From positions 3,000,501 to 3,064,500 of the forward strand of contig NZ_CP073720.1 in the NCBI RefSeq assembly GCF_025137375.1: a DNA stretch of 64,000 nucleotides, given 5' to 3'. Below, piece by piece: positions 1-64,000 of this stretch. Numbering within the stretch: position 1 is the first letter of the stretch; each line of letters starts with the position of its first letter. The notes beneath the pieces were generated by a model. It was not told the origin of the DNA, ran no database searches, and saw only the letters and a list, made by a program, of their open reading frames with translations. Source of the DNA: Dactylosporangium fulvum. Lineage in GTDB: Bacteria > Actinomycetota > Actinomycetes > Mycobacteriales > Micromonosporaceae. A program made the position numbers and the translations under genes.

Positions 1-368
1 CGGTGTCGGTGCCGGCCCCGGCGCGTCCCGGCGCCGGGACGCCGTGGCTGGCGCACCGCCCGCTGTGGGAGATCACCCGCGAGCCGGCACGGGACCGGGT
101 GACCGTGATGCTGGGCGACGAGACCAGCGCGGTCCTGCCGAGCGGCGGTGTGCGGGTGGACGCCGCCAACCGCGTCTCGGCCGGCACGGACCGGGAGGCG
201 TCAGCCGTGACGCGGGTCGAGGGCACGGCCGACACGACCGCCGTGCTGTCCACCGGCGAGCGGGTCCGCACGACCGTCCGGCTGCGGCTGACCCCGGAGG
301 CCGGCAGCGCCGACGCCCGGGTCACCGTCGACGGGGCGGAGGTCCTGCGCCACCGGTGGGATTTCTGA
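1..368 (+). CDS. C-terminal fragment of a CocE/NonD-family (X-Pro dipeptidyl-peptidase-like) hydrolase
   Basis: The frame is open from the window edge to a TGA at 366-368, so only about 121 C-terminal residues are visible and the start is outside. The fragment is beta-rich and reads like the C-terminal jelly-roll of CocE/NonD serine hydrolases: an 'RPLWEI' segment, then 'VTVMLGD', 'LPSGGVRVDAANRVSAG' and a final 'VTVDGAEVLRHRWDF'. The catalytic alpha/beta-hydrolase part is not in the window, so substrate and activity cannot be judged. The last 168 bp overlap the end of the convergent MFS gene. Family assignment is by recalled resemblance only. Confidence 0.5.
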   Translation, partial: VSVPAPARPGAGTPWLAHRPLWEITREPARDRVTVMLGDETSAVLPSGGVRVDAANRVSAGTDREASAVTRVEGTADTTAVLSTGERVRTTVRLRLTPEAGSADARVTVDGAEVLRHRWDF

Positions 369-1625
369 CCGGGCCGCCGGATCCCGGATCCGGGCGCAGA
401 GCACCGCCGCGGCGACCGCCGCCAGCGCGGCCCCGGTGAAGAACACCCGGTACCCCGGGATCGTCCCGGCGCCGGCGGGCGCGGCCCCGGCCGTCGCGAC
501 CGCGAGCGCGGCCAGCACGGCAAGACCCGCCCCGCCGCCGAGCTGGCCCGCCGTCTGATAGCCGGCGGTGGCCAGCCCGGCCCGTCGCGGCACCGCCGTG
601 GCCGCCAGCGTCACCGGCACCGACTGCGCGCCGAAGCCGAACGCCAGCACGCCGAGGGCCGCGACCGGCCACACCGCGGGTGCCTGCGCGGTCATCGGGA
701 CCAGGGCCAGGATGCCCCCGGCCGTGACCGTCGAGCCGGCCACGGCGAGGCGCCACGGCGCGACCCGCCGCAGCAGCGGTGGCGCCGCCGCCGAGCCGGC
801 CACGATCCCCAGGCTCAGCGGCAGCAGCAACAGGCCGGCGGTGACCGCGTCGAAGCGGAGCACCTCCTGCAGCCACAGGGTGCTCGCGTAGCTCACTCCC
901 ACCAGCGCCCCGCAGGAGAGCGCCGTCGCCGCACACGCGGCCGCGACCCGCCGGGCCGGGAACGGGGACCGGTCCGGTGCCCCGGCGCCGGGCGCCGGCC
1001 CGGTGCCGGACCGCAGGAGCCGTACCGCGGCGAGCGCGGTCGCCGCGCACACCAGCGCGGGGAGCCAGAACAGCGAGGTCCAGCCGAGCAGCGCGGTGCC
1101 GAGCCCGCCGAGCACCGGGCCGATGGCCACGGCGGCGGCGCCGGCCGCACCCCACACCGCCAGCACCCGGGCCCGCTCGGCCGCGGACCGGGTCGCCGCC
1201 GTCGCCACCGCGAGTGCGGCCGGGCTGAACAGCGCCCCGCCGGCGCCCTGCACCGCCCGCCCGGCGAACAGGGCGCCGGCGTCCCCGGCGAGCCCGCACA
1301 GCACACAACCCGCGGTGAACAGCGCCATGCCGGCGACGAACGGCACCCTGGGCCCGGCCCGGTCCGCGACGAGCCCGCCGAGGAACAGGCAGCCGCCGAA
1401 CACGAGGGTGTAGCTGTCGACGACCCAGGGCAGCTGCGCCGGGTCGATCCGCAGGTCGTGCCGCATCACCGGCAGCGCCACGTTGACGATCGTCGCGTCG
1501 GTGAGCACGACGAAGTTCGCCACACACGCCATGAACACGGTGGCCCGCCGCCGTCCGGCCGTCAGCGCCGTCAGCGCCGTCAGCTCCGCCGGTGCCGCCG
1601 GTGCGGTCCGGGCCGGTGTCGTCAC
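201..1625 (-). CDS. MFS drug-efflux-type transporter of the small NRPS operon
   Basis: About 474 residues with many hydrophobic helices, beginning after a polar leader. The segment 'VANFVVLTDATIVNVALPVM' and the loop 'GLVADRAGPRVPFVAG' are typical of DHA-type MFS exporters. It is the last gene of a four-gene minus-strand operon. Its GTG start at 1625 overlaps the TGA of the condensation-domain gene in a GTGA arrangement; an adjacent GTG at 1628 is an alternative. Placement suggests it exports the operon's product; that is inference. The last 55 or so residues after the final helix are polar and run antisense to the neighbouring hydrolase gene, so a long convergent overlap is real unless an unseen frameshift exists. 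Confidence 0.85.
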   Translation of the reverse strand: MTTPARTAPAAPAELTALTALTAGRRRATVFMACVANFVVLTDATIVNVALPVMRHDLRIDPAQLPWVVDSYTLVFGGCLFLGGLVADRAGPRVPFVAGMALFTAGCVLCGLAGDAGALFAGRAVQGAGGALFSPAALAVATAATRSAAERARVLAVWGAAGAAAVAIGPVLGGLGTALLGWTSLFWLPALVCAATALAAVRLLRSGTGPAPGAGAPDRSPFPARRVAAACAATALSCGALVGVSYASTLWLQEVLRFDAVTAGLLLLPLSLGIVAGSAAAPPLLRRVAPWRLAVAGSTVTAGGILALVPMTAQAPAVWPVAALGVLAFGFGAQSVPVTLAATAVPRRAGLATAGYQTAGQLGGGAGLAVLAALAVATAGAAPAGAGTIPGYRVFFTGAALAAVAAAVLCARIRDPAARSEIPPVAQDLRPVDGDPGVGAAGLRGQPQPDGRADPLAGGQHGGRVGRALDPRHG

Positions 1626-2965
1626 CACCGGCCCGCCAGCGCCGCCGCGGCGACCTCGGCGAGGGCGCCGGTGAACTCGTCCGCGACCGCCGCCAGCCGG
1701 TCGTGCGGGTACAGCCCGTCGTGCCCGCACACCTCGCCGCCGAGCGCGCCGTCGGGACCGAGTCGCAGGTTGTACGACAGCGGCAGCACCTCCGGGTGGT
1801 CCTCGGTGTGGCGCGGCGACAGGCGCAGCGGATCGACCGGCCGGGCGGCGATCCGGACCGTCCGGCCACCCGGCGCGGCGAGCGTCGCGGCGAGCGGCGC
1901 GGCCGCCGGCAGGTAGTTGTACCGGGTGTCGAAGAGCCGCTGCCGGCGCACGGTCAGGTCGTCGGGGACCACCTGGCGGATCCGGCCGAGCGGGAGCTGG
2001 TGGGCGAGCGCCTCCCGGTACGCCTGGGCGACGTCGGCGACGAGCTTCCCGAAGTGCGCCGACCGGGACACGTCGACCCGCAGCGGGAGGTGGTCGAGCA
2101 GCGGGCCGACGACCCGCTGCGACCCCGGCCGGTCGCGGCCGGCGCGGGTCACGCCGATCACCTGGTCGTCGCCGGACCGCGGGCGCCGGGTCAGCAGCAG
2201 CGTGGCGAGCAGCGCGGTGTTGAGACCGCCGCCGTGGTCGGCGGCGAGACGGCGCAGCGCGTCGGCCGCGCGGGCGGGCAACGGCGCGATCGGGGCGGAG
2301 ACGAACCTGCCGCCGACGGGCGGCAGCGGGGCCAGCGGCGGCAGGTCGCGCAGGCGCTCGCGCCACCACTGCTCGTGACCGGCGTCCCGCCGCCCGCGTT
2401 CCGCCGCCGTGTGGTCGCCCAGGTGCAGCGACAGCCGCGGCAGGCGTGGTGCCCGCCCCTCCGCCGCGGCCCGGTAGCAGCGGACCAGCTCGTCGTGCAG
2501 CACCCCGTGCGACCAGCCGTCGAAGATGAGGTGATGCATGAACAGCGCCAGCACCCAGCGGTCCGGACCGAGGCGCAGCAGCGAGCCGTGCCACAACGGC
2601 GGGTGCTCCAGCGCCCGGGCCCGCTGCGCCTCGGCGACGATGTGCGCGTCCGCGGCCCCGTCCGGATCCGGCGTACCGCCGAGGTCCGCGACCTTCAGGT
2701 CGACGTCGACCGACGGCTGGACGATCTGGTCCACGTCGGGATCGGTGCCGCCGGTGCGCATCCGGAACCCGGTGCGCAGCGCGGCGTGCCGGTCGGTGAG
2801 GTGGGCCAGCGCGACGCGCACCGCTTCGGCGTCGAGCGGGCCGTCGACGTCCCAGGCGATCGGCAGGCTGAAGTGCGAACGGCCCGCGACGCAGGCACGC
2901 ACCCAGTCCCGCTGGTAGTAGCTGGTGGGCAGCCGCGCCGGTTCAGCCAGTGTCAGGGTCGTCAC
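1622..2965 (-). CDS. Stand-alone NRPS condensation-domain protein, intact HHxxxDG motif
   Basis: 447 residues, the size of one condensation domain. Condensation domains join an acyl or aminoacyl group on a carrier protein to an amine acceptor. The active-site motif HHLIFDG is at residues 144-150, so the catalytic second histidine and structural Asp are present. The N-terminus ('LPTSYYQRDWVRA...') matches the start of C domains. The GTG start at 2965 has a good ribosome site (AAGGAG, about 6 nt upstream). It follows the other condensation gene by 30 bp and overlaps the MFS gene by 4 bp. No other NRPS domain is fused, so it must act in trans, presumably on the carrier protein at 4297-6054. Ester-forming or acyltransferase (PapA-like) activity is possible. 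Confidence 0.85.
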   Translation of the reverse strand: MTTLTLAEPARLPTSYYQRDWVRACVAGRSHFSLPIAWDVDGPLDAEAVRVALAHLTDRHAALRTGFRMRTGGTDPDVDQIVQPSVDVDLKVADLGGTPDPDGAADAHIVAEAQRARALEHPPLWHGSLLRLGPDRWVLALFMHHLIFDGWSHGVLHDELVRCYRAAAEGRAPRLPRLSLHLGDHTAAERGRRDAGHEQWWRERLRDLPPLAPLPPVGGRFVSAPIAPLPARAADALRRLAADHGGGLNTALLATLLLTRRPRSGDDQVIGVTRAGRDRPGSQRVVGPLLDHLPLRVDVSRSAHFGKLVADVAQAYREALAHQLPLGRIRQVVPDDLTVRRQRLFDTRYNYLPAAAPLAATLAAPGGRTVRIAARPVDPLRLSPRHTEDHPEVLPLSYNLRLGPDGALGGEVCGHDGLYPHDRLAAVADEFTGALAEVAAAALAGRW

Positions 2966-2995
2966 CAGTGTCTCCTTCCCACAGACGGACAGTGT

Positions 2996-4296
<1,301 letters not shown>

Positions 4297-4300
<4 letters not shown>

Positions 4301-6054
4301 GCGGTCCTACCTTCAAGAGCCGGAAGAACCCCGCCGCCCGCCGCGGGCGCGGCGTCCACTCGCGCGGCGAACTCCCGCAGGCTGGTGCTGTCGAGCAGGT
4401 CCCGGACCGTGACCTTGCGGCCGAGCTCCTCCGACAGCTCGCTGATCACCTCCATCGCCGCCAGGGACGCCCCGCCGAGCTGCAGGAAGTCGTCGCTCGC
4501 GGAGATCTGGTCGAGATCGAGCGCCACCGACCACAGCTCGGCGGCCCGGACCTCCGTCGGCGTCCGCGGCGGCTCGTAGGGTCGCGCACCTACGTACTGC
4601 TCCAGATCCTTGCGGAGCTGCCGCTTGTCGACCTTGCCGATCATGTTGCGCGGCATGTCGTCGACCACCACGATCCGCAGCGGTGCGGCGGCGCCCTGCC
4701 GCTCGCGGGCGAACTCCTGCAGGGCGGCGACGTCCAGGCCGGGTCGCGCCCGCACGGCGGCCATGACGCACTCGGTGAGCACGGGATGCGGCACGCCGCA
4801 CACCGCGGCCTCCACGACGCCCGGGAACTCCATCAGCGACGCCTCGACGTCCAATGTGGACACGTTGAGCCCGCCGGTGTTGACGAGGTCGGGGTTGCGG
4901 TCGACCAGATAGAAGTAGCCCTCGGTGTCGACGATGCCGATGTCCCCGGTCCGGGTCCACCCGCCGTCGAGGAACACCGCCGAGTCCGCGGTCTCGCCGT
5001 CGTACCGGCGCTGCGGCGCGTCGCTGCGCAACTGGACGTCGCCGGCCACGCCGGGCGGGGCCACGCCGCCGTCCGGCAGGACGATGCGCACCTCGGAGCC
5101 CGCCGCGGGCCGGCCGAGCGAACGGGGCCGGTTACGGTCGTAGTCGGTGGCCATCCGGCGCGGCCAGCACTCGGTCGTCGAGTAGACGTTGCGGATGCGG
5201 GCCGTCGGGAAGAGTTCGGCGAGGGCCTGCAACGTGGCCGGGTGGATCGGGGCGCTGGTGGTGCGGACCTGTTCGACGCTGCTCAGGTCGTACCGCTGCC
5301 GCGCACCGGCGGAGATCAGCGCGATCGCCATCGCGGGCACGAGCACCAGGTCCGTGGGACGGTAGCGGGCGACGGCCTCGAGGACCTCCGCCGGGACGAA
5401 CTGCGGCAGTGTGAGCGTGCGGTGCGGGCCGGGACCGAGGGGTTGTACGAGCAGGCCCTGGCCGACGGTCGTGCCCGGCGGCAGCGCGTGCAGCGCGGTA
5501 CGCGGTCGGTGCGCCCGGGAGCGCATGAGGGGGAACAGCAGGTTCTCGTGCGTCGCGACGACACCCTTCGGTACTCCGGTGGTCCCGGACGTGTAGATGA
5601 TCTCGGCGTCGTCCGTGGGCGACACCGGCACGGCGAGCGGCGTGTCCGGCTGTCCAGCGAGCAGGTCGGCCACGGTGCTCCGCTCGGCGTCGACGAGATC
5701 GCTGTCGCCGACGACGAGCACCGACCGCGACGCGTGGAAGGCCGCCGTGGCCTGCTCGCGCCCCGCGGACGGGGACACCGGCACGGCGACGGCGCCCGCC
5801 TTGAGTACACCGGCCCATGCGATGGCGTAGTCCGTCCAGTACCGGGACGAGACGTTGAGCAGGACACGGGATCCGGGCGTCACGCCGCGCGCCTGCAGCC
5901 CGCGGGCGGCGGCGTCAGAGGCGGCGTTCCACCGGCCGAAGGTGAGCTCGGCCGCTCCCGCCGTCTGGTGCGCGATCGTGTCGGGCCACTGCGTCGCGCG
6001 CAGTCGCAACTGGCCGGGAATTGTCCATTGCGCCACATCGTTGGTTTGCGTCAC
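4297..6054 (-). CDS. Adenylation domain fused to a carrier protein (A-PCP), first gene of the mini-NRPS operon
   Basis: 585 residues. An adenylate-forming domain carries 'IYTSGTTGVPKG' (A3, about 153-164), 'NVYSTTE' (A5), 'TGDIGIVDTEGYFYLVDRNPDL' (A7/A8) and a C-terminal 'MPRNMIGKVDKRQLRK' with the conserved Lys. A carrier domain follows, with Ser530 in 'LGGASLAAME' as the phosphopantetheine attachment site. The A8 loop reads 'NTGGLNVS', closer to acyl-CoA-ligase-like enzymes than to classical amino-acid A domains, so the activated acid may be an aryl or acyl acid. The GTG start at 6054 has GGGAG about 9 nt upstream. It is the lead gene of the operon, preceded by a 407-bp region. Substrate cannot be read with confidence by eye. 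Confidence 0.85.
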
Positions 6055-6461
6055 CGAGAATTTCTCCCGTTCAAGATTGTTGGGCGAGGCGGTGCGACAA
6101 CCCGCACCACGCTAGGTGCGCGCGGCGCCGTGCGGCAATCCACAAAGCGATTCCGGTTATCCTTTTTCGGCGCCGGTCGGCGCACGTATGCCCAGGTTGT
6201 AAAGCCTGTGTTGCGGGCATATGAATGGCGCCAGATGTTGGCTGCCTGTTACTTCATCGCCCTCGGAAATTTACTTGCCGGCATTTTCGAAAATTGTTTT
6301 AAAGATCATGAATCATCGATGATGAGATCATTTCGGAGCGCCGCTCGTGGTCGTTCGGCGTGTCGCGGGAGTGCGTGTCGCGTAGGGTCCGGCGACGCGC
6401 GGACCCGTGCGCGGCGCGCCGGCGCGGGTGCCGGCGTTCGCGAGCGTGGCGGCCGACCCGG
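6055..6461 (-). promoter_or_regulatory. 407-bp promoter region of the NRPS operon with AT-rich palindromes
   Basis: No convincing gene lies here. GC drops visibly around 6220-6340 compared with the flanks. Two perfect 12-bp palindromes are present, ATTTTCGAAAAT at 6283-6294 and ATCATCGATGAT at 6312-6323. They could be operators for the upstream TetR protein or another regulator. The region separates the TetR stop from the A-PCP start, both on the minus strand, so it must carry the operon promoter unless the TetR transcript reads through. Confidence 0.5.
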
Positions 6462-7205
6462 TCAGGTCCGGCGGGCGATGAGCGCCTCGACACCGTCGAG
6501 GAGCAGGTCGAGCCCGAAGTTGAAGTCGGCGTCGTCGGTCCACTCCTCGGCCGCGCCGAAGCCGCCGGCCCGCACGGCGGCGGTCAGCTCCGGATATTCC
6601 GCCGGGTCGAGTACCTGACCGAGGATGTCGCCGTAGTCGGCCAGCCCGGCGATCGAACCGTCGCCGGCGGCCGCCTCGGCGGCGCTCGTCATGCCGTGGA
6701 CCAGCGTCGCCTGGCTGGCGGCATAGCTGGTGAGGCTGGTGGCGATGTTGATCCGTTCGCCGTGGCCGAGCCCGGTGCCGGCGAGCGCGGCGAGCGCGCG
6801 GTCGAGCCAGCGCAGCGCCCGGGGCCCGGCGGGCGGAGTGCGGGAGGTGAGCGCCAGCAGCCAGGGCCGGTCGAGCAGGAAGTCCCGGTTGGCCCTGGTC
6901 CAGGTGGCCAGGTAGGCCCGCCACGGTCGCCCGTCGAGGGCGGGCGGCTCGGGCGCGGCGGCGTCGGCCATCGCGACCAGAAGCTCGTCCTTGCTGCCGA
7001 CGTAGCGGTAGAGGGACATCGTCGCCACGCCGACCTCGGCGGCGACGCTGCTCATCTTGACCCCCTCCAGCCCGTCGCGGTCGGCGATCGCGATCGCGGC
7101 GGCGACGATCCCGGCCACGTCGAGGCTCGGCCGGGGCCCGTGCCGGGATGCGGTCTCGCGGCCCCACATCCGCGCCACGACAGGAGGAAGTGCCCGCTCC
7201 GCCAC
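6462..7205 (-). CDS. TetR/AcrR-family transcriptional regulator
   Basis: 247 residues. The N-terminal helix-turn-helix spans roughly residues 25-75: 'AAAIAIADRDGLEGVKMSSVAAEVGVATMSLYRYVGSKDELL', a clear TetR signature. The rest is an all-helical ligand domain of the TetR_C class often seen in drug-responsive regulators. It is divergent from the DUF418 gene (105 bp apart) and upstream of the mini-NRPS operon on the same strand, so it could repress itself, the membrane protein, the NRPS operon or all three. Repeats at 7257-7288 lie between the divergent genes and are a likely binding site. The ligand is unknown. Confidence 0.9.
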   Translation of the reverse strand: MAERALPPVVARMWGRETASRHGPRPSLDVAGIVAAAIAIADRDGLEGVKMSSVAAEVGVATMSLYRYVGSKDELLVAMADAAAPEPPALDGRPWRAYLATWTRANRDFLLDRPWLLALTSRTPPAGPRALRWLDRALAALAGTGLGHGERINIATSLTSYAASQATLVHGMTSAAEAAAGDGSIAGLADYGDILGQVLDPAEYPELTAAVRAGGFGAAEEWTDDADFNFGLDLLLDGVEALIARRT

Positions 7206-7256
7206 GATGCCCTGGCTCCTTCCCGGCGACCGGTCTTGTGTTCACTGTAGATCCTT

Positions 7257-7288
7257 GTACTCTGTACCTCATACACTGTACTTCATAC
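7257..7288. promoter_or_regulatory. Repeated operator-like element in the tetR/DUF418 divergent promoter
   Basis: Two 13-bp direct repeats (CTGTACCTCATAC at 7262-7274 and CTGTACTTCATAC at 7276-7288) sit one base apart, so the period is 14 bp. They also contain short inverted repeats: TGTA-N5-TACA (7263-7275) and TACA-N-TGTA (7272-7280). This density of TGTA/TACA half-sites in a TetR intergenic region suggests a cooperative operator. Recognition by this TetR is inferred from position only. Confidence 0.5.
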
Positions 7289-7310
7289 GCAGATCACGGG
7301 GAGGCTTGAT

Positions 7311-8555
7311 GTGAGTACGCAGAGTTCCAGTCAACGTGTTCTTGATGTCGACGCGGTCCGGGGCTTCGCGCTCCTCGGGATCTTCGCCGTCAACGTCACG
7401 TTCATGGCCTCCGGCTATCCGGGGAACCTGGTGACCGACCCCGACTTCCGCTCGGGGCTGGACAACGCGGTCCGCGCGTTGTCGTCCGTCTTCATCGACA
7501 TGAAGTTCTACGTGCTCTTCTCGTTCCTCTTCGGATACAGCTTCACGCTGCAGATGACGTCGGCGAGCAGGGCGGGTGCGGCCTTCTCGGCCAGGATGCT
7601 CCGCCGGATCGCCGGCCTCTTTGTCATCGGCGCCCTGCACACCGTCTTCCTGTACGGCGGTGACGTCCTCACCACGTACGCGGTGGCGTGTCTCGCCCTG
7701 CTCCTGTTGCGCAACGTCAAGGACCGCACGGCGATCCTGATCGCAGTCGGTCTCTACGCCCTCGTGCTGCTCAGCCTGCTCTCCAGTGCCCTGTTCGTCG
7801 ACCGTTCGGCGTTCCTGCCGACCGAGGACCGGGCGCTGGCCAACGCTGAGCAGGCCACCCGGGCGCTGCTCGGCGGCTGGGGTCCGAACATCAGCGAGCA
7901 CCTCGCCGGGCTGCCGCTGCTCGTCCTCCAGGCGGTGACCCTGCAAGGTCCGACCGCACTGGCCCTCTTCCTGCTCGGCATGGTCGCCGGCAGGCGGCAG
8001 TGGCTGGCCCGGGTGACCGGCGGTGAACCCGTGCTGCGCCGGATCCAGTGGGCCGGGCTCACCGTCGGGCTGCTCGGCGGGCTGGCCTACGCCGCCGGCG
8101 GCGGCAACGGCAACACCCTCGCCGTCGCGGCCAGTGTCGCGACCGCACCGTTGCTGGCCGCCGCGTATGTGGCGATCCTGCTGCGGCTGATGCACCACCC
8201 GCGCACGGTGGCCGTGCGCGGCGCCCTCGCCCCGGCCGGCCGGATGGCCCTCTCCAACTACCTGGGACAGTCGGTCGCCGGACTGATCGCCTTCAGCGGC
8301 ATAGGCGTCGGCCTGGCCGGCACCTTCTCCCCACTCGCACTCTTCGCCTTCGTCCTGGTGGTGTTCGCCGGCCAGTTGGCGGTGAGCGCGCTGTGGCTGG
8401 CCCGGTTCCGCTACGGCCCGGTCGAGTGGGCACTGCGCTGGCTCACCAACGCCCGGCGCCCGGCCTTCGTCGCTTCCGCTCCGGAGCGCCGGCCGGCACG
8501 GCACACGGTCGCCGCCCCGGACGACGCCGCGGTCCGCGAACACGAACCGCGTTGA
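7311..8555 (+). CDS. DUF418-domain (YeiB-like) multi-pass membrane protein
   Basis: 414 residues with about ten hydrophobic segments. The opening 'SSQRVLDVDAVRGFALLGIFAVNVTFM' is the characteristic start of the DUF418/YeiB family. The C-terminal region contains 'ALAPAGRMALSNYLGQS' and 'RYGPVEWALRWLT', both typical of the DUF418 domain. The GTG start at 7311 follows GGGGAGG at a normal distance; the ATG at 7309 is not usable because a stop follows at once. Members are thought to relate to acyltransferase-like membrane proteins, but biochemical function is not established. Divergent TetR control is likely. Confidence 0.9.
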   Translation: MSTQSSSQRVLDVDAVRGFALLGIFAVNVTFMASGYPGNLVTDPDFRSGLDNAVRALSSVFIDMKFYVLFSFLFGYSFTLQMTSASRAGAAFSARMLRRIAGLFVIGALHTVFLYGGDVLTTYAVACLALLLLRNVKDRTAILIAVGLYALVLLSLLSSALFVDRSAFLPTEDRALANAEQATRALLGGWGPNISEHLAGLPLLVLQAVTLQGPTALALFLLGMVAGRRQWLARVTGGEPVLRRIQWAGLTVGLLGGLAYAAGGGNGNTLAVAASVATAPLLAAAYVAILLRLMHHPRTVAVRGALAPAGRMALSNYLGQSVAGLIAFSGIGVGLAGTFSPLALFAFVLVVFAGQLAVSALWLARFRYGPVEWALRWLTNARRPAFVASAPERRPARHTVAAPDDAAVREHEPR

Positions 8556-8602
8556 GGCACCCGTCGCCGCGGCCGTGCGGATCTCCTGAGGCAGGCCACC
8601 GG

Positions 8603-10468
8603 TCAGGTGCCGTCGATCGGGATCGTGACCAGGAGTGCCGTGCCGTTGCCGGTCGGGCTCACGATGTCCATGCGGCCGCCGAGGGTCTCGACGCGGTCCT
8701 GGAGACCGATCAGTCCGGACCCTCGGCCGGTGCCGGCTCCGCCGACACCGTCGTCCTTGATCGAGAGCCGGAGGACCGCATCCTCCGCCTCGGCATCAAC
8801 GTGGACCACGGTGGCCCGGGCGTGCTTGGCGGCGTTGGTGAGTGCTTCGGACACGACGTAGTACGCCGTCACCTCGACCCGCTCGGGCAACCGCCGGTCG
8901 ATGTCCACGACGAGGTCGACCGGAACCGTGCTGCGGCGGGCGAGCGTCCGCAGCGCCGGGCCCAGTCCGCCCCTGGCCAGCATCGCCGGATGGATGCCCC
9001 GCGAGATCTCCCGGAGATCCTCGAGGACGCAGGTCAGGCCGGTGGCGACCGCTGCCAGTTCCTCCCGCACCGTGTCGAGCCCGGGCGGTATCGCGGCCTC
9101 GACCGTGCCCAGTTGGAGACCGAGCGACACGAGCTGTTGCTGCGCGCCGTCGTGCAGGTCGCGCTCGAGCCGCCGACGGGCCTCGTCGGTGGCGGCGACG
9201 ATGCGGGCGCGGGAGGCGGTGAGCTGCGCACGGCTGTCGGCGTTGGCGACCGCGGTCGCGACCAACTCGGTGAAGTCGGCGAGTCGCGCTTCCACCTCAG
9301 CCGGTATCGATGTGGACCGCGTGCTCGAGACGACGGCAGCACCCCACAGGCGGCCCTCGACGACGACCGGCACGCCGAACCCCGAACGAATGCCCAACCC
9401 GCGCAGGATCGCGGCGGTCGGACCCTCGGCGTTGTCGTAGGTCGTCCGGGCCGGGCGACCGGTGCGCTTGATCATCCCGGAAAGGCAGTTCCCCTCCAGC
9501 CGGACGCACGTCCCGGCCGGCATCTCGGCCATGCCGGGCTCATGACGACCTGCGAGGAGGGTGCCCGTGCCGTCCGGCTCGTAGCGGACGAGGCCCGTGC
9601 TGTAAGGGCCGAGGAGCTGGCACAGTTCCGAGGTCACCGTGCTGAACACCGCCGGCGGTGAGGATCCGCGTGCGACCAGGATCGCCACCCGCCGCAGCGC
9701 GGCCTGCTCCTCCATCAGGAGCGTGGACGCCTCCATGAGCCTGGTGGCCTCTTCGCGGCTCGCCTTCAGCGAGTCGGTGATCTCCTCACGTTCCCGTGCC
9801 GCGCACAGCAGCGACACCAGCGACGGCACCACCCGGTGCCGCAAGCGCTCCAGGGTCCGTTCGGGGGCGTTCGCGGGGACCAGCAGGGTGCCCACCTGCG
9901 TCGCGCTGTCCCGCAGCGGGAACGCGACCCACCGCTCGTCCCCGGCAACCGCATCGAGCTCGACGGCCGCGGACCGCAGCTCGAACGCCTCCGCGAGCAG
10001 CTGTGACACCGGACCGAGCGTCGAACGCACGTCGTCGGCGCGCAACATGCGGTGCGCCATGTCGGCGGCGAGGTCTGCCTCCCGGCGCCGCTCGGACGCC
10101 TCGGCGGCGCGGGACCGGGCCAGGTTCGTGACGAAGCTGGTGAACAGCCCCGCTCCGATGAACATCGCTGCGGTCTGCAGGTCCTGGCGCGGGTTGAAGC
10201 TGAACGCCTCGAAGGGGGCGACGTGGAAGTAGTTGAAGGCGGCGGTGCTGGCCACCGACGTGACCACGCCCAGCCAGACGCCCCACACGCTGGAGACCAC
10301 CAGGACGCCGCACAGGTAGACGACGCTTCTGGCACCCACTTCGGAGCCTGCCCTGAGCGGGAACAGCACGGCGGTCTCCGCCGCGATGAGCACCGCTGCG
10401 ACGATCAGTCCGAGCGCGAGTGGCGGCCGCTTGTGTGACAGCAGCAACGCTGTGAGGCGAGCCGGCAT
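8603..10468 (-). CDS. Orphan membrane sensor histidine kinase (DUF4118-GAF-HisKA_3-HATPase)
   Basis: 621 residues. The N-terminal 115 residues hold about four membrane helices of the DUF4118 (KdpD-like) type. A cytoplasmic coil and a region that may be a degenerate GAF follow, then a clearer GAF around 245-390. The phosphoacceptor is His439 in 'DLHDGAQQQLVSLG', the NarL/DesK-class HisKA_3 box. The ATP-binding domain has 'EALTNAAKHA' (N box), 'DDGVGGAG' (G1) and 'GSGLIGLQDR' (G2). This class normally pairs with a LuxR-type response regulator, but none is encoded next to it, so the partner is elsewhere or was lost. Signal unknown. Confidence 0.9.
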   Translation of the reverse strand: MPARLTALLLSHKRPPLALGLIVAAVLIAAETAVLFPLRAGSEVGARSVVYLCGVLVVSSVWGVWLGVVTSVASTAAFNYFHVAPFEAFSFNPRQDLQTAAMFIGAGLFTSFVTNLARSRAAEASERRREADLAADMAHRMLRADDVRSTLGPVSQLLAEAFELRSAAVELDAVAGDERWVAFPLRDSATQVGTLLVPANAPERTLERLRHRVVPSLVSLLCAAREREEITDSLKASREEATRLMEASTLLMEEQAALRRVAILVARGSSPPAVFSTVTSELCQLLGPYSTGLVRYEPDGTGTLLAGRHEPGMAEMPAGTCVRLEGNCLSGMIKRTGRPARTTYDNAEGPTAAILRGLGIRSGFGVPVVVEGRLWGAAVVSSTRSTSIPAEVEARLADFTELVATAVANADSRAQLTASRARIVAATDEARRRLERDLHDGAQQQLVSLGLQLGTVEAAIPPGLDTVREELAAVATGLTCVLEDLREISRGIHPAMLARGGLGPALRTLARRSTVPVDLVVDIDRRLPERVEVTAYYVVSEALTNAAKHARATVVHVDAEAEDAVLRLSIKDDGVGGAGTGRGSGLIGLQDRVETLGGRMDIVSPTGNGTALLVTIPIDGT

Positions 10469-10605
10469 CAGCGACCGCCCTCCACGCCTTGCGTCGGCAC
10501 CGGCACCCGCGGGCTCTTCACGCGGAAGCGAACCGGCGCCGACCGTAAGGCGTCCTGACGCGACCTCACGTCATGGTACCCGGGCGAGCTGTGTGTGAGG
10601 TTGCG

Positions 10606-11556
10606 TCAGCCTTTCGACATCCTGCGGCGACCCCGCATCGTGCCGGTTGGCGCAGGTGCTGCGTGGCCCTCCGCACGAGACCCGATCGGGACCTGCCCCG
10701 CTCCCGCCGCGGCGTGCTCCACCAGGGCGGTCACCGCCGGATGCCACGGCCGGTCGAGCGGGCCACGCAGCACCAGCCGCCGGGCCAGGATCGGCCGCAG
10801 TGGCACCAGCACCAGGCGCGGGTCGAGCATCGCGGCGGCGAGGCCGGGCACGATCGACACACCGATCCCGGCCCGGACCATCGCGAACAGGGTGCCCAGT
10901 TCCCGCACCCGGTGCGTCGGTGCGAACGGGACGCCGCCGCGCCGGTGCGCCTCGCGGACGTGCCGCTCACAGCCGCCGCGTGACAGCAGGAACGCGTCGT
11001 CCTGCAGGTCGGCGACGCCGACGGCGGGCTCACCGGCGAGGGGGTGGTCGCGGCGCAGGACCGCGTGGAACGCGTCCTCCGCGAGGACGTGTCCCGGCCC
11101 GGGCGGCGGGTCCACGACGACGGCCAGGTCGACGGTGTGGTTGGCGAGCCAGTCGGCGACCTCGTCGTCCTCGCCCTCGAACAGCGTCACGTCGACACCC
11201 GGCAGGTCGTCCCGCCAGTGTGCGAGCAGCCCCGGCATGAGGCCCTGGCAGACCGTCGGAGGCGCGGCGAGCTTGATCGAGCCGGTCGGCCGGCCGTCAC
11301 GCTGGGCGGCCAGCATCCCGATCGCCGCGGCAGCCCGCACGGCGGCGCGGGCGTGCCCGGCGATCTCCGCGCCGAAGGCGGTCGCGCGAACCCCGCCCTG
11401 CCGGGTCAGCACCGGGTGGCCGAGGGCCCGCTCGAGCGTGGCGATCGTGTGGGACACCGCCGACTGGCTGATCCCGAGCGTCGCCGCGGCGCCGCTGAAG
11501 CTGCCGTCGTCGAGGACCGCGACGAAGGCGCGGAGCTGTGCCAGGTTCATGAGCAA
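10606..11556 (-). CDS. LysR-family transcriptional regulator divergent from an EamA exporter
   Basis: 316 residues. The N-terminal winged helix is clear: 'LAQLRAFVAVLDDGSFSGAAATLGISQSAVSHTIATLERALG'. A type-2 periplasmic-binding-like effector domain follows ('IKLAAPPTVCQGLMPGLLAHW', 'VDLAVVVDPP'). The start may be ATG 11556 or ATG 11550. It is divergent from the EamA gene with about 64 bp between them, the classic LysR/target arrangement, so it probably regulates that exporter. Effector not predictable. Confidence 0.9.
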   Translation of the reverse strand: MLMNLAQLRAFVAVLDDGSFSGAAATLGISQSAVSHTIATLERALGHPVLTRQGGVRATAFGAEIAGHARAAVRAAAAIGMLAAQRDGRPTGSIKLAAPPTVCQGLMPGLLAHWRDDLPGVDVTLFEGEDDEVADWLANHTVDLAVVVDPPPGPGHVLAEDAFHAVLRRDHPLAGEPAVGVADLQDDAFLLSRGGCERHVREAHRRGGVPFAPTHRVRELGTLFAMVRAGIGVSIVPGLAAAMLDPRLVLVPLRPILARRLVLRGPLDRPWHPAVTALVEHAAAGAGQVPIGSRAEGHAAPAPTGTMRGRRRMSKG

Positions 11557-11620
11557 CCCTCATGCCATCGATCACGCCACTTGTTGGACTCATGATGTGG
11601 TGCCGACCCATGATCCGTCC

Positions 11621-12565
11621 ATGCGCAACGTCCGCTGGGTGCCCCTGTTTCTGCTGCTGTCCCTGATCTGGGGGGCCAGCTTCCTGTTCATCAAGGTTGC
11701 GGTCACCGCCGGCGTCGAGCCGGTGTGGCTCGCGTTCTGGCGCTGTGCGTTCGGCGCCGTGGCCCTGGCGGTGTGCTGCCTGGTCCTGCGGGCGCCCCTG
11801 TCCCGGGATCCGGTCGCATGGGGCCATGTCTTCGTCGTCGCCGCACTGCTCAACGCTGTGCCATTCGCCCTGTTCGCGTACGGGCAGGCGCAGGTCACCA
11901 CCGTGCTCGCCGGCGTGTTCAACGCCACGACCCCGCTGACCACGTTCGTCTTCGCGCTGGCCCTGGTGCCCGCGGAACGGCCGACCGCTCGCCGCCTGGT
12001 CGGCCTGGTGACGGCGTTCGTCGGTGTGCTCGTCGTGCTCGGCGTCTGGGACGGGCTTGCCGGGGCACCGCTGCCCGGTGCGCTCGCCTGCCTCGGCGGC
12101 ACCCTCTGCTACGGCGCCGGGTTCGCGTACACGCGCCGGTTCGTCTCCGGCCGGGCGGAGACGGCGGCGACGCTGTCGGTGATGCAGATCGGCACCGCGA
12201 CGCTGCAACTGGCGCTGGTCGCCCCGCTCGTCGACGGCGCGCCCAGCTGGCCCGGCCCGCAGGCGGCCCTCGGGCTCCTCGTGCTGGGAGCGGCCGGCAC
12301 CGGCGTCGCGTACATCATGAACCTGCGCATCATCCAGGCCGCCGGCCCGACCGTGGCGGCGTCGGTCACGTACGTCGTCCCGTTGTGGTCGACGCTGTTC
12401 GGCGCGGTGCTGCTCGGCGAGCCGGTCGGGCCCGCGACACTCGTGGGCGCGGTCCTGGTGATCGGCGGCGCGATGCTGACCGCCGCGAAGAGGGACACTC
12501 CGTCCACGGTTGACGACGACCAGGACCCGGTACCGTCGCCGGCGCCCGCTCCCGCGCAGCCGTGA
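11621..12565 (+). CDS. EamA/DMT-superfamily permease
   Basis: 314 residues in two EamA repeats of about five helices each, starting with 'MRNVRWVPLFLLLSLIWGASFLFIKVAV', a hallmark of RhaT/EamA exporters. The second repeat ends with 'LWSTLFGAVLLGEPVGPATLVGAVLVIGGAML'. A Pro/Ala-rich polar tail closes the protein. The ATG at 11621 is chosen because it starts directly at the first membrane helix. Probably exports a small metabolite under control of the divergent LysR protein. Confidence 0.9.
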   Translation: MRNVRWVPLFLLLSLIWGASFLFIKVAVTAGVEPVWLAFWRCAFGAVALAVCCLVLRAPLSRDPVAWGHVFVVAALLNAVPFALFAYGQAQVTTVLAGVFNATTPLTTFVFALALVPAERPTARRLVGLVTAFVGVLVVLGVWDGLAGAPLPGALACLGGTLCYGAGFAYTRRFVSGRAETAATLSVMQIGTATLQLALVAPLVDGAPSWPGPQAALGLLVLGAAGTGVAYIMNLRIIQAAGPTVAASVTYVVPLWSTLFGAVLLGEPVGPATLVGAVLVIGGAMLTAAKRDTPSTVDDDQDPVPSPAPAPAQP

Positions 12566-12580
12566 CGTTCACGACGACTG

Positions 12581-13228
12581 TCACGAGCGCGGACGCGCCT
12601 CGCCCTGAATCCAGTCGCTGCCGTCCCGGTGGATCTGACAGTCCCATCCCATGTCCCGCAGCCGGTCCCGCAACGCCTGCGGGTCCACGAAGTTCTTCAC
12701 GATCCGGAACTTCCGGCCGTCCTGCAGCCGCCGTTCGACGATCTCGTCGGCATCCGGGACATAGGCTTCCTTCGCGCGGACGTTAACGGGCTCGTCGATG
12801 AACAAGACCCGTCCGTCCTCGGCCAGGAGACGCCGCAGCAGCTGCCAGAACTGGTCGAACCGGCTCATCGGCACATGAGAGAGCCAGGCCGAGAAGAAGA
12901 TCACGTCGAACCGGTCGTCCGTCGTCCACGAAAACACGTCGGCAACCTCGAACGTTACGCTCCCCGACCGCACCCGATCACGAGCGATGGCCACCGCCTC
13001 GGGCGCCGCGTCGATCGCCACGACCGTGTCGGCCACACCCACGAGCGCCTCTGTCCACAGGCCGGTTCCGCAGGCGATCTCCAACACCCGTCCGCTCGGA
13101 CGCATCCGCGCGACCAGCCGCGCGATGCGCTCCCGAGCCGCCGCAACATCCCCATACGCCGTCGCGTCGTACTCGCCCGCACGGCGCCGGTAGTAACCGA
13201 CCTGGTCGGCCAGAATCTCGTCCGTCAC
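12581..13228 (-). CDS. Class I SAM-dependent methyltransferase
   Basis: 215 residues from a GTG at 13228 ('VTDEILADQVGYYRRRAGEYD'); a longer frame to 13276 is less natural. Motif I is 'VLEIACGTGLWTEAL' and the acidic motif II is 'VVAIDAAPEAV'. 'FDVIFFSAWLSHVP' corresponds to motif IV. The fold is clear but the substrate is not. It overlaps nothing and is convergent with the EamA gene 15 bp away. Confidence 0.85.
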   Translation of the reverse strand: MTDEILADQVGYYRRRAGEYDATAYGDVAAARERIARLVARMRPSGRVLEIACGTGLWTEALVGVADTVVAIDAAPEAVAIARDRVRSGSVTFEVADVFSWTTDDRFDVIFFSAWLSHVPMSRFDQFWQLLRRLLAEDGRVLFIDEPVNVRAKEAYVPDADEIVERRLQDGRKFRIVKNFVDPQALRDRLRDMGWDCQIHRDGSDWIQGEARPRS

Positions 13229-13300
13229 ATGCCTATCATCACGCGGTGGCGGCCACGACCACAGCCGGCCCGTCACCGCTCGACATCCGCCGCCGAGGCG

Positions 13301-14893
13301 TTATCGGGCGACAGCGTCGTTCGCCGGTTCCGCTTCGGTTGCGGGGGTGCCGGACGGGGTGCGCTGGGGACCTCGCGCGAGAACGTAGACGAACAGGATC
13401 GTCATGACGGCAACTCCTGCCCACATGGCCTGTTGCCAGCCGTCGACGAAGGACTCCTGGGCGGCTCGGATCAGTGCCTGCGCCTGAGGGCCGGCTCCGT
13501 CGACGGCGGCGAGGGCGTTGGCGACGCCTTCGCGGGCGGTGTCCGCGGCGTCGTCGGGAACGCCGGCGAGCCGGGAGTCGATGGCGCTGCGGTATCCGGC
13601 GGACAGGACCGCTCCGAGCAGTGCGACGCCGAGGGCGGTACCGAACTCCCTGGTCACGTCGTTGAGGGCGGACGCGACGCCTTGACGCGCACGCGGCAGC
13701 GCGGAGGTGATGGCCTCGGTGGAAGGGGTCTGCGTCAGGCCCATGCCGAGGCCCATGGCGAGCATGCCGGGCAGGATCGAGCGGTAACCACCGTCGACGG
13801 AGACGAAGGTGGCCATGAGGGCCAGGCCCACGCCACCGAGGAAGATTCCCGACGCCATCGCCGAGCGGCTGCCGATCCGCGCGGCCAGTCGCGGGGCGAG
13901 GCCGGAGGCGAGCATCATCATCAGCGCCATCGGCATGAGCGCCAGGGTGGAGCGCAGTCCGGACCAGCCGAGCACCGCCTGGAAGTACGGGAAGAGGACC
14001 ACGAAGATTCCCGCCTGCACGCCGAAGACCGCCAGCAGTGCCACGGAGCCGCTGGCAAGTCCTCGCTCACGGAAGAGACGGACGTCGAGCAGCGGGGCAG
14101 GACGGCGCAGTTCCCAGGCCGCGAAGCCGGCGGCGCCGAGGACGCCGACGAGCAGGCTCAGCAGCGTCACGGGCGAGGTCCAGCCCTGGACCGGACCCTC
14201 GTGCAGGACGAAGATGAGCCCGACCACCGCGACCACGGACGCCAGTGAACCGATCGTGTCGAACCCATGCGCGGAATGCTCACGCGAGTTCGGGACCGAT
14301 CGCAGCGTCATGACGACGGCCACGACGACGAGCGCGACCGGCAGGGCGAACAGCCACCGCCAGTTCGCCAGGTCGACCAGGATCGCGGACAGGTACATCC
14401 CCAGGATGCCGCCACCGCCGGCGACGCCGGTCCACACGCCGATCGCCCGGGAACGCTCCTCGTTCGGGAACGTCGAGGTGATGACGGCCAAGGTGGCCGG
14501 CATGATCATCGCGGCACCCACACCGGCGAGCAGACGCGCCGCGATCATGACCGCGGACGACCCGGCCAGGCCGGCCACCGCACTCGCCGCTCCGAAGACG
14601 ATCAGGCCCGCGAGCAGCACCGGCCGGCGGCCCCACCGGTCGCCGAGCGCGCCGAGCGGCAGGAGCAGCGCGGCCAGGCTGACGGTGTAGGTGTTGATGA
14701 TCCACAGCACGGTGCTCTGCGAGGCGTCAAAGGCGACGGCGATCTCCTGCTGGGCGACGTTGAGCCCGGAGACCGAGGCGATGACGGCCATGAGGGCGAC
14801 GCAGACCGCGATCAGGATCGCGCGACGCCGGCGCGGGTCGTGGATCACGGGGTCCGCAGCGTGCGCTTGCGAAGGCCAATCGGAGGAATTCAT
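13301..14893 (-). CDS. MFS transporter (DHA2/EmrB-like), predicted member of the XRE-cupin regulon
   Basis: 530 residues with about 14 hydrophobic segments. 'LNVAQQEIAVAFDASQSTVLWIINTYTVSLAALLLPLGALGDRWGRRPVLLAG' contains the MFS loop 2-3 motif, and 'ATLAVITSTFPNEERSRAIGVWTG' is typical of 14-helix drug:proton antiporters. ATG start at 14893. The promoter side carries a 28-bp element (14924-14951) nearly identical to one in front of the methyltransferase/XRE pair, so it is probably co-regulated with them. Transported compound unknown; a role in self-resistance or efflux is an inference. Confidence 0.9.
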   Translation of the reverse strand: MNSSDWPSQAHAADPVIHDPRRRRAILIAVCVALMAVIASVSGLNVAQQEIAVAFDASQSTVLWIINTYTVSLAALLLPLGALGDRWGRRPVLLAGLIVFGAASAVAGLAGSSAVMIAARLLAGVGAAMIMPATLAVITSTFPNEERSRAIGVWTGVAGGGGILGMYLSAILVDLANWRWLFALPVALVVVAVVMTLRSVPNSREHSAHGFDTIGSLASVVAVVGLIFVLHEGPVQGWTSPVTLLSLLVGVLGAAGFAAWELRRPAPLLDVRLFRERGLASGSVALLAVFGVQAGIFVVLFPYFQAVLGWSGLRSTLALMPMALMMMLASGLAPRLAARIGSRSAMASGIFLGGVGLALMATFVSVDGGYRSILPGMLAMGLGMGLTQTPSTEAITSALPRARQGVASALNDVTREFGTALGVALLGAVLSAGYRSAIDSRLAGVPDDAADTAREGVANALAAVDGAGPQAQALIRAAQESFVDGWQQAMWAGVAVMTILFVYVLARGPQRTPSGTPATEAEPANDAVAR

Positions 14894-14923
14894 TCTCTGA
14901 GACTCCCGGTTCTTGCGCTAATT

Positions 14924-14951
14924 GCATAGCGTCTTGCCAAATAGGCAAGAC
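14924..14951. promoter_or_regulatory. Predicted XRE-cupin operator upstream of the MFS gene
   Basis: GCATAG, 2 nt, TCTTGC (14932-14937), 7 nt, GCAAGA (14945-14950), C. It matches the site at 15835-15862 in 20 of 28 positions, including both half-sites and the GCATAG flank. On the minus strand CTATGCAAT could serve as a -10 region, so a bound repressor would cover the promoter. Here the arms extend to a perfect 9-bp inverted repeat (14930-14938/14944-14952), which could also form an RNA hairpin, but the conservation points to a DNA operator. Confidence 0.65.
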
Positions 14952-15017
14952 GACGCCGGCAGGCTGCCGAGTGGGACGTGGAACGGAACGAAGCGGCAGC
15001 CGGCGAGGATCAAGCGG

Positions 15018-15803
15018 TCAGCGGCGGGCCAGCCAGACCGTCCGTTTGGTGCGGACGCTGAGGTCGTCGCGGCCGGCCAGGCCCGCGACGATCTTCTCCA
15101 GGGCGGCGAGATCGGCGACGGGCAGCCGCCCCTCCAGCCCGTGGCGCATCCGACCAAGGGAGATCTCGGCGTACCGCGCGGCGGCCGCGGGCAGCGGCGG
15201 CCGCAGGTTGATGTCGAAGTGCCGCTCGGTCACCGACGTGAACCCGGCGTGGTTCATCCGGTCGCCCCAGTTCTCGTGCATGTGTAGGCCCGCCTCGTGC
15301 CGGCGCTTCGCCGACTCGGCGTGACCGCGCAGCTCCACGTCCTCGTCCGGGGTGCCGGCGAGGAATCGGGGGAACGATTCCAGCTCCGCGATCACCAGGA
15401 GCCCGTCCGGCCGCAGTGCGCCGAACGCCGAGGCGAGCGCTTTCGCGGGGTCGGCCATGTGGTGCATCGAGGAGGCGGCCCAGATCACGTCGGTCGGCCC
15501 GAGGTCGGGCCAGGGCTGGTCGAGGTCGGCCTCGACGGTGCGGATCCGGTCGCCCAGCCCGGCGGCGTCGGCCCGGCTGCGCAGGTGGGCCAGCATCTCC
15601 GGGGACACGTCAACCGCGGTGACCGCGGAGCCGGGCAGTTCCCGGGCGAGCGCAAGGGAGCCGGTGCCGCTGCCGGCCCCGAGGTCGACGACGCGGGGCC
15701 GGTCGGCGGCCTCGCGGCCGACCCAGCCGATCAGGTCGCGGAAGTATTCGTGCAGGACCTGTGCGTCCAGGTCGAGCATCTCGATCATGTGGTCGTGTGC
15801 CAT
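15018..15803 (-). CDS. Class I SAM-dependent methyltransferase, divergent from the XRE-cupin regulator
   Basis: 261 residues from ATG 15803 ('MAHDHMIEMLDLDAQVLHEYF'); ATG 15824 is an alternative and would suit a nearly leaderless mRNA. Motif I is 'RVVDLGAGSGTGSLALA', motif II 'VTAVDVSPEML', and 'DVIWAASSMHHMADP' is the usual motif IV/V region of UbiE-like small-molecule methyltransferases. The divergent regulator and the shared operator at 15835 suggest tight control. Substrate unknown. The MFS gene downstream on the same strand has its own copy of the operator. Confidence 0.85.
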   Translation of the reverse strand: MAHDHMIEMLDLDAQVLHEYFRDLIGWVGREAADRPRVVDLGAGSGTGSLALARELPGSAVTAVDVSPEMLAHLRSRADAAGLGDRIRTVEADLDQPWPDLGPTDVIWAASSMHHMADPAKALASAFGALRPDGLLVIAELESFPRFLAGTPDEDVELRGHAESAKRRHEAGLHMHENWGDRMNHAGFTSVTERHFDINLRPPLPAAAARYAEISLGRMRHGLEGRLPVADLAALEKIVAGLAGRDDLSVRTKRTVWLARR

Positions 15804-15834
15804 GCGCCAACGGTAGGCATGCATTGCCCGTATG

Positions 15835-15862
15835 GCATAGTATCTTGCGTATGAAGCAAGAC
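15835..15862. promoter_or_regulatory. Predicted XRE-cupin operator and leaderless promoter
   Basis: GCATAG, 2 nt, TCTTGC (15843-15848), 7 nt, GCAAGA (15856-15861), C. It overlaps the ATG at 15851 of the regulator gene. A -10-like TAGTAT at 15838-15843 ends 7 nt before that ATG, which fits a leaderless transcript. On the other strand CTATGCCAT lies about 30 nt before the methyltransferase start. A protein bound here would therefore block both directions. Confidence 0.65.
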
Positions 15863-16408
15863 AAGGATCTGGAGGCCCTGGTCCGGCAGCGGATCCGCGG
15901 CCTGCGGGTGGCCCGCGGCTGGTCGCTGGACGAGCTGGCCGGCCGTTGCCTGATCAGCCCCTCCACGCTCAGCCGGATCGAGACCGGCCACCGGCGCATC
16001 GCCCTGGACCAGATGGTCACGATCGCCCGGGTGCTGGGCACCACGCTCGACCAGCTGGTCGAGTCCGACGCCGACGACGACGTGGTGATCCGCCCGCACT
16101 GCAACGAGGAACGCGGCACCACCACCTGGCTGCTGTCCCGCGACAGCAACCAGACCGTCACCAAGATGCGGGTCACCCGCGAGGTGCCGGAAGACCTGCG
16201 GGTGCATCCGGGGCGCGACTGGTTCACCGTGCTCTCCGGCACGATCGAGCTGCGCCTCGGCGAGCGCATGATCCTGGTCGGCGCGAACGAGGCGGCCGAG
16301 TTCTCCACCATGGTCCCGCATGCGTTCGGCGCGCACGGCGGACCGGCCGAGATCCTCTGCATCCTCGACCACGAGGGCGAACGCAGTCACCTGGGCCCGG
16401 AGCACTGA
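15851..16408 (+). CDS. XRE-family regulator with C-terminal cupin domain
   Basis: 185 residues. The helix-turn-helix spans about residues 9-65: 'VRQRIRGLRVARGWSLDELAGRCLISPSTLSRIETGHRRI'. Residues about 105-180 form a cupin beta-barrel ('VHPGRDWFTVLSGTIELRLGERMILVGANEAAEFSTMVPHAFGAHGG') that probably binds a small effector. No ribosome site precedes the ATG, and the -10 hexamer is 7 nt upstream, so translation is probably leaderless. The predicted operator overlaps its own start codon, implying autoregulation. It likely controls the divergent methyltransferase and the MFS transporter 1 kb away. Confidence 0.9.
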   Translation: MKQDKDLEALVRQRIRGLRVARGWSLDELAGRCLISPSTLSRIETGHRRIALDQMVTIARVLGTTLDQLVESDADDDVVIRPHCNEERGTTTWLLSRDSNQTVTKMRVTREVPEDLRVHPGRDWFTVLSGTIELRLGERMILVGANEAAEFSTMVPHAFGAHGGPAEILCILDHEGERSHLGPEH

Positions 16409-16461
16409 GTCGGTGCGCCGCCCGGCGTGGGCGCGGGTCCGGGCGAGCCGGTTACCGCAGA

Positions 16462-17019
16462 CTATGGGGTGATCGGTGATGACCCGTGGTCCAGAGCGGC
16501 GAGGACCGCGTCCAGCCGGCCGTCAAGCGGCCCGCTCAGCTCCAGCACCGGTGTGTCTTCCCAGGCATTCAGCGGGTCGCCGTAGACCAGCTCCAGCAGC
16601 GCGTCATGCATTCGCGAACGAAGCCCGGGCATCTCCGCGGCCGGCAGAATCTGCTCCGTCTCGGGCGTGATCAGCGTGATGACCAGCAGATCGAGGCTCG
16701 CGAAGGCCGGGCGGAGCGTTGCGCCATCGGCCTCGTCGGAGGGGTCCGCACCAGTCGCGGCCATGTATGCGAGATAGTCCAGCGGCGTCCGGTCGAAGAC
16801 GACCCCCGACAGTAACGGCGGCGAGCCCAGGCTCCGCACCGAGCATGCCAGCAGTGCCCGGTAATCCTCCAGCGACGGCGGGAACCGGAACTCGTATCCC
16901 TCCTCTTCGAGCAGGTAGTACGGTTCGTCCGCCGCCACGTGGCCCGGTAGGTGCGCACACAGCGCCTCGACCAGCGTCGTCTTCCCGGTTCCATGCGTCC
17001 CGGAGATCCCGACCCTCAT
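16462..17019 (-). CDS. P-loop NTPase / nucleoside-kinase-like protein
   Basis: 185 residues from ATG 17019 ('MRVGISGTHGTGKTTLVEAL'). The Walker A loop GTHGTGKT is at residues 8-15. 'VVFDRTPLDYLAYMAAT' resembles the DRx segment of deoxynucleoside- or NadR-type kinases, and 'SLDLLVITLITPETEQI' contains the hydrophobic strand expected for such folds. It is therefore better described as an AAA/kinase-like ATPase than as a known enzyme. It is convergent with the XRE gene (53 bp gap) and stands alone. Confidence 0.75.
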   Translation of the reverse strand: MRVGISGTHGTGKTTLVEALCAHLPGHVAADEPYYLLEEEGYEFRFPPSLEDYRALLACSVRSLGSPPLLSGVVFDRTPLDYLAYMAATGADPSDEADGATLRPAFASLDLLVITLITPETEQILPAAEMPGLRSRMHDALLELVYGDPLNAWEDTPVLELSGPLDGRLDAVLAALDHGSSPITP

Positions 17020-17184
17020 CCGCCGCTCCCGCTCCTCTGGAGGATTCCGGGCGATCCTATGGCTTCCGGACGCGGTTGACCGGCCTGTGGCTCGACACCC
17101 GGCAGAACATCGGGTGATTGTGGGCGTCGGCGCCGGGCCGGCCCGACCCCGCACCACACCGGGACGGCGGTTCGGACGTCATCT

Positions 17185-17535
17185 TCACCAGTGGTAGCCC
17201 AGGTTCACGGCCAGTGCGGCCACCGCAGTGGAGAAGAACACCGCCCATCCCACGAGCTTGCGTGAACCCACTCGCAGGTGCGCGACGAGCGCGCCGAGGA
17301 AGTACAGCACGAGACCGGCGGCGGCGAGTGTCCCCAGCAACGGTACGGCGAACCCGGCGAGCAGCCCCAGGGAGCCGGCCGCCAGCAACATGCCCAGCAC
17401 CGGCACCCACGACCGTGGCACGCGCTTCATGTCCGCCTGGGCCTTCGGATAGTCGTGGCCGATCAGGTAGGTGACGGCGGCGATGCCGTTGAAGACCGAG
17501 GCGACAACGGTGACCGTGACGTAAGCGGCGAACAT
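17185..17535 (-). CDS. Small DoxX-like four-helix membrane protein
   Basis: 116 residues from ATG 17535 ('MFAAYVTVTVVASVFNGIAAV'), which begins directly in the first helix. Four hydrophobic segments are separated by short loops; 'DMKRVPRSWVPVLGMLLAAGSLGLLAG' is typical of the DoxX-like family. The longer upstream frame has no signal or family features. Function in this family is poorly defined. The 226 bp to the ferredoxin gene hold no other gene. Confidence 0.75.
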   Translation of the reverse strand: MFAAYVTVTVVASVFNGIAAVTYLIGHDYPKAQADMKRVPRSWVPVLGMLLAAGSLGLLAGFAVPLLGTLAAAGLVLYFLGALVAHLRVGSRKLVGWAVFFSTAVAALAVNLGYHW

Positions 17536-17761
17536 GAGCCCTCCCTTGTGGTTCGTCGGCTTCAAGGACGAGCCGGCCCTGCGGGACGTGACGTGCTGTG
17601 CTGTGACCTGAAGCACAAACATCGGCCGGCAAGTGGACCGGCGTTCGCTGTTGCCGCGGCCGCGTTCCATCCTGTGCGGGCCGCCGCGTCGCAGTCACCG
17701 CGTTCGACGCTCCGGTCACGTTCACCGACCCGCTCGTCCCCGGCACCGAAAGGCTCACCGC

Positions 17762-18148
17762 ATGACCGGCACCGACAACACGCCCGTCCCGGTCACCGGA
17801 TGCACGGTCACCGTGTGCCGCGACTGTTGCTGCGGCAGCACGCGCAAGCACCCGGGCGTCGACCATGACGCGCAGATCGACCGGCTCCGGCGGGCGCTGC
17901 CCGCCCCGCACCGGATCCGGGTCAGCGACTGCCTCGACACCTGCGACCAGTCCAACGTCGTGGTCGTACACCCCACGCCTGAGGCGCGACAGGCGGGCGC
18001 CCGGCCGGTCTGGTTCGGCCTTGTGCTCGGCGATGCGGTCACCGACGACATCGCCGCCTGGGTCCGCGCCGGCGGTCCGGGCCGTGCCCCGATCGGCGAC
18101 ACCCTGGCCCTGTCGGTCATCGCGGCCTCCGCCGGCTCCGCCCGCTGA
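17762..18148 (+). CDS. Thioredoxin-like [2Fe-2S] ferredoxin domain protein
   Basis: 128 residues. Cysteines occur as 'VCRDCCCGSTRKHPG' near the N-terminus and 'DCLDTCDQSNVVVV' around residue 60, the ligand spacing of thioredoxin-like 2Fe-2S ferredoxins. The extra cysteines in CRDCCCG are unusual. ATG 17762 has GAAAGG upstream. It probably transfers electrons in the cytosol to an unidentified partner. It precedes a broken gene with a Nur-box-like site between them, so a link to metal homeostasis is possible. Confidence 0.75.
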   Translation: MTGTDNTPVPVTGCTVTVCRDCCCGSTRKHPGVDHDAQIDRLRRALPAPHRIRVSDCLDTCDQSNVVVVHPTPEARQAGARPVWFGLVLGDAVTDDIAAWVRAGGPGRAPIGDTLALSVIAASAGSAR

Positions 18149-18235
18149 CCTGTCACGAGCGGCGCGTGTACCGGTAGGAATCTGCCCATTTCCGGTCGCA
18201 GGTGCTCCGCAGGGTCACATCCGCGATTTCGCTTG

Positions 18236-18252
18236 TTGCAAACTCTTGGCAA
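18236..18252. promoter_or_regulatory. Nur-box-like site upstream of the broken conserved gene
   Basis: TTGCAA-ACTCT-TGGCAA, a near match to the Streptomyces Nur consensus (tTGCaa-N5-ttGCAA, from the literature on nickel-responsive Nur). A further TTGCAA lies at 18264-18269. It is 37 bp before the GTG of the pseudogene, where a repressor would act. Confidence 0.6.
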
Positions 18253-18288
18253 AAGCGGCATGGTTGCAAAGTGGGTTCGGATCGTTCG

Positions 18289-18840
18289 GTGGCGCCGCTC
18301 CGCGTCGAGCTGCTGATCTTCAGCGCTCGCGACGCTGCGCTGCACGTCCGCACGGTGAGCCGGGACGTGCCGCCCGGTCGTCATCCGGATGATCTCGCCG
18401 CCGAGCTGGCGGCCTCACCCGCGAGCGCCCTGCCGGCCCTGGGTCCGGCCGGGCCTGGCGGCGCCCAGTGCGATGGTCCTCAACCTGGCTGGGCGCCGCC
18501 GCCTCTCTCGATTCTGCACTCGACGTCGTGGCGGCATGCCGAGGGGCAGGTGATCCTGACCTAAGCCGCTGTTCTCGACGCCGTCCCGGACCTGTGGTCG
18601 CGGCCGCTGCGGGAGCATCGGATCGCCCATTCGGGTGATCCGGCCGCGCCGAGCCCGCCGCAGATCTGCCCCGACACGATCGCTGTGCACGCCGCCCGGC
18701 ATCTCGCGTGGCTGCGCACCCATGACGAGGTCGTCGCCGCGGCACTCGCCGGCCTGCCGGTGCTGTGGCATGCGCTGGAGCGCTACGTTCCCGCATCGGC
18801 CGGCGCGTTGTCGGTGCCGGCGAGGCGGCCGGTCGGCTAG
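18289..18840 (+). pseudogene. Uncharacterised gene interrupted by a single in-frame TAA
   Basis: From GTG 18289 the frame reads 'VAPLRVELLIFSARDAALHVRTVSRD...WRHAEGQVILT', meets TAA at 18562-18564, then continues open for 91 codons: 'AAVLDAVPDLWSRPLREHRIAHSGDPAAPSPPQICPDTIAVHAARHLAWLRTHDEVVAAALAGLP' to a TAG at 18838-18840. Both halves look like genuine coding sequence in the same frame. TAA differs by one base from the Tyr codons TAC/TAT, so a Tyr-to-stop change is the simplest explanation. It ends 4 bp inside the convergent regulator gene. I recognise no domain. Confidence 0.6.
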
Positions 18841-19274
18841 TGGTGCCGCGCTGCGCAGTCGGCGCAGCGGCCGAACAGGGCCAGCCCGTCCGGGCCGAGG
18901 TCGAGATCGCTGCCGCGGCGGGCTTCGGCGACTGCGGCGGCGAGCGTGTCGGCGCGGATCTCGGTGTGGCTGCCGCAGTCCTCGCACACCGCGTGGATGT
19001 GCGGGTGTTCGTTGAGCCCGTAGAGCGCTTCGCCGGGCCATTGCAGGGCGTGGACGACGCCGAGCTCGACGAGGAACGCGATGGTGCGGTGGACGGTGGA
19101 GACGTTCACCTCGGGCCGGGACGCGGCGATGGTGCGGTGGATCTCACCGATGGACAGGTGCCCGGGCGTGGCGGCCAGCAGGTCGATCACCATGCCGCGG
19201 GCAAGCGTCCGGCGGGCGCCGGCTGCGGTGAGCCGTTGCCAGGCGTGGGTGGCGCGGTCGGCGGTGGTGGTCAT
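18837..19274 (-). CDS. nur: Fur-family metalloregulator, probably Nur (nickel-responsive)
   Basis: 145 residues. A winged-helix region ('RRTLARGMVIDLLAATPGHLSIGEIHRTIAASRPEVNVSTVHRTIAFLVELGVV') is followed by the His-rich hinge 'NEHPHIHAVCEDCGSHTEIR' and a C-terminal 'LALFGRCADCAARHH' with paired cysteines. The HPHIH cluster and 'FGRCADC' ending recall Streptomyces Nur more than Zur or Fur. Nur represses sodF and nickel-uptake genes when nickel is plentiful. Here both sodF and a NiCoT permease are close and carry Nur-like boxes, which supports the assignment. Metal specificity cannot be proven from sequence; Zur-like function remains possible. Confidence 0.75.
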   Translation of the reverse strand: MTTTADRATHAWQRLTAAGARRTLARGMVIDLLAATPGHLSIGEIHRTIAASRPEVNVSTVHRTIAFLVELGVVHALQWPGEALYGLNEHPHIHAVCEDCGSHTEIRADTLAAAVAEARRGSDLDLGPDGLALFGRCADCAARHH

Positions 19275-19307
19275 CGCGTTCCACGGTACCCACGCCTGGC
19301 CTGCTGT

Positions 19308-19421
19308 TCACGGCGCGGACGGGCGTTCGGATGAGGTGGCGAGTGCGTGTTCGACGAGCAGGTTGAGTTCGCGGACGAGTTCGTCCATGGTCTGCCCGGT
19401 CTGCGCCCGCACGGCGGTCAC
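19308..19421 (-). CDS. Possible 37-residue protein translationally coupled to sodF
   Basis: A short frame begins with GTG at 19421, overlapping the sodF stop as GTGA, and runs to TGA at 19308-19310. The peptide '[37 protein letters not shown]' is amphipathic-helical in the middle. The 4-bp coupling overlap seen for real operon genes here argues for translation; the small size and lack of recognised homologs argue against. It could also be the tail of a decayed gene. Confidence 0.3.
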
Positions 19422-20032
19422 GCCGGCGTCGGGCCTGCGGTCGCCGCGGCGAAACGGGACCGGACGTCGGCCCAGTTGACCAGGCCCCAGAGCCGGTCGA
19501 CGTAGTCGGGGCGGACGTTCTTGTACTGCAGGTAGTACGCGTGCTCCCAGGCGTCGAAGACGAGCAGCGGGGTGGTGCCCTGCCCGACGTTGCCGTGGTG
19601 GTCGTAGACCTGCTCCACGAGCAGCCGGCGCCCGAGCGGCTCCCAGGCGAGCACGCCCCAGCCGGAGCCCTGCACCGACTTGGTGGCGGTGGACAGCTGG
19701 GCGGCGAACGCCTCGAACGAGCCGAAGTGCTCGTCGATCGCGGCGGCGAGCTCGCCGTCGGGCCGGTCGCCGCCGTCGGGGGAGAGGTTGTTCCAGAAAA
19801 TCGAGTGCAGCACGTGCCCGGACAGGTTGAACGCCAGGGTCTTCTCCAGTCCGACCAGCGCGCCGAAGTCACCCTTCTCGCGCAGCTCGGCGAGCTGGTC
19901 GAGGGCGTCGTTGCTGCCCTTGACGTAGGCGGCGTGGTGCTTGCTGTGGTGCAGCTCCAGGATCTGCCCGGACATCGCCGGCTCGAGCGCGCCGTAGTCG
20001 TAGGGCATGTCGGGCAGCGTGTAGACAGCCAT
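19418..20032 (-). CDS. sodF: Fe/Mn-type superoxide dismutase (SodF-like)
   Basis: 204 residues with the full family pattern: '[34 protein letters not shown]', '[24 protein letters not shown]', 'GSGWGVLAW' and the signature '[21 protein letters not shown]'. His ligands occur in the HHSKHH and NLSGHVLH segments and Asp/His in DAWEH. It converts superoxide to peroxide and oxygen in the cytosol. ATG start at 20032. A Nur-box-like site 37 bp upstream matches known biology in which Nur represses sodF when nickel is available for a Ni-SOD. No sodN is visible in the window. Confidence 0.92.
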
Positions 20033-20068
20033 TCGCGGTCCTCTCGGTGTTCTGCCACTGGCTTGTTT

Positions 20069-20085
20069 CTGCCATTATCTTGCAA
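20069..20085. promoter_or_regulatory. Nur-box-like site in the sodF promoter
   Basis: CTGCCA-TTATC-TTGCAA on the plus strand, that is TTGCAA-GATAA-TGGCAG in the sodF direction. It has the same TTGCAA-N5-TGGCA core as the site at 18236. Location 37-53 bp before the start codon fits repression. Confidence 0.6.
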
Positions 20086-20177
20086 TAGAAGCCTACGGCA
20101 GAGGGAGCGGAGGGTGATGAACACCGCTCACGACCGGGTGCCGGCGGCGATGGCCCGGAGGGCGCACTGTCCGCGGG

Positions 20178-21236
20178 TTACCGGAGCACAGCGGTGTTGG
20201 AGTCTCCGGGGCCGTGCAGGAGCGCGCCCCGCAACACCGCGGCCGGATCGGCGGCGAGGTCCAGGCGGCTCGGGGTGGCGCCGGCGTGGACCAGCAGATC
20301 GCCGACGGCGGCGATCATGGCACCGTTGTCGGTGCACAGCCTGGGACTGGGCACCCGCAGGGTGATCCCGGCGGCCGCACACCGCTTGGCGACCAGCGCA
20401 CGCACCCGGCTGTTGGCGGCGACCCCGCCGACCAGCAGCAACGTGGTCACGCCGTGGTCGCCGCAGGCGGCGACGGCCTTGCGGGACAGGGTGTCGGCGA
20501 CCGCCTCCTGAAACGATGCGGCGAGGTCGGCGACCGGCAATGGACCCGGGTGCCGCTCGACGTGGCGGGCCACCGCGGTCTTGAGGCCGGAGAACGAGAA
20601 CCGGTAGGGCGGGTCCGTGGGGCCGGTCAGCGGGCGGGGGAACCGCACCGCCGAGGGGTCGCCGGTGCGGGCTGCCCGGTCGATCGCGGGCCCGCCCGGA
20701 TAGGGCAGGCCGAGCAGTCGGGCGACCTTGTCGAACGCCTCGCCGGCGGCATCGTCGGCGGTGTCGCCGAGGTGCGCGATCGGATCCCGGGCGAGGTCGC
20801 CGAGCAGGAGCAGCGACGTGTGCCCGCCCGAGACGATCAGGGCGACACACCGCTGCGGCAGCGGCCCGTGCTCCAGGACGTCGACGGCGGCGTGCCCGGC
20901 CAGGTGGTGCACGCCGTAGAGCGGCACACCGAGCGCCAGGGCGTAGGCCTTGCCTGCGGCGAGCCCGATCTGCACCGCCGTGGCCAGGCCGGGGCCGGCG
21001 GTGACGGCGATCGCGTCCACGTCGCCGAGCGCGACGCCGGCGCGGTCCAGCGCGTGTTCGACCATCGGCCGGAGGGCGTGCAGGTGGGCCCGGGCGGCGA
21101 TTTCGGGGACCACGCCCCCGAACCGGGCGTGCTCGTCCATGCTCGAGGCGAGGGCGTCGCCGAGCAGTTGCCCGTCGCGGACCAGCCCGACGCCGGTCTC
21201 GTCGCATGAGGTCTCGATGCCCAGGACCAGCGGCAT
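20178..21236 (-). CDS. tsaD: tRNA N6-adenosine threonylcarbamoyltransferase TsaD (Kae1/YgjD)
   Basis: 352 residues. '[19 protein letters not shown]' is the family N-terminus. The metal-binding pair is in '[13 protein letters not shown]', and '[12 protein letters not shown]', '[12 protein letters not shown]' and '[13 protein letters not shown]' are hallmark segments. TsaD transfers threonylcarbamoyl to A37 of ANN-decoding tRNAs together with TsaB/TsaE, which are not present here. Normally tsaD sits with tsaB, tsaE and rimI. Isolation beside def and a metal regulator suggests a second, condition-specific copy; that needs the rest of the genome. It begins 5 bp after the def stop, so the two form an operon. 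Confidence 0.92.
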
Positions 21237-21241
21237 CGCGC

Positions 21242-21763
21242 TCAGCCTCGCAGTCCGGCCTCGCGCAGCAGCCGCTCGCGCTGTTCGGCCGGCAGCCGGT
21301 CGACGTACACCACGCCGTCGAGGTGATCGGACTCGTGCTGCAGGCAGCGGGCGAAGTAGCCGGTGCCGGTCACGGTCACCGGGGCGCCGTGCAGGTCGAC
21401 GCCGGTGACCGTGGCGAGCGCGGCGCGCGGCAACTCGGCGCGCGGGCCGGGCACGGACAGGCAGCCCTCGCTGTCGTCGGTGACCCCGGCCAGCGCCGTG
21501 CCCGCCCGCAGCACCGGGTTGACCACGTGTCCGACGTGCCGGGTGCCGTCGGTGTCCGGGCAGTCGTAGACGAACACCCGCAGGTCGACCCCGATCTGGT
21601 TGGCGGCCAGGCCCACCCCCTCGGCGGCGTACATCGAGGCGAACATGTCGTCGATCAACTCGGCCAGGGCCCGGTCGAAGGTGGTCACGTCAGCGCAGCG
21701 GTGGTGCAGCACCGGCTCCCCGTAGTGGGTGATCGGCCGGGCGGTACCTCTGGTCGTCGGCAT
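21242..21763 (-). CDS. def: Peptide deformylase
   Basis: 173 residues with all three motifs: '[10 protein letters not shown]' (I), 'EGCLSVPG' (II, metal ligand Cys101) and 'QHESDHLDG' (III, His143, catalytic Glu144, His147). It removes formyl from nascent N-termini and uses Fe2+ or other divalent metal. ATG start at 21763. It is first in a def-tsaD operon whose promoter is shared with the divergent NiCoT gene and holds a strong Nur-box-like site. An accessory, metal-regulated copy is the most likely explanation. Confidence 0.93.
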
Positions 21764-21782
21764 AGCTGCATATCATATGTAG

Positions 21783-23091
<1,309 letters not shown>

Positions 23092-23240
23092 CCCACCATC
23101 AACTCACACCGCCCCTGGGCACGCCGCGCATTGTTCACGCCGGCGTTCCACGTAGATCACCGATCATCGCCTGTGCGTGTTCGCAAAGCTCGGCAGACTC
23201 AGCGCCGTTCGCTGTACCGGCACCGCCAGGAGCGTGTTCC

Positions 23241-23966
23241 TTGGCCTTACACAGGCATCGACGATGGCGTGGGCTGATCGCCGCCCGCGCGCTGGCCGTG
23301 TGCGTCACCTCCGGGCTCGCGACCTTGTCCGGCACGGCGGTGGCGGCCCCGGCGGCGGCGCATCCCTTCGGCGACCCGCAGACCGTGGCCATCGCCTTCG
23401 ACGAGCAGCGGCCCGAGGTCGTCCATGTGCGTTGGCGGGTCGGCGGCCCGGACGACCTCACCTTGCTCGGCGTGTCCCTCGGCCTGCTGCCGCCCGACCG
23501 CGTCAAGCCCGACGGCAGCGTCGACTACCGATACACCGACCCAGCCGTGCTCGCCTCGTCCGAGCAGTTCGCCGCCTACCTTCTCCGGCAGATCACGGTC
23601 ACCGACGGCGGACGGCCGTGCGCCGGCGAGCTCGAACCCCCACGCGCCCTCGACCTGAAGGGCGCGATCGCCGACTACGCCTGCCCCGGCCCGATCGCCG
23701 TGGCCACCGTTACGGTGCGCATGCTCACCGATCTCAATCCCGCCTACCGCACTCTCGCCACCGGACCCGGCGGCCGGCGCACGGTGTACGAAGCTGACAA
23801 GGACACCCACGACTGGACCTCGGTCGGCGCACCCGCAGGCGATGACGCGGGTCTGGGCCGCAGCGCGGCCGTACAGATCGCCACCGTCGTCGGCGCGGTG
23901 GCGATCGCCGTGGCCGCCGGTTTTCTGGTAGCCCGCCGACTGCACCGACGGCGGACGGCGGCATGA
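23241..23966 (+). CDS. Secreted/membrane-anchored protein paired with the NicO transporter
   Basis: 241 residues. A signal peptide ends near '[11 protein letters not shown]', the middle (about 35-190) is an extracellular beta-rich domain ('[24 protein letters not shown]'), and one helix near the C-terminus ('[19 protein letters not shown]') anchors it with a basic tail inside. The TTG start at 23241 is chosen because AGGAG lies 8 nt upstream. It overlaps the next gene by 4 bp (ATGA), so it is likely a partner of the NicO protein, perhaps an extracytoplasmic metal-handling subunit. I recognise no named domain. Confidence 0.65.
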
Positions 23967-24796
23967 ACGACCTCATCGCCGACGCCACGTCCGTCTCGGA
24001 CCGGCTGCAGGGCCTCATCCACACACCCGGCGTATCACTGCTGGCCTTCCTGCTCGCCTTCCTGGCCGGCGCATGGCACGCGGTAACCCCCGGACACGGC
24101 AAAACCCTCGCCGCCGCGTACCTCGCCGGCTCCCGCGGACGCATTCGCGACGCCGCCTGGCTCGGCGGCTCCGTCGCCGCGATGCACACCGTCTCCGTGC
24201 TCGTGATCGGCGTCGCCTGGACGTTCCTGTCCCTGTCCGACGTCGTCCGGATGGAGCAACTCACCACGTGGCTCCAGATCGCCGCCGGCGTGATCGTCCT
24301 CGCCACCGGTCTGTGGCTGCTACGCCGACACCTGCGCGCCGCAGGCCATGACCACGGGCACAGCCACGACCACGGGCACAGCCACGACCACGGGCACAGC
24401 CACGACCACGGGCACAGCCACGACCACGGGCACAGCCACGACCATGACCATCACCATCAGCGCGCCAAACGTCCGGGTCTGTTCCTGCTCGGCATCTCCG
24501 GCGGGCTCACCCCGTCCCCGGCCGCCTTCCTCATCCTCGCCACCGGCCTGTTCCTCGGCCGCGCCGGCTTCGCCCTGCTGCTCGTCCTCACGTTCGGCAT
24601 CGGCATGGCGGTCGTACTCTTCACCGTCGGCGTCCTCGCCGTCGCCGGAAGCTCCCTCATCACTCGCAGCGCCCGGTCACACACCGCACTCCGCCGGGCC
24701 GCCCGGGTAACCCCGGTCCTCGCCGCAGGCGGCATCACCCTCGTCGGCGTCTCCCTGGTCGCGGTCGCCGCGGTACACCTCGTCTCAGTGAGCTGA
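23963..24796 (+). CDS. NicO/RcnA-type nickel-cobalt transporter with long His-rich loop
   Basis: 277 residues and about six helices. '[24 protein letters not shown]' and '[19 protein letters not shown]' are the paired signatures of the NicO/RcnA/UreH-like family. Between helices III and IV is a loop of five perfect HDHGHS repeats followed by HDHDHHH, which should bind several metal ions. RcnA members export Ni/Co, while some NicO members import, so direction is uncertain. It is translationally coupled to the secreted protein before it. Together with NiCoT it frames a Ni/Co handling locus. Confidence 0.85.
24350..24439 (+). repeat. Five perfect 18-bp tandem repeats encoding HDHGHS
   Basis: The unit gaccacgggcacagccac occurs five times without a single mismatch, inside the NicO coding frame. 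Perfect identity at the DNA level, including third positions, indicates recent slippage expansion, and copy number probably varies among relatives. Confidence 0.95.
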
Positions 24797-24940
24797 ACAC
24801 CAACGGCCGATCAGCCGCGCCCGGAAAGGCCGCGCGAGCCGCGGGCTGTGCCGGATGCTCGCCGGGTTTTGTCGTGCGGCCCCGTGACGCAACGCCGTCT
24901 TCGATCATGACGTGGCGCAGGCCATGGTGACGGCGCTGCC

Positions 24941-25104
24941 CGGGTTGGTTAGGGTGGCCTGGCCGTGGTGTTCGGGAAGCCGGTGTGAGACCGGCGCGGC
25001 CCTCGCCACTGTGATCGGGATGCTGGAGGCCACCACAAGGTCACTGGGCGTGTGCCTGGGAAGGCCGGCCGCCGGCGCACCACCCGTCAGCCAGGAGACC
25101 GGCC
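24941..25104 (+). ncRNA. Cobalamin (AdoCbl-type) riboswitch
   Basis: The stretch has the conserved order of a cobalamin riboswitch: GGGAAgCCGGTG near 24974-24985, a paired ...ACCGGcGCGG, GCCACTGTGAT around 25005, and a B12 box (cAGccAGGAGACCGGCC) at 25087-25104. It ends about 50 bp before the importer's first gene, on the same strand. Cobalamin binding is known to shut off translation or transcription of the downstream gene. The 5' boundary is approximate. The rest of the 24797-25152 gap shows no gene. Confidence 0.9.
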
Positions 25105-25152
25105 ACGGCACCTGCACGACCCGTCCACGAGGTGCTGGAAGGCGGTCCCGCT

Positions 25153-26139
25153 GTGCGGTTCCCTGTGTCCTGGCGCGTCACCGCGCCGCTGTCCGTTCTG
25201 CTCGCCCTGCTCGGCGGCTGCGCCGCGACCGGTGACGACAAGCCGGCCACCACGGCGTCCGCCGCGGCCGGACCGGTCGCACTCACCAACTGCGGCACGC
25301 CGGTCACGATCACGAAGCCTCCGGCGCGGGCGGTGACGATGAACCAGTCCGCCACCGAGATCATGCTGGCCCTCGGCCTGCAGGACCGGATGGCCGGCAC
25401 CGCCTACCTCGACGACCGGGTCCTGCCCGAGTACGCCGCCGCGTACGCGAAGGTGCCGGTACTGGCCGGGGAGTACCCATCGAAGGAGAAGCTGCTCGAG
25501 GTGGCGCCGGACTTCGTCTACGCCTCCTTCGCCACTGCGTTCGGCGACGAGGGGGTCGGCGACCGCGCCGGCTGGCAGAAGCTGGGCGTGGACACGTACG
25601 TCTCCGCCGCCGGCTGCTCGAAGAACACGCGGCCGGCGAAGCTGACCATGGACGACGTCTTCGCCGAGATCCGTGACATCGCCGCGATCTTCGGTGTGGG
25701 GGAGCGGGCCGAGACGCTGATCGCCGACCAGCGGGCGCGCATCGCGAAAGTGTCAGCGGGCGTGAAGGGCGAAAAGGTGTTGTGGTGGGACGCGGGCAAC
25801 GACGCGCCCAGCGTCGGCGCCTGCTGCGGCGGTCCCGCCATGATCATGTCCGCGGCCGGGGTCACCAACACCTTCGCCGAACTGGCCGGCAGCTGGGCCG
25901 ACACCAGCTGGGAAACCGTCGTCGAGCGCAATCCGGACGTCATCGTGCTCGTCGACGCGAGCTGGGACTCCGCGGCTGCCAAGCGGGCATTCCTCGAGCA
26001 GCACGCGGCGCTCAGAGACCTGCCCGCGGTCAAGGACAAGCGGTACGTCGTCCTGGACTTCTCGTCCACGTCCGCAGGCGTGCGCAACGTGCTCGCCGTC
26101 GAGGCCCTTGCCCGGGGTGTCGGCGGGGTGGGCAGCTGA
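25153..26139 (+). CDS. btuF: Cobalamin-type ABC substrate-binding lipoprotein (BtuF-like)
   Basis: 328 residues from GTG 25153, chosen because GGAAGG is 10 nt upstream; GTG 25132 is possible. The signal peptide ends in the lipobox LLGGC, so the mature protein is a lipid-anchored exported lipoprotein. 'PPARAVTMNQSATEIMLALGL', 'LLEVAPDFVYASF' and 'VVERNPDVIVLVDASW' are typical of class III (BtuF/FhuD/FecB) binding proteins. The cobalamin riboswitch in front makes a corrinoid the likely ligand. An unusual 'CCGG' motif (residues about 224-227) and extra cysteines may matter for ligand binding or a disulfide. Confidence 0.85.
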   Translation: MRFPVSWRVTAPLSVLLALLGGCAATGDDKPATTASAAAGPVALTNCGTPVTITKPPARAVTMNQSATEIMLALGLQDRMAGTAYLDDRVLPEYAAAYAKVPVLAGEYPSKEKLLEVAPDFVYASFATAFGDEGVGDRAGWQKLGVDTYVSAAGCSKNTRPAKLTMDDVFAEIRDIAAIFGVGERAETLIADQRARIAKVSAGVKGEKVLWWDAGNDAPSVGACCGGPAMIMSAAGVTNTFAELAGSWADTSWETVVERNPDVIVLVDASWDSAAAKRAFLEQHAALRDLPAVKDKRYVVLDFSSTSAGVRNVLAVEALARGVGGVGS

Positions 26140-26195
26140 CCGCCGCTGCCACCCGGCCGGCGGAGGCCCCGGCACGGCCGGTCCGGGCGGTACGC

Positions 26196-27199
26196 ATGGC
26201 GGCCGCGGTGGTCGTGCTCGCCGGTGGTCTGCTGCTGTCGGTGGGCGCGGCCGTGACCGTGGGGCCGGCGGACCTGTCGCTGGGCACGGTGTGGCTGGTC
26301 ATCGCCGACCATCTCGGCCTGACGAGCGCCGACGTGCCGCTGCTGCGTGACCACATCGTGTGGGAGCTGCGGCTACCGAGGGTGCTGGGTGCCGCCGTGG
26401 TCGGTGCCGGGCTCGCCGCCTGCGGGGCGGTCATGCAGACCGTCACCCGGAACCCGCTCGCCGACCCGTACCTGTTGGGCGTCTCCTCCGGGGCGTCGCT
26501 CGGCGCCGTCGCCGTCCTGGTCCTCGGCCTGGGCGCGGGTGTCGCGGCGCTCACCGGGGGCGCGTTCGCGGGGGCGCTCGCCGCGTTCGCCGTCGTGGTC
26601 GCCGCCGCCGGTCGGCGGGCGGTCCTGCGGCCGACGCGGGTGGTGCTGGCCGGTGTCGCCGTCGCGCAGCTGTGCGCCGCGTTGACCTCGTTCGCGATCA
26701 TCTGGGCGGCCGATCCGCACGCGACCCAGAGCATCACCTTCTGGCTGTCCGGCTCGCTCGCCCGCGCCGACTGGACCGCGCTCGGGTGGGCGACGCCGGT
26801 GCTCGCGGCGGCGTTCGCCGTGATCCTGTGGCACGCCCGGGCGCTCAACGCGTTCGCGTTCGGCGAAGAGGCCGCCGCCGCCCTCGGCGTCGACGTCGGC
26901 CGGGTCCGGTGGCTGCTGCTGGTCACCACCGCGCTGCTGACCGCCGTGCTGGTCGCGATCAGCGGCGCGATCGGCTTCGTCGGGCTGATGCTGCCGCACG
27001 CCGCGCGGCTGTTCACCGGCCCCGACCACCGGCGGCTGCTGCCGGTCGTCGTCCTCGCCGGGGCGATCTTCCTGATCTGGGTGGACACCGCCGCCCGGAC
27101 CCTGTTCGAACCCCGCGAGCTGCCGGTGGGCGTGCTGACCGCCCTGCTCGGGGTGCCCGCGTTTGTGGTACTGCTGCGCCGGCGGGAGGGCGACGCCTG

Positions 27200-27200
<1 letters not shown>
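26196..27200 (+). CDS. btuC: FecCD/BtuC-family ABC permease
   Basis: About 334 residues from ATG 26196. An in-frame CTG at 26136 overlapping the btuF stop (CTGA) would add 20 Arg/Ala-rich residues and is also possible. Roughly ten helices; 'LRLPRVLGAAVVGAGLAACGAVMQTVTRNPLADPYLLGVSSGASLGAV' is the BtuC/FecCD signature, and 'GAIGFVGLMLPHAARLFTGPDHRRLLP' holds the ATPase-coupling loop. It forms the membrane channel for the BtuF-delivered substrate. Confidence 0.92.
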
Positions 27201-27961
<761 letters not shown>

Positions 27962-28061
27962 GCCGGCAGTCCCGCCCGCGCGGGGGTTCGCGCTGTCGAT
28001 GCGCCGCCACGCAGCTTGCCAGGTAGACGTTCCGCCGGCCGGTGGCTCGACGAACGTACCG

Positions 28062-28286
28062 CTACAGGACCGCGCCGCGGGGTGCCATCTCGAGGGCCGC
28101 CACGCCGCGACCGTACAGGACGATCATCCGGTCGCCGTGGCGGGTGCGGATCATGCCGGACTCGTTGGCGAGGGCGGTGATCGCATGCTCGGCCACGTCG
28201 TTGACGTCGGAGGTGTCGGTGTCCTCGTATGTGACGTCCAGATGGTCGCCGCTGATCAGCCGTACACGCAGGACGATCTGCGCCAT
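28062..28286 (-). CDS. Small uncharacterised protein
   Basis: 74 residues from ATG 28286: 'MAQIVLRVRLISGDHLDVTYEDTDTSDVNDVAEHAITALANESGMIRTRHGDRMIVLYGRGVAALEMAPRG'. The alternating strand-helix-strand pattern with a central 'GDHLDVTYED' suggests a compact alpha/beta fold. No signal peptide or membrane segment. Codon use is normal for the genome, which supports coding. Function unknown; it is not obviously connected to its neighbours. Confidence 0.6.
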   Translation of the reverse strand: MAQIVLRVRLISGDHLDVTYEDTDTSDVNDVAEHAITALANESGMIRTRHGDRMIVLYGRGVAALEMAPRGAVL

Positions 28287-28377
28287 GAGGTCAGCCTACG
28301 GCAACCGTGCGCGATCGCCGAGACAAGGCATGATCGTCAACGTTCCGTGTTCGGGCCTGGTGCTATACGGTCAGTGG

Positions 28378-28596
28378 GTGAGAATCGAGCGCCATTGGTG
28401 GAACGGCGACAGCACCGTGCGAGGACGTCGCGATGTGTACATCCGTACCGATGGCGAGTTGTGGGAGGTCGAGGCCCGGGCCGGCGGCGGTGCCGGCCGG
28501 TCGAAGATCCACCAGTGCCCGGGCCAGCAGTCGGCAGAGATCCTGGCCGGGGCGTGGATGGCCGGGAGCGGCCGGTGGCAGGTAGTGACGCCCTGA
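28378..28596 (+). CDS. Small uncharacterised protein, probably leaderless
   Basis: 72 residues from GTG 28378: 'VRIERHWWNGDSTVRGRRDVYIRTDGELWEVEARAGGGAGRSKIHQCPGQQSAEILAGAWMAG'. A -10-like TACGGT ends 6 nt before the GTG and no ribosome site is visible, so the mRNA is probably leaderless. The sequence looks like a small single-domain cytosolic protein; I recognise no named domain. Confidence 0.6.
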   Translation: MRIERHWWNGDSTVRGRRDVYIRTDGELWEVEARAGGGAGRSKIHQCPGQQSAEILAGAWMAGSGRWQVVTP

Positions 28597-28777
28597 TCGG
28601 ACGGCACCGACACTCCGGTTACCGTGCGTCAGCAGGCAGCGGGCACGGCAGCGGGTTCGGGTAGACTGCCGCTGTGGCCGCCCAGCATGGCGGGCCAAGT
28701 TCGATGTCCCACGCCACGCGCCGCGGCCGAGATGGTCAGCGCCGGGCGGGATGTCCCCTTCGACGTTCGGAGCCTTC

Positions 28778-30181
28778 ATGGCGGCACGCCGCCCGCACAA
28801 GACCACCCCGTCCAACTCGTCCACCTCGTCCAATTCCCTGACCTTCGCCGACCTCGGCGTGCCCGGCGTGCTCACCCGAGTGCTGGCTGCGACCGGCGTG
28901 GATCGGCCGTTTCCGATCCAGGCCGCGACCCTGCCCGACGCACTCGCCGGCCGCGACGTGCTCGGCCGGGGCCGCACCGGTTCGGGCAAGACCTACGCCT
29001 TCGTTCTGGCGGTGCTGACGCGCCTGGCCGCCGGCCCCGCGCCACGGCGGACCGGGCGGCCCCGGGCGCTGATCCTCGCACCCACCCGCGAACTGGCCGC
29101 CCAGATCGACGCCGTGATGGCGCCGCTGGCGCAGGCGCTGAAGCTGCGCACGATGACCGTCTTCGGCGGCGTCGCCGCCGGCCCGCAGGTCGCCGGGCTG
29201 CGCGCCGGGGTCGACGTCCTGGTGGCCTGCCCGGGCCGGCTCGCCGACCACGTCGAGGCGGGCCACGCGCGCTTGGACGCTGTCGAGATCACCGTGCTCG
29301 ACGAGGCCGACCACATGGCTGACCTCGGCTTCCTGCCTACCGTCAGGCGGCTGCTGGAGAAGACCCCGCGCGGCGGGCAGCGTCTGCTGTTCTCCGCCAC
29401 GTTGGACGCCGGCGTCGACGTCCTGGTGCGACAGTTCCTCACCGATCCGGTCGTGCACAGCGTGGACTCGACGCTCTCGCCGGTCGCCGCGATGACGCAC
29501 CACGTCCTGCACGTCCACGTCGAGGACCGGTTCGCCGTCCTGGTCGAGCTGGCCGCCGCGCCGGGCCGGACCGTCGTGTTCACGCGCACCAAGCGAGGCG
29601 CGAAGACGCTCACCCGCCGGCTGGTCGCGGCCGGCGTGTCCGCCGTGGAGCTGCACGGCAACCTGGCCCAAGCCGCGCGCACCCGAAACCTGCGGGCGTT
29701 CTCCGACGGAGACGTGCGCACGCTGGTGGCCACCGACATCGCCGCCCGGGGCATCGACGTCGAGGACGTGGCCCTGGTCGTGCACGCGGATCCGCCGGCG
29801 GAGCACAAGGCGTATCTGCACCGCTCGGGCCGCACCGCCCGGGCCGGCGCGGCCGGGACAGTCGTCACGCTGATGACCGACGGGCAGGCACCCGAGGTCC
29901 GGGAGCTGACCCGCAAGGCCGGCATCTCGGCGACCACCACCCGGCTACGCCCGGGCGACGCACTGCTGCGCACCCTCGCCCCGGGAGAGCGGACGATGGT
30001 CCCGCAGCCGGCGCCGGAATCGGCCGGCCCTCGGCACGAGGCGCAGGCCGTCCGGGGCGGCCGGGGCCGAGGCGGCGGCACGCCGGCACAGGCGGCCTCG
30101 ACACGGTCCGCACCGGCGCGATCCGGTGCGGCGGTCTTTTCCGCCCGGGCTCGGCCGGGCGCTCGCCGCGGTGGGCGCTGA
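28778..30181 (+). CDS. DEAD-box ATP-dependent RNA helicase
   Basis: 467 residues from ATG 28778 (GGAG 5 nt upstream); ATG 28751 is an alternative. The N-terminus is Thr/Ser-rich. Motifs: Q-motif 'TFADLGVPGVLTRVLAATGVDRPFPIQAATLP', I 'GRGRTGSGKT', Ia 'PTRELAAQ', II 'VLDEADHM', III 'FSATL', V 'ATDIAARGID', VI 'HRSGRTARAG'. The tail is Arg/Gly-rich ('GGRGRGGG'), typical of RNA-binding extensions. It unwinds structured RNA, often in ribosome assembly or cold adaptation. A -10-like TAGACT at 28662-28667 would give a leader of about 100 nt. It sits near a desaturase and a cold-shock protein. Confidence 0.93.
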   Translation: MAARRPHKTTPSNSSTSSNSLTFADLGVPGVLTRVLAATGVDRPFPIQAATLPDALAGRDVLGRGRTGSGKTYAFVLAVLTRLAAGPAPRRTGRPRALILAPTRELAAQIDAVMAPLAQALKLRTMTVFGGVAAGPQVAGLRAGVDVLVACPGRLADHVEAGHARLDAVEITVLDEADHMADLGFLPTVRRLLEKTPRGGQRLLFSATLDAGVDVLVRQFLTDPVVHSVDSTLSPVAAMTHHVLHVHVEDRFAVLVELAAAPGRTVVFTRTKRGAKTLTRRLVAAGVSAVELHGNLAQAARTRNLRAFSDGDVRTLVATDIAARGIDVEDVALVVHADPPAEHKAYLHRSGRTARAGAAGTVVTLMTDGQAPEVRELTRKAGISATTTRLRPGDALLRTLAPGERTMVPQPAPESAGPRHEAQAVRGGRGRGGGTPAQAASTRSAPARSGAAVFSARARPGARRGGR

Positions 30182-30305
30182 GCGCTACCAGGCGGGGCGC
30201 CTACCGAGACCTTGGTGACGTTCGGCGTCTTCGGGGTGCCCGGGCTGCGGTTCCAACCAGGACAAGCGCCGTTCGTGAACGGTTGCCTGTCAGGGCGACC
30301 AGGTC

Positions 30306-31346
30306 TCAGGCGCCGGCCGGCTGCGGAGTGCGTCCGACGGCGTGCAGGTGGCGTAACGCCTGGGCGTAGGACGTCAGCAGGCTGGTCTGGCAGTATGCCA
30401 GGTCGTGTGTGCGGCAGAACTGGCTGACCATGGCCTGGGCCCGGCGCAGGTTCGGGCGCGGCATGCTCGGGAACAGATGGTGCTCGATCTGATAGTTCAG
30501 GCCACCGAGCATGAAGTCGGTGAGCCAGTGCCCGCGCACGTTACGCGACGTGAGGACCTGCCGGCGAAGGTAGTCGGTGCGGTCGTCCGGGTGGAGTATC
30601 GCCATGCCCTTGTGGTTCGGCGCGAAGGAGCAGCCGAGGTACAGCCCGAAGAGTCCCTGGTGGAGCAGGATGAAAACCACGGCCTGCAGTGGCGACAGAA
30701 CCACGAACACGGCGGTCAGGTAGCCGACGGTGTGGACGGCGAACAGTGCGGTCTCCCAGCCACGGCGGCGGGTCGTGCGCCGGGCCAGGGCGCGGAGGCT
30801 CGCCAGGTGCAGGCTGAGCGCCTCGAGCAGCAACAGCGGGAAGAAGAGGTACGCCTGATAGCGGTAGACGGCCGCGGCGGTCCGGCCCCTGCCGCGGGCC
30901 TGGGCGGCCGTGAACGCCAGTGCGCCGATCTCGATGTCGGGGTCCTTGCCCTCCTCGTTGGGATGGGCGTGGTGCCGGTTGTGCTTGTCGATCCACCAGC
31001 CGTAGCTGAGGCCGATGGCGAGGTTGGCGTGCAGGACACCCACGACGTAGTTCGCCCGGCGTGAGCTGAACATCTGCCGGTGTCCGGCGTCGTGGCCGAG
31101 GAATCCGAGCTGGGTGAAGACGAACGCCAGGAAGGCGGCGGTCGCCAGTTGCCACCAGGAGTCGCCGATCGCGACGAAGGCGGCCCAACCGCCCAGGAAC
31201 AGCGCAGCGGTGACGGCCATCTTCCACCGGTAGTAGCGGGGCCGCCGGTCGAGCAGGCCAGCGGCCTTGACGAGGCGCAGCAGTTGCGCGTACTGGCTGC
31301 CGTGCCCGGACCGGACGGTGGGCAGCATCGGCTGCGGTGGTGACAT
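30306..31346 (-). CDS. Membrane fatty acid desaturase
   Basis: 346 residues from ATG 31346. All three histidine boxes of the di-iron desaturases are present: HDAGH (85-89), HNRHH (122-126) and QIEHH (286-290). The Gln in the third box is typical of front-end/acyl-lipid desaturases. Four or more membrane helices surround them. It introduces a double bond in a membrane acyl chain using O2 and an electron donor not encoded nearby; no cytochrome b5 domain is fused. Increased unsaturation is a known cold response, and the next gene is a cold-shock protein. Confidence 0.92.
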   Translation of the reverse strand: MSPPQPMLPTVRSGHGSQYAQLLRLVKAAGLLDRRPRYYRWKMAVTAALFLGGWAAFVAIGDSWWQLATAAFLAFVFTQLGFLGHDAGHRQMFSSRRANYVVGVLHANLAIGLSYGWWIDKHNRHHAHPNEEGKDPDIEIGALAFTAAQARGRGRTAAAVYRYQAYLFFPLLLLEALSLHLASLRALARRTTRRRGWETALFAVHTVGYLTAVFVVLSPLQAVVFILLHQGLFGLYLGCSFAPNHKGMAILHPDDRTDYLRRQVLTSRNVRGHWLTDFMLGGLNYQIEHHLFPSMPRPNLRRAQAMVSQFCRTHDLAYCQTSLLTSYAQALRHLHAVGRTPQPAGA

Positions 31347-31441
31347 GGTTCGGCCTCCTGGCTGCACGCATGCATCGACGGGGAGGCCTCGCAGGACCGC
31401 GAGGCGCTCGGAGCGTGTGGGTTTGCCGTGGGCCTCCGCAA

Positions 31442-31477
31442 GCCCGGCCGGTCGGTCGTCGACCGGACCGGCCGGGC
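31442..31477 (-). terminator. Strong hairpin after the cold-shock gene
   Basis: Arms GCCCGGCCGGTCGGTC (31442-31457) and GACCGGACCGGCCGGGC (31461-31477) pair with one bulge around a 3-nt loop. It lies just downstream of the csp stop codon on the minus strand, in the gap before the desaturase gene. No U-tract follows, as is common in actinobacteria. Confidence 0.6.
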
Positions 31478-31500
31478 GCCGCTCAGTGTGACGGGGTGGC

Positions 31501-31704
31501 TCAGATGGTGCGGATGTTGGCCGCCTGCGGCCCCTTCTGGCCCTGGGTGATGTCGAACTCCACCCGCTGGTTCTCCTCAAGGCTGCGGAAGCCGCCCGCC
31601 GAGATCGCGGAGTAGTGGGCGAACACATCGGCACCACCGCCATCCGGGGTGATGAAGCCGAAGCCCTTCTCCGCATTGAACCATTTCACAGTGCCGACGG
31701 TCAT
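31501..31704 (-). CDS. Cold-shock-domain protein (CspA family)
   Basis: 67 residues: '[67 protein letters not shown]'. RNP1 (KGFGFI) and RNP2 (DVFAHYSAI) are intact, so it should bind single-stranded RNA/DNA as an RNA chaperone. GAAGGAG-like sequence lies upstream of ATG 31704. A long upstream region could form a cold-responsive leader. Confidence 0.95.
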
Positions 31705-32021
31705 GTCCTGCTCCTTCGCAAGGCAGATGGAGGCCACACGGTGTGGTCTCCCGCGTCGCCGCTTTGATGACCCTGCTCCGGAAACCCGGCAATACTGACA
31801 GCGCCCGTAGGGTGCGGGACCCACGGGCGCGGCAACGTATGTGGAAATCAAGACTGCAACAGGCTCCACCGTAGCACGGGCAGACTGCTGCAAGAGCGCC
31901 CTGGCATGCCATGTCGCCCGCGGGTGCGGACCGGAGGCCTCGACCACACACCTACGCGCTGTCCGCTCTACCTCTCTGACGGATCGCAACACGATCACGC
32001 TCGGTCAACCGTGCGGACAGA
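31705..32021 (-). promoter_or_regulatory. csp upstream region (317 bp, no gene seen)
   Basis: Contains the csp ribosome site, a probable long 5' leader, and the promoter. The 31780-31870 part is somewhat richer in A/T. Cold-shock mRNAs usually carry long structured leaders that sense temperature; whether this one does is inference. No other gene or repeat is visible. Confidence 0.4.
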
Positions 32022-32445
32022 GTGAACATGCAAGAGGTGGACAACATCGAGGGTCTGGACCACACCGGGATGGTGATGCCGACCTGGAAAGCGGCGGTCG
32101 CGTTCTACGAACGGGCGTTCGGTGCGGCCGTCGTCGTCCGCGAAGCCGACACCGACGTCGACGCGACGGCGATCGGGCTGCCCGGGGAGACGGTCCGCAC
32201 ACCTTCATCCACGACCGGCCGGGCGGCCGGGTCGGCAACGACGACAGCTTCGCCGCGGTCGCCCGGCTGGTGAACGGCGCGACGGCGAGTCACACGCCCA
32301 TCACCTGGCCGAGTACGTCACCGGCGACCGGGTCACGACCGTCGCCGCCACGATGCACACGTTCGCCGCCGGGCGGGAGGTGTACGACATCGGGTTGCGG
32401 ACCCCTGCCGGAACCCGATGCCGGATCGACAGCGACGCCCGCGTG
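32022..32445 (+). pseudogene. Scar with a VOC-family N-terminus and oxidoreductase-like fragments in three frames
   Basis: From 32022 the frame gives 'VDNIEGLDHTGMVMPTWKAAVAFYERAFGAAVVVREADTDVDATAIGLPGETVR', a clear start of a VOC (glyoxalase-like) protein, lost near 32200. Other frames then show 'HTFIHDRPGGRVGNDDSFAAVARLVNGATA' (about 32205-32285) and 'HAHHLAEYVTGDRVTTVAATMHTFAAGREVYDIGL' (about 32294-32400), which resemble pieces of Gfo/Idh/MocA oxidoreductases. No continuous frame joins them. This looks like an old recombination scar next to the PucR gene. The oxidoreductase label is tentative. Confidence 0.45.
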
Positions 32446-34302
32446 TCAGCTCGCCGGGCGCTCGTCCGGGGGCAGCGTCCCGGTCGCCGGCGTGCTCAGC
32501 GCGGCCGACCTCAGCCGGTGCAGCCGCGTGGCCAGGATGAGCTCGAACCGGGTCTCCTCGTCGTTGAGGTCGCGCCCGAGCAGTTCGGTGACCCGATCCA
32601 GCCGGTACCGCAGGGTGCTGACGTGGACGTGCAGCTTGACCGACGTCTCCTGGTACTTCCCGCCGCACGAAACGAACCGCTCCGCCGTGTCGAGTAGTTG
32701 GGTGCGGTGCTCACGGTCGTATGCGAGCAGCTTGCCGATCACCTTGTTGATGAAGTCGTCGACGTCCTCGGCGGCCGACGCGGCGAGCAGGAACCGGTAC
32801 GCGCCGAAGTCGTCGAGACGGACCACCCCGAACTGTTGCAGCTTCTCGGCCAGCTCGACGGCGAGCTCGCACTCTCGCCACGCCCGGGGGTACTGCTCCA
32901 GTTCGACGCACGGACCGGCTCTGCCGATCGTGACTTGTCTGCCGAGGATCTGCTGCGCGCGGGCGCGCAGCGTGTGGAGGCCCTGGGTCAGCCGCTGGCC
33001 CTCGGGTGCGGACTCGGCCGGCACGAGCACGGCCAGCCCGGCACCGGCCCGGACCATCAGTGCCCCCTGCCACTGGCCCACGATCACCCGCAGTGACCGG
33101 ACCAGTGACTCCCATTCGGACGCTGTCGGCGCCGGTTGTGCCCGCACGGCGATCAGGTGCATGGGCTGCTCCAGCGGCAGCCCCAGCGACGAGGCGCGCA
33201 CGAGAAGGTCCTCGCGGCGGGTCCACTTGCCGGACAGCAGCGGGTCGATGATGCCGACGCCCAGATCCTGCTCGGTCTGGTGGCGAATCAGGTCGCGCAT
33301 GAGCACGGCGGCGACGGCGGAGCGCAACTGGGACAGCGGTGGATGGTTCGTTTCGGCCGACCCGGTCAGTGTCCGGAGGAACACCGCCGTGCCCAGTGCC
33401 TGCGTGCCGTCGACGATCCGCGTGATGCGGATCCGCACGTCCTGGTCGTCGAAGGCATCGATGCGGACCGGGCTCTGCGGCACGGCTTGCTCGTATTCGT
33501 CCAGCGCGACAGCCTTGACGGCGGCCCGGGCGACGTCGCCGGCGATGGCGGCCCATGCGGCGGTGTCGTACCGCCCGGGGTCCGGACTGCTGCCGCCATA
33601 GACGACGCGCTCGTCGCCGTCGAGGATCGTCATGGACTCGCTGGTCATGGACTGCACGAGGTCGTACACCAGGGCCGAGCTCTGGCCCCTGATCAGCGCG
33701 TCCAGCACCGATGCCTGCATGGCCTGGCCTCGGGCCATGGTGGTCATGGCCGCCTGCGCGGCCGCGGCCTGCCGAGCGTTGCGGACCGCCAGGGAAGCCA
33801 GTTCGGCGACCGTCCGCAGGAAAGGCAGCTGGTGCGGGTCGTCGGTCAGCTGGTGATCGCTCTGAACACACAGCACCATCGGCCGCCCGTCGACGTCCTG
33901 CGCGCTCAGCGGCAGGACGACGCCGCAGACGTAGCCACGGTGGCGGGCGTCCGTCGCATACGCCGCGTATCGCTGCTGGTGCTGTGCGTCGGCGATGACG
34001 ACCGGCTCACCGCTGGTGACGGCGTCCAGGGCCGGGATCCCGTCGAGGAGCCACCGGACCTGGCGGCCGGCGGCGCTGTACTCCAGCTTGTCGCGCCGCG
34101 CGACCACCTCGGCCTGGTTCGCGGCGACGTCGACGACGTCGATCCAGCAGATCTGCCACAACGTCAGGTCGCAGACCGCGTCGACCACGGTCTGCAGGAC
34201 GCTGTCGAGCTTCAGGTCGGAGTTGACGATGGCGGCCACCCGTCGCAGGCTGCGCAGCAGCTCGACCGAGTCCGGGCCGGCACCCGCCTTCCACGAATCC
34301 AT
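32446..34302 (-). CDS. GAF-PucR transcriptional regulator of the flavin-monooxygenase cluster
   Basis: 618 residues from ATG 34302. An N-terminal GAF-type sensor (about 20-190: 'RRVAAIVNSDLKLDSVLQTVVDAVCDLTLWQICW') is followed by a long middle region and the PucR C-terminal helix-turn-helix: 'LLDTAERFVSCGGKYQETSVKLHVHVSTLRYRLDRVTELLGRDLNDEETRFEL'. This tail is diagnostic. Such proteins activate or repress nitrogen-compound or aromatic catabolism. It is the last gene of the catabolic operon (17 bp after the NIPSNAP gene), so it probably controls that operon and the divergent ABC importer. Confidence 0.9.
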   Translation of the reverse strand: MDSWKAGAGPDSVELLRSLRRVAAIVNSDLKLDSVLQTVVDAVCDLTLWQICWIDVVDVAANQAEVVARRDKLEYSAAGRQVRWLLDGIPALDAVTSGEPVVIADAQHQQRYAAYATDARHRGYVCGVVLPLSAQDVDGRPMVLCVQSDHQLTDDPHQLPFLRTVAELASLAVRNARQAAAAQAAMTTMARGQAMQASVLDALIRGQSSALVYDLVQSMTSESMTILDGDERVVYGGSSPDPGRYDTAAWAAIAGDVARAAVKAVALDEYEQAVPQSPVRIDAFDDQDVRIRITRIVDGTQALGTAVFLRTLTGSAETNHPPLSQLRSAVAAVLMRDLIRHQTEQDLGVGIIDPLLSGKWTRREDLLVRASSLGLPLEQPMHLIAVRAQPAPTASEWESLVRSLRVIVGQWQGALMVRAGAGLAVLVPAESAPEGQRLTQGLHTLRARAQQILGRQVTIGRAGPCVELEQYPRAWRECELAVELAEKLQQFGVVRLDDFGAYRFLLAASAAEDVDDFINKVIGKLLAYDREHRTQLLDTAERFVSCGGKYQETSVKLHVHVSTLRYRLDRVTELLGRDLNDEETRFELILATRLHRLRSAALSTPATGTLPPDERPAS

Positions 34303-34319
34303 CCGCTCACGCTCCTCCG

Positions 34320-34607
34320 TCACGGGGACCAGATGTCCCGGCTGACCGTGATCGGAATCGGATGCTGCCTGGCCTGGATCCACCGGGGGTCCCTGACGAA
34401 CTCTAGCCAACCGTTTTCCATGTGCGTCGCGTCCCGCCAGTGCACGATGTAGAACAGCTCCCCGCCCTTGTCCGACACCCGCGTCCAGGGCCCGACCACC
34501 TCCGCGCCGGCGTCGCGCAGGACCGGAACGGCCGCCGCGCGCAACCGTTCGACGAGCCGGGCGAGGTCGGTCGCCGCGCACCCGTAGGTGCGGAACTCCG
34601 CGATCAC
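34320..34607 (-). CDS. NIPSNAP-family small protein
   Basis: 95 residues from GTG 34607, overlapping the amidohydrolase stop (GTGA). 'VIAEFRTYGCAATDLARLVERL' and 'ELFYIVHWRDATHMENGWLEFVRDPRWIQARQ' match the NIPSNAP ferredoxin-like fold. These small dimeric proteins often accompany catabolic monooxygenase or transporter genes, but their reaction is not defined. It could act as a minor oxygenase or chaperone in the pathway; that is speculation. Confidence 0.75.
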   Translation of the reverse strand: MIAEFRTYGCAATDLARLVERLRAAAVPVLRDAGAEVVGPWTRVSDKGGELFYIVHWRDATHMENGWLEFVRDPRWIQARQHPIPITVSRDIWSP

Positions 34608-36238
34608 GTGTACCGCCGCACGACGGTGCCGTTCACGGTGACACTGTCCACGGCGATTGACGCGATGGCATCCGGCTCGGCGTCGCGCGGGTCGGCGGCG
34701 AGCACGACGAGGTCGGCCCGCTTGCCGGCCTGGATGGTCCCCCGGTCGGCGAGGCCCATGGCGGCGGCCGCGGACGACGTGTGCATCGCCAGTGCCTCCA
34801 TGACCGTGACGCGCTGCTGCGGGCCCAGCACCTCGCCGATGCACGAGCGGCGGGTCACCGCGCACTGCACGCCGAAGAGCGGGTTGAACTGCAGCAGCTC
34901 CGAACCGGCGCCGTCCGAGCTGGAGCAGACCGGCCAGCCGAGATCGATGAGGTCGCGGAAGCGGAACAGGGCCGGGAACGCGTAGTCGCCCATCGAGCGG
35001 GGGATGAAGCTGCCCATCGTGTAGAGGAACCCGGCCTGGGGGATCGGCACGGCCCCGGCGCGGTGCCAGTAGTCCAGCGTCGTGTCGTCGGTGAGGACGT
35101 TGCCGGCATGCTCGAGGCGGACCGGCAGGTAGCCGTCGGTGCCGCCGCCGCGGGCGGCCACCGCGGCCCGGCACAGCTCGCGCTGTGCCCACTCGCCGTT
35201 GACGTGCGCGGTGAGCTGCAGGCCGAGTTCATCGGTGGTGCGGACGAGTTCGGTGAGGGCATCGACGGTATACGCCATCCGCCCGGACTGCGGCTCGCCG
35301 TCGCGCAGCTGAGCGTAGGGTCGCAGGACGGCGGCACCCGCGGCGGAGAACCCGCCATCGACGAAGATCTTGATACCGCGATACCGGAAGTTGGGGCCGA
35401 CCGGGTCGTCGAGCCGGCCGGCGCGCCGCTGCGCGAACAGGTCCGGAAGCGACAGCGTGCCCGGCGCCCAGACAAAGGCGTCGATCGAGAGCGGCAACCG
35501 GTCCGTGCCGGCCACCTCGGCCAGCCGGCGTGCGCCGGCCATGGTGTTGGTGATCTCGCCGACTGTCGTGACACCGTACCGGGTCAGGTATCGCTCGCCC
35601 GTCTGTTCGATGGCCTCCGCCAGTTCGGCCTCGGTCATGGCCGGGATCGGCAGGGCGTAGAACAGCTCGTGCAGCTCGCCGGTCGGTCGTCCGTCGGCGT
35701 CGCGCCCGATGTAGGCGTCGCCGGTCTCGGGAAGGCCGTCGACGTCGATGAGCCGCAGGGCGTAACTGTTGACCACGGTCACGTGCGCGCCGAAGCGCAC
35801 CACGACGGGAAACGTCGTGCTGACCCGGTCGAGATCGACACGGGTGGGCAGGCGCTGTTCGGCGAAGCGCCGGCCGGCGAAGAGCCCGCCCTGGCCGACC
35901 AGCCACCCGCCGCGCTGCTCGCGCAGGTATGCGTGTGCGCGGAGCTGTTCGACGAGTTCCTCGATGCTTCCGCACGGCGGGGTGTGGCAGTCGACGGCGC
36001 CCCACATCGCAGCCGCCGCCATCTCGATGTGCACGTGCGGGTCGACGAAACCGGGCAGAACCGGCCGGTTGCCCACGTCGGTCACGGGGAGATCGGCCGG
36101 CAGGCCAGCCCCGGCCGGGACGACCTCGCTGATCCGGCCGTCGCGGATCACCACCGACCCGTCGATGACGGTGCCTGCCGCTTCCATCGTGAAAATCCGC
36201 CGGGACGACACGATCATGCTGCCGGCCGCGATGCTCAC
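34604..36238 (-). CDS. Amidohydrolase-3-family metal-dependent hydrolase (YtcJ-like)
   Basis: 544 residues; GTG 36238 overlaps the aldehyde dehydrogenase stop. 'VLPGFVDPHVHIEMAAAAMW' carries the HxH metal site. 'KIFVDGGFSAAGAAVLRPY' (central Lys-containing strand), 'LQLTAHVNGEWAQREL' and 'SSSDGAGSELLQFNPLFGV' supply the other expected ligands, and the end 'GTIQAGKRADLVVLAADP' is typical of family 3. It should hydrolyse an amide, lactam or imine in the pathway. Substrate not deducible. Confidence 0.85.
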   Translation of the reverse strand: MSIAAGSMIVSSRRIFTMEAAGTVIDGSVVIRDGRISEVVPAGAGLPADLPVTDVGNRPVLPGFVDPHVHIEMAAAAMWGAVDCHTPPCGSIEELVEQLRAHAYLREQRGGWLVGQGGLFAGRRFAEQRLPTRVDLDRVSTTFPVVVRFGAHVTVVNSYALRLIDVDGLPETGDAYIGRDADGRPTGELHELFYALPIPAMTEAELAEAIEQTGERYLTRYGVTTVGEITNTMAGARRLAEVAGTDRLPLSIDAFVWAPGTLSLPDLFAQRRAGRLDDPVGPNFRYRGIKIFVDGGFSAAGAAVLRPYAQLRDGEPQSGRMAYTVDALTELVRTTDELGLQLTAHVNGEWAQRELCRAAVAARGGGTDGYLPVRLEHAGNVLTDDTTLDYWHRAGAVPIPQAGFLYTMGSFIPRSMGDYAFPALFRFRDLIDLGWPVCSSSDGAGSELLQFNPLFGVQCAVTRRSCIGEVLGPQQRVTVMEALAMHTSSAAAAMGLADRGTIQAGKRADLVVLAADPRDAEPDAIASIAVDSVTVNGTVVRRYT

Positions 36239-37704
36239 CGGGACGCCTCCTGTGCTGATACGGGACGCAGAACCGTCCTGGTCTCTAGGTATTCGCGGAG
36301 CCCGTCGACGCCGTTCTCCCGGCCGAAGCCGGAGTGCTTCACCCCACCGAAGGCGGCCTTGGGGTGTGAAACGCTGCCGCGGTTGACGGCCACCATCCCC
36401 ACGTCGAGGCCCGCGGCGACCAGATCGGCCTCGTCGGCGGGGCCGAACACGTAGGACGCGAGCCCGTAGTCGGTCGCGTTCGCCAGCGCCACCGCGGCGC
36501 CGAGGTCGTCGTCGGGGTAACAGACCACCGGAAGGACCGGGCCGAACAGCTCCTCGACGCAGATGTCGGCGGCCGGGTCGGGGGCCAGGACCACGGTCGG
36601 GGCGACGGCGACGCCGGGCGTCCCGGATGCGACGCCACCGGTGACGACCGCACCGCCGTGCGGCGACTCGACCAGTCGCCGCAGCCGGTCCGCGGCGGCC
36701 TGGCTGATCACGGGTCCGAGCCGTGACGAGGCGGCCCAGGGGTCGTCGGCGGTCGCGGCGGTCGCGGCGCTGCGGAACAGCGCGAAGACGTCGGCGGCGG
36801 CGCTCTCGGGCACCACCACGCGGTTGGGTGAGGTGCACGCCTGTCCGTTGTTGAACAGCTTGGCGTTCCAGATCGTGCCGACGGCCTGCTCGAGGTCGGC
36901 GCCGGGGCAGATGACCGCCGGCGCGTTGCCGCCCAGCTCGAGGCTCACCCGCTGGAAATGCGTGGTGCTGGCCTGCAGGACCTTCCGGCCCACCGCGGTC
37001 GACCCGGTGAACGAGATCTTGCGCAGCCGCCGGTCCCCGGTGAGTGCGGCCAGGATCTCCGCGGAGCGGTGCGATGGCATGACCGAGCCGACGCCCGCCG
37101 GCAACCCCGCCTTCAGCAGCGCTTCCACCATGTACATCGCGGTCAGCGGGGTGCGCTCGGACGGCTTGAGGATGAAGGTGCAGCCGGCGAGCAGCGCGGA
37201 GACGACCTTGCGGCTGGCCATCGCCAGCGGGAAGTTCCACGGCGTGATGAGCAGCACCGGCCCGACCGGGTCCCGCAGGGTGGCGACCCGCGCCTGCGGA
37301 TCGCCGTCCTCGCGCGCTTCGAGCGCCACCGGCGCGCACGCCAGCAGCTCGTCGACGACCGCCCCGGCGACCGCCACCTCCGCGCGTGCGTCGGTGATGG
37401 TTTTGCCGCTCTCCAGCACGATGAGCCGGGCCAGGGGCTCGGCCGAGGCGTCGAGGAACGCCCGGTAGCCCCGGACCACGTCAGCCCGATCGGGCAGCGC
37501 CGTGCGGGCCCAGGCGGGCTGGGCCGAGGCCGCGGCGTCCAGTGCCCGCAGCGCATGCCCGGGCGAGGCGACCGCGACCGGCCAGGTGGCGTCGGCCGCC
37601 GGGCTGACGTTCTCGGCGAGGTCGTCGCGGTCGACGTCGACGACCTCGGATCCCACGACCAGCCGGCCGAGCAGATGCGCTGGGAGGTCCGGATGCGGCG
37701 GCAT
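36235..37704 (-). CDS. NAD(P)-dependent aldehyde dehydrogenase
   Basis: 489 residues, full length for the superfamily. 'ITPWNFPLAMASRKVVSALLAGCTFILKPSERTPLTA' is the nucleotide-binding core, 'VSLELGGNAPAVICPGAD' holds the general-base Glu, and 'FNNGQACTSPNRVVVPE' the catalytic Cys. The ending 'FGGVKHSGFGRENGVDGLREYLETRTV' is typical of succinate-semialdehyde dehydrogenase-like members. It overlaps the LLM gene by 1 bp and the amidohydrolase by 4 bp. It probably oxidises an aldehyde formed by the monooxygenase step. Confidence 0.92.
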   Translation of the reverse strand: MPPHPDLPAHLLGRLVVGSEVVDVDRDDLAENVSPAADATWPVAVASPGHALRALDAAASAQPAWARTALPDRADVVRGYRAFLDASAEPLARLIVLESGKTITDARAEVAVAGAVVDELLACAPVALEAREDGDPQARVATLRDPVGPVLLITPWNFPLAMASRKVVSALLAGCTFILKPSERTPLTAMYMVEALLKAGLPAGVGSVMPSHRSAEILAALTGDRRLRKISFTGSTAVGRKVLQASTTHFQRVSLELGGNAPAVICPGADLEQAVGTIWNAKLFNNGQACTSPNRVVVPESAAADVFALFRSAATAATADDPWAASSRLGPVISQAAADRLRRLVESPHGGAVVTGGVASGTPGVAVAPTVVLAPDPAADICVEELFGPVLPVVCYPDDDLGAAVALANATDYGLASYVFGPADEADLVAAGLDVGMVAVNRGSVSHPKAAFGGVKHSGFGRENGVDGLREYLETRTVLRPVSAQEASR

Positions 37705-38741
37705 CAGGCCGCGACCCCGGAGGTGTGCAGCGACTCGGCCAGCTGCCCGAACAGTTCGATCGAGCGCAGCGTCAGATCCTGCGGGGCGCCGAACGTCAGG
37801 TTGAGATTGAGGATGTCGACCCCGGCGTCGCGGTAGAAGCGCATCTTCTCGCGCACCTGGTCAGGGGTGCCGACCAGCAGGATGCGGCGCAGGTCGTCCA
37901 GCGTCGGCTCGTCGGGGCCGGGCACCGGCCGGACTACGCCGCGCGGGTCGGCGTTCTGGGTGAAGTCGTGCAGCTGCCGGTGGATGCGCCAGCCCTCAAG
38001 GATCTCCCGGAGCCGCGGCTCGACCTCGGCCTCGTCGTCCACGACAAACGCGTAGCGGGTCAGGCCGAGTTGGGTCTGCCCCACAAGGCCCGCCTTCGCC
38101 TGGCCGCGCTTGAACGCCTCCACGACGTTCATCGCGTGCTCGTCGTCCCAGAGGAACAGCGAGTTGAGGACGTTGTATCCGCGGCCGGCGGCGTCCTCGA
38201 CGGCCCGCGGCGCCTGGGCGCCGAGCCAGATCGGCGGGTGGGGCAGCTGGCGGGGGCGCGGCCACACGAACGCGTTGTCGAAGTTGACGTGCTCGCCCTT
38301 GAACGAGACGGGCGCGTCATCGGTGAGCCAGACGGCGCGCACCGCGTCGAGCACCTCGATGAAATGCGGGAGGCTGGACGCGAAGTCGATGCCGAAGATG
38401 TCGAACTCGTACTTGTAGGCGCCACGCGCCACGCCGAAGTCCAGCCGGCCGTTGGTGAGGTGATCGGTGGCCGCCACTTCGGCGGCCAACTGGAGTGGCG
38501 CGTGATACGGCAGCACCACCACGGCCGTGCCGACCCGGCACCGCACGTGCTGGGCGATGGCGGCGGCCTCGATCAGCGCCGACGGTGCCGGCAGGAACTG
38601 GACCAGGTGATGCTCCGGGACCCAGACGCGGGCGAAGCCCGCCCGATCCGCGGCGACGGCACACTCCAGCATGCGGTCGTAGATGTCGGAGTACTGCTCG
38701 TCGTTGTTCACTTGGTACGAGAGGAAAAGTCCGAGGTCCAT
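37704..38741 (-). CDS. LLM-class flavin-dependent monooxygenase
   Basis: 345 residues of bacterial-luciferase-like TIM barrel. 'MDLGLFLSYQVNNDEQYSDIYDRMLECAVAADRAGFARVWVPEHHLVQFLPAPSALIEAAAIAQHVRCRVGTAVVVLPYHAPLQLAAEVAATDHLTNGRLDFGVARG' is textbook LLM sequence. These enzymes use reduced flavin from a partner reductase, which is encoded upstream (38883-39881). Likely the first oxidative step on the imported compound: C-N, C-S or ring cleavage. The substrate is unknown. Confidence 0.92.
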   Translation of the reverse strand: MDLGLFLSYQVNNDEQYSDIYDRMLECAVAADRAGFARVWVPEHHLVQFLPAPSALIEAAAIAQHVRCRVGTAVVVLPYHAPLQLAAEVAATDHLTNGRLDFGVARGAYKYEFDIFGIDFASSLPHFIEVLDAVRAVWLTDDAPVSFKGEHVNFDNAFVWPRPRQLPHPPIWLGAQAPRAVEDAAGRGYNVLNSLFLWDDEHAMNVVEAFKRGQAKAGLVGQTQLGLTRYAFVVDDEAEVEPRLREILEGWRIHRQLHDFTQNADPRGVVRPVPGPDEPTLDDLRRILLVGTPDQVREKMRFYRDAGVDILNLNLTFGAPQDLTLRSIELFGQLAESLHTSGVAA

Positions 38742-38882
38742 GCCGGTCCCATCGTTGCGAATGCCGGTGCGGTGCTCGCATCCGGCGTTAGTAGCTTTCC
38801 TGTGAGCGTATGAGGCCTGGACCGCTGGATCCTCGGGCAGATTGTGGGAGGTTTCCGCCGTTGGATCGTGCGGTCTCTACGA

Positions 38883-39881
38883 CTAACTCGCTGACCTTTC
38901 GTAATTGCCAGCATGGTCGGCCCATGGCACCTCGTGCTCGATCTGCGCAATGCGGCCGGCCGCACCCAGGTTCAGGTAAATGCCGAAGCGGTCGCTGACC
39001 CGCTCCTCGAAGTACCGGCGGAGGATCGACTCCATCGAGGAGTGGGACAATTCGCGCCACGGCATGTCCTCCTCGGCGAACAGGCGCAGGTCCGCCGTCT
39101 GCCGCGGCAGGACACCCGGCCTGGCCCGGTACACGTGGCAGGTCTCCGACTCGCTGATGTCGATCGCGGAATACAGGAACTCCGGCTCGATGACCTGCCC
39201 CATCAGGACGTGGGAGGTGCTACGCAGCGCATCGGACATGGTCGACCCGCCCTGGAGCGGTCCGACCGGCAGGCGCCACTCGCCGGTGGCGGTATCCCGG
39301 GACAGCAGGATCTTGGCCTCGTGCTCGACGAGCCAGCCGACGAGGATCTGTCGCCCGGGCCGGTCGTCCTCGAGCGGGGTCTCCCCGCCGGACAAGCTGA
39401 AGAAGGAGCCGTCGCAGTACCCCAGCGGGGCGCTGCGGCCGAGCGAGCATTCCTCTACGGCGCCGATCAGCATCACGTGGTCGCCGAGGTCGACACGCGT
39501 GTGCACGGTGCAGACGAACGCGGCGGCCGCCCCGCTGAGCAGGATCGCCCCGGGCCGTTCCTCCACCTTGGCCACGCCGCCGAACTTGTCGTCGAGCGGC
39601 GTCGCGAACCGCACGGCGAGGTCCTGCTGGTTTTCGCCCAGGACGCTGACCCCGAACGTGCTGCACTGCGAGAACGCGGAGAAACTGCCCGCCTTCCGGT
39701 CGATGCAGAGGGAGATCAACGGCGGGGCCAGCGAGACCGAGGTGAACGAGTTGGCGGTCATGCCCCACGGCCGCCCCGTGGCGTCGCGCGTCGTGACGAC
39801 CGTGACGCCGGTCGGGAAGCGGCCCATGGTGCGCCGGAAGAACAGGGGATCGACCCGGGTGGATCCGGTCGGCGCGTCCAT
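38883..39881 (-). CDS. Flavin reductase domain fused to a degenerate Nudix-like domain
   Basis: 332 residues from ATG 39881. Residues about 1-165 are a flavin-reductase-like FMN-binding split barrel ('FRRTMGRFPTGVTVVTTRDATGRPWGMTANSFTSVSLAPPLISLCIDRKAGSFSAF', 'VCTVHTRVDLGDHVMLIGAVEE'). Residues about 185-320 resemble a Nudix fold ('ILVGWLVEHEAKILLSRDTATGEWRLPVGPLQGG'), but the Nudix box lacks the REUxEE residues, so hydrolase activity is unlikely. It probably supplies reduced flavin to the LLM enzyme; the extra domain may bind nucleotide. It lies 10 bp after the cupin gene; 141 bp separate it from the LLM gene, where a second promoter is possible. Confidence 0.85.
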   Translation of the reverse strand: MDAPTGSTRVDPLFFRRTMGRFPTGVTVVTTRDATGRPWGMTANSFTSVSLAPPLISLCIDRKAGSFSAFSQCSTFGVSVLGENQQDLAVRFATPLDDKFGGVAKVEERPGAILLSGAAAAFVCTVHTRVDLGDHVMLIGAVEECSLGRSAPLGYCDGSFFSLSGGETPLEDDRPGRQILVGWLVEHEAKILLSRDTATGEWRLPVGPLQGGSTMSDALRSTSHVLMGQVIEPEFLYSAIDISESETCHVYRARPGVLPRQTADLRLFAEEDMPWRELSHSSMESILRRYFEERVSDRFGIYLNLGAAGRIAQIEHEVPWADHAGNYERSAS

Positions 39882-39891
39882 GTTCAAGGGT

Positions 39892-40335
39892 TCATTCTCC
39901 TTCGGCGGGAGGCCAACGCCGGTGTCCGTCGGCCAGTTCGGTGCCGGCACCGAACAGCAGGGTCAGGTGTGCCATCGGCGAGTCCGGGCCGGCGCCGTGG
40001 TAGTGCAGGAGGCCGGCGGGCACGACTACGACATCGCCGACGCCGACCGGGATGTCCCGGCCGGGTCGGCCGATGTGCCCCTGGCCGTGCGTCACGATCA
40101 GGATCTGGTCGCCGGCATGGGTGTGCAGCCGGGTCCGGGCGCCGGCCTCGAACCGCACGAGCGATGAGCGGACCGGATGACCGCGCATGGCGGTGACCGA
40201 CGACGCGATCGCCGGGACGTCACAGGACCGGACCTGACCGCCTTCGAAGATCTTGTTGTCGCTGATACGCAGGTCGGCCACGTCGGCGCGCAATACCGTC
40301 AGATCGCAGCCGGCGGCGTCTTGTGCATTGGACAT
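39892..40335 (-). CDS. Cupin-domain protein
   Basis: 147 residues from ATG 40335. The cupin barrel shows 'FEAGARTRLHTHAGDQILIVTHGQGHIGRPGRDIPVGVGDVVVVPAGLLHYHGAG', with the motif-1 histidines and motif-2 His present, so it should bind a metal. It heads the catabolic operon. It may be a small dioxygenase/isomerase or a sensor of pathway intermediates; neither can be preferred. It is divergent from the ABC importer. Confidence 0.85.
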   Translation of the reverse strand: MSNAQDAAGCDLTVLRADVADLRISDNKIFEGGQVRSCDVPAIASSVTAMRGHPVRSSLVRFEAGARTRLHTHAGDQILIVTHGQGHIGRPGRDIPVGVGDVVVVPAGLLHYHGAGPDSPMAHLTLLFGAGTELADGHRRWPPAEGE

Positions 40336-40655
40336 GATTTGCCTCCGTCCCCGGGTGGCGGGCAGCGGCACCCCCGCTGCTCGATACAAGCTAAGAGGCG
40401 GGAGAGGCCGTGGCATCGTAGGAACCCTACGGATCCGGCCCCGCTGCCTCCTATCCATCAGAGTGCAGGTCGGCCGAGGTCGATGCCGATGCCGGCATAG
40501 CTCACCATGCCGCCACGTTCCGGCGGATGCTAGGAATGTCGAGCCCATGTGTCCTGTCTTTCAGTCAGGCCACACACCTTGAACCTGACCTAAACTCCCT
40601 GCCAATCGAAGGCGCGGCACGCTGGCCCACGGGGCCGGCGATGAGGCGGGAGTGT
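40336..40655. promoter_or_regulatory. Divergent promoter region of the catabolic cluster
   Basis: 320 bp between the cupin and ABC-ATPase genes, no gene seen. An imperfect palindrome CGTAGG-AAC-CCTACG (40417-40431, flanked by AT on both sides) is the clearest operator candidate. The part at 40545-40620 is less GC-rich and probably holds the importer promoter. Binding by the cluster's PucR protein is inference. Confidence 0.45.
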
Positions 40656-41435
40656 ATGGAACAGTCGCAGGCGGTCATCACGCTTGAGGGCGTCCGCAAG
40701 TGTTACGGGTCGTTCGTCGCCCTGAACGACGTCTCGTTGTCGGTCGGAACGGGCGAGACCGTCTGCATCATCGGGCCCAGCGGCTCGGGAAAGTCCACCC
40801 TGCTGCGGTGCTGCAACCTGCTTGAAGTCCCGGATGCAGGGGCGCTGCACGTCGGCGGAGCCCGGTATTTCCCGCTCGCACCCGGCGGGCGGGCCCGCGC
40901 GGCGTCGCTGCGCGGGCTGCGCACCCGAACCGCGATGGTGTTCCAGAGTTTCGAGCTGTTTCCGCACCTGTCCGCGATCGACAACGTCGCGCTCGCCCCG
41001 ATCCAGGTTCGGGGCGTCACGCGGGCCGCCGCCAACGAGACCGCCCGCGCACTGCTCGAACGGGTCGGTCTGCGCAACTTCACCGAGGCACGTCCCGCAA
41101 CGCTCTCCGGCGGTCAGGCGCAGCGCGTATCGATCGCACGCGCACTGGCCATGGAGCCGGAGGTGCTGCTCTTCGACGAGCCGACCTCGGCGCTGGATCC
41201 GGAGATGGTCGGCGAGGTGCTCGAGATCATGCGTGAACTGGCGCGATCCGGCGCGACCATGCTGGTTGTCACGCACGAGATGCGCTTTGCCCGTGAGGTG
41301 GCCACCCGGGTGGTCGTCATGGACCACGGCGAGATCGTCGAGACCGGCACCCCGACCGAGATCTTCGAACACCCGCAGCAGGAACGGACGCAGCGGTTTC
41401 TCCAAGCGCTGTCGCGCTCCGGCTATGCACTCTGA
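40656..41435 (+). CDS. Polar amino-acid-type ABC transporter ATP-binding protein
   Basis: 259 residues from ATG 40656. Walker A 'GPSGSGKST', Q-loop '[27 protein letters not shown]', signature '[15 protein letters not shown]', Walker B '[20 protein letters not shown]' and switch His '[12 protein letters not shown]' place it in the HisP/GlnQ class. First gene of a four-gene import operon divergent from the monooxygenase operon, so it probably energises uptake of that pathway's substrate. Confidence 0.93.
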
Positions 41436-41484
41436 CGCACGTCGTCAGAAACCTGACGGTACAACTATGGGAGTTGAAGCTTTG

Positions 41485-42366
41485 ATGGGTACGCAAAGTC
41501 TGCTGGGTCGCCGCGTGCGGCGCCGCGGCGTCGCGGCCGTGGCCGCGATCGCCGTGCTGTTCGCGGTCGCCGGCTGCGGTGGCTCGGACGACGCGGGGAA
41601 TACCGGCGACCTGCCGTTCCGCGTGATCAAGCCCGGCCACCTCACGGTCACCTACTCGGAGAGCTACCTGCCGAAGATCGCCTCCGGCGACGCCGGCGCG
41701 CTGCAGGGATACGAGGGGTACCTGCTCACCAAGGTCGCCGAGAAATACGGCCTGAAACTGGCGCCGATGCCGACCGAGTTCGCCTCGCAGATCCTGTCGG
41801 TGCGGCAGGGCCGGGCGGATGTCGGCACCGGGATCTACTACACGGAGGACCGCGCCAAGCAGGTCTTCTACACCCGGCCGAACATCACCGACCGGCTGGG
41901 CGCTCTGACGCTCAAGACCACGCAGTACGACGACGTGAACTCCCTCAAGGGCAAGCCGATCGCGTCGGTGAACGGCTTCTCCTACAACGAGTACCTCTTC
42001 AAGTTCTACGGCAAGGACAACGTCAAGCTGTTCCAGTCATACGCCGAGGCGTCCCAGGCGGTCCTCGGTGGTCAGGTGGTCGCCTTCATGGGCTCGACCG
42101 GCACGGCCCCCGGGATCATCAAGTCGCATCCGGAGCTCACCCTGCACACCTTCGCCGACGGCGACTTCTCGCTCCCCGCGAACGTCGCGAAGTCCGCGAC
42201 GTACGAGTATGTCAACTGCGACAACCCTGGCCTCGCCGACGCCATCGACAAGGTCTACCAGGAACTGGTGGACTCCGGTGAGTGGCAGAAGCAGTTGGAG
42301 CAGTGGAACGTCGGCGGTGCGGAATACGCGCCGCCCGCCGAGCGGCCGACCCAGCACTGTAAATGA
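41485..42366 (+). CDS. ABC substrate-binding lipoprotein (polar amino-acid/opine type)
   Basis: 293 residues from ATG 41485 (GGGAG 11 nt upstream); ATG 41467 is possible. Twin-Arg-like basic N-region, helix, and lipobox 'AVAGC' give a lipid-anchored extracellular protein. 'GYEGYLLTKVAEKYGLKLAPMPTEFASQILSVRQGRADVG' is the type-2 binding-protein core (SBP_bac_3). It follows the ATPase gene by 49 bp and overlaps the permease gene (ATGA). Substrate probably a zwitterionic small molecule. Confidence 0.9.
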   Translation: MGTQSLLGRRVRRRGVAAVAAIAVLFAVAGCGGSDDAGNTGDLPFRVIKPGHLTVTYSESYLPKIASGDAGALQGYEGYLLTKVAEKYGLKLAPMPTEFASQILSVRQGRADVGTGIYYTEDRAKQVFYTRPNITDRLGALTLKTTQYDDVNSLKGKPIASVNGFSYNEYLFKFYGKDNVKLFQSYAEASQAVLGGQVVAFMGSTGTAPGIIKSHPELTLHTFADGDFSLPANVAKSATYEYVNCDNPGLADAIDKVYQELVDSGEWQKQLEQWNVGGAEYAPPAERPTQHCK

Positions 42367-43073
42367 TGGCTGACTGGCTGGGCTTCCTGCTGCAGGGGCT
42401 CTGGACGACGCTCCTCCTGGTCGCCGTGAGCACGGTGCTGACGTTGGCACTCGCGGTGCCGCTCGCTGTGTGGCGGATCAGCCCGCGTCGCTGGATCCGC
42501 TGGCTGTCCGGCTCGTTCGTCGAGGTCTTCCGCAGCATCCCATTGCCGGTGCTGCTCGCCGCGCTCTACTTCGGGTTCGGGCCGAAGCTGTCGGCGCTGG
42601 GCCTGGGGGCGTTCGAGCTGGCGGTGATCGGCATCGTCCTCAACGAGGCCGCCTACCTCGCCGAGGTCTACAAGGGCCTGCTGCTGTCCATCCCCAATGG
42701 ACAGTGGCAGGCCGCGGCGAGCCTCGGGATGCGGCGATGGCAGGCGTTCCGCCTTGTGCTCCTCCCGCAGCTGCGGCGGCCGGCGGTGCCGCACACCGTC
42801 AACGGGTTCATCTACATCGTCAAGGGCAGCGCATTGGCTTCCATCATCACAGTCCAGGAGCTGACCCTGCACGCGAACCAACTCATGATCGAAACGTTCC
42901 GCCCGCTGGAGGTGTACCTGCTGGTCGGCGTCATCTACCTCGCCATCAACATTCCGGTGTCGTACCTGGCCCGGCTGGCCGAGCGCGACCCGCGGCGACG
43001 CCAGGCGGCATCGGCCGGGGCCGGCCGGGCCCGACCTGATGCCGAGCCGGTCGCACCGGGAGCGAGTGTCTGA
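42363..43073 (+). CDS. Polar amino-acid-type ABC permease
   Basis: 236 residues and five helices. 'EVFRSIPLPVLLAALYFG' and the coupling loop 'LNEAAYLAEVYKGLLLSIPNGQWQAAASLGMRRWQAFRLVLLPQ' (EAAxxxG type) are those of HisMQ permeases. Starts in the ATGA overlap with the binding-protein stop and ends in a polar Arg/Ala-rich tail overlapping the next gene. Confidence 0.92.
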   Translation: MMADWLGFLLQGLWTTLLLVAVSTVLTLALAVPLAVWRISPRRWIRWLSGSFVEVFRSIPLPVLLAALYFGFGPKLSALGLGAFELAVIGIVLNEAAYLAEVYKGLLLSIPNGQWQAAASLGMRRWQAFRLVLLPQLRRPAVPHTVNGFIYIVKGSALASIITVQELTLHANQLMIETFRPLEVYLLVGVIYLAINIPVSYLARLAERDPRRRQAASAGAGRARPDAEPVAPGASV

Positions 43074-43735
43074 TGGATCTGTACATCCGCCTCATCACCG
43101 AGGCCCTTCCGGTGACGGTCGCGGTCAGCGCGGTGTCCTGGCTGGTCGGAACCTTCCTCGGCACCGGGCTCGGGCTGGCCGGCCTGAGCCGGCGGCGCTG
43201 GCTGCGCGAGTCGCAGTTCTTCGTCAGCACCGTCCTGCGCAGCCTTCCCGAGCTGCTGGCGATCTACCTGTTGTTCTACGGCATCACCGCGCACGGCATC
43301 GAGCTGACGCCGTTCACCGCCACGGTCCTCGCGTTGGGCATCACCCAGGCCGGCTTCTGGGCCGAGGCCGTCCGGGCGGGGGTGCAGGTCGTCGGGCCCC
43401 GCCAGTTCGAGGCGGCGTACTCGTTGGGCCTCACCACCAGCCAGACGTACCGGAAGGTGATCTTCCCGCAGCTGGTGTCGGCCTTGACCTCGCCCAGCCT
43501 GAACATGTTCGTCGCGCTCACCAAACTCACCGCGATCGCCGCCGCGGTGGGCCTGCCCGAACTGCTGCACACCGGCCGGTCGGTGATGGACCGCACGTAC
43601 GACGTCATGCCCGTGGTCGTCGCGCTGATTGTCACCTACCTCATGGTCACGGTTCCGTTGACGTTCCTGGTCAAACGGGCCGAGGGCCGGTGGCGCAAGC
43701 GGACCGGCCGGCACACCATGCCGATGTTCTCGTAG
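43073..43735 (+). CDS. Second polar amino-acid-type ABC permease
   Basis: 220 residues. 'SWLVGTFLGTGLGLAGLSRRRWLRESQFFVSTVLRSLPELLAIYLLFYG' and 'EAVRAGVQVVGPRQFEAAYSLGLTTSQTYRKVIFPQ' again match HisMQ permeases. It overlaps the previous permease by 1 bp (TGATG), giving a heterodimeric channel. Last gene of the importer operon; the 278 bp to the next gene show no feature I can name. Confidence 0.92.
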   Translation: MDLYIRLITEALPVTVAVSAVSWLVGTFLGTGLGLAGLSRRRWLRESQFFVSTVLRSLPELLAIYLLFYGITAHGIELTPFTATVLALGITQAGFWAEAVRAGVQVVGPRQFEAAYSLGLTTSQTYRKVIFPQLVSALTSPSLNMFVALTKLTAIAAAVGLPELLHTGRSVMDRTYDVMPVVVALIVTYLMVTVPLTFLVKRAEGRWRKRTGRHTMPMFS

Positions 43736-44013
43736 CGGCGACCAGGCCGGTCCGGCTCCCGCTCGGCATGCCGGCGCGGGGCCGACCGATCGTGGACTCC
43801 GTCCGATTAATCGTTAGACGGTGAGCACGATCCGGAAGCGCGTCTGCCCGGCCTGCCACGCAACCCCGCGAGCCTGTCCGCGGGAACTGCACGATCAGGT
43901 CGAGATCCAGGTCCGGTAGTCCGAGTCGCCGCCGGACGCTGGACATCGGGCTCGATCCGGGCCGACGCTCGGCACCCGCAACCGCGGCGCGCCGGTTGAC
44001 TCGCAGTGCCAGC

Positions 44014-44910
44014 ATGGCCCGCATGCGAAGCGATGATGATCTCGTTGCCCTCGCCCGTCAGCACCTTCCCGCGGACGTCGCCGAGCGGTGGCTGGCGCTG
44101 CGGCGGCCGGCGGTCGGGCTTGCCCCGGTGCCGGTCGGGGATGTGCTGACGCCGGTGGTCGGGCATCTGGGCGGGGAGCCGGAGTTGCCGGAGGACCTGC
44201 CGTGGCCGGTGGCCGGCGACGGGTTGCCGCTGTACCACGTCGCCAGCGTCGACTGCGGGGCGCTGCCGCCGGAGGCCGCCGCGATGGGGGTGCCGGCGCG
44301 GGGGCGGCTGGTGTTTTTCGTCGACGAGGGGCTGTTCGACGACGCGGTCCGGTCGGACGAGGAGGACGACTTCAACGACGAGCTCGGGGCGCTGCCGCCG
44401 GCCGATGCCGCGCGCCTCGTCCATGTGCCGACCGGGCAGGCGGTGCGCCGCCGCGGTACCCCGGAGCGCGGCAACGCCTACGAGCGTATCCGGCTGGGAG
44501 CGTGGATCGGCGCCACCGCACCGGCCCCCGGCCATCCGACGGTGCGCCGTACGCTCGGCGACGCCGTCACGGCGCCCGGGCATCCGTTGCAGAGCCTGCG
44601 GTTCGCGGCCGCGCTCGCCGGCGCGGAGCCCGACCACCGGCTCGGCGGCTACCCAGGGGCGCTGCGCCACGCCGTGGAGCTCGACGCCGCGGCCGCCGCC
44701 CTCGGCGGCGACGTCGGCTGGCGGGACCCCGCCCTGCACGAGGAGGCCCTCCAGTGGCGGCTGCTCGCCCAGTTCGACCGGAGCGACCCGGACATCGCCT
44801 GGCACGGCGACGACGCGGTCCTGCTCTCCTGGCTCATGCGCGCCGACGACCTCGCCGCGGGGCGGTTCGACCGGGCGGTCTTCACCTTCCGCCGTCCGTA
44901 CCGAGGGTAG
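44014..44910 (+). CDS. DUF1963 (YwqG-like) family protein
   Basis: 298 residues; ATG 44014 or 44023. 'GGEPELPEDLPWPVAGDGLPLYHVASVDCGALPPE' and 'RLVFFVDEGLFDD', then 'HRLGGYPGALRH' and 'LLAQFDRSDPDIAWHGDDAVLLSWLMRADDLAAGRFDRAVF' give the recognised DUF1963 pattern of strands with 'LGGYP'. Cytosolic; biochemical role not known. The gene downstream is only 11 bp away and may be cotranscribed. Confidence 0.8.
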   Translation: MARMRSDDDLVALARQHLPADVAERWLALRRPAVGLAPVPVGDVLTPVVGHLGGEPELPEDLPWPVAGDGLPLYHVASVDCGALPPEAAAMGVPARGRLVFFVDEGLFDDAVRSDEEDDFNDELGALPPADAARLVHVPTGQAVRRRGTPERGNAYERIRLGAWIGATAPAPGHPTVRRTLGDAVTAPGHPLQSLRFAAALAGAEPDHRLGGYPGALRHAVELDAAAAALGGDVGWRDPALHEEALQWRLLAQFDRSDPDIAWHGDDAVLLSWLMRADDLAAGRFDRAVFTFRRPYRG

Positions 44911-44921
44911 CCTCGGTGCGC

Positions 44922-45800
44922 ATGGAGCGAACGACGGCCTACAGCGGCTGGCATCCGCAGCCGTTTCCCGGTCCCGAGTGGGCCTCGCGGGTTCTGTGGT
45001 CCGCGACCCGGCTCCTCAGCGCGTGGACCGGTGAGGTTCGCGCCGAGGTGACCCCGGCCGGCGACCCGGCGGCCGGGGTGCCGACGGACGCCGCCACCGC
45101 CCGGGCGCTCCTCGCCGAGCGGATCCCGGTCGCCGACCGGCGAGCCGAGTCGATGCGCGACTGGATCGCCGACCACCTCGCCGGGCCGTATGGCGAGCTG
45201 ACCCGCACCGAGCGGGACGGTGCCCTCCATCTGGTGCGCACCGACCGGCACCGCCCGCAGCAGCTCACGGTCTCGAGCGGGAAACCGTCCGGGGCGATCG
45301 ACGCGACCACGCGCGTCGCGTGTGCCATGACCCTGCTCAGCAAGCTGCTCTGGCTCAACAACAACACGCCGGTCCGGTTCTGTGCCTGGACCGGCCCGCG
45401 GGAGCACGCCGACCCCGATGCGGAGGCCGTGGCCGCGCTCGCCCGCACCCGCGAGGACGAGGACGGTGACGAGGAGCCGCCGGTGCCGCGCGCCGTCACC
45501 CTCGACCAGGCGTACGCGGGCATGGAGAACATCGTCCGCGGCTCACTGCTGGAGCTCATGGACGGCAGCTGGAGCGGTGTCGACGAATGCCCGCCCGTCC
45601 CCGACGGGCACGTTTCCCGGCATCTGTACCGCGACCTGCTCGCCGCCCTCACCCCCGACCGCCTGGAGTACGTCGCCGTCGCCGGCTACGTGCCGCTGCG
45701 CTGGACGGAGGAGGACCTGGAGATGGACGAGGAGGTCGGCACCATCCTGCTCGTCGGGGCCGGTGGGACCGCGGTGCTGGACGTCGACTTGATGATCTGA
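44922..45800 (+). CDS. Uncharacterised protein, probably leaderless
   Basis: 292 residues from ATG 44922: 'MERTTAYSGWHPQPFPGPEWASRVLWSATRLLSAWTGEVRAEV'. An acidic segment 'ARTREDEDGDEEPP' separates an N-terminal domain from a C-terminal one ending 'EVGTILLVGAGGTAVLDVDLMI'. No signal peptide or helix long enough for a membrane. A -10-like TAGCCT is 8 nt before the ATG, so the mRNA may be leaderless. Its last 115 bp overlap the convergent EamA gene. Function unknown. Confidence 0.65.
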   Translation: MERTTAYSGWHPQPFPGPEWASRVLWSATRLLSAWTGEVRAEVTPAGDPAAGVPTDAATARALLAERIPVADRRAESMRDWIADHLAGPYGELTRTERDGALHLVRTDRHRPQQLTVSSGKPSGAIDATTRVACAMTLLSKLLWLNNNTPVRFCAWTGPREHADPDAEAVAALARTREDEDGDEEPPVPRAVTLDQAYAGMENIVRGSLLELMDGSWSGVDECPPVPDGHVSRHLYRDLLAALTPDRLEYVAVAGYVPLRWTEEDLEMDEEVGTILLVGAGGTAVLDVDLMI

Positions 45801-46657
45801 CCCGTCTGCAGGACCGCGACGGAGGCCAGCACGAGGACGCCGCCGGCGAGCTGGGCGACGGTCAGCGACTCGCCGAGCGTGAGGGTGGCCAGTCCCGTGG
45901 TGACCACCGGCTCGAACGTCGAGAGGATGGCGGCGGCCGACGGGCCGGTCCGGCGCAGGCCCGCGAAGAAGGCGAGCACCGCCAGCACGGTGGAGACGAC
46001 CGCGATGCAGGCCAGCCACCACCATCCCGCCGCCCGGAAGCCGAGGTCGACGCCCCCGGTGACCAGGGCGCGCGCCCCGAAGGCGCCGGCGGCACCGGTC
46101 ATCACCAGCGTGGTGAGCACCACGGGCGGCAACTCGTGCACGACGGTGTCGGCGACGAGGATGTACATCGTGTAGGTGACCGCCGAGCCGAAGCCCAGCA
46201 GCACGCCGAGTGGGTGGAAGCTGGCGCCGCCGGTGCCGAGCAGGACGAGCAGCGTGCCGGCGGACGCGGCCGCCAGCGCCGCCGAGCGCCGGGGCGTCAG
46301 CCGGTCCCGGCCGAGCAGCACCGCGCCGACGGTGACGAGCACAGGGTACGTGTAGAGGATGAGGGACAGCGGCGACGCGTCCATCAGTTCGAGGGCGGCG
46401 AAGTACAGGCCGGCCTGCGTGGCGTATCCGACGGCGCCGAGGCCGAGTGCGATGACCACCGCCCGGCGGCTCGGTGCCGTCCCGGTTCGCCGCAGCCCGG
46501 GGCGCAGCGCCAGCAGTACCGCCAGCATCACCGCCGCCAGGGTGAACCGGACCAGCAGTGCCGTCGCGGGCGTGACCCCCGTCTCGTAGGCGAACTTCCC
46601 GAAGATGGCCATCGCGCCGAAGCACGCCGCCGAGAGCAGACACAGTGCGGGTCCCAC
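45686..46657 (-). CDS. EamA/DMT-superfamily exporter divergent from LysR
   Basis: 323 residues, about ten helices in two EamA repeats: 'LCLLSAACFGAMAIFGKFAYETGVTPATALLVRFTLAAVML' and 'LLGFGSAVTYTMYILVADTVVHELPPVVLTTLVM'. GTG start at 46657. The C-terminal Ser/Pro-rich tail overlaps the convergent 44922-45800 gene. The LysR gene starts 73 bp away on the other strand, the usual regulator-target arrangement. Confidence 0.9.
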   Translation of the reverse strand: MGPALCLLSAACFGAMAIFGKFAYETGVTPATALLVRFTLAAVMLAVLLALRPGLRRTGTAPSRRAVVIALGLGAVGYATQAGLYFAALELMDASPLSLILYTYPVLVTVGAVLLGRDRLTPRRSAALAAASAGTLLVLLGTGGASFHPLGVLLGFGSAVTYTMYILVADTVVHELPPVVLTTLVMTGAAGAFGARALVTGGVDLGFRAAGWWWLACIAVVSTVLAVLAFFAGLRRTGPSAAAILSTFEPVVTTGLATLTLGESLTVAQLAGGVLVLASVAVLQTGQIIKSTSSTAVPPAPTSRMVPTSSSISRSSSVQRSGT

Positions 46658-46730
46658 GCCGTCGAGGATCAGCCACCCGACTCATCAGGTCCAGTGATGA
46701 TTCATGGAGCTGATTCGTTAGGATTCGTGC

Positions 46731-47648
46731 ATGGTCGCGCTGGACCTCCGCCGCCTCCGCTTCCTGCGGGAGTTCGAGGAGCGCGGCACCCTGGGTGCGG
46801 TCGCCACGGCGCTCGGCTACAGCCCGTCCGCGGTCTCCCAGCAGCTGAACCTCCTGGAGAAGGAGACCGGCGCGCGGCTGTTCGAGAAGGCCGGCCGGGG
46901 CGTGCGGCTCACTGACGCCGGGCGGTTGCTCGCCCGGCACGCGAGGGTGCTGCTCTCCGCGGCCGAGGCGGCGACCGCGGACCTGGCGGCGCTGAGCGGC
47001 GAGGTCCGCGGCACCGTCCGGGCCGGCGGCCTGCAGTCCGCGGCCCGCCGCCTGCTCATCCCGGCCGTGGCCCGCACGATGGCCGAGCACCCCCGGGTGC
47101 GCCTGGAGATCTTCGAGCTGGAGCTCGAACAGTCGCTCCCCGGCCTGCGCCTGGGCACGGTCGACCTGGTGATCGCCGACGAGTACGACGGCCACCCCCG
47201 TCCCCGGCCCGACGGCCTGCGCTTCGAGGTGCTGCACGAGGAGCCGTTGCGGCTGGTGCTGCCGGCGGCCCACCCCCTCGCCGCCCCGGCCGGCCCCGTT
47301 TCGGTCGCCGGGCTGCGCGCCGACGTCTGGACCGCCTCCGCCGAGGGCACCGGCCACCACGCCATGGTCGTCGGCACCTGCCGCTCCCTCGGCGGCTACG
47401 AGCCCGACCTCCGCCACCGCTCCAACGACGCCGACGTCCAGCTCGAACTCGTCCGCGCCACCGGCGCCGTCGCCCTGATGCCGCCGCTGGCCCTGCCCTC
47501 GGACGACCCAGCCCTCGCCGTCCGCGCCATCGCCGAGGCCGACCTCCGCCGCAGGCTGTTCGTCGTCACCCGCGACGGCCCCCGGGCACCCGCCCTGACC
47601 GCCTTTCTGGAGGCCGTGCGGGACCAGGCGGCCCGGCTCGGCCACTGA
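46731..47648 (+). CDS. LysR-family transcriptional regulator
   Basis: 305 residues. 'MVALDLRRLRFLREFEERGTLGAVATALGYSPSAVSQQLNLLEKETGARLFEKAGRGVRLTDAG' is the LysR DNA-binding domain, followed by the effector domain. A -10-like TAGGAT ends 6 nt before ATG 46731, suggesting leaderless translation. It likely controls the divergent EamA exporter. Confidence 0.92.
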   Translation: MVALDLRRLRFLREFEERGTLGAVATALGYSPSAVSQQLNLLEKETGARLFEKAGRGVRLTDAGRLLARHARVLLSAAEAATADLAALSGEVRGTVRAGGLQSAARRLLIPAVARTMAEHPRVRLEIFELELEQSLPGLRLGTVDLVIADEYDGHPRPRPDGLRFEVLHEEPLRLVLPAAHPLAAPAGPVSVAGLRADVWTASAEGTGHHAMVVGTCRSLGGYEPDLRHRSNDADVQLELVRATGAVALMPPLALPSDDPALAVRAIAEADLRRRLFVVTRDGPRAPALTAFLEAVRDQAARLGH

Positions 47649-47790
47649 GCCGGGCCGCTGTTCACTCCACATCGGACACACGGGAGATCGAACACCACCC
47701 TCAGACCGATGTCAGCCCCAAGTCCTGGTTCCACCCGGAGGACAAGAAAGCCTCCTGTCGGGGCACGGACGCGCGACTAGCCTGCCTCGG

Positions 47791-49032
47791 GTGGAGCGAT
47801 TGGCGATCGACGGGGGCACGCCGGTGCGGACCCGGCCGTTTCCCGGTGTCCTCGAGCCCGGCGGGCGCACGTTCGGCGAGCAGGAGCGGGAGGCTGTGCT
47901 CGCCGTGCTGGACAGTGCGGTGCTCAACGCCACCTGCGGCGGGCCGTGGCTCGACGACCTGGAGTCGGCGATGGCGCAGCTGCACGGGGTGCCGCACGCG
48001 GTGGCCTGCTCCTCGGGGACGGCCGCGTTGCACCTGGCGGTTGCGGCCGTCGACCCGGAGCCGGGGGACGAGATCATCACCACGCCGCTGACGGACTTCG
48101 GGACCGTCATCGCGATCCTGGCCCAGAACGCGGTGCCGGTCTTCGCCGATGTGGACCCGGCCACCGGCAACCTGACGGTTGAGTCGGTGCGGGCCTGCCT
48201 GTCGCCGCGCACCCGGGCCATCGTGGTGGTGCACCTCTTCGGGGCGGCGGCGCCGGTGCGGGAGCTGCGGGCACTCGCCGACGAGCGCGGCATCGTGCTC
48301 ATCGAGGATTGCGCGCAGGCGTATCTGGCCCGGCCGCCCGGCGGTGACCGGCCCGTGGGCGGCTACGGGCACGCCGGCTGCTTCAGCCTGCAGCAGTACA
48401 AGCATGTGACCTCGGGCGACGGTGGACTGGTGATCACGTCGGACGCGGGGCTGGCCGAGCGGATGCGGCTCTTCGCGGACAAGGCGTGGCCCCGGGAGGA
48501 CGGGCGGACCCATCTCTTCCTGGCGATGAACTACCGGATGACCAACCTGACCGCGGCCGTGGCGGGCGTCCAGTTGCGCCGGCTGCCCGGCGTGGTGCGG
48601 CAGCGCCGGCAGCTCGCCGCCCGGCTGTGTGACGCGGTGGCCGGCCTGGAGGGCGTGCGGATGCCCGCCAACCCGCACGACCACGCCTGGTGGGTCGTGC
48701 CGCTGATCCTGCCGGGAGGCGGCAACCAGCGGTGGGCACAGGCGTTGACGGCCGAAGGGGTCACCGCGCACGCGGGCTGGCTCAAGATGCCGGTGTACCG
48801 GTATCCGGCGCTTGCGCAGCGACGGACCTACGGCCGGTCGGGTTTCCCGTTGACCAGCCCGCCGGCGCGGCAGGAGTGGCACTACCCGCCGGGGCTGTGC
48901 CCGGAGGCGGAGCGGCTGATCGAGCACACGCTGGTGATGCTGCCGTGGAACGAGAACTACACGACGTCCGACGTGGACGACATCGCCGCGGCGGTGCGCA
49001 AGGTGCACGCGGCGATGCCGTCCGTCCGGTGA
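47791..49032 (+). CDS. DegT/DnrJ/EryC1/StrS-family PLP aminotransferase
   Basis: 413 residues from GTG 47791. 'ERLAIDGGTPVRTRPFP' is the usual N-terminus of StsC/StrS-like enzymes. 'ACSSGTAALHLAVAAV' binds the cofactor phosphate, 'VLIEDCAQAY' holds the ring-stacking Asp, and Lys204 in 'FSLQQYKHVTSGDGGLV' should form the Schiff base. A -10-like TAGCCT 7 nt before the GTG suggests a leaderless mRNA. The family transaminates keto-sugars or inososes in both directions. In this catabolic cluster it may remove or install an amino group on a sugar or cyclitol. Confidence 0.9.
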   Translation: MERLAIDGGTPVRTRPFPGVLEPGGRTFGEQEREAVLAVLDSAVLNATCGGPWLDDLESAMAQLHGVPHAVACSSGTAALHLAVAAVDPEPGDEIITTPLTDFGTVIAILAQNAVPVFADVDPATGNLTVESVRACLSPRTRAIVVVHLFGAAAPVRELRALADERGIVLIEDCAQAYLARPPGGDRPVGGYGHAGCFSLQQYKHVTSGDGGLVITSDAGLAERMRLFADKAWPREDGRTHLFLAMNYRMTNLTAAVAGVQLRRLPGVVRQRRQLAARLCDAVAGLEGVRMPANPHDHAWWVVPLILPGGGNQRWAQALTAEGVTAHAGWLKMPVYRYPALAQRRTYGRSGFPLTSPPARQEWHYPPGLCPEAERLIEHTLVMLPWNENYTTSDVDDIAAAVRKVHAAMPSVR

Positions 49033-49192
49033 CGGCCTACAGGACGTCCATCCGCATCAGCGAGGAGCCGTTGGCCCAGTAGGGGCGCACTTGGCGGGCC
49101 GAGCACCGTTCTTGTCGTGCACAGGGTCGGGCCTTGTGCGGGTGCCACGGAATTCGCCGCGCCGCCGTGAGCTGCGGTTAGGGTCGGTGCGC

Positions 49193-50299
49193 ATGCGGAT
49201 CACTGAGGTCACCGCGGTTGCGGTGCAGGTGCCCAGGCAGGTGCCGATGGTGGCGAGCCAGGGTGCCATCAGCGTCAGCGAGTTCGGCGTGGTGCGGATC
49301 GACACCGACGCCGGCGTCGTGGGCTGGGGCGAGATTGCGATGTCCTGGGGCCGGGTCGGGCGGGCACTCTGCGGCGATGTGGCGCGGAGCCTGGCACCGG
49401 TACTGGTGGGGCTGGACCCGCGGGACGTGTCGGCGTGCGTGATGGCGATGCAGCGGATCCTGCACATCACCCCGGACGGCGCACACGCGGCGCGGGCCGC
49501 GGTGGAGATGGCACTGCTGGACATCGCGGGCAAGGCGGCCGGTGTTCCGGTGTACCGGCTGCTGGGCGGACGGGTGCGGGACCGGGTCCCGATGGCGTGG
49601 CCGATCCCGTGGGGTGCGCCGGCCGACACCGCCGACGCCGCGTCGTGGGCGGTGGAGCAGGGGTTCCGTACCGTCAAGCTGAAGGTGGGCCGGCCGGGGG
49701 GAGTGGACCGGGACGCGGTGGCGGCGGTGCGCTCGGCGGTCGGCGACGGGGTGGCCATCAAGGTGGACGCCAACATGGCCTACCGTTCGGCGGGCGAGGC
49801 GTTCGCCGCGCTGCGACCGCTGGAGGAGTTCGGGCTCCAGCTCATCGAGCAGCCGTTGCCGGTGCGTGACCTGGACGAGATGGCGCGGCTGCGCGACCGC
49901 CTGGCGACGCCGCTGCTGCTGGACGAGTCGTGCTGGGAGCTGCGCGACATCGGCGAGATCGTCCGCCGGGGCGCGGCGGATGTCCTCAACGTCTACGTCG
50001 TGGAGATGGGCGGGCCGCTGCAGGCGTGGAAGGCGTTCGCGGCCGCCGAGTCGGCGGGGCTGACCGGGTTGCTGGGCAGTCAGTGCGAGATGGGCCTGGC
50101 GACGGCGGCGTGCGCCCACGTCGGCGTGGCGGTGCCGAACCTGGCGTACGAGTCGGACGTGGTGGGGCCGCTGCGCTATCCGCGTGACATCGTGCTGAAC
50201 CCGCCCCGGATCGAGGACGGGTTCCTCTACGCCCCGGACGGTCCCGGGCTCGGCGTGGAGATCGACGAGGATGCGCTCGACGCGCTGCGGATCGGGTAG
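49193..50299 (+). CDS. Enolase-superfamily (mandelate racemase-like) acid-sugar dehydratase
   Basis: 368 residues from ATG 49193. The barrel has the KxK motif (Lys162/Lys164, 'VKLKVG'), metal ligands Asp192 ('VDANMAY'), Glu219 ('IEQPLP') and Glu245 ('LLDESC'). Such enzymes dehydrate sugar acids or racemise/cycloisomerise carboxylates. No His general base of mandelate-racemase type is obvious, so a muconate-lactonising or dehydratase activity fits. A -10-like TAGGGT 8 nt upstream suggests leaderless translation. Ends at a strong terminator. Confidence 0.88.
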   Translation: MRITEVTAVAVQVPRQVPMVASQGAISVSEFGVVRIDTDAGVVGWGEIAMSWGRVGRALCGDVARSLAPVLVGLDPRDVSACVMAMQRILHITPDGAHAARAAVEMALLDIAGKAAGVPVYRLLGGRVRDRVPMAWPIPWGAPADTADAASWAVEQGFRTVKLKVGRPGGVDRDAVAAVRSAVGDGVAIKVDANMAYRSAGEAFAALRPLEEFGLQLIEQPLPVRDLDEMARLRDRLATPLLLDESCWELRDIGEIVRRGAADVLNVYVVEMGGPLQAWKAFAAAESAGLTGLLGSQCEMGLATAACAHVGVAVPNLAYESDVVGPLRYPRDIVLNPPRIEDGFLYAPDGPGLGVEIDEDALDALRIG

Positions 50300-50306
50300 C
50301 CCGGTG

Positions 50307-50336
50307 CCGTGGGCGGCGCCGGTGCGCCGCCCACGG
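50307..50336. terminator. Bidirectional terminator between convergent genes
   Basis: Perfect 12-bp arms CCGTGGGCGGCG (50307-50318) and CGCCGCCCACGG (50325-50336) around a 6-nt loop, placed exactly between two convergent stop codons. No U-tract. Confidence 0.85.
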
Positions 50337-50338
50337 TC

Positions 50339-51634
50339 TCACACCTCGCGCAGCGCCTCGGCGACGATCTCCACGGTGCGGTCGATGTCGGCGTCGGTGT
50401 GGGCGACGGAGAGGAACCACAGCCCGCGCGGCACGATGTTGATGCCGCGGGTGAACAGTGCCCGGTGGAACCGGGCGGCGGCGGCCCGGTCGGTGGCGGC
50501 GAAGTCGCGGTAGTCGAGGACCGAGTCGGATGCCGTGAAGTAGGTCTGGAACACCGGTCCCGGGCCGTCGACGAGCATCGGCACCCCGGCGTCGGCCGCG
50601 GCGGACCGGATGCCCTCCATGAGGCGTCGTCCCGTCGCGTAGAGGTGCGGGTAGATCCGGTCCCGGTCCCGATCCAGGACGGTGAGGTTGCCGACCGCGG
50701 CCGCCATCCCGAGCGGGTTGCTGTTGAAGGTGCCCGCGTGCCCGACCTCACCCCGGGTCACCAGTTCCATCACGGACGCCTTGCCCGCGATGGCGGCGAC
50801 CGGCAGCCCGCCGGCGATGGCCTTGCCGAACACGGCCAGGTCCGGGACGACCCCCAGGTGCTCCTGCGCACCGCCGGGCGCCAGCCGGAATCCGGTGATC
50901 ACCTCGTCGAAGATGAGCAGCGCACCGTGCTCGCGGCAGAGGCGCTGCACGGTGTCGAGGAACCCGGGCACCGGGGCGATGCAGCCGGTGTTGCACAGCA
51001 CCGGCTCCATGACCACGGCGGCGACCTCGTGACCGTGCTCGGACATCAGCGCGGTCAGCGCCTCGGCGTCGTTCCACGGCGCGACGATCAGGTCCGCGCC
51101 CCCACTGAGTTGCTGGCCGCCGCTGCCGGGCACCGGCCGCGGGGACCGGGCCGGCCCGGCGCTGTCGACCGCCGGATGCAGGCTCCAGAGCGCGGCGTCG
51201 AGCCACCCGTGGTAGTGCCCCTCGAACTTGAGGATCTTCTGCCGTCCGGTGGCGCCCCGGGCGATGCGCCAGGCGCCGATGACCGCCTCGGAGCCGACCG
51301 TGTTGAACCGGATCAGCTCCGCGCAGGGGACCAGGCGGCAGACCAGCTCGGCGGCGGTCACCTCCAGCTCGTGCTGGGCGGCATAGGCCTGACCCCTGGT
51401 GAGCTGCCGGTTCACCGCGTCCACCACGGCGGGTGCGGTGTGCCCGAGCACCATCGGACCCTGCGCGAGGACGTAGTCGACGTATTCGGTGCCGTCGGCG
51501 TCCCACAGGTGCGCGCCGTGGGCCCGGTCCACATACAGGGGCACGAACTGGCTGCGACGGGCGTCGCTGGAGACACCGCCGGCAAGTACCTTTTGTGCCA
51601 GTTCGTAGAGTTCGGCGCTGCCCATTGATGTCAC
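50339..51634 (-). CDS. Class III PLP aminotransferase, glutamate-1-semialdehyde aminomutase-like
   Basis: 431 residues. 'LAQGPMVLGHTAPAVVDAVNRQL', 'ELIRFNTVGSEAVIGAWRIARGATGRQKILKFEGHYHGW', 'LIFDEVITGFRLAPGG' and 'VFGKAIAGGLPVAAIAG' (Schiff-base Lys271) are those of the GSA-aminomutase branch of class III. True HemL is usually longer-conserved and sits with haem genes, so this is more likely an omega-type aminotransferase or aminomutase acting on the cluster's substrate. It is divergent from the oxidoreductase-importer operon. Confidence 0.88.
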   Translation of the reverse strand: MTSMGSAELYELAQKVLAGGVSSDARRSQFVPLYVDRAHGAHLWDADGTEYVDYVLAQGPMVLGHTAPAVVDAVNRQLTRGQAYAAQHELEVTAAELVCRLVPCAELIRFNTVGSEAVIGAWRIARGATGRQKILKFEGHYHGWLDAALWSLHPAVDSAGPARSPRPVPGSGGQQLSGGADLIVAPWNDAEALTALMSEHGHEVAAVVMEPVLCNTGCIAPVPGFLDTVQRLCREHGALLIFDEVITGFRLAPGGAQEHLGVVPDLAVFGKAIAGGLPVAAIAGKASVMELVTRGEVGHAGTFNSNPLGMAAAVGNLTVLDRDRDRIYPHLYATGRRLMEGIRSAAADAGVPMLVDGPGPVFQTYFTASDSVLDYRDFAATDRAAAARFHRALFTRGINIVPRGLWFLSVAHTDADIDRTVEIVAEALREV

Positions 51635-51819
51635 TCTCCGTTTTCGTCGCGGTATCCGCCGAACGACCGTAGGCCGGGCCGGGCAGGATCTGTCAAGGTC
51701 GACAAAAAACTCGGGACCAGCAGGACAACAAATCGCCTGGGATCACATGAAGCGTGCTTGTCCATCTGTTGATCGCAACTTACGGTCATCGGACAGCACG
51801 CGGAGTGAGGAGGCGGGGC
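51635..51819. promoter_or_regulatory. Divergent promoter between the aminotransferase and oxidoreductase/importer operon
   Basis: 185 bp, AT-richer around 51700-51790. A short inverted repeat TGTC-N6-GACA lies at 51691-51704, and GGACAA (51723-51728) with TTGTCC (51758-51763) forms a wide pair. These recall GntR/LacI-type half-sites but no regulator gene is nearby to match them. GAGGAGGCGG at 51807-51816 is the ribosome site for the oxidoreductase. Confidence 0.35.
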
Positions 51820-52827
51820 GTGGACCGGTTGATCGTCGGCGTCGTAGGGACAGGGATCATGGCGCGAACGCATGCCGCCGTGCTGGACTCGTATCATCGC
51901 AGCGCCGTCGGCGGCTGGGTCAGCCGCGATCCGGCCCGCGTGACCGGGCTCGGCGACGTGCCGGTCCATTCCGACGTGCCGTCGATGGCCGCGGATCCGG
52001 CCATCGGCGCGGTGCTCGTGGCCACCCCGGATCACCTGCACACCGCGCCCGCGCTGGCCGCCATCGAGGCCGGCAAGCACGTGCTCATCGAGAAGCCGCT
52101 GGCGACGACGGTGGCGGACGCCCGGCGGATCCGGGACGCCGCGAACGCGGCAGGGGTCACCGTGATGACCCTCTTCAACCACCGCTGGGTGCCCGCCTAC
52201 TGGCAGGCGCACGAGCAGACCGCCGGCCGCCGTCCCGTGCTGGCCTACGCCCGCAAGAACGACACCCTGTTCGTTCCCACGCAGATGATCGGCTGGGCCG
52301 GGCAGACGACGCCGTCGTTCTTCCTCACCAGCCACGACCTCGACCTGCTGCTGTGGTACTTCGACGATCGCGTCGAGCGGGTGTACGCCAGCGCTGTGCA
52401 CGGTGTGCTGCGCGAGCACGGCATCGACACGCCGGACGCGGTACAGGCGCAGATCCGGTTCGCCGGCGGCGCGGTCGCCACCCTCGAGGCGTGCTGGACG
52501 TATCCCGACACCTTCCCCACCATGACTGACTCGTTCCTGGAGCTGATCTTCGCCGACGCGGTGGTCCACCTCGACCGCAAGCGGGAGCAGATCGAGATCG
52601 CCACTCCGGACCGCTTCAGCTATCCCCGGAACCAGCTCGCCGGTCGGGTCGGCGGCAAGCCGTCCGGTTCCGTGGCCGCCGCGGTCACACACTTCGTGGA
52701 CGCGGTGCTGGACAAGACCCCGCCACTGGTCACCGTGGACAGTTCGGTGCACGTCACCGAGGTACTGGCCGCGATCGACACGTCGTGGCGAACCGGGCAG
52801 CCGGTAACTGTCGACATTGGAGAGTGA
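51820..52827 (+). CDS. Gfo/Idh/MocA-family NAD(P)-dependent oxidoreductase
   Basis: 335 residues from GTG 51820 (good ribosome site). 'VGVVGTGIMARTHAAVLDSY' is the Rossmann fold, 'VLVATPDHLHTAPALAAIEAGKHVLIEKPLATTVADARRI' contains the EKP motif with the conserved Lys, and 'FFLTSHDLDLLLWYF' supplies the catalytic His region. These enzymes oxidise a hydroxyl of a sugar, inositol or sugar acid. It leads a seven-gene operon with the CUT1 importer and hydrolases. Confidence 0.92.
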   Translation: MDRLIVGVVGTGIMARTHAAVLDSYHRSAVGGWVSRDPARVTGLGDVPVHSDVPSMAADPAIGAVLVATPDHLHTAPALAAIEAGKHVLIEKPLATTVADARRIRDAANAAGVTVMTLFNHRWVPAYWQAHEQTAGRRPVLAYARKNDTLFVPTQMIGWAGQTTPSFFLTSHDLDLLLWYFDDRVERVYASAVHGVLREHGIDTPDAVQAQIRFAGGAVATLEACWTYPDTFPTMTDSFLELIFADAVVHLDRKREQIEIATPDRFSYPRNQLAGRVGGKPSGSVAAAVTHFVDAVLDKTPPLVTVDSSVHVTEVLAAIDTSWRTGQPVTVDIGE

Positions 52828-52833
52828 GACCCG

Positions 52834-54171
52834 ATGAGGTTACGAAAGCTTGTACGCATGGGCGCCGCGGCCGTAGCCGTGTCGCTCACACTGACCGGCT
52901 GTTTCACCCAGGGCAACGACACGAAGAGCAGCGACGACAAGCCGGCCAACCTGACCGGTGAGTTCGAGGTCGTCAGTTTCTATCCGGAGGGCTCGCCGGA
53001 CTACAAGCGCCTGGAGGGGCTGGCCAAGGAGTTCGAGGGCCGCTTCCCCGGCGCGAAGGTCAAGCTCGTCTTCGGCGGCGGGCAGGACGTTCCGAAGATT
53101 CAGGCCAGGTGGCGGGCGGGCAACCCGCCGGAGGTGAACTACGGCTTCTTCGGCCGGATGGCGGGCAACCCCGACGGCATGAAGTACGTGGAGGCCGGCC
53201 AGGTCCAGTCGCTCAGTGACGCCATGGGCAAGAACCTGACCGGATTCGACAAGCCGTGGAAGGACGCGGTGCTGCCGGCGGTCCGCACGATCGTCACCAG
53301 CACCGACGGCACCTACTACGCCGCACCCGAAGCGGTCACCACCATCCAGTTCTTCTACAACAAGAAGGTCTTCCAGCAGCTCGGCCTCAGCGCACCGAAG
53401 ACGCTTCCGGAGCTGTTCGAGGCGGCCGACAAGGTCAAGGCCTCCGGGGTGGCGCCCTTCGCGGTCACCGGCACCTTCGCACCGTACCTGCAGCTGTACC
53501 TGGACTACCTGCTGATGCGCCGCAGCGGCACGCAGAACATGCTCGACGTCATCGCCGGCAAGAAGGACTTCGCGTCGCTTCCCGGCGCCGCCGAAGCGGT
53601 GGCGGACCTGCACAAGATGGTCAGCTCCGGCTACTTCATCGACGGGTTCAAGTCGACCGACTTCACCGCCGCGCAGCTCGCCTTCTTCCAGGGCAAGGCC
53701 GCGATGATCCTGATGGGCTCCTGGCTCATCGGCGAGATGAAGGAGAGCATCCCGGCTGACTTCGAGGTGGGCACGTTCGCGTTCCCGACCGTCCCGGGGG
53801 CGTCCGGCGACCAGACCGGCGTCTACGGCGGCGTCAACGTGCAGACGGTGGCCAAGCAGTCCAAGAACCCGGCGCTCGGCGTCGAGTGGCTGCGGTTCGT
53901 GGCGGAGAAGTCCAACCAGGAGGCCTTCGTCTCCGCGACCGGCAACATCTCCGCCTACGAGGGTGTCGCCGCGCCCAAGGGCTTCGAGGCGCAGGCCGAG
54001 ATGCTCAAGCAGGCGAACGCCTTCGCGCCGAGCTACCTAGGCATCCTGTCGGAGCCGGCGGAGGTCAAGGACGCCTACGGCCAGGCGGTCGTGAAGCTCT
54101 TCTTCGGCCAGGCCGACGCGCCGGCGACCGTGCAGAGCATCAACGACGGACTGAAGAAGGCCCGCGGTTAA
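52834..54171 (+). CDS. CUT1-type sugar-binding lipoprotein
   Basis: 445 residues. Signal peptide with lipobox 'LTGC' near residue 25. 'VSFYPEGSPDYKRLEGLAKEFEGRFPGAKVKLVFGGG', 'TTIQFFYNKKVFQQLGLSAPKTLPEL' and 'AQLAFFQGKAAMILMGSWLIGEM' match SBP_bac_1 oligosaccharide-binding proteins. It captures an oligosaccharide outside the cell and delivers it to the two permeases that follow. Confidence 0.93.
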   Translation: MRLRKLVRMGAAAVAVSLTLTGCFTQGNDTKSSDDKPANLTGEFEVVSFYPEGSPDYKRLEGLAKEFEGRFPGAKVKLVFGGGQDVPKIQARWRAGNPPEVNYGFFGRMAGNPDGMKYVEAGQVQSLSDAMGKNLTGFDKPWKDAVLPAVRTIVTSTDGTYYAAPEAVTTIQFFYNKKVFQQLGLSAPKTLPELFEAADKVKASGVAPFAVTGTFAPYLQLYLDYLLMRRSGTQNMLDVIAGKKDFASLPGAAEAVADLHKMVSSGYFIDGFKSTDFTAAQLAFFQGKAAMILMGSWLIGEMKESIPADFEVGTFAFPTVPGASGDQTGVYGGVNVQTVAKQSKNPALGVEWLRFVAEKSNQEAFVSATGNISAYEGVAAPKGFEAQAEMLKQANAFAPSYLGILSEPAEVKDAYGQAVVKLFFGQADAPATVQSINDGLKKARG

Positions 54172-54178
54172 GGGGTTC

Positions 54179-55084
54179 ATGGCGATGAGACGGCAGCGGG
54201 CAGGGATCGTGGAGCGCCAGAAACGGCGTCTGGTGATTCCCTTCCTGCTGCCGGTTCTCGCCGTCTACGGGTTCTTCATGCTCTATCCGGCGTTCAGCAC
54301 GTTCTACGTCGCCGTCACCGACTGGGACGGGGTCAAGGTCCCCAACTTCGTCGGGCTCGGCAACTTCACCGAGCTGGCGTCGGACCGGCTGTTCCGGTCC
54401 ACCATCGGCAACACCGTCATGTTCACCGTGCTCGGCGCGCTCATCCTCTTCCCGGCGGCACTGTTCTTCGCCGCCGTCACGCAGAAGCTCCGCGGCGGCA
54501 AGTTCTACCGGTTCCTGATCCTGGCGCCGGTCGCGCTGTCGGTGACCACCGCGGCGCTGCTGTGGAAGTTTCTGCTCAATCCCACCTTCGGCTTCATTCC
54601 CGAGGCGTTGCGGCTGGTCGGGCTCGACGGGCTGGCCGACTTCGAACTGCTGGGCAGCACCTCGACCGCGATGCTGATGGTGGTCCTGGCCACGGTCTGG
54701 CACGGGGTGGGCATCTGGACGATGCTGTTCTCCGCCGCGCTGGAACGGGTGCCGGCGGAGCTGCGGGAGGCCGCCATGCTCGACGGGGCGTCGGCCTGGC
54801 AGACCTTCCGGTACGTGATCTGGCCGCTGATCTGGGACGTGACCCGCACGCTGCTGATCCTCTGGATGATCCAGGGCCTGCAGACGTTCGCCTTCATCAT
54901 CGCCATGACCGGTGGTGGGCCGCTCAAGTCGACCGAGGTCATCGGCACCTACCTCTACAGCGTGGCGTTCAGCGAGGGCCGGTTCGGCTACGCGGCGGCG
55001 ATCGCGGTGGTGCTCTTCGGCGCGATCCTGGTCCTGACCCTGGCCGTGAACCGGTTCTCCCGGCGCGAAAGCGAGCAGTACTGA
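54179..55084 (+). CDS. CUT1-family sugar ABC permease (MalF-like)
   Basis: 301 residues, six helices. 'FLLPVLAVYGFFMLYPAFSTFYVAVTDWDGVKVPNFVGLGNF' is the classical start, and 'ALERVPAELREAAMLDGASAWQTFRYVIWPLIWDV' holds the EAA coupling motif. 7 bp after the binding protein and overlapping the next permease. No ATPase gene is in the operon, so a shared MsiK-like ATPase must serve it. Confidence 0.93.
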   Translation: MAMRRQRAGIVERQKRRLVIPFLLPVLAVYGFFMLYPAFSTFYVAVTDWDGVKVPNFVGLGNFTELASDRLFRSTIGNTVMFTVLGALILFPAALFFAAVTQKLRGGKFYRFLILAPVALSVTTAALLWKFLLNPTFGFIPEALRLVGLDGLADFELLGSTSTAMLMVVLATVWHGVGIWTMLFSAALERVPAELREAAMLDGASAWQTFRYVIWPLIWDVTRTLLILWMIQGLQTFAFIIAMTGGGPLKSTEVIGTYLYSVAFSEGRFGYAAAIAVVLFGAILVLTLAVNRFSRRESEQY

Positions 55085-55920
55085 TGGTGGCGATCCGTTC
55101 CCGGCGCATCGCGCTGCACCTTGCGCTGGTGTCCTACTGCCTCGGTTCGGTGGGCGCCTTCGTCTGGTGCGTCATGATCTCGCTGAAGACCAACCCGGAG
55201 TTCTTCTCCACGAGCCCGTGGTCGCTGCCGAAGTCGCCGGAGTTCGGCAACTACGCCGACGCCTGGAGCACGGCGAAGATCAGCCGGTTCTTCGTCAACA
55301 GCCTCTACACGACCTCGGTCAGCGTGACCGTCGGGCTGCTGCTGTCGGTGATGGCGGCCTACGTGCTGGCCCGGGTCTCCTTCCCGGGGCGGCAACTGGT
55401 CCGGCTGACCCTCCTCAGCGGGCTGATGATGCCCGGGTTCCTGGTGGTCGTCCCGCTCTACTTCGTGCTGCGGGACCTGGGTCTGCTCGGGTCGCTCAAC
55501 GGCCTGATCCTGGTCTACATCGCCTCGCAGATCCCGTTCAACGTGTTCGTCCTCATCAGCTTCTTCACCTCCCTGCCGAAGGAGATCGAGGAAGCGGCCT
55601 ACGTCGACGGCGCCTCGGCGAGCCGGACCTTCTTCCGGGTCGTCCTGCCGCAGGCGATGCCGGCGGTCACCAGCGTCGCGGTGCTCAACACGCTCACCAC
55701 CTGGAACGAGTTCTTCTTCGCCCTGGTGTTCCTCACCAGCGACGACGCGCAGACCGTGCCGGTCGGCATTCTCGGCCTCCAGGTCAACGCACAGTACGCG
55801 GCGAACTGGGTGCAGCTCTTCGCCGGCCTCGTGATCACGATGATCCCGGTGCTGGTGCTGTTCGCCGTGGCACAGGAACGGATCGCGCGCGGGCTCACCG
55901 CGGGCGCGTTGAAGGGATGA
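55084..55920 (+). CDS. CUT1-family sugar ABC permease (MalG-like)
   Basis: 278 residues from ATG 55084 (TGATG overlap). 'GAFVWCVMISLKTNPEFFSTSPWSLPKSPEFGNYADAW' and the EAA loop 'LPKEIEEAAYVDGASASRTFFRVVLPQAMPAVTSVAVLN' are typical of MalG-type subunits. It pairs with the upstream permease. Confidence 0.93.
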   Translation: MVAIRSRRIALHLALVSYCLGSVGAFVWCVMISLKTNPEFFSTSPWSLPKSPEFGNYADAWSTAKISRFFVNSLYTTSVSVTVGLLLSVMAAYVLARVSFPGRQLVRLTLLSGLMMPGFLVVVPLYFVLRDLGLLGSLNGLILVYIASQIPFNVFVLISFFTSLPKEIEEAAYVDGASASRTFFRVVLPQAMPAVTSVAVLNTLTTWNEFFFALVFLTSDDAQTVPVGILGLQVNAQYAANWVQLFAGLVITMIPVLVLFAVAQERIARGLTAGALKG

Positions 55921-55924
55921 ACGC

Positions 55925-58081
55925 ATGAGGTTGCGCGTCCGCGAGGAGGTCGGCGTCACCCGCGAGGGCGAGATCGTCGTCGCCGGGGTGCCGGTGGCAG
56001 CCGGGGAGACCGGGCCGTTCACGGTCCGGGATCCGTCCGGCGCGGTCGTCGCCGCACAGGAGCTGTGGCGCTCGGGTGGCTGGGTGGCCCTGGCCTTCCC
56101 GGTCACCCTGGACGCCATGGCGTCGGCGGACCTCACGGTCGGCACCGGCTCCGGGGCGGTGCCGGTCCGTGCGGCCACCGCGGTTGCGGACGGCGACTCG
56201 GTGGTGCTGGACACAGGACGGGTACGGGCGACGGTGCGGCCGGACGCGTTCGACCCCCTCGGCGGCCTCACGGGCCTGCGGGAAGCCCGGGTCCAGCTCG
56301 TGGACGGCGACGGCGTGGCGCACGCGGCGACGAGCGCCGCGGTCCGCATCGTCCACAGTGGACCGCTGCTGGCCCGGGTCACGGTCACCGGCCGGTACGG
56401 CACCTCGTGGGCGTTCGCCGCCACGGTCACCGCGACCGCGGGCGCGCCGCATCTGGACGTGGAGCTGCGCCTCATCAACGACACGGACGGCGACGAGGCG
56501 GCCGTCGCGGAGTGGGCGGCGGTGCTCGGCACCGCGCCGGTTCGCGGCGGCCTGTGCGGGGCGTTCGACGCCGCGCACCGGTCCTCCGGCCCGTTCACGC
56601 TGCGGCACCGCGGCGCCGGGCACGCGCGGGGCATCTTCGCCACGTCCGAGGTCTCCGGCGGCTCGGACTGGACCGACGCCAGCTCCCCGGGGTACCACGA
56701 CCGCTGGGAGTGGGCCGAGCTGCACGGGCGGCAGGGCACCAACTGGGTGATCGCCGAGACCGGGACCGGGCCGGTGACCGTCGCCGTGTACCGGTTCGGA
56801 GAGAACCACCCGGCGGACCTCGCCGTCGGCGAAACCGCGGTCAGCGTCCGGTTCTGGCCGCGGGACGCGGGCGAACTGCGGTTCACGCAAGGGGCGGCCA
56901 AAACGCGGCGGGTGCGGGTCGTCGAGGGCGCCGACCGCTTCGCCGGGCTGCGCCTGGACCACCCGCTGGTGGGACACCCGCTCGACCCCGCCGGCGCGCC
57001 GCGCATCCTGCCCTATCTGCCGGACCGCTACCCGAACCTCGAGGCGCACATCCGCGAGGAGCTCTTCGGGTGGTACCAGTCAGGCCAGTCCCTGGGTTTC
57101 CACGACCTCGGCGACAGCGTGCAGGGCATCACCACGGGGCCGCGGACCGGCTACTCCGCCAACAACGAGCACGACGCGCTCTACGCGCTGGCGCTGCACT
57201 ACCTGCGCTCGGGCGAGCGGGCCCACTACGACTCGGCCAGCGCCTACGCCGACCACCTGTGCGACATCGACCTGATCCACCACAGCACCCGGAACGACTT
57301 CGAGGCCGGCGGGGTCCGGGCGCACGGCCGCGCCCACGTCCACTACGTCCGTGCCCGGACCCCGTCCGGCGAGGTGTGGTCCTCCATCGACACCGGCCAC
57401 ATGTGGACCGAGGGCCTGGTCCTGTTCGCCCAGATCAGCGGGGAGCAGCGGTACCTGGACGCCGCCCGCCTGATCGGCGACTGCCTGATCCGGCTGCACG
57501 GCCTCGGCTGGACCCGCCCCGAGCCCGGCCCGCGCAACAGCGGCTGGCCGCTGATCGCCCTCACCGCCCTGGCCCGCGCCACCGGCGAGTCGTCCTACCT
57601 GGACACCGCGGCCGCGATCGCGCGGCAGGCGGTCAAGACGCAGACCGGTGACGGCCGCTGGCTCATGCGCCTGGGCCTGCACGACGACTACTGCGCCTGG
57701 CAGAACGCCGTCCTGCTCACCGGGCTCGCCAACCTGCTGGCGCTGCAGGACGACCCGGTGGTGCGGGCGGCGTTCGCCGCCGGCTGCCGTTCCCTGGTCG
57801 ACCTCGGCCGCAATCCCGACGGCACGTTCATCTACCTGCGGCGGTTCGACTACCGCTGGGCGAACCGGTCCGCACAGATCCGCGAGGCCTTGGCACTCGG
57901 GTTCGACCTGACCGGCGACGAGCGGCTGCTGGCCGCCGGGCTGCAGGGCGGCGGCCGCTGGTACCGGCCCCGCGGCGCCGCCCCCGCGCTGAGCAACGAC
58001 ATCGCCGAGTGGCGCGGCCACCTCCCGTTCCTGGCCCGCGCGCACGACGCCGGCCTGCTCACCGACCTGCGGGACGAGTGA
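55925..58081 (+). CDS. PcRGLX/YetA-like multi-domain protein (putative exo-rhamnogalacturonan lyase family)
   Basis: 718 residues, no signal peptide, so intracellular. An N-terminal beta-rich segment (about 1-90), a central beta-sandwich-like region (about 95-330) and a C-terminal alpha/alpha-toroid (about 370-710: 'FHDLGDSVQGITTGPRTGYSANNEHDALYALALHYLRSGERAHYDSA', 'HVHYVRARTPSGEVWSSIDTGHMWTEGLVLFAQISGE') fit the three-part architecture of PcRGLX/YetA proteins. In the characterised fungal member the family cleaves rhamnogalacturonan from one end. Cytosolic location suggests action on imported oligosaccharides. Assignment is by architecture and remembered motifs. Confidence 0.55.
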   Translation: MRLRVREEVGVTREGEIVVAGVPVAAGETGPFTVRDPSGAVVAAQELWRSGGWVALAFPVTLDAMASADLTVGTGSGAVPVRAATAVADGDSVVLDTGRVRATVRPDAFDPLGGLTGLREARVQLVDGDGVAHAATSAAVRIVHSGPLLARVTVTGRYGTSWAFAATVTATAGAPHLDVELRLINDTDGDEAAVAEWAAVLGTAPVRGGLCGAFDAAHRSSGPFTLRHRGAGHARGIFATSEVSGGSDWTDASSPGYHDRWEWAELHGRQGTNWVIAETGTGPVTVAVYRFGENHPADLAVGETAVSVRFWPRDAGELRFTQGAAKTRRVRVVEGADRFAGLRLDHPLVGHPLDPAGAPRILPYLPDRYPNLEAHIREELFGWYQSGQSLGFHDLGDSVQGITTGPRTGYSANNEHDALYALALHYLRSGERAHYDSASAYADHLCDIDLIHHSTRNDFEAGGVRAHGRAHVHYVRARTPSGEVWSSIDTGHMWTEGLVLFAQISGEQRYLDAARLIGDCLIRLHGLGWTRPEPGPRNSGWPLIALTALARATGESSYLDTAAAIARQAVKTQTGDGRWLMRLGLHDDYCAWQNAVLLTGLANLLALQDDPVVRAAFAAGCRSLVDLGRNPDGTFIYLRRFDYRWANRSAQIREALALGFDLTGDERLLAAGLQGGGRWYRPRGAAPALSNDIAEWRGHLPFLARAHDAGLLTDLRDE

Positions 58082-59652
58082 TGGCCGTCGACGTCAACGT
58101 CACCGTCGGGCCGTGGCCGACCGACGACCATCCCGCCTGGGCCCCCGCCGACGTCCTGGCCCACCTGGACCGCCACGGCCTCGACGCCGCCCTGGTCCGG
58201 CACAGCCTCGCCGTGCGCTACGACCCGGTCGCCGGCAACCGCGCCTTGCGCGAGGCGCTCGCGGGTGACGAACGGCTGCTGCCGGCCTACGTGCTCGGAC
58301 CGCTCGACTGCGGGGAGTTCGGGCCGCCGGAGGACCTGCCGGCACGGCTCGCCGCGGAAGGCGTGCGCGCGGTGTGGCTGTACCCGCGCAGCCACACCTG
58401 GTCGCCGGACGGCCCGGAGGCGGCAGGTCTGGTCGAGGCGCTCCGGGCGGCGCGGCTGCCGGTGTTCGTGGAACAGGACGAGATGTCGTGGTCCGAGGTG
58501 GACCGGCTGGCCGAAGCCGCGCCGGAGCTGGACATCGTGGTCTGCGGTGTCGGCTATCGCACCCTGCGCCAGCTGATCGCCGTGCTGGACCGCCGTCCCC
58601 GGGTGCACGTCGACCTCTCCTACCTCGCCAGCCAGGACGGCCTCGAACTGCTGGCGGGACGCTACGGCACCGGCCGGGTGCTGCTCGGCACCGGTGCACC
58701 GATCCGCGACGACGCGGCCCCGGTGTTCCTGCTCGCCCGCGCGGCGCTGGCGCAGCCCGGACGCGCGGCCGTGGCCGGCGCCAACGCCCGCCGCATCCTG
58801 CCGTCCGGCGCCGTCCCCGTCCCCGTCGCCGTCGGTGGCGCTGGCGCTGGCGCGGGCCCGGTGAGCGACACCTTCCCGCAGGTGGACGACGTCCTCGACG
58901 CGCACGCGCACATCGGGGCGTGGCCGGGCACGTGGCTGCCGCAGCAGGAAGCGGACGAGCTGGTCGCGGCCATGGACCGGGCCGGGACCCGGCAGACGGT
59001 GGTCTCCCACCTGCTCGGGATCTGGGCCGACCCGATCGCGGGCAACGAGCAGGCCGTCGCCGCCGCGCAGCGGCACCCCGGCAGGGTCTACGTCTACCTC
59101 GTCGCGGACCCGCACCGGCCGCAGGACGAGTCCGTGCTGGCCCGCCAGCTCGAGCTGCCCGGCGTCGTGGGGATCAAGGTGCATCCGCACACGCACGAGT
59201 GCGCGATGGACGACCGGCGCTACGACTGGATCTGGCGGCTGGCCCAGCGGCACGACGTCGCGGTGCTCGGGCACGGGTTCGCCGACACCTGGCACAGCGA
59301 TCCACGCCTGTTCGGCAACGTGGCCGCCCGCCACCCCGAGCTGCGGCTGCTGATCGGTCACAGCGGCGCCACCGTGACCGGGTTCCGCCGCACCATCGAG
59401 GTCTGCCGGGCACACCCCAACGTCTACGCGGAGACCTGCGGCTCGTGGATGACCGGCCGCTGGCTGCGCCGGATGGTCGACGCGCTCGGCGCCGACCGGA
59501 TCGTGCACGGCACCGACGCGTGCGTCATCGACCAGCGCTACGGCCTGGGCCGCGTGCTCGGCGCCGACCTGACCGGCCGTGAACGCGCCCTGATTCTGGC
59601 GAGCAATGCCCGCCGATTGCTCAACATTCCATGTTCAACTGGAGGAGACTGA
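58081..59652 (+). CDS. Tandem amidohydrolase-2-like protein with a catalytically bare N-half
   Basis: 523 residues; ATG 58081 shares its A with the previous stop. The C-half starts at about 260 and has an intact amidohydrolase/TIM-barrel metal site: 'DAHAHIG' (His275, His277), 'KVHPHTHE', 'LLIGHSGAT' and 'HGTDA'. The N-half (1-245, 'DVNVTVGPWP...LLAGRYGTGRVLLGTGAPI') has the same layout and ends similarly ('ANARRILPS' against 'SNARRLLNI') but lacks HxH. A low-complexity Val/Pro/Gly/Ala linker joins them. Such enzymes act as sugar lactonases or decarboxylases; a lactonase role would fit the pathway. Confidence 0.75.
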   Translation: MAVDVNVTVGPWPTDDHPAWAPADVLAHLDRHGLDAALVRHSLAVRYDPVAGNRALREALAGDERLLPAYVLGPLDCGEFGPPEDLPARLAAEGVRAVWLYPRSHTWSPDGPEAAGLVEALRAARLPVFVEQDEMSWSEVDRLAEAAPELDIVVCGVGYRTLRQLIAVLDRRPRVHVDLSYLASQDGLELLAGRYGTGRVLLGTGAPIRDDAAPVFLLARAALAQPGRAAVAGANARRILPSGAVPVPVAVGGAGAGAGPVSDTFPQVDDVLDAHAHIGAWPGTWLPQQEADELVAAMDRAGTRQTVVSHLLGIWADPIAGNEQAVAAAQRHPGRVYVYLVADPHRPQDESVLARQLELPGVVGIKVHPHTHECAMDDRRYDWIWRLAQRHDVAVLGHGFADTWHSDPRLFGNVAARHPELRLLIGHSGATVTGFRRTIEVCRAHPNVYAETCGSWMTGRWLRRMVDALGADRIVHGTDACVIDQRYGLGRVLGADLTGRERALILASNARRLLNIPCSTGGD

Positions 59653-60530
59653 TGTTCCTAGCCCGCGTCCGGGTCGGGGCCGGCCCGGTGGTCCTCACCG
59701 CCCGGATCTCACCGGACTCCCTGCTCCGGCTGGATCGGCTCGGTGTGACCGGCGACGATCCGGTCTCCGTCCTCACCGAGCTCGGCCTCGACACGCTCAC
59801 GAAGATGGTGCGCGAGGCAGTGCAGGCCGGGATCCCCGCCGACCGGCTGCTTCGGGTGGACGAGGTCACCTTCGAGTCGCCGGTGCCCGCGCCGTCGAAG
59901 ATCGTCTGTGTCGCGCTGAACTACGTGGCGCACGCCGAGGAGGGCGAGCAGGCGGTGCCGCAGGAGCCGGTGGTCTTCTTCAAGCCGCCGTCCTCGCTGA
60001 CCGGGCACGGCGCGACCGTGCACTGCCCGGCCCGGTCCCAGCGGCTCGACTACGAGATCGAGCTGGCCGTGGTCATCGGCACCACCGCCCGCGACGTGCC
60101 GGCGGCCGACTGGCGGCGGGTGGTGCTCGGCTACACGGTGCTCAACGACGTGACGGCACGGGACCTGCAGCTGGTGGCGATCGAACGCAACCAGCCGTGG
60201 GACCTGACCAAGGCGTTCGACACGTTCGCCCCCTGCGGGCCGTACCTGGTGACACCGGACGAGATCGCCGACCCGATGAACCTGGACCTGACCCTGACCG
60301 TCGACGGTGAGGTGCGCCAGCAGTCGAACACGAGGCACATGGTGTTTTCCATCGGCGAGCTGATCGAGGTCATCTCCGACGGTATGACGCTGGTCCCCGG
60401 CGACATCATCGCCACCGGCACGCCCTCCGGCATCGGCCCGGTCCCGGACGGCGGCGTCATGGTCGCGACCATCGAATCCGTCGGTACGCTCACCAACCCG
60501 GTCGCCTACGCCCACGTTCCGGCGTCTTAG
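59652..60530 (+). CDS. Fumarylacetoacetate-hydrolase-family enzyme
   Basis: 292 residues from ATG 59652 with a very strong ribosome site (GGAGGA). 'KIVCVALNYVAHAEE' and 'PVVFFKPPSSLTGHGATVHCP', then 'RLDYEIELAVVIG' (metal-binding ExE), 'GYTVLNDVTARDLQ' and 'GDIIATGTPSGIGP' are the family blocks. Members hydrolyse 2,4-diketo acids, hydrate or decarboxylate. In L-rhamnose/L-fucose non-phosphorylating pathways an FAH protein cleaves the 2,4-diketo-3-deoxy acid. Last gene of the operon, followed by a strong terminator. Confidence 0.9.
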   Translation: MFLARVRVGAGPVVLTARISPDSLLRLDRLGVTGDDPVSVLTELGLDTLTKMVREAVQAGIPADRLLRVDEVTFESPVPAPSKIVCVALNYVAHAEEGEQAVPQEPVVFFKPPSSLTGHGATVHCPARSQRLDYEIELAVVIGTTARDVPAADWRRVVLGYTVLNDVTARDLQLVAIERNQPWDLTKAFDTFAPCGPYLVTPDEIADPMNLDLTLTVDGEVRQQSNTRHMVFSIGELIEVISDGMTLVPGDIIATGTPSGIGPVPDGGVMVATIESVGTLTNPVAYAHVPAS

Positions 60531-60546
60531 TCCGGGGGCGTGCCGC

Positions 60547-60581
60547 GGCCGGGAACACCGGGGGATCCGGTGTTCCCGGCC
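60547..60581. terminator. Strong bidirectional terminator
   Basis: Perfect 15-bp arms (60547-60561 and 60567-60581) starting GGCCGGGAACACCGG, with a 5-nt loop GGGAT. It lies between the convergent FAH and deacetylase-like genes. Confidence 0.9.
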
Positions 60582-60595
60582 GTGTGCCGCCGGCC

Positions 60596-62308
60596 TCAGG
60601 TCAGGTGGAGCGTGGTGCGGCCGGGCAGGAGGGTGAGCGCGATCTCCAGGTGCGCGATGCCGTGCCGCTGGACGACGGCACAGCGCAGCGGGGCGCCCGT
60701 CACGGTGGGGATCGGGGAGTCGCCGAGGGGGATCAGGATCGCGGCGTCCTCCAGGGGGAGCTCGGTGTCGATGTGGAGCAGGCCCGGCCCGGGCCGCAGC
60801 GTGACGCCACGGCGGGCGCGTTCCCACGCGCCGATCCGCGCCGCGGTCCACCACCGCAGGCCCAGCGAGCGGCCGAGCTCGACGATCGCGGTGGCCGCCC
60901 GGCGGGTCTCGGGGGACAGGCGCATGTTGGCGCCGTGGAACAGGCAGTGCAGGACGCCGTGGTGCGCCAGCACCTGGCCGAGCACGGCCTCCGCGATCGG
61001 CGGCTGGATCGTCCACGCCAGGTCCTGGAAGTGCAGCGGCAGCATGAGGACCGGGAGCGCGCCGAGCGGATACGCGACGTGGCAGGTACCGAACGGGAAG
61101 CCCACGTTGCCCTGCGTGCCCGGGCCGCGGGATCCGTCGACGAGGATCCCCATGGCCGAACACCAGCGGTAGAAGTCGTCCCAGCCCTGCCAGCGCAGGT
61201 AGTGGTTCTTGTTCGTGGTGACGGGACCGCCGGCGGCGCGGGCCCAGGCGAGCTGGGCGGCCAGTTCGGCCTCGGTGAAGCCGCGGCCGGGGGAGTGCGC
61301 GTCGAAGTGCAGGCCGAGCTCGTGTCCCTCGGCCGTGATCCGGGCGATGGTCTCCGGCGACAGCGCCGGACCGCCGCCCGGCGCCGGCGGCAGGAGGCAC
61401 CACGTCGCTGCGGTACCGCACTGTGCGAACGTCTCGAGCGCCACCGCCGCGTCCGGGTCGGCGTTGCCGTCCGTGTCGTGTGACAGGTGCCCGATCGCGG
61501 GCACGCCGGCAGGCCAGTAGCCCAGCCACGGCAGTGTCGCGGCCGGTGCGAGCCACCACAGCGTGCGCAGCAGCACGTGCCGCCACAGGTCGGCGTGCGG
61601 GCGGTGGAAGTAGGGCGCCACCGCGTCCGGCGGCCACGCGTGCGCGAAGCCGGGCTCGAACACCTCGCCGGCCGGCAGGGCACGGTCCTGCTCGTAGGAG
61701 AGGGCGATCCCGTCGTCGACCTTGAGCACCCCGTCGTCGACCGGGGACGTGCCGTCCGAGGGCGGCACGCCGTCGGCGACCACCGGCCACCCCTGTTGGA
61801 TGCGGACCACCGACTGGCACAGGTCGGCCCCGATCACCATGACGGTGCCGGCGCCCACCCGGCGTACGGTGACCGCCGCGCTGCCGTCGTCCCAGCGCGC
61901 GACGACGGAGGCCGCGGCGGCCGGCGCCATGCGGACACCGCCGAAGGCGCGCAGTGGCACGTCGGGCGGGGTGCCCCAGGCGGGAGCGGGGGCGAAGACG
62001 ACGCGTCCCTCGGCGACCGGGGCGGTGACGCGGACCGCGGCCAGTTCGGCGAGCGGGCCGGGGTCGCCGAGGACGAGCAGGCGGCCGCCGCGGCCGAGCC
62101 ACGGCTGGAGCACGCCGGCGTCGGTGTTGACGGCGGCGGTGACCACGAGGACCGCGAAGCGCGGGTCGGGTGCGGGCACAACCTCGTACGGCAGGCCCGC
62201 ATGGGCGAGGATCTCGGTCAGGTAGCCGGGGAACGCCGGCTCGGCGCCGCCCTGGACGGGATCCAGGACGACGCCGAGCGGCTGAGCGAAATCGGTCACG
62301 GTGTCCAT
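60596..62308 (-). CDS. Polysaccharide-deacetylase-like protein with N-terminal amidotransferase-like domain
   Basis: 570 residues, no signal peptide. Residues about 10-190 resemble a ThuA/glutamine-amidotransferase-like fold ('LGVVLDPVQGGAEPAFPGYLTEILAHAGLPYEVVP', 'GRLLVLGD', 'GAGTVMVIGADL'). Residues about 260-510 look like a NodB/polysaccharide deacetylase barrel: 'IGHLSHDTDGNADPDAAVALETFAQCGTAATWCLLP' (HDxDGN near the usual Asp-Asp site) and 'GHELGLHFDAHS' (His-rich metal motif). It may remove N-acetyl groups from imported amino sugars; that is inference. It overlaps the next gene by 13 bp, so they are cotranscribed. Confidence 0.65.
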   Translation of the reverse strand: MDTVTDFAQPLGVVLDPVQGGAEPAFPGYLTEILAHAGLPYEVVPAPDPRFAVLVVTAAVNTDAGVLQPWLGRGGRLLVLGDPGPLAELAAVRVTAPVAEGRVVFAPAPAWGTPPDVPLRAFGGVRMAPAAAASVVARWDDGSAAVTVRRVGAGTVMVIGADLCQSVVRIQQGWPVVADGVPPSDGTSPVDDGVLKVDDGIALSYEQDRALPAGEVFEPGFAHAWPPDAVAPYFHRPHADLWRHVLLRTLWWLAPAATLPWLGYWPAGVPAIGHLSHDTDGNADPDAAVALETFAQCGTAATWCLLPPAPGGGPALSPETIARITAEGHELGLHFDAHSPGRGFTEAELAAQLAWARAAGGPVTTNKNHYLRWQGWDDFYRWCSAMGILVDGSRGPGTQGNVGFPFGTCHVAYPLGALPVLMLPLHFQDLAWTIQPPIAEAVLGQVLAHHGVLHCLFHGANMRLSPETRRAATAIVELGRSLGLRWWTAARIGAWERARRGVTLRPGPGLLHIDTELPLEDAAILIPLGDSPIPTVTGAPLRCAVVQRHGIAHLEIALTLLPGRTTLHLT

Positions 62309-64000
62309 CTCATGAGCGAGGCGCCGCTACCCCAGTAGACCCGGCCCGACGAGTCGAACGCGATGGTCCGGTAGTAGCTGCCGCCGACGTTGGCGAGGGT
62401 GGTGAGGCCGTCGGTGGCCGGGTCGATGCGGAACAGCAACCCGCCGGTCGTTCCGTAGACCAGGCCGTCGGGGCCGGTGGCGAGCGCCAGCGGCGATCCG
62501 AGGGGGAACGCGCCCAGCTGCGTCACGGCCCGGGTGGCCGGGTTGAACGAGAACCACTTGCCGTCCGAGGTGACCCCGTAGACCTTCCCGTTGCCGCCGG
62601 TGGCGAGCGAGAAGATCCAGGTCGAGCCGGGCACCGGGACGGTGGAGTGCACGACCGACGAGCTGGCCTCGTCGAAGACGAGCAGCTTGGCGTCGCCGGT
62701 GGCGAACACGCCGTCGCCGTGGGTGGTGCTGCCGACGTAGATCTCGCCCTGCCCGGCCGCGAGCGCGAACAGGTTGTGGTCGCCGGCGAGGTGCCGCCAG
62801 GACTGGGACTGGTAGGTGACCGGGTCGATCCGGGTGAGTGCGCCGCCGAGCTGGCCGTAGGCGGCCCCCGAGGCGAGGTACAGCTTGCCGGTCGAGCCCT
62901 TGACGAAGTCCCACGGGCGGTACTGCTGGTCCCCGAACTGGCCGAGGTCGCGCGGGTTGCCACCGGCGGCGGAGTCCGGGTTCCACGGCTGGGCGGGGTC
63001 GTAGGCGGTGACGACGTTGAAGGTGTACGACCCCATGAAGAGCTTGTCCGACGTGGACGTCATCGACAGGATCTCACCCGTGCGGCCCTTCGCGACCGGT
63101 CCCAGCACCGTTGTGGTCCCGGTGCCGGGGTCGGTGCGGAACAGTGCGTTGGTCTCGTAGGTGCCGCCGTAGATCTTGCCGTCGGGACCGGTCTCCAGCG
63201 CGGTGATGGTGGTCGGGGAGCCGGGCAGGGTGAGCTGCTGCCGCACGACCTCGCCGGTGCGCGGGTTGACCCGGCCGTACACACCCTTGTTGCCGATGCC
63301 GGTCAGCCACTGCTCGCCGCCGACGCGCAGCTCGTTGAGATGACCGGAGACCCAGTCGGCGTCGCTGATCCGGGTGCACGCCTTGGTGGCGAGGTTGTAC
63401 CGGATGACGCCGTACGTGGAGCCGATGCAGGTGCCGACCGCCCACGCCTCGTGTCCGGACTTGGGCAGCACCGTGTAGCCGGCCAGCTCCGGCACCTCAC
63501 CGAGAAACTTCGGTTGCTGCCACGGCGGGGTGTTCAGGTTGAACCGCAGCACCCGGGTGTCCGGGGTGACCATCTGGACGAGCAGGTCGTTGCCGACGAC
63601 CGCGGCGTTGTAGCCGAAGGAGTAGCCCGCGTACTGCTGCGGCAGGATGTCGGTCTTCCGGCCGGTCCGCACGTCGAGGATCGTGGCGAAGGCGGGAGTG
63701 CCGCCGCCGACGAACAGCCGCCTCCCGGGCAGCGGCACGAGTGCCTTGGCGTACATGTGGTCCGGGACGACCACACCGAGGTCGCGCAGGGCGCTGGTCT
63801 TCTGGTCGTATTCGAACACCTTGCCCGACGGGTAGGTGCCCAGGTAGAGCTTGCCCCAGGGGGCGGCGGTGATGCCGAAGAAGAAGGTGTGGCCGATGCC
63901 GGTCTCGGGTGACGTGGCGACGATGCCGAGCTGCTCCGTCTTCGGGTCGTAGCGCCACAGGTGGGCGCGGCCGTCGCCGCTCTGGGTGGCCAGGTACACG
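62296..64000 (-). CDS. Beta-propeller protein, 5' end beyond the window
   Basis: At least 567 residues; the frame is open to the right edge, so the true start is not seen. Repeats of about 45-60 residues with 'GKIYGGTYETNALFRTDPGTG', 'GKLYLGTYPSGKVFEYD', 'GEIYVGSTTHGDGVFATGDAKLLVFD' and 'GKVYGVTSDGKWFSFNPATR' form a six- to eight-bladed propeller of the PQQ-like/NHL type. If a signal peptide lies outside the window it would be an extracellular ligand-binding or lyase protein. Linked to the sugar cluster by overlap with the deacetylase-like gene. Confidence 0.75.
   Translation of the reverse strand, partial: VYLATQSGDGRAHLWRYDPKTEQLGIVATSPETGIGHTFFFGITAAPWGKLYLGTYPSGKVFEYDQKTSALRDLGVVVPDHMYAKALVPLPGRRLFVGGGTPAFATILDVRTGRKTDILPQQYAGYSFGYNAAVVGNDLLVQMVTPDTRVLRFNLNTPPWQQPKFLGEVPELAGYTVLPKSGHEAWAVGTCIGSTYGVIRYNLATKACTRISDADWVSGHLNELRVGGEQWLTGIGNKGVYGRVNPRTGEVVRQQLTLPGSPTTITALETGPDGKIYGGTYETNALFRTDPGTGTTTVLGPVAKGRTGEILSMTSTSDKLFMGSYTFNVVTAYDPAQPWNPDSAAGGNPRDLGQFGDQQYRPWDFVKGSTGKLYLASGAAYGQLGGALTRIDPVTYQSQSWRHLAGDHNLFALAAGQGEIYVGSTTHGDGVFATGDAKLLVFDEASSSVVHSTVPVPGSTWIFSLATGGNGKVYGVTSDGKWFSFNPATRAVTQLGAFPLGSPLALATGPDGLVYGTTGGLLFRIDPATDGLTTLANVGGSYYRTIAFDSSGRVYWGSGASLMRWTP

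Follow-up and report, generated by a model that had tools for sequence, protein, structure and literature searches.

An apparently undescribed catabolic gene cluster with two aminotransferases in Dactylosporangium fulvum and Jiangella-family genomes

The question raised by this locus of Dactylosporangium fulvum is what substrate is handled by a sugar importer, a set of sugar-acid enzymes and two PLP aminotransferases encoded side by side. The window (the whole stretch of 64,000 nucleotides analyzed) ends within the cluster. The gene block spans window 47791 to L007:15269 of the adjoining sequence (window 64341 = L007:4341), which is ~27.5 kb and about 23 adjoining genes. The preliminary description had placed it at 47791-64000; the genes in that interval are real, but the cluster runs past the edge. 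The propeller gene prop1 had gone unmentioned, and 11 more cluster genes lie beyond 64000. The latter include genes for a secreted beta-propeller (BNR), a KdgD-like Schiff-base protein, a creatininase, a transglutaminase-like protein, three more amidohydrolases and a second Gfo/Idh protein. Pfam searches confirmed the gene types named earlier, i.e. DegT, enolase superfamily, class-III aminotransferase, Gfo/Idh, CUT1 set, Amidohydro_2 and FAH.

Near-identical gene content in shuffled order was identified in Dactylosporangium sucinum and seven Jiangella-family genomes. The gene block is thus held together in two distantly related soil-bacterial groups. The D. sucinum proteins are 92-99% identical to those of D. 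fulvum and the Jiangella-family ones mostly 50-82%, with 38-40% for the deacetylase-like protein. The genome-neighbourhood comparison proposed earlier therefore gave recurrence in nine genomes, with both aminotransferases in each (9/9). The 718-aa protein described below is missing in 99/101 relatives, which indicates that the unit is sporadic. Chance grouping was rejected on the recurrence of the block in nine genomes and two genera. The cluster has two regulators and a pair of divergent promoter regions, as would be expected if the window part and the AraC-TGase part were two unrelated pathways that are neighbours by chance; this is very unlikely, as the halves adjoin in 9/9 genomes despite rearrangement and the second half was not seen alone, the transglutaminase-like protein having a full-length match in its own genome only (396 sampled). 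The downstream ALDH, acyl-CoA synthetase and acyl-CoA dehydrogenase genes and the upstream LysR/EamA genes were excluded from the unit, since they are not kept next to the other clusters.

In all nine clusters Gfo/Idh 1 is divergent from the aminotransferase AT3. In D. fulvum the FAH and CE4-like genes are convergent, and a GC-rich, terminator-like inverted repeat (60531..60595) lies between them. A candidate operator, GGACAAGAAA, was located upstream of DegT (47740..47749, + strand), with sister sites upstream of the enolase-type gene (49108-49117, - strand) and between AT3 and Gfo/Idh 1 (51723-51732, + strand); the pattern SGACAASAAM, which was chosen post hoc, has three matches in 64 kb against 0.28 expected. 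No near-exact 15-mers common to the intergenic regions were found within the genome itself.

The first aminotransferase (47791..49032, + strand) belongs to the DegT/DnrJ/EryC1/StrS family (PF01041, 268 bits). Its best NCBIfam model is PseC (180 bits, cut-off 423), and it is 73-95% identical to its counterparts in the eight other clusters. The catalytic Lys is invariant (SLQQYK in 9/9) and is not the His of DegT-fold dehydratases. The second, the class-III aminotransferase AT3 (50339..51634, - strand; PF00202), likewise has an intact Lys that is invariant across the clusters, so that both are true conserved members, as had been supposed. AT3 is GSAM-like but a HemL paralogue: it scored 412 bits with PRK00062 (cut-off 398) and 399 with TIGR00713 (cut-off 527), and among the catabolic enzymes scored it alone passed any curated function cut-off, that of the broad GSAM model. 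The active-site loop of GSAM (AAGSG-type) is absent, AT3 having GHYHGWLDAALWSLHP where GSAM has GCYHGHVDALLAAAGSG, and the same genome holds a separate GSAM-type gene to which AT3 is 39% identical. Automatic annotation would probably mislabel it as a haem-biosynthesis enzyme.

Pairs of DegT and Gfo/Idh proteins, e.g. NtdA/NtdC and WbpE/WbpB, are classical amine-installing pairs. Together with the biosynthetic nature of the nearest named families, this would suit a cluster that is partly biosynthetic, in which DegT with Gfo/Idh 1 installs a sugar amine and the rest serves scavenging. We consider this highly improbable: the conserved genes include nothing recognisable as a glycosyltransferase, an NDP-sugar enzyme or an exporter, and those for the importer, the FAH and KdgD-like proteins and the lactonase-type enzymes belong to catabolism.

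By its sequence, the enolase-superfamily dehydratase/cycloisomerase (49193..50299, + strand; PF13378/PF02746) is a member of the MLE-like group. It scored 211 bits with the muconate cycloisomerase model TIGR02534 (cut-off 335) and 37 with the L-rhamnonate dehydratase model PRK15440 (cut-off 393). The KxK motif and the D/E/D metal ligands are kept, Tyr268 replaces the sixth-strand Lys (2qde alignment, motifs), and the seventh-strand His of MR-type acid-sugar dehydratases is missing (GLLGSQCE). The FAH-family hydrolase (59652..60530, + strand; PF01557) retains the His/Glu pair of acylpyruvate-type hydrolases (LNYVAHAEE in 9/9) and scored 191 bits with the equivalog model of 2,4-didehydro-3-deoxy-L-rhamnonate hydrolase (cut-off 500). 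The double amidohydrolase AH523 (Amidohydro_2; 58081..59652, + strand; PF04909 and motif alignment) has a degenerate N-half and a C-half with a full metal site; the sites of AH_b and AH_c are also intact. An SDR-type 2-keto-3-deoxy acid 4-dehydrogenase was not found among the conserved genes. The L-rhamnose/L-fucose scheme with which the set had been compared is thus a likeness of pattern, and strict membership of the L-rhamnose pathway was rejected on the dehydratase type and the lack of an SDR.

A branch of the uronate type is added by the KdgD-like gene, which lies past the window edge. KdgD was both the top family of this DHDPS-type gene (229 bits, cut-off 278) and its best solved match. 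The Schiff-base Lys is kept, while the carboxylate Thr is replaced by Val and the catalytic Tyr by Phe in all orthologues seen. The ALDH at L007:15269-16786 is not beside the other eight clusters, i.e. a KGSA dehydrogenase is not conserved. Strict membership of the KdgD pathway was rejected as well.

IolG was the best-scoring family for both Gfo/Idh proteins; for Gfo/Idh 1 (51808..52827, + strand; PF01408; start uncertain within 51808-51820) the score was 96 bits (cut-off 355). The creatininase distantly matches IolN (63 bits, cut-off 245), and scyllo-inosose aminotransferases are among the solved relatives of DegT. Such matches would be expected of an aminocyclitol or another small amine-bearing natural product, the keto-ring of which would be opened by Gfo/Idh and creatininase like inositol by IolG/IolN-type enzymes. 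All the IolG and IolN matches are far below cut-off, and a polymer would better explain two kinds of secreted propeller alongside a PL26-type protein, so that this substrate is unlikely.

The importer comprises a CUT1 sugar-binding lipoprotein (52834..54171, + strand; PF01547) and two permeases (54179..55084 and 55084..55920, both + strand; PF00528). The binding protein is nearest to NgcE (GlcNAc/chitobiose), with 138 bits against a cut-off of 400 for TIGR03851. The next gene encodes the 718-aa protein (55925..58081, + strand), which is without a visible signal peptide and had been called PcRGLX/YetA-like. No Pfam match passed the threshold, GH127 reaching no better than E 0.0074, the PcRGLX domains PF19501, PF21345 and PF21346 gave no direct match up to E 5, and tblastn on the plasmid gave distant GH127-like matches only. 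The relationship is upheld as distant profile homology: with hhalign the profile aligned with PcRGLX_2nd-domain proteins (98.5%, E 2e-15) and weakly with a true PcRGLX protein (62%, E 7.5e-5). In the low-confidence model (six sequences, pLDDT 48.6), of which the barrel half alone was used, residues 366-710 match alpha/alpha barrels including PL26 5xqo (Foldseek rank 3) and PL27 5no8. Based on these profiles it is classed as a distant member of the PcRGLX (PL26) type.

The secreted propeller prop1 (681 aa; 62296..64341, in the window to 64000, - strand) has Kelch/propeller-like Pfam matches; its orthologues are 67-95% identical, or 48-49% where a paralogous copy alone was seen. The BNR propeller was modelled with pLDDT 80 and pTM 0.81, and the predicted fold is of the PL42/GH145 type. 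Its best match was GH145/PL42 (VIA Z 29-30, rmsd 3.4-3.8 over 333-359 residues to 5mum, 5mvh, 5muk and 7esk), PL24/PL25 were also among the matches, and lectins as well as CylK, an unrelated enzyme, matched at similar Z. Alignment by hhalign to a BNR_4/PL42-like protein failed on the region of the PL42 active site with its two His and neutralising Arg (5%); by eye, H104 matches one active-site His and Tyr126 the other. The deacetylase-like label of the NodB/CE4-like protein (60596..62308, - strand) proved weak: Polysacc_deac_1 gave E 0.013, under the cut-off, and the Asp-His-His triad is incomplete, SHDxD being kept and the second motif-2 His missing in 7/7 Jiangella orthologues. In those seven genomes its gene overlaps the DegT gene by 4 bp.

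An amine-free glycan, e.g. a rhamnose-glucuronate polymer (arabinogalactan caps), would agree with the match of the propeller and 718-aa folds to Rha-GlcA and Rha-GalA enzymes, with the weak deacetylase call and with the resemblance of AT3 to GSAM, a semialdehyde enzyme; the aminotransferases would then act downstream, turning keto acids or semialdehydes of the pathway into amino acids. This is possible but doubtful, as DegT enzymes, to judge by the solved relatives, nearly always use sugar or cyclitol ketones and common keto acids need no pair of dedicated, conserved aminotransferases. The presence of two such enzymes would still be accounted for best by an amino or N-acetylated unit. From the two invariant catalytic lysines, the overlap of the DegT and deacetylase-like genes and the binding protein nearest NgcE, we infer that an amino sugar is the likely substrate.

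The genes beyond the edge and the PcRGLX-type protein together point to non-phosphorylative degradation of a uronic-acid/deoxyhexose glycan, and the propeller and 718-aa relationships favour such a glycan over a cyclitol. Quite possibly, though at somewhat less than an even chance, the cluster is a catabolic island complete in itself and dedicated to a single extracellular glycan, composed of a uronic acid plus a deoxy- or amino-deoxy sugar, with deamination by transaminases. This reading is based on the importer nearest NgcE, an amino-sugar binder; the conservation of the block despite rearranged order, with both aminotransferases always present; the BNR matches to GH145/PL42 and PL24/PL25, all enzymes of Rha/GlcA linkages; the PL26/PcRGLX relationship; the KdgD match; the intact Lys of DegT, AT3 and KdgD-like protein, FAH His/Glu pair and three amidohydrolase sites; and the 4 bp overlap. 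The replaced Thr and Tyr of the KdgD-like protein, the unrecovered two-His site, the lectin and CylK matches, the incomplete deacetylase motif, the unconserved KGSA dehydrogenase and the possible use of keto-acid products by the aminotransferases are points on the other side.

Gene content, conservation, catalytic residues and folds at the level of families are established by the analysis, whereas the substrate, the order of steps and both transaminase roles are what we infer. In the postulated island, the secreted propellers (BNR, prop1) would cut or bind the polymer, oligosaccharides would enter via the CUT1 importer, and the cytoplasmic PL26-type protein would split them, the CE4-like protein possibly providing a deacylation step. 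Monomers would be oxidised without phosphorylation, first by the Gfo/Idh dehydrogenases; the amidohydrolases would be lactonases or lactone isomerases and the enolase-type enzyme a dehydratase. One exit would be the FAH hydrolase, giving pyruvate and a small acid, and the other the KdgD-like enzyme with creatininase. DegT and AT3 would strip the amino nitrogen. In the simplest scheme, DegT would act on the deacylated sugar and convert its amine to a ketone, while AT3 would convert a 4-amino-2-keto-3-deoxy acid to the 2,4-diketone needed by FAH, standing in for the missing 4-dehydrogenase. That this is an amino-uronic or amino-deoxy sugar route in which PLP transamination by these two enzymes replaces the sugar-acid 4-dehydrogenase, fed by a new pair of secreted propeller and PL26-like lyase, is a tentative proposal and on balance rather unlikely.

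Bacterial capsules, teichuronic acids and LPS commonly contain amino-uronic and N-acylated deoxy sugars; to our knowledge, few catabolic routes for them are known. If confirmed, the cluster would provide new lyase families and a transaminase-based entry to the catabolism of sugar acids without phosphorylation, and it would serve as a marker for soil degraders of such glycans. A literature search, thin on subscription journals, returned nothing relevant on amino-sugar DegT or aminocyclitol/creatininase catabolism, Jiangella/Dactylosporangium lyases, PcRGLX, or the closest solved DegT relative (8gyh). The pathway appears to be undescribed so far, in support of the earlier view of a catabolic cluster whose composition has no described counterpart.

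Among known systems, HemL (glutamate-1-semialdehyde aminomutase) shares its fold with AT3, which is 39-47% identical to GSAM-type paralogues but is without the GSAM loop, in a genome that encodes its own GSAM-type gene. The PL26/PcRGLX exo-rhamnogalacturonan lyases share with the 718-aa protein the PcRGLX_2nd profile homology and, going by its low-confidence model, a putative N-terminal beta region and alpha/alpha barrel; the 718-aa protein is the shorter of the two and is not matched directly by any PcRGLX Pfam model. Like the GH145/PL42 enzymes of L-Rha-alpha-1,4-D-GlcA (PMC8377490), to which it has the highest structural Z among solved chains, BNR is a secreted propeller, but it is without detectable sequence homology and a Tyr apparently replaces one active-site His. 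The Agrobacterium oxidative hexuronate pathway, Udh-GLI-GCI-KdgD-KGSADH (PMC6353982), shares enzymes of the amidohydrolase and enolase superfamilies and a KdgD-like DHDPS-fold protein; the cluster has Gfo/Idh in place of uronate dehydrogenase, its KdgD-like protein has both Thr and Tyr replaced, KGSADH is not conserved, and FAH, creatininase and aminotransferases are added. Route III of non-phosphorylative L-rhamnose/L-fucose catabolism (PMC6336799) shares the clustering of dehydrogenase, lactonase-type amidohydrolase, enolase-type dehydratase, FAH and ABC importer; in contrast, the dehydratase here is MLE-like and by score not an L-rhamnonate dehydratase, there is no SDR 4-dehydrogenase, and the cluster adds two aminotransferases, a PL26-like protein and secreted propellers.

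The window spans positions 3000501 to 3064500 of a chromosome of 10.49 Mb, and the cluster extends from window position 47791 across the window edge to L007:15269 (L007 is the onward sequence; adding 60000 to an L007 position gives the window position). Based on Pfam and NCBIfam scans, the gene types listed in the preliminary description were borne out, namely a DegT aminotransferase, an enolase-superfamily protein (MLE), a class-III aminotransferase (AT3), a Gfo/Idh oxidoreductase, a CUT1 binding protein, two permeases, and one member each of the Amidohydro_2 and FAH families. At E 0.001 nothing matched the 570-aa deacetylase-like (CE4-like) protein or the 718-aa protein. A GC-rich inverted repeat between the convergent FAH and CE4-like genes (window 60531-60595), found in Dactylosporangium sucinum too, is likely a bidirectional terminator. 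The interval under study stops inside the gene for prop1, a 681-aa secreted propeller (window 62296-64341) missing from the earlier gene list. Beyond it were identified genes for a BNR propeller (L007:4350-5639) and an AraC regulator (L007:5720-6943), both on the minus strand, and, on the plus strand, a KdgD-like protein (L007:6972-7886), amidohydrolases AH_a (L007:7883-8569) and AH_b (L007:8566-9321), TIM371 (L007:9321-10433), a second Gfo/Idh oxidoreductase, Gfo2 (L007:10402-11418), a GntR regulator (L007:11409-12077) and a creatininase (L007:12074-12829). Amidohydrolase AH_c (L007:12867-13820, minus) and a transglutaminase/discoidin protein (L007:13866-15269, plus) complete the set.

The 718-aa protein was present in two of 101 relatives; full-length copies occurred in one of 396 phylum genomes (D. 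fulvum itself) and in 7/22 Jiangella-family genomes. Genome-neighbourhood comparison, proposed earlier as a check, was carried out over 40-80 kb around this protein and revealed a common gene set in D. sucinum and seven Jiangella genomes, with protein identities of 92-99% and mostly 50-82%, respectively; the deacetylase-like protein was the least conserved (38-40% versus Jiangella). The cluster is very probably one conserved glycan-catabolic unit. In J. ureilytica the contig stops short of MLE; in one Jiangella genome (G500) no KdgD-like gene was called, its place being covered by an overlapping AraC call; and in two Jiangella prop1 was seen only as a paralogous copy. Jiangella clusters carry an extra carbon-nitrogen hydrolase after FAH and usually a second BNR-prop1 pair. 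Ahead of MLE they have two further genes, of which one encodes a DMFA2_C domain and the next, J11 (L016:12272-13927), a 551-aa protein without a Pfam match; J11 and MLE overlap by 4 bp in each of the six clusters in which J11 is seen. TIM371 (370 aa; no significant match in Pfam or NCBIfam) was found only in the Dactylosporangium copies of the cluster, and not in the seven Jiangella clusters. AH_c is 80-82% identical to its Jiangella counterparts (neighbours mostly 50-77%) and was not called in the D. sucinum cluster, which suggests a separate history. About 8 kb from its main cluster, D. sucinum has a second catabolic cluster (L027:14787-20000 and L028:1-2445) with a CUT1 importer, DHDPS-type (35%) and MLE-type (29%) proteins, a TIM371 homolog (33%) and an ALDH 44% identical to that at L007:15269-16786.

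DegT runs into MLE in Dactylosporangium, and lies 3' of the CE4-like gene in Jiangella (4-bp overlap in 7/7), while AT3 and Gfo1, the first Gfo/Idh oxidoreductase, are divergently oriented in all nine clusters. That both aminotransferases belong to the cluster is argued chiefly from their retention despite this rearranged gene order. A catalytic Lys kept in all nine clusters makes DegT an aminotransferase and not a DegT-fold dehydratase; it stayed far short of all named NCBIfam cut-offs (PseC scored best, 180 versus 423 bits), and most of its relatives of solved structure are aminotransferases for sugars, cyclitols or octulosonates. AT3, with its catalytic Lys in 8/8 complete copies (the J. 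ureilytica copy is cut by a contig end), was the sole enzyme among the proteins scanned to reach a curated function cut-off, misleadingly: it clears that of a broad GSAM subfamily (412 versus 398 bits), but falls under the equivalog (399 versus 527 bits). Because of this score, its missing GSAM loop and a separate GSAM-type gene with a typical loop in the same genome (at 146423), AT3 is most likely not the haem enzyme.

Three SGACAASAAM sites occur in the 64-kb window (0.28 expected), each within a promoter of the cluster (ahead of DegT, ahead of MLE, and between AT3 and Gfo1). The pattern was built from these same sites, is altered at the DegT copy of D. sucinum and is missing from the second half of the cluster, so it is a lead only. 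A CTGATATACCA block, conserved in the AraC/KdgD-like intergenic region (L007:6860-6971) across eight aligned clusters of two genera, is a candidate operator or promoter.

The predicted BNR structure (pLDDT 79.9, pTM 0.81) matched GH145 chains (Z 29-30), CylK (29.5), the PL42 Rha-alpha-1,4-GlcA lyase (29.3), lectins (27) and PL25 ulvan lyase (26). Rha-GlcA is the target of PL42 enzymes and of BT3686 (GH145), and a two-His, one-Arg anterior site is common to FoRham1 and PL24 (PMC8377490). Sequence alignment to a BNR_4/PL42-like protein failed (5%); by eye, H104 (in GHVYQP) lies opposite one active-site His and Tyr126 opposite the other, a lead only, and a second, paralogous Jiangella BNR is without H104. 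The 718-aa profile aligned to PcRGLX_2nd-bearing proteins (98.5%, E 2e-15), whereas its match to a true PcRGLX protein was weak; the poor model of the protein gave alpha/alpha barrels including PL26 (5xqo) and PL27 (5no8/5noa). Both lines agree, at fold or superfamily level only, on a uronic-acid glycan with deoxyhexose, and a uronic acid in the substrate is slightly favored. The nearest family of the binding protein, NgcE (138 bits, cut-off 400), weakly favors an N-acetylated amino sugar. An amino sugar in the substrate is somewhat more probable than not.

MLE keeps KxK and three metal ligands, with Tyr268 in place of the sixth-strand Lys; by score it is not an L-rhamnonate dehydratase, and the likeness to the L-rhamnose/L-fucose scheme noted at first extends to the general pattern only. 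AH523 is a fusion of one degenerate and one intact amidohydrolase; AH_a is degenerate, and AH_b and AH_c are intact. The KdgD-like (DHDPS-type) protein is nearest KdgD in NCBIfam (229 bits versus 87 for DapA) and in the PDB (4ur7). In all orthologues seen, Val and Phe take the place of the Thr and Tyr that KdgD employs (PMC5114784), so the reaction of this protein is likely related but different.

From the gene presence, conservation, catalytic residues and fold classes established here, a route may be proposed in which a glycan would be depolymerised by secreted proteins, imported as oligosaccharide by CUT1, cleaved inside the cell by lyase or hydrolase, then deacylated, and deaminated by DegT. 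C1 oxidation, lactone opening and dehydration would follow, AT3 or Gfo/Idh would form a 2,4-diketo acid, and FAH would release pyruvate, the KdgD-like enzyme being a putative second exit. This whole mechanism, from depolymerisation through both exits, is tentative, and falls a little short of an even chance. We regard the cluster as a glycan-utilisation locus that has two transaminases and is combined with non-phosphorylative sugar-acid catabolism; no described cluster of such composition was found in the literature searched, of which coverage was partial. The cluster FAH carries the His/Glu pair known in Route III hydrolases (PMC6336799), and the Agrobacterium oxidative uronate scheme draws on the same superfamilies as this cluster (PMC6353982).
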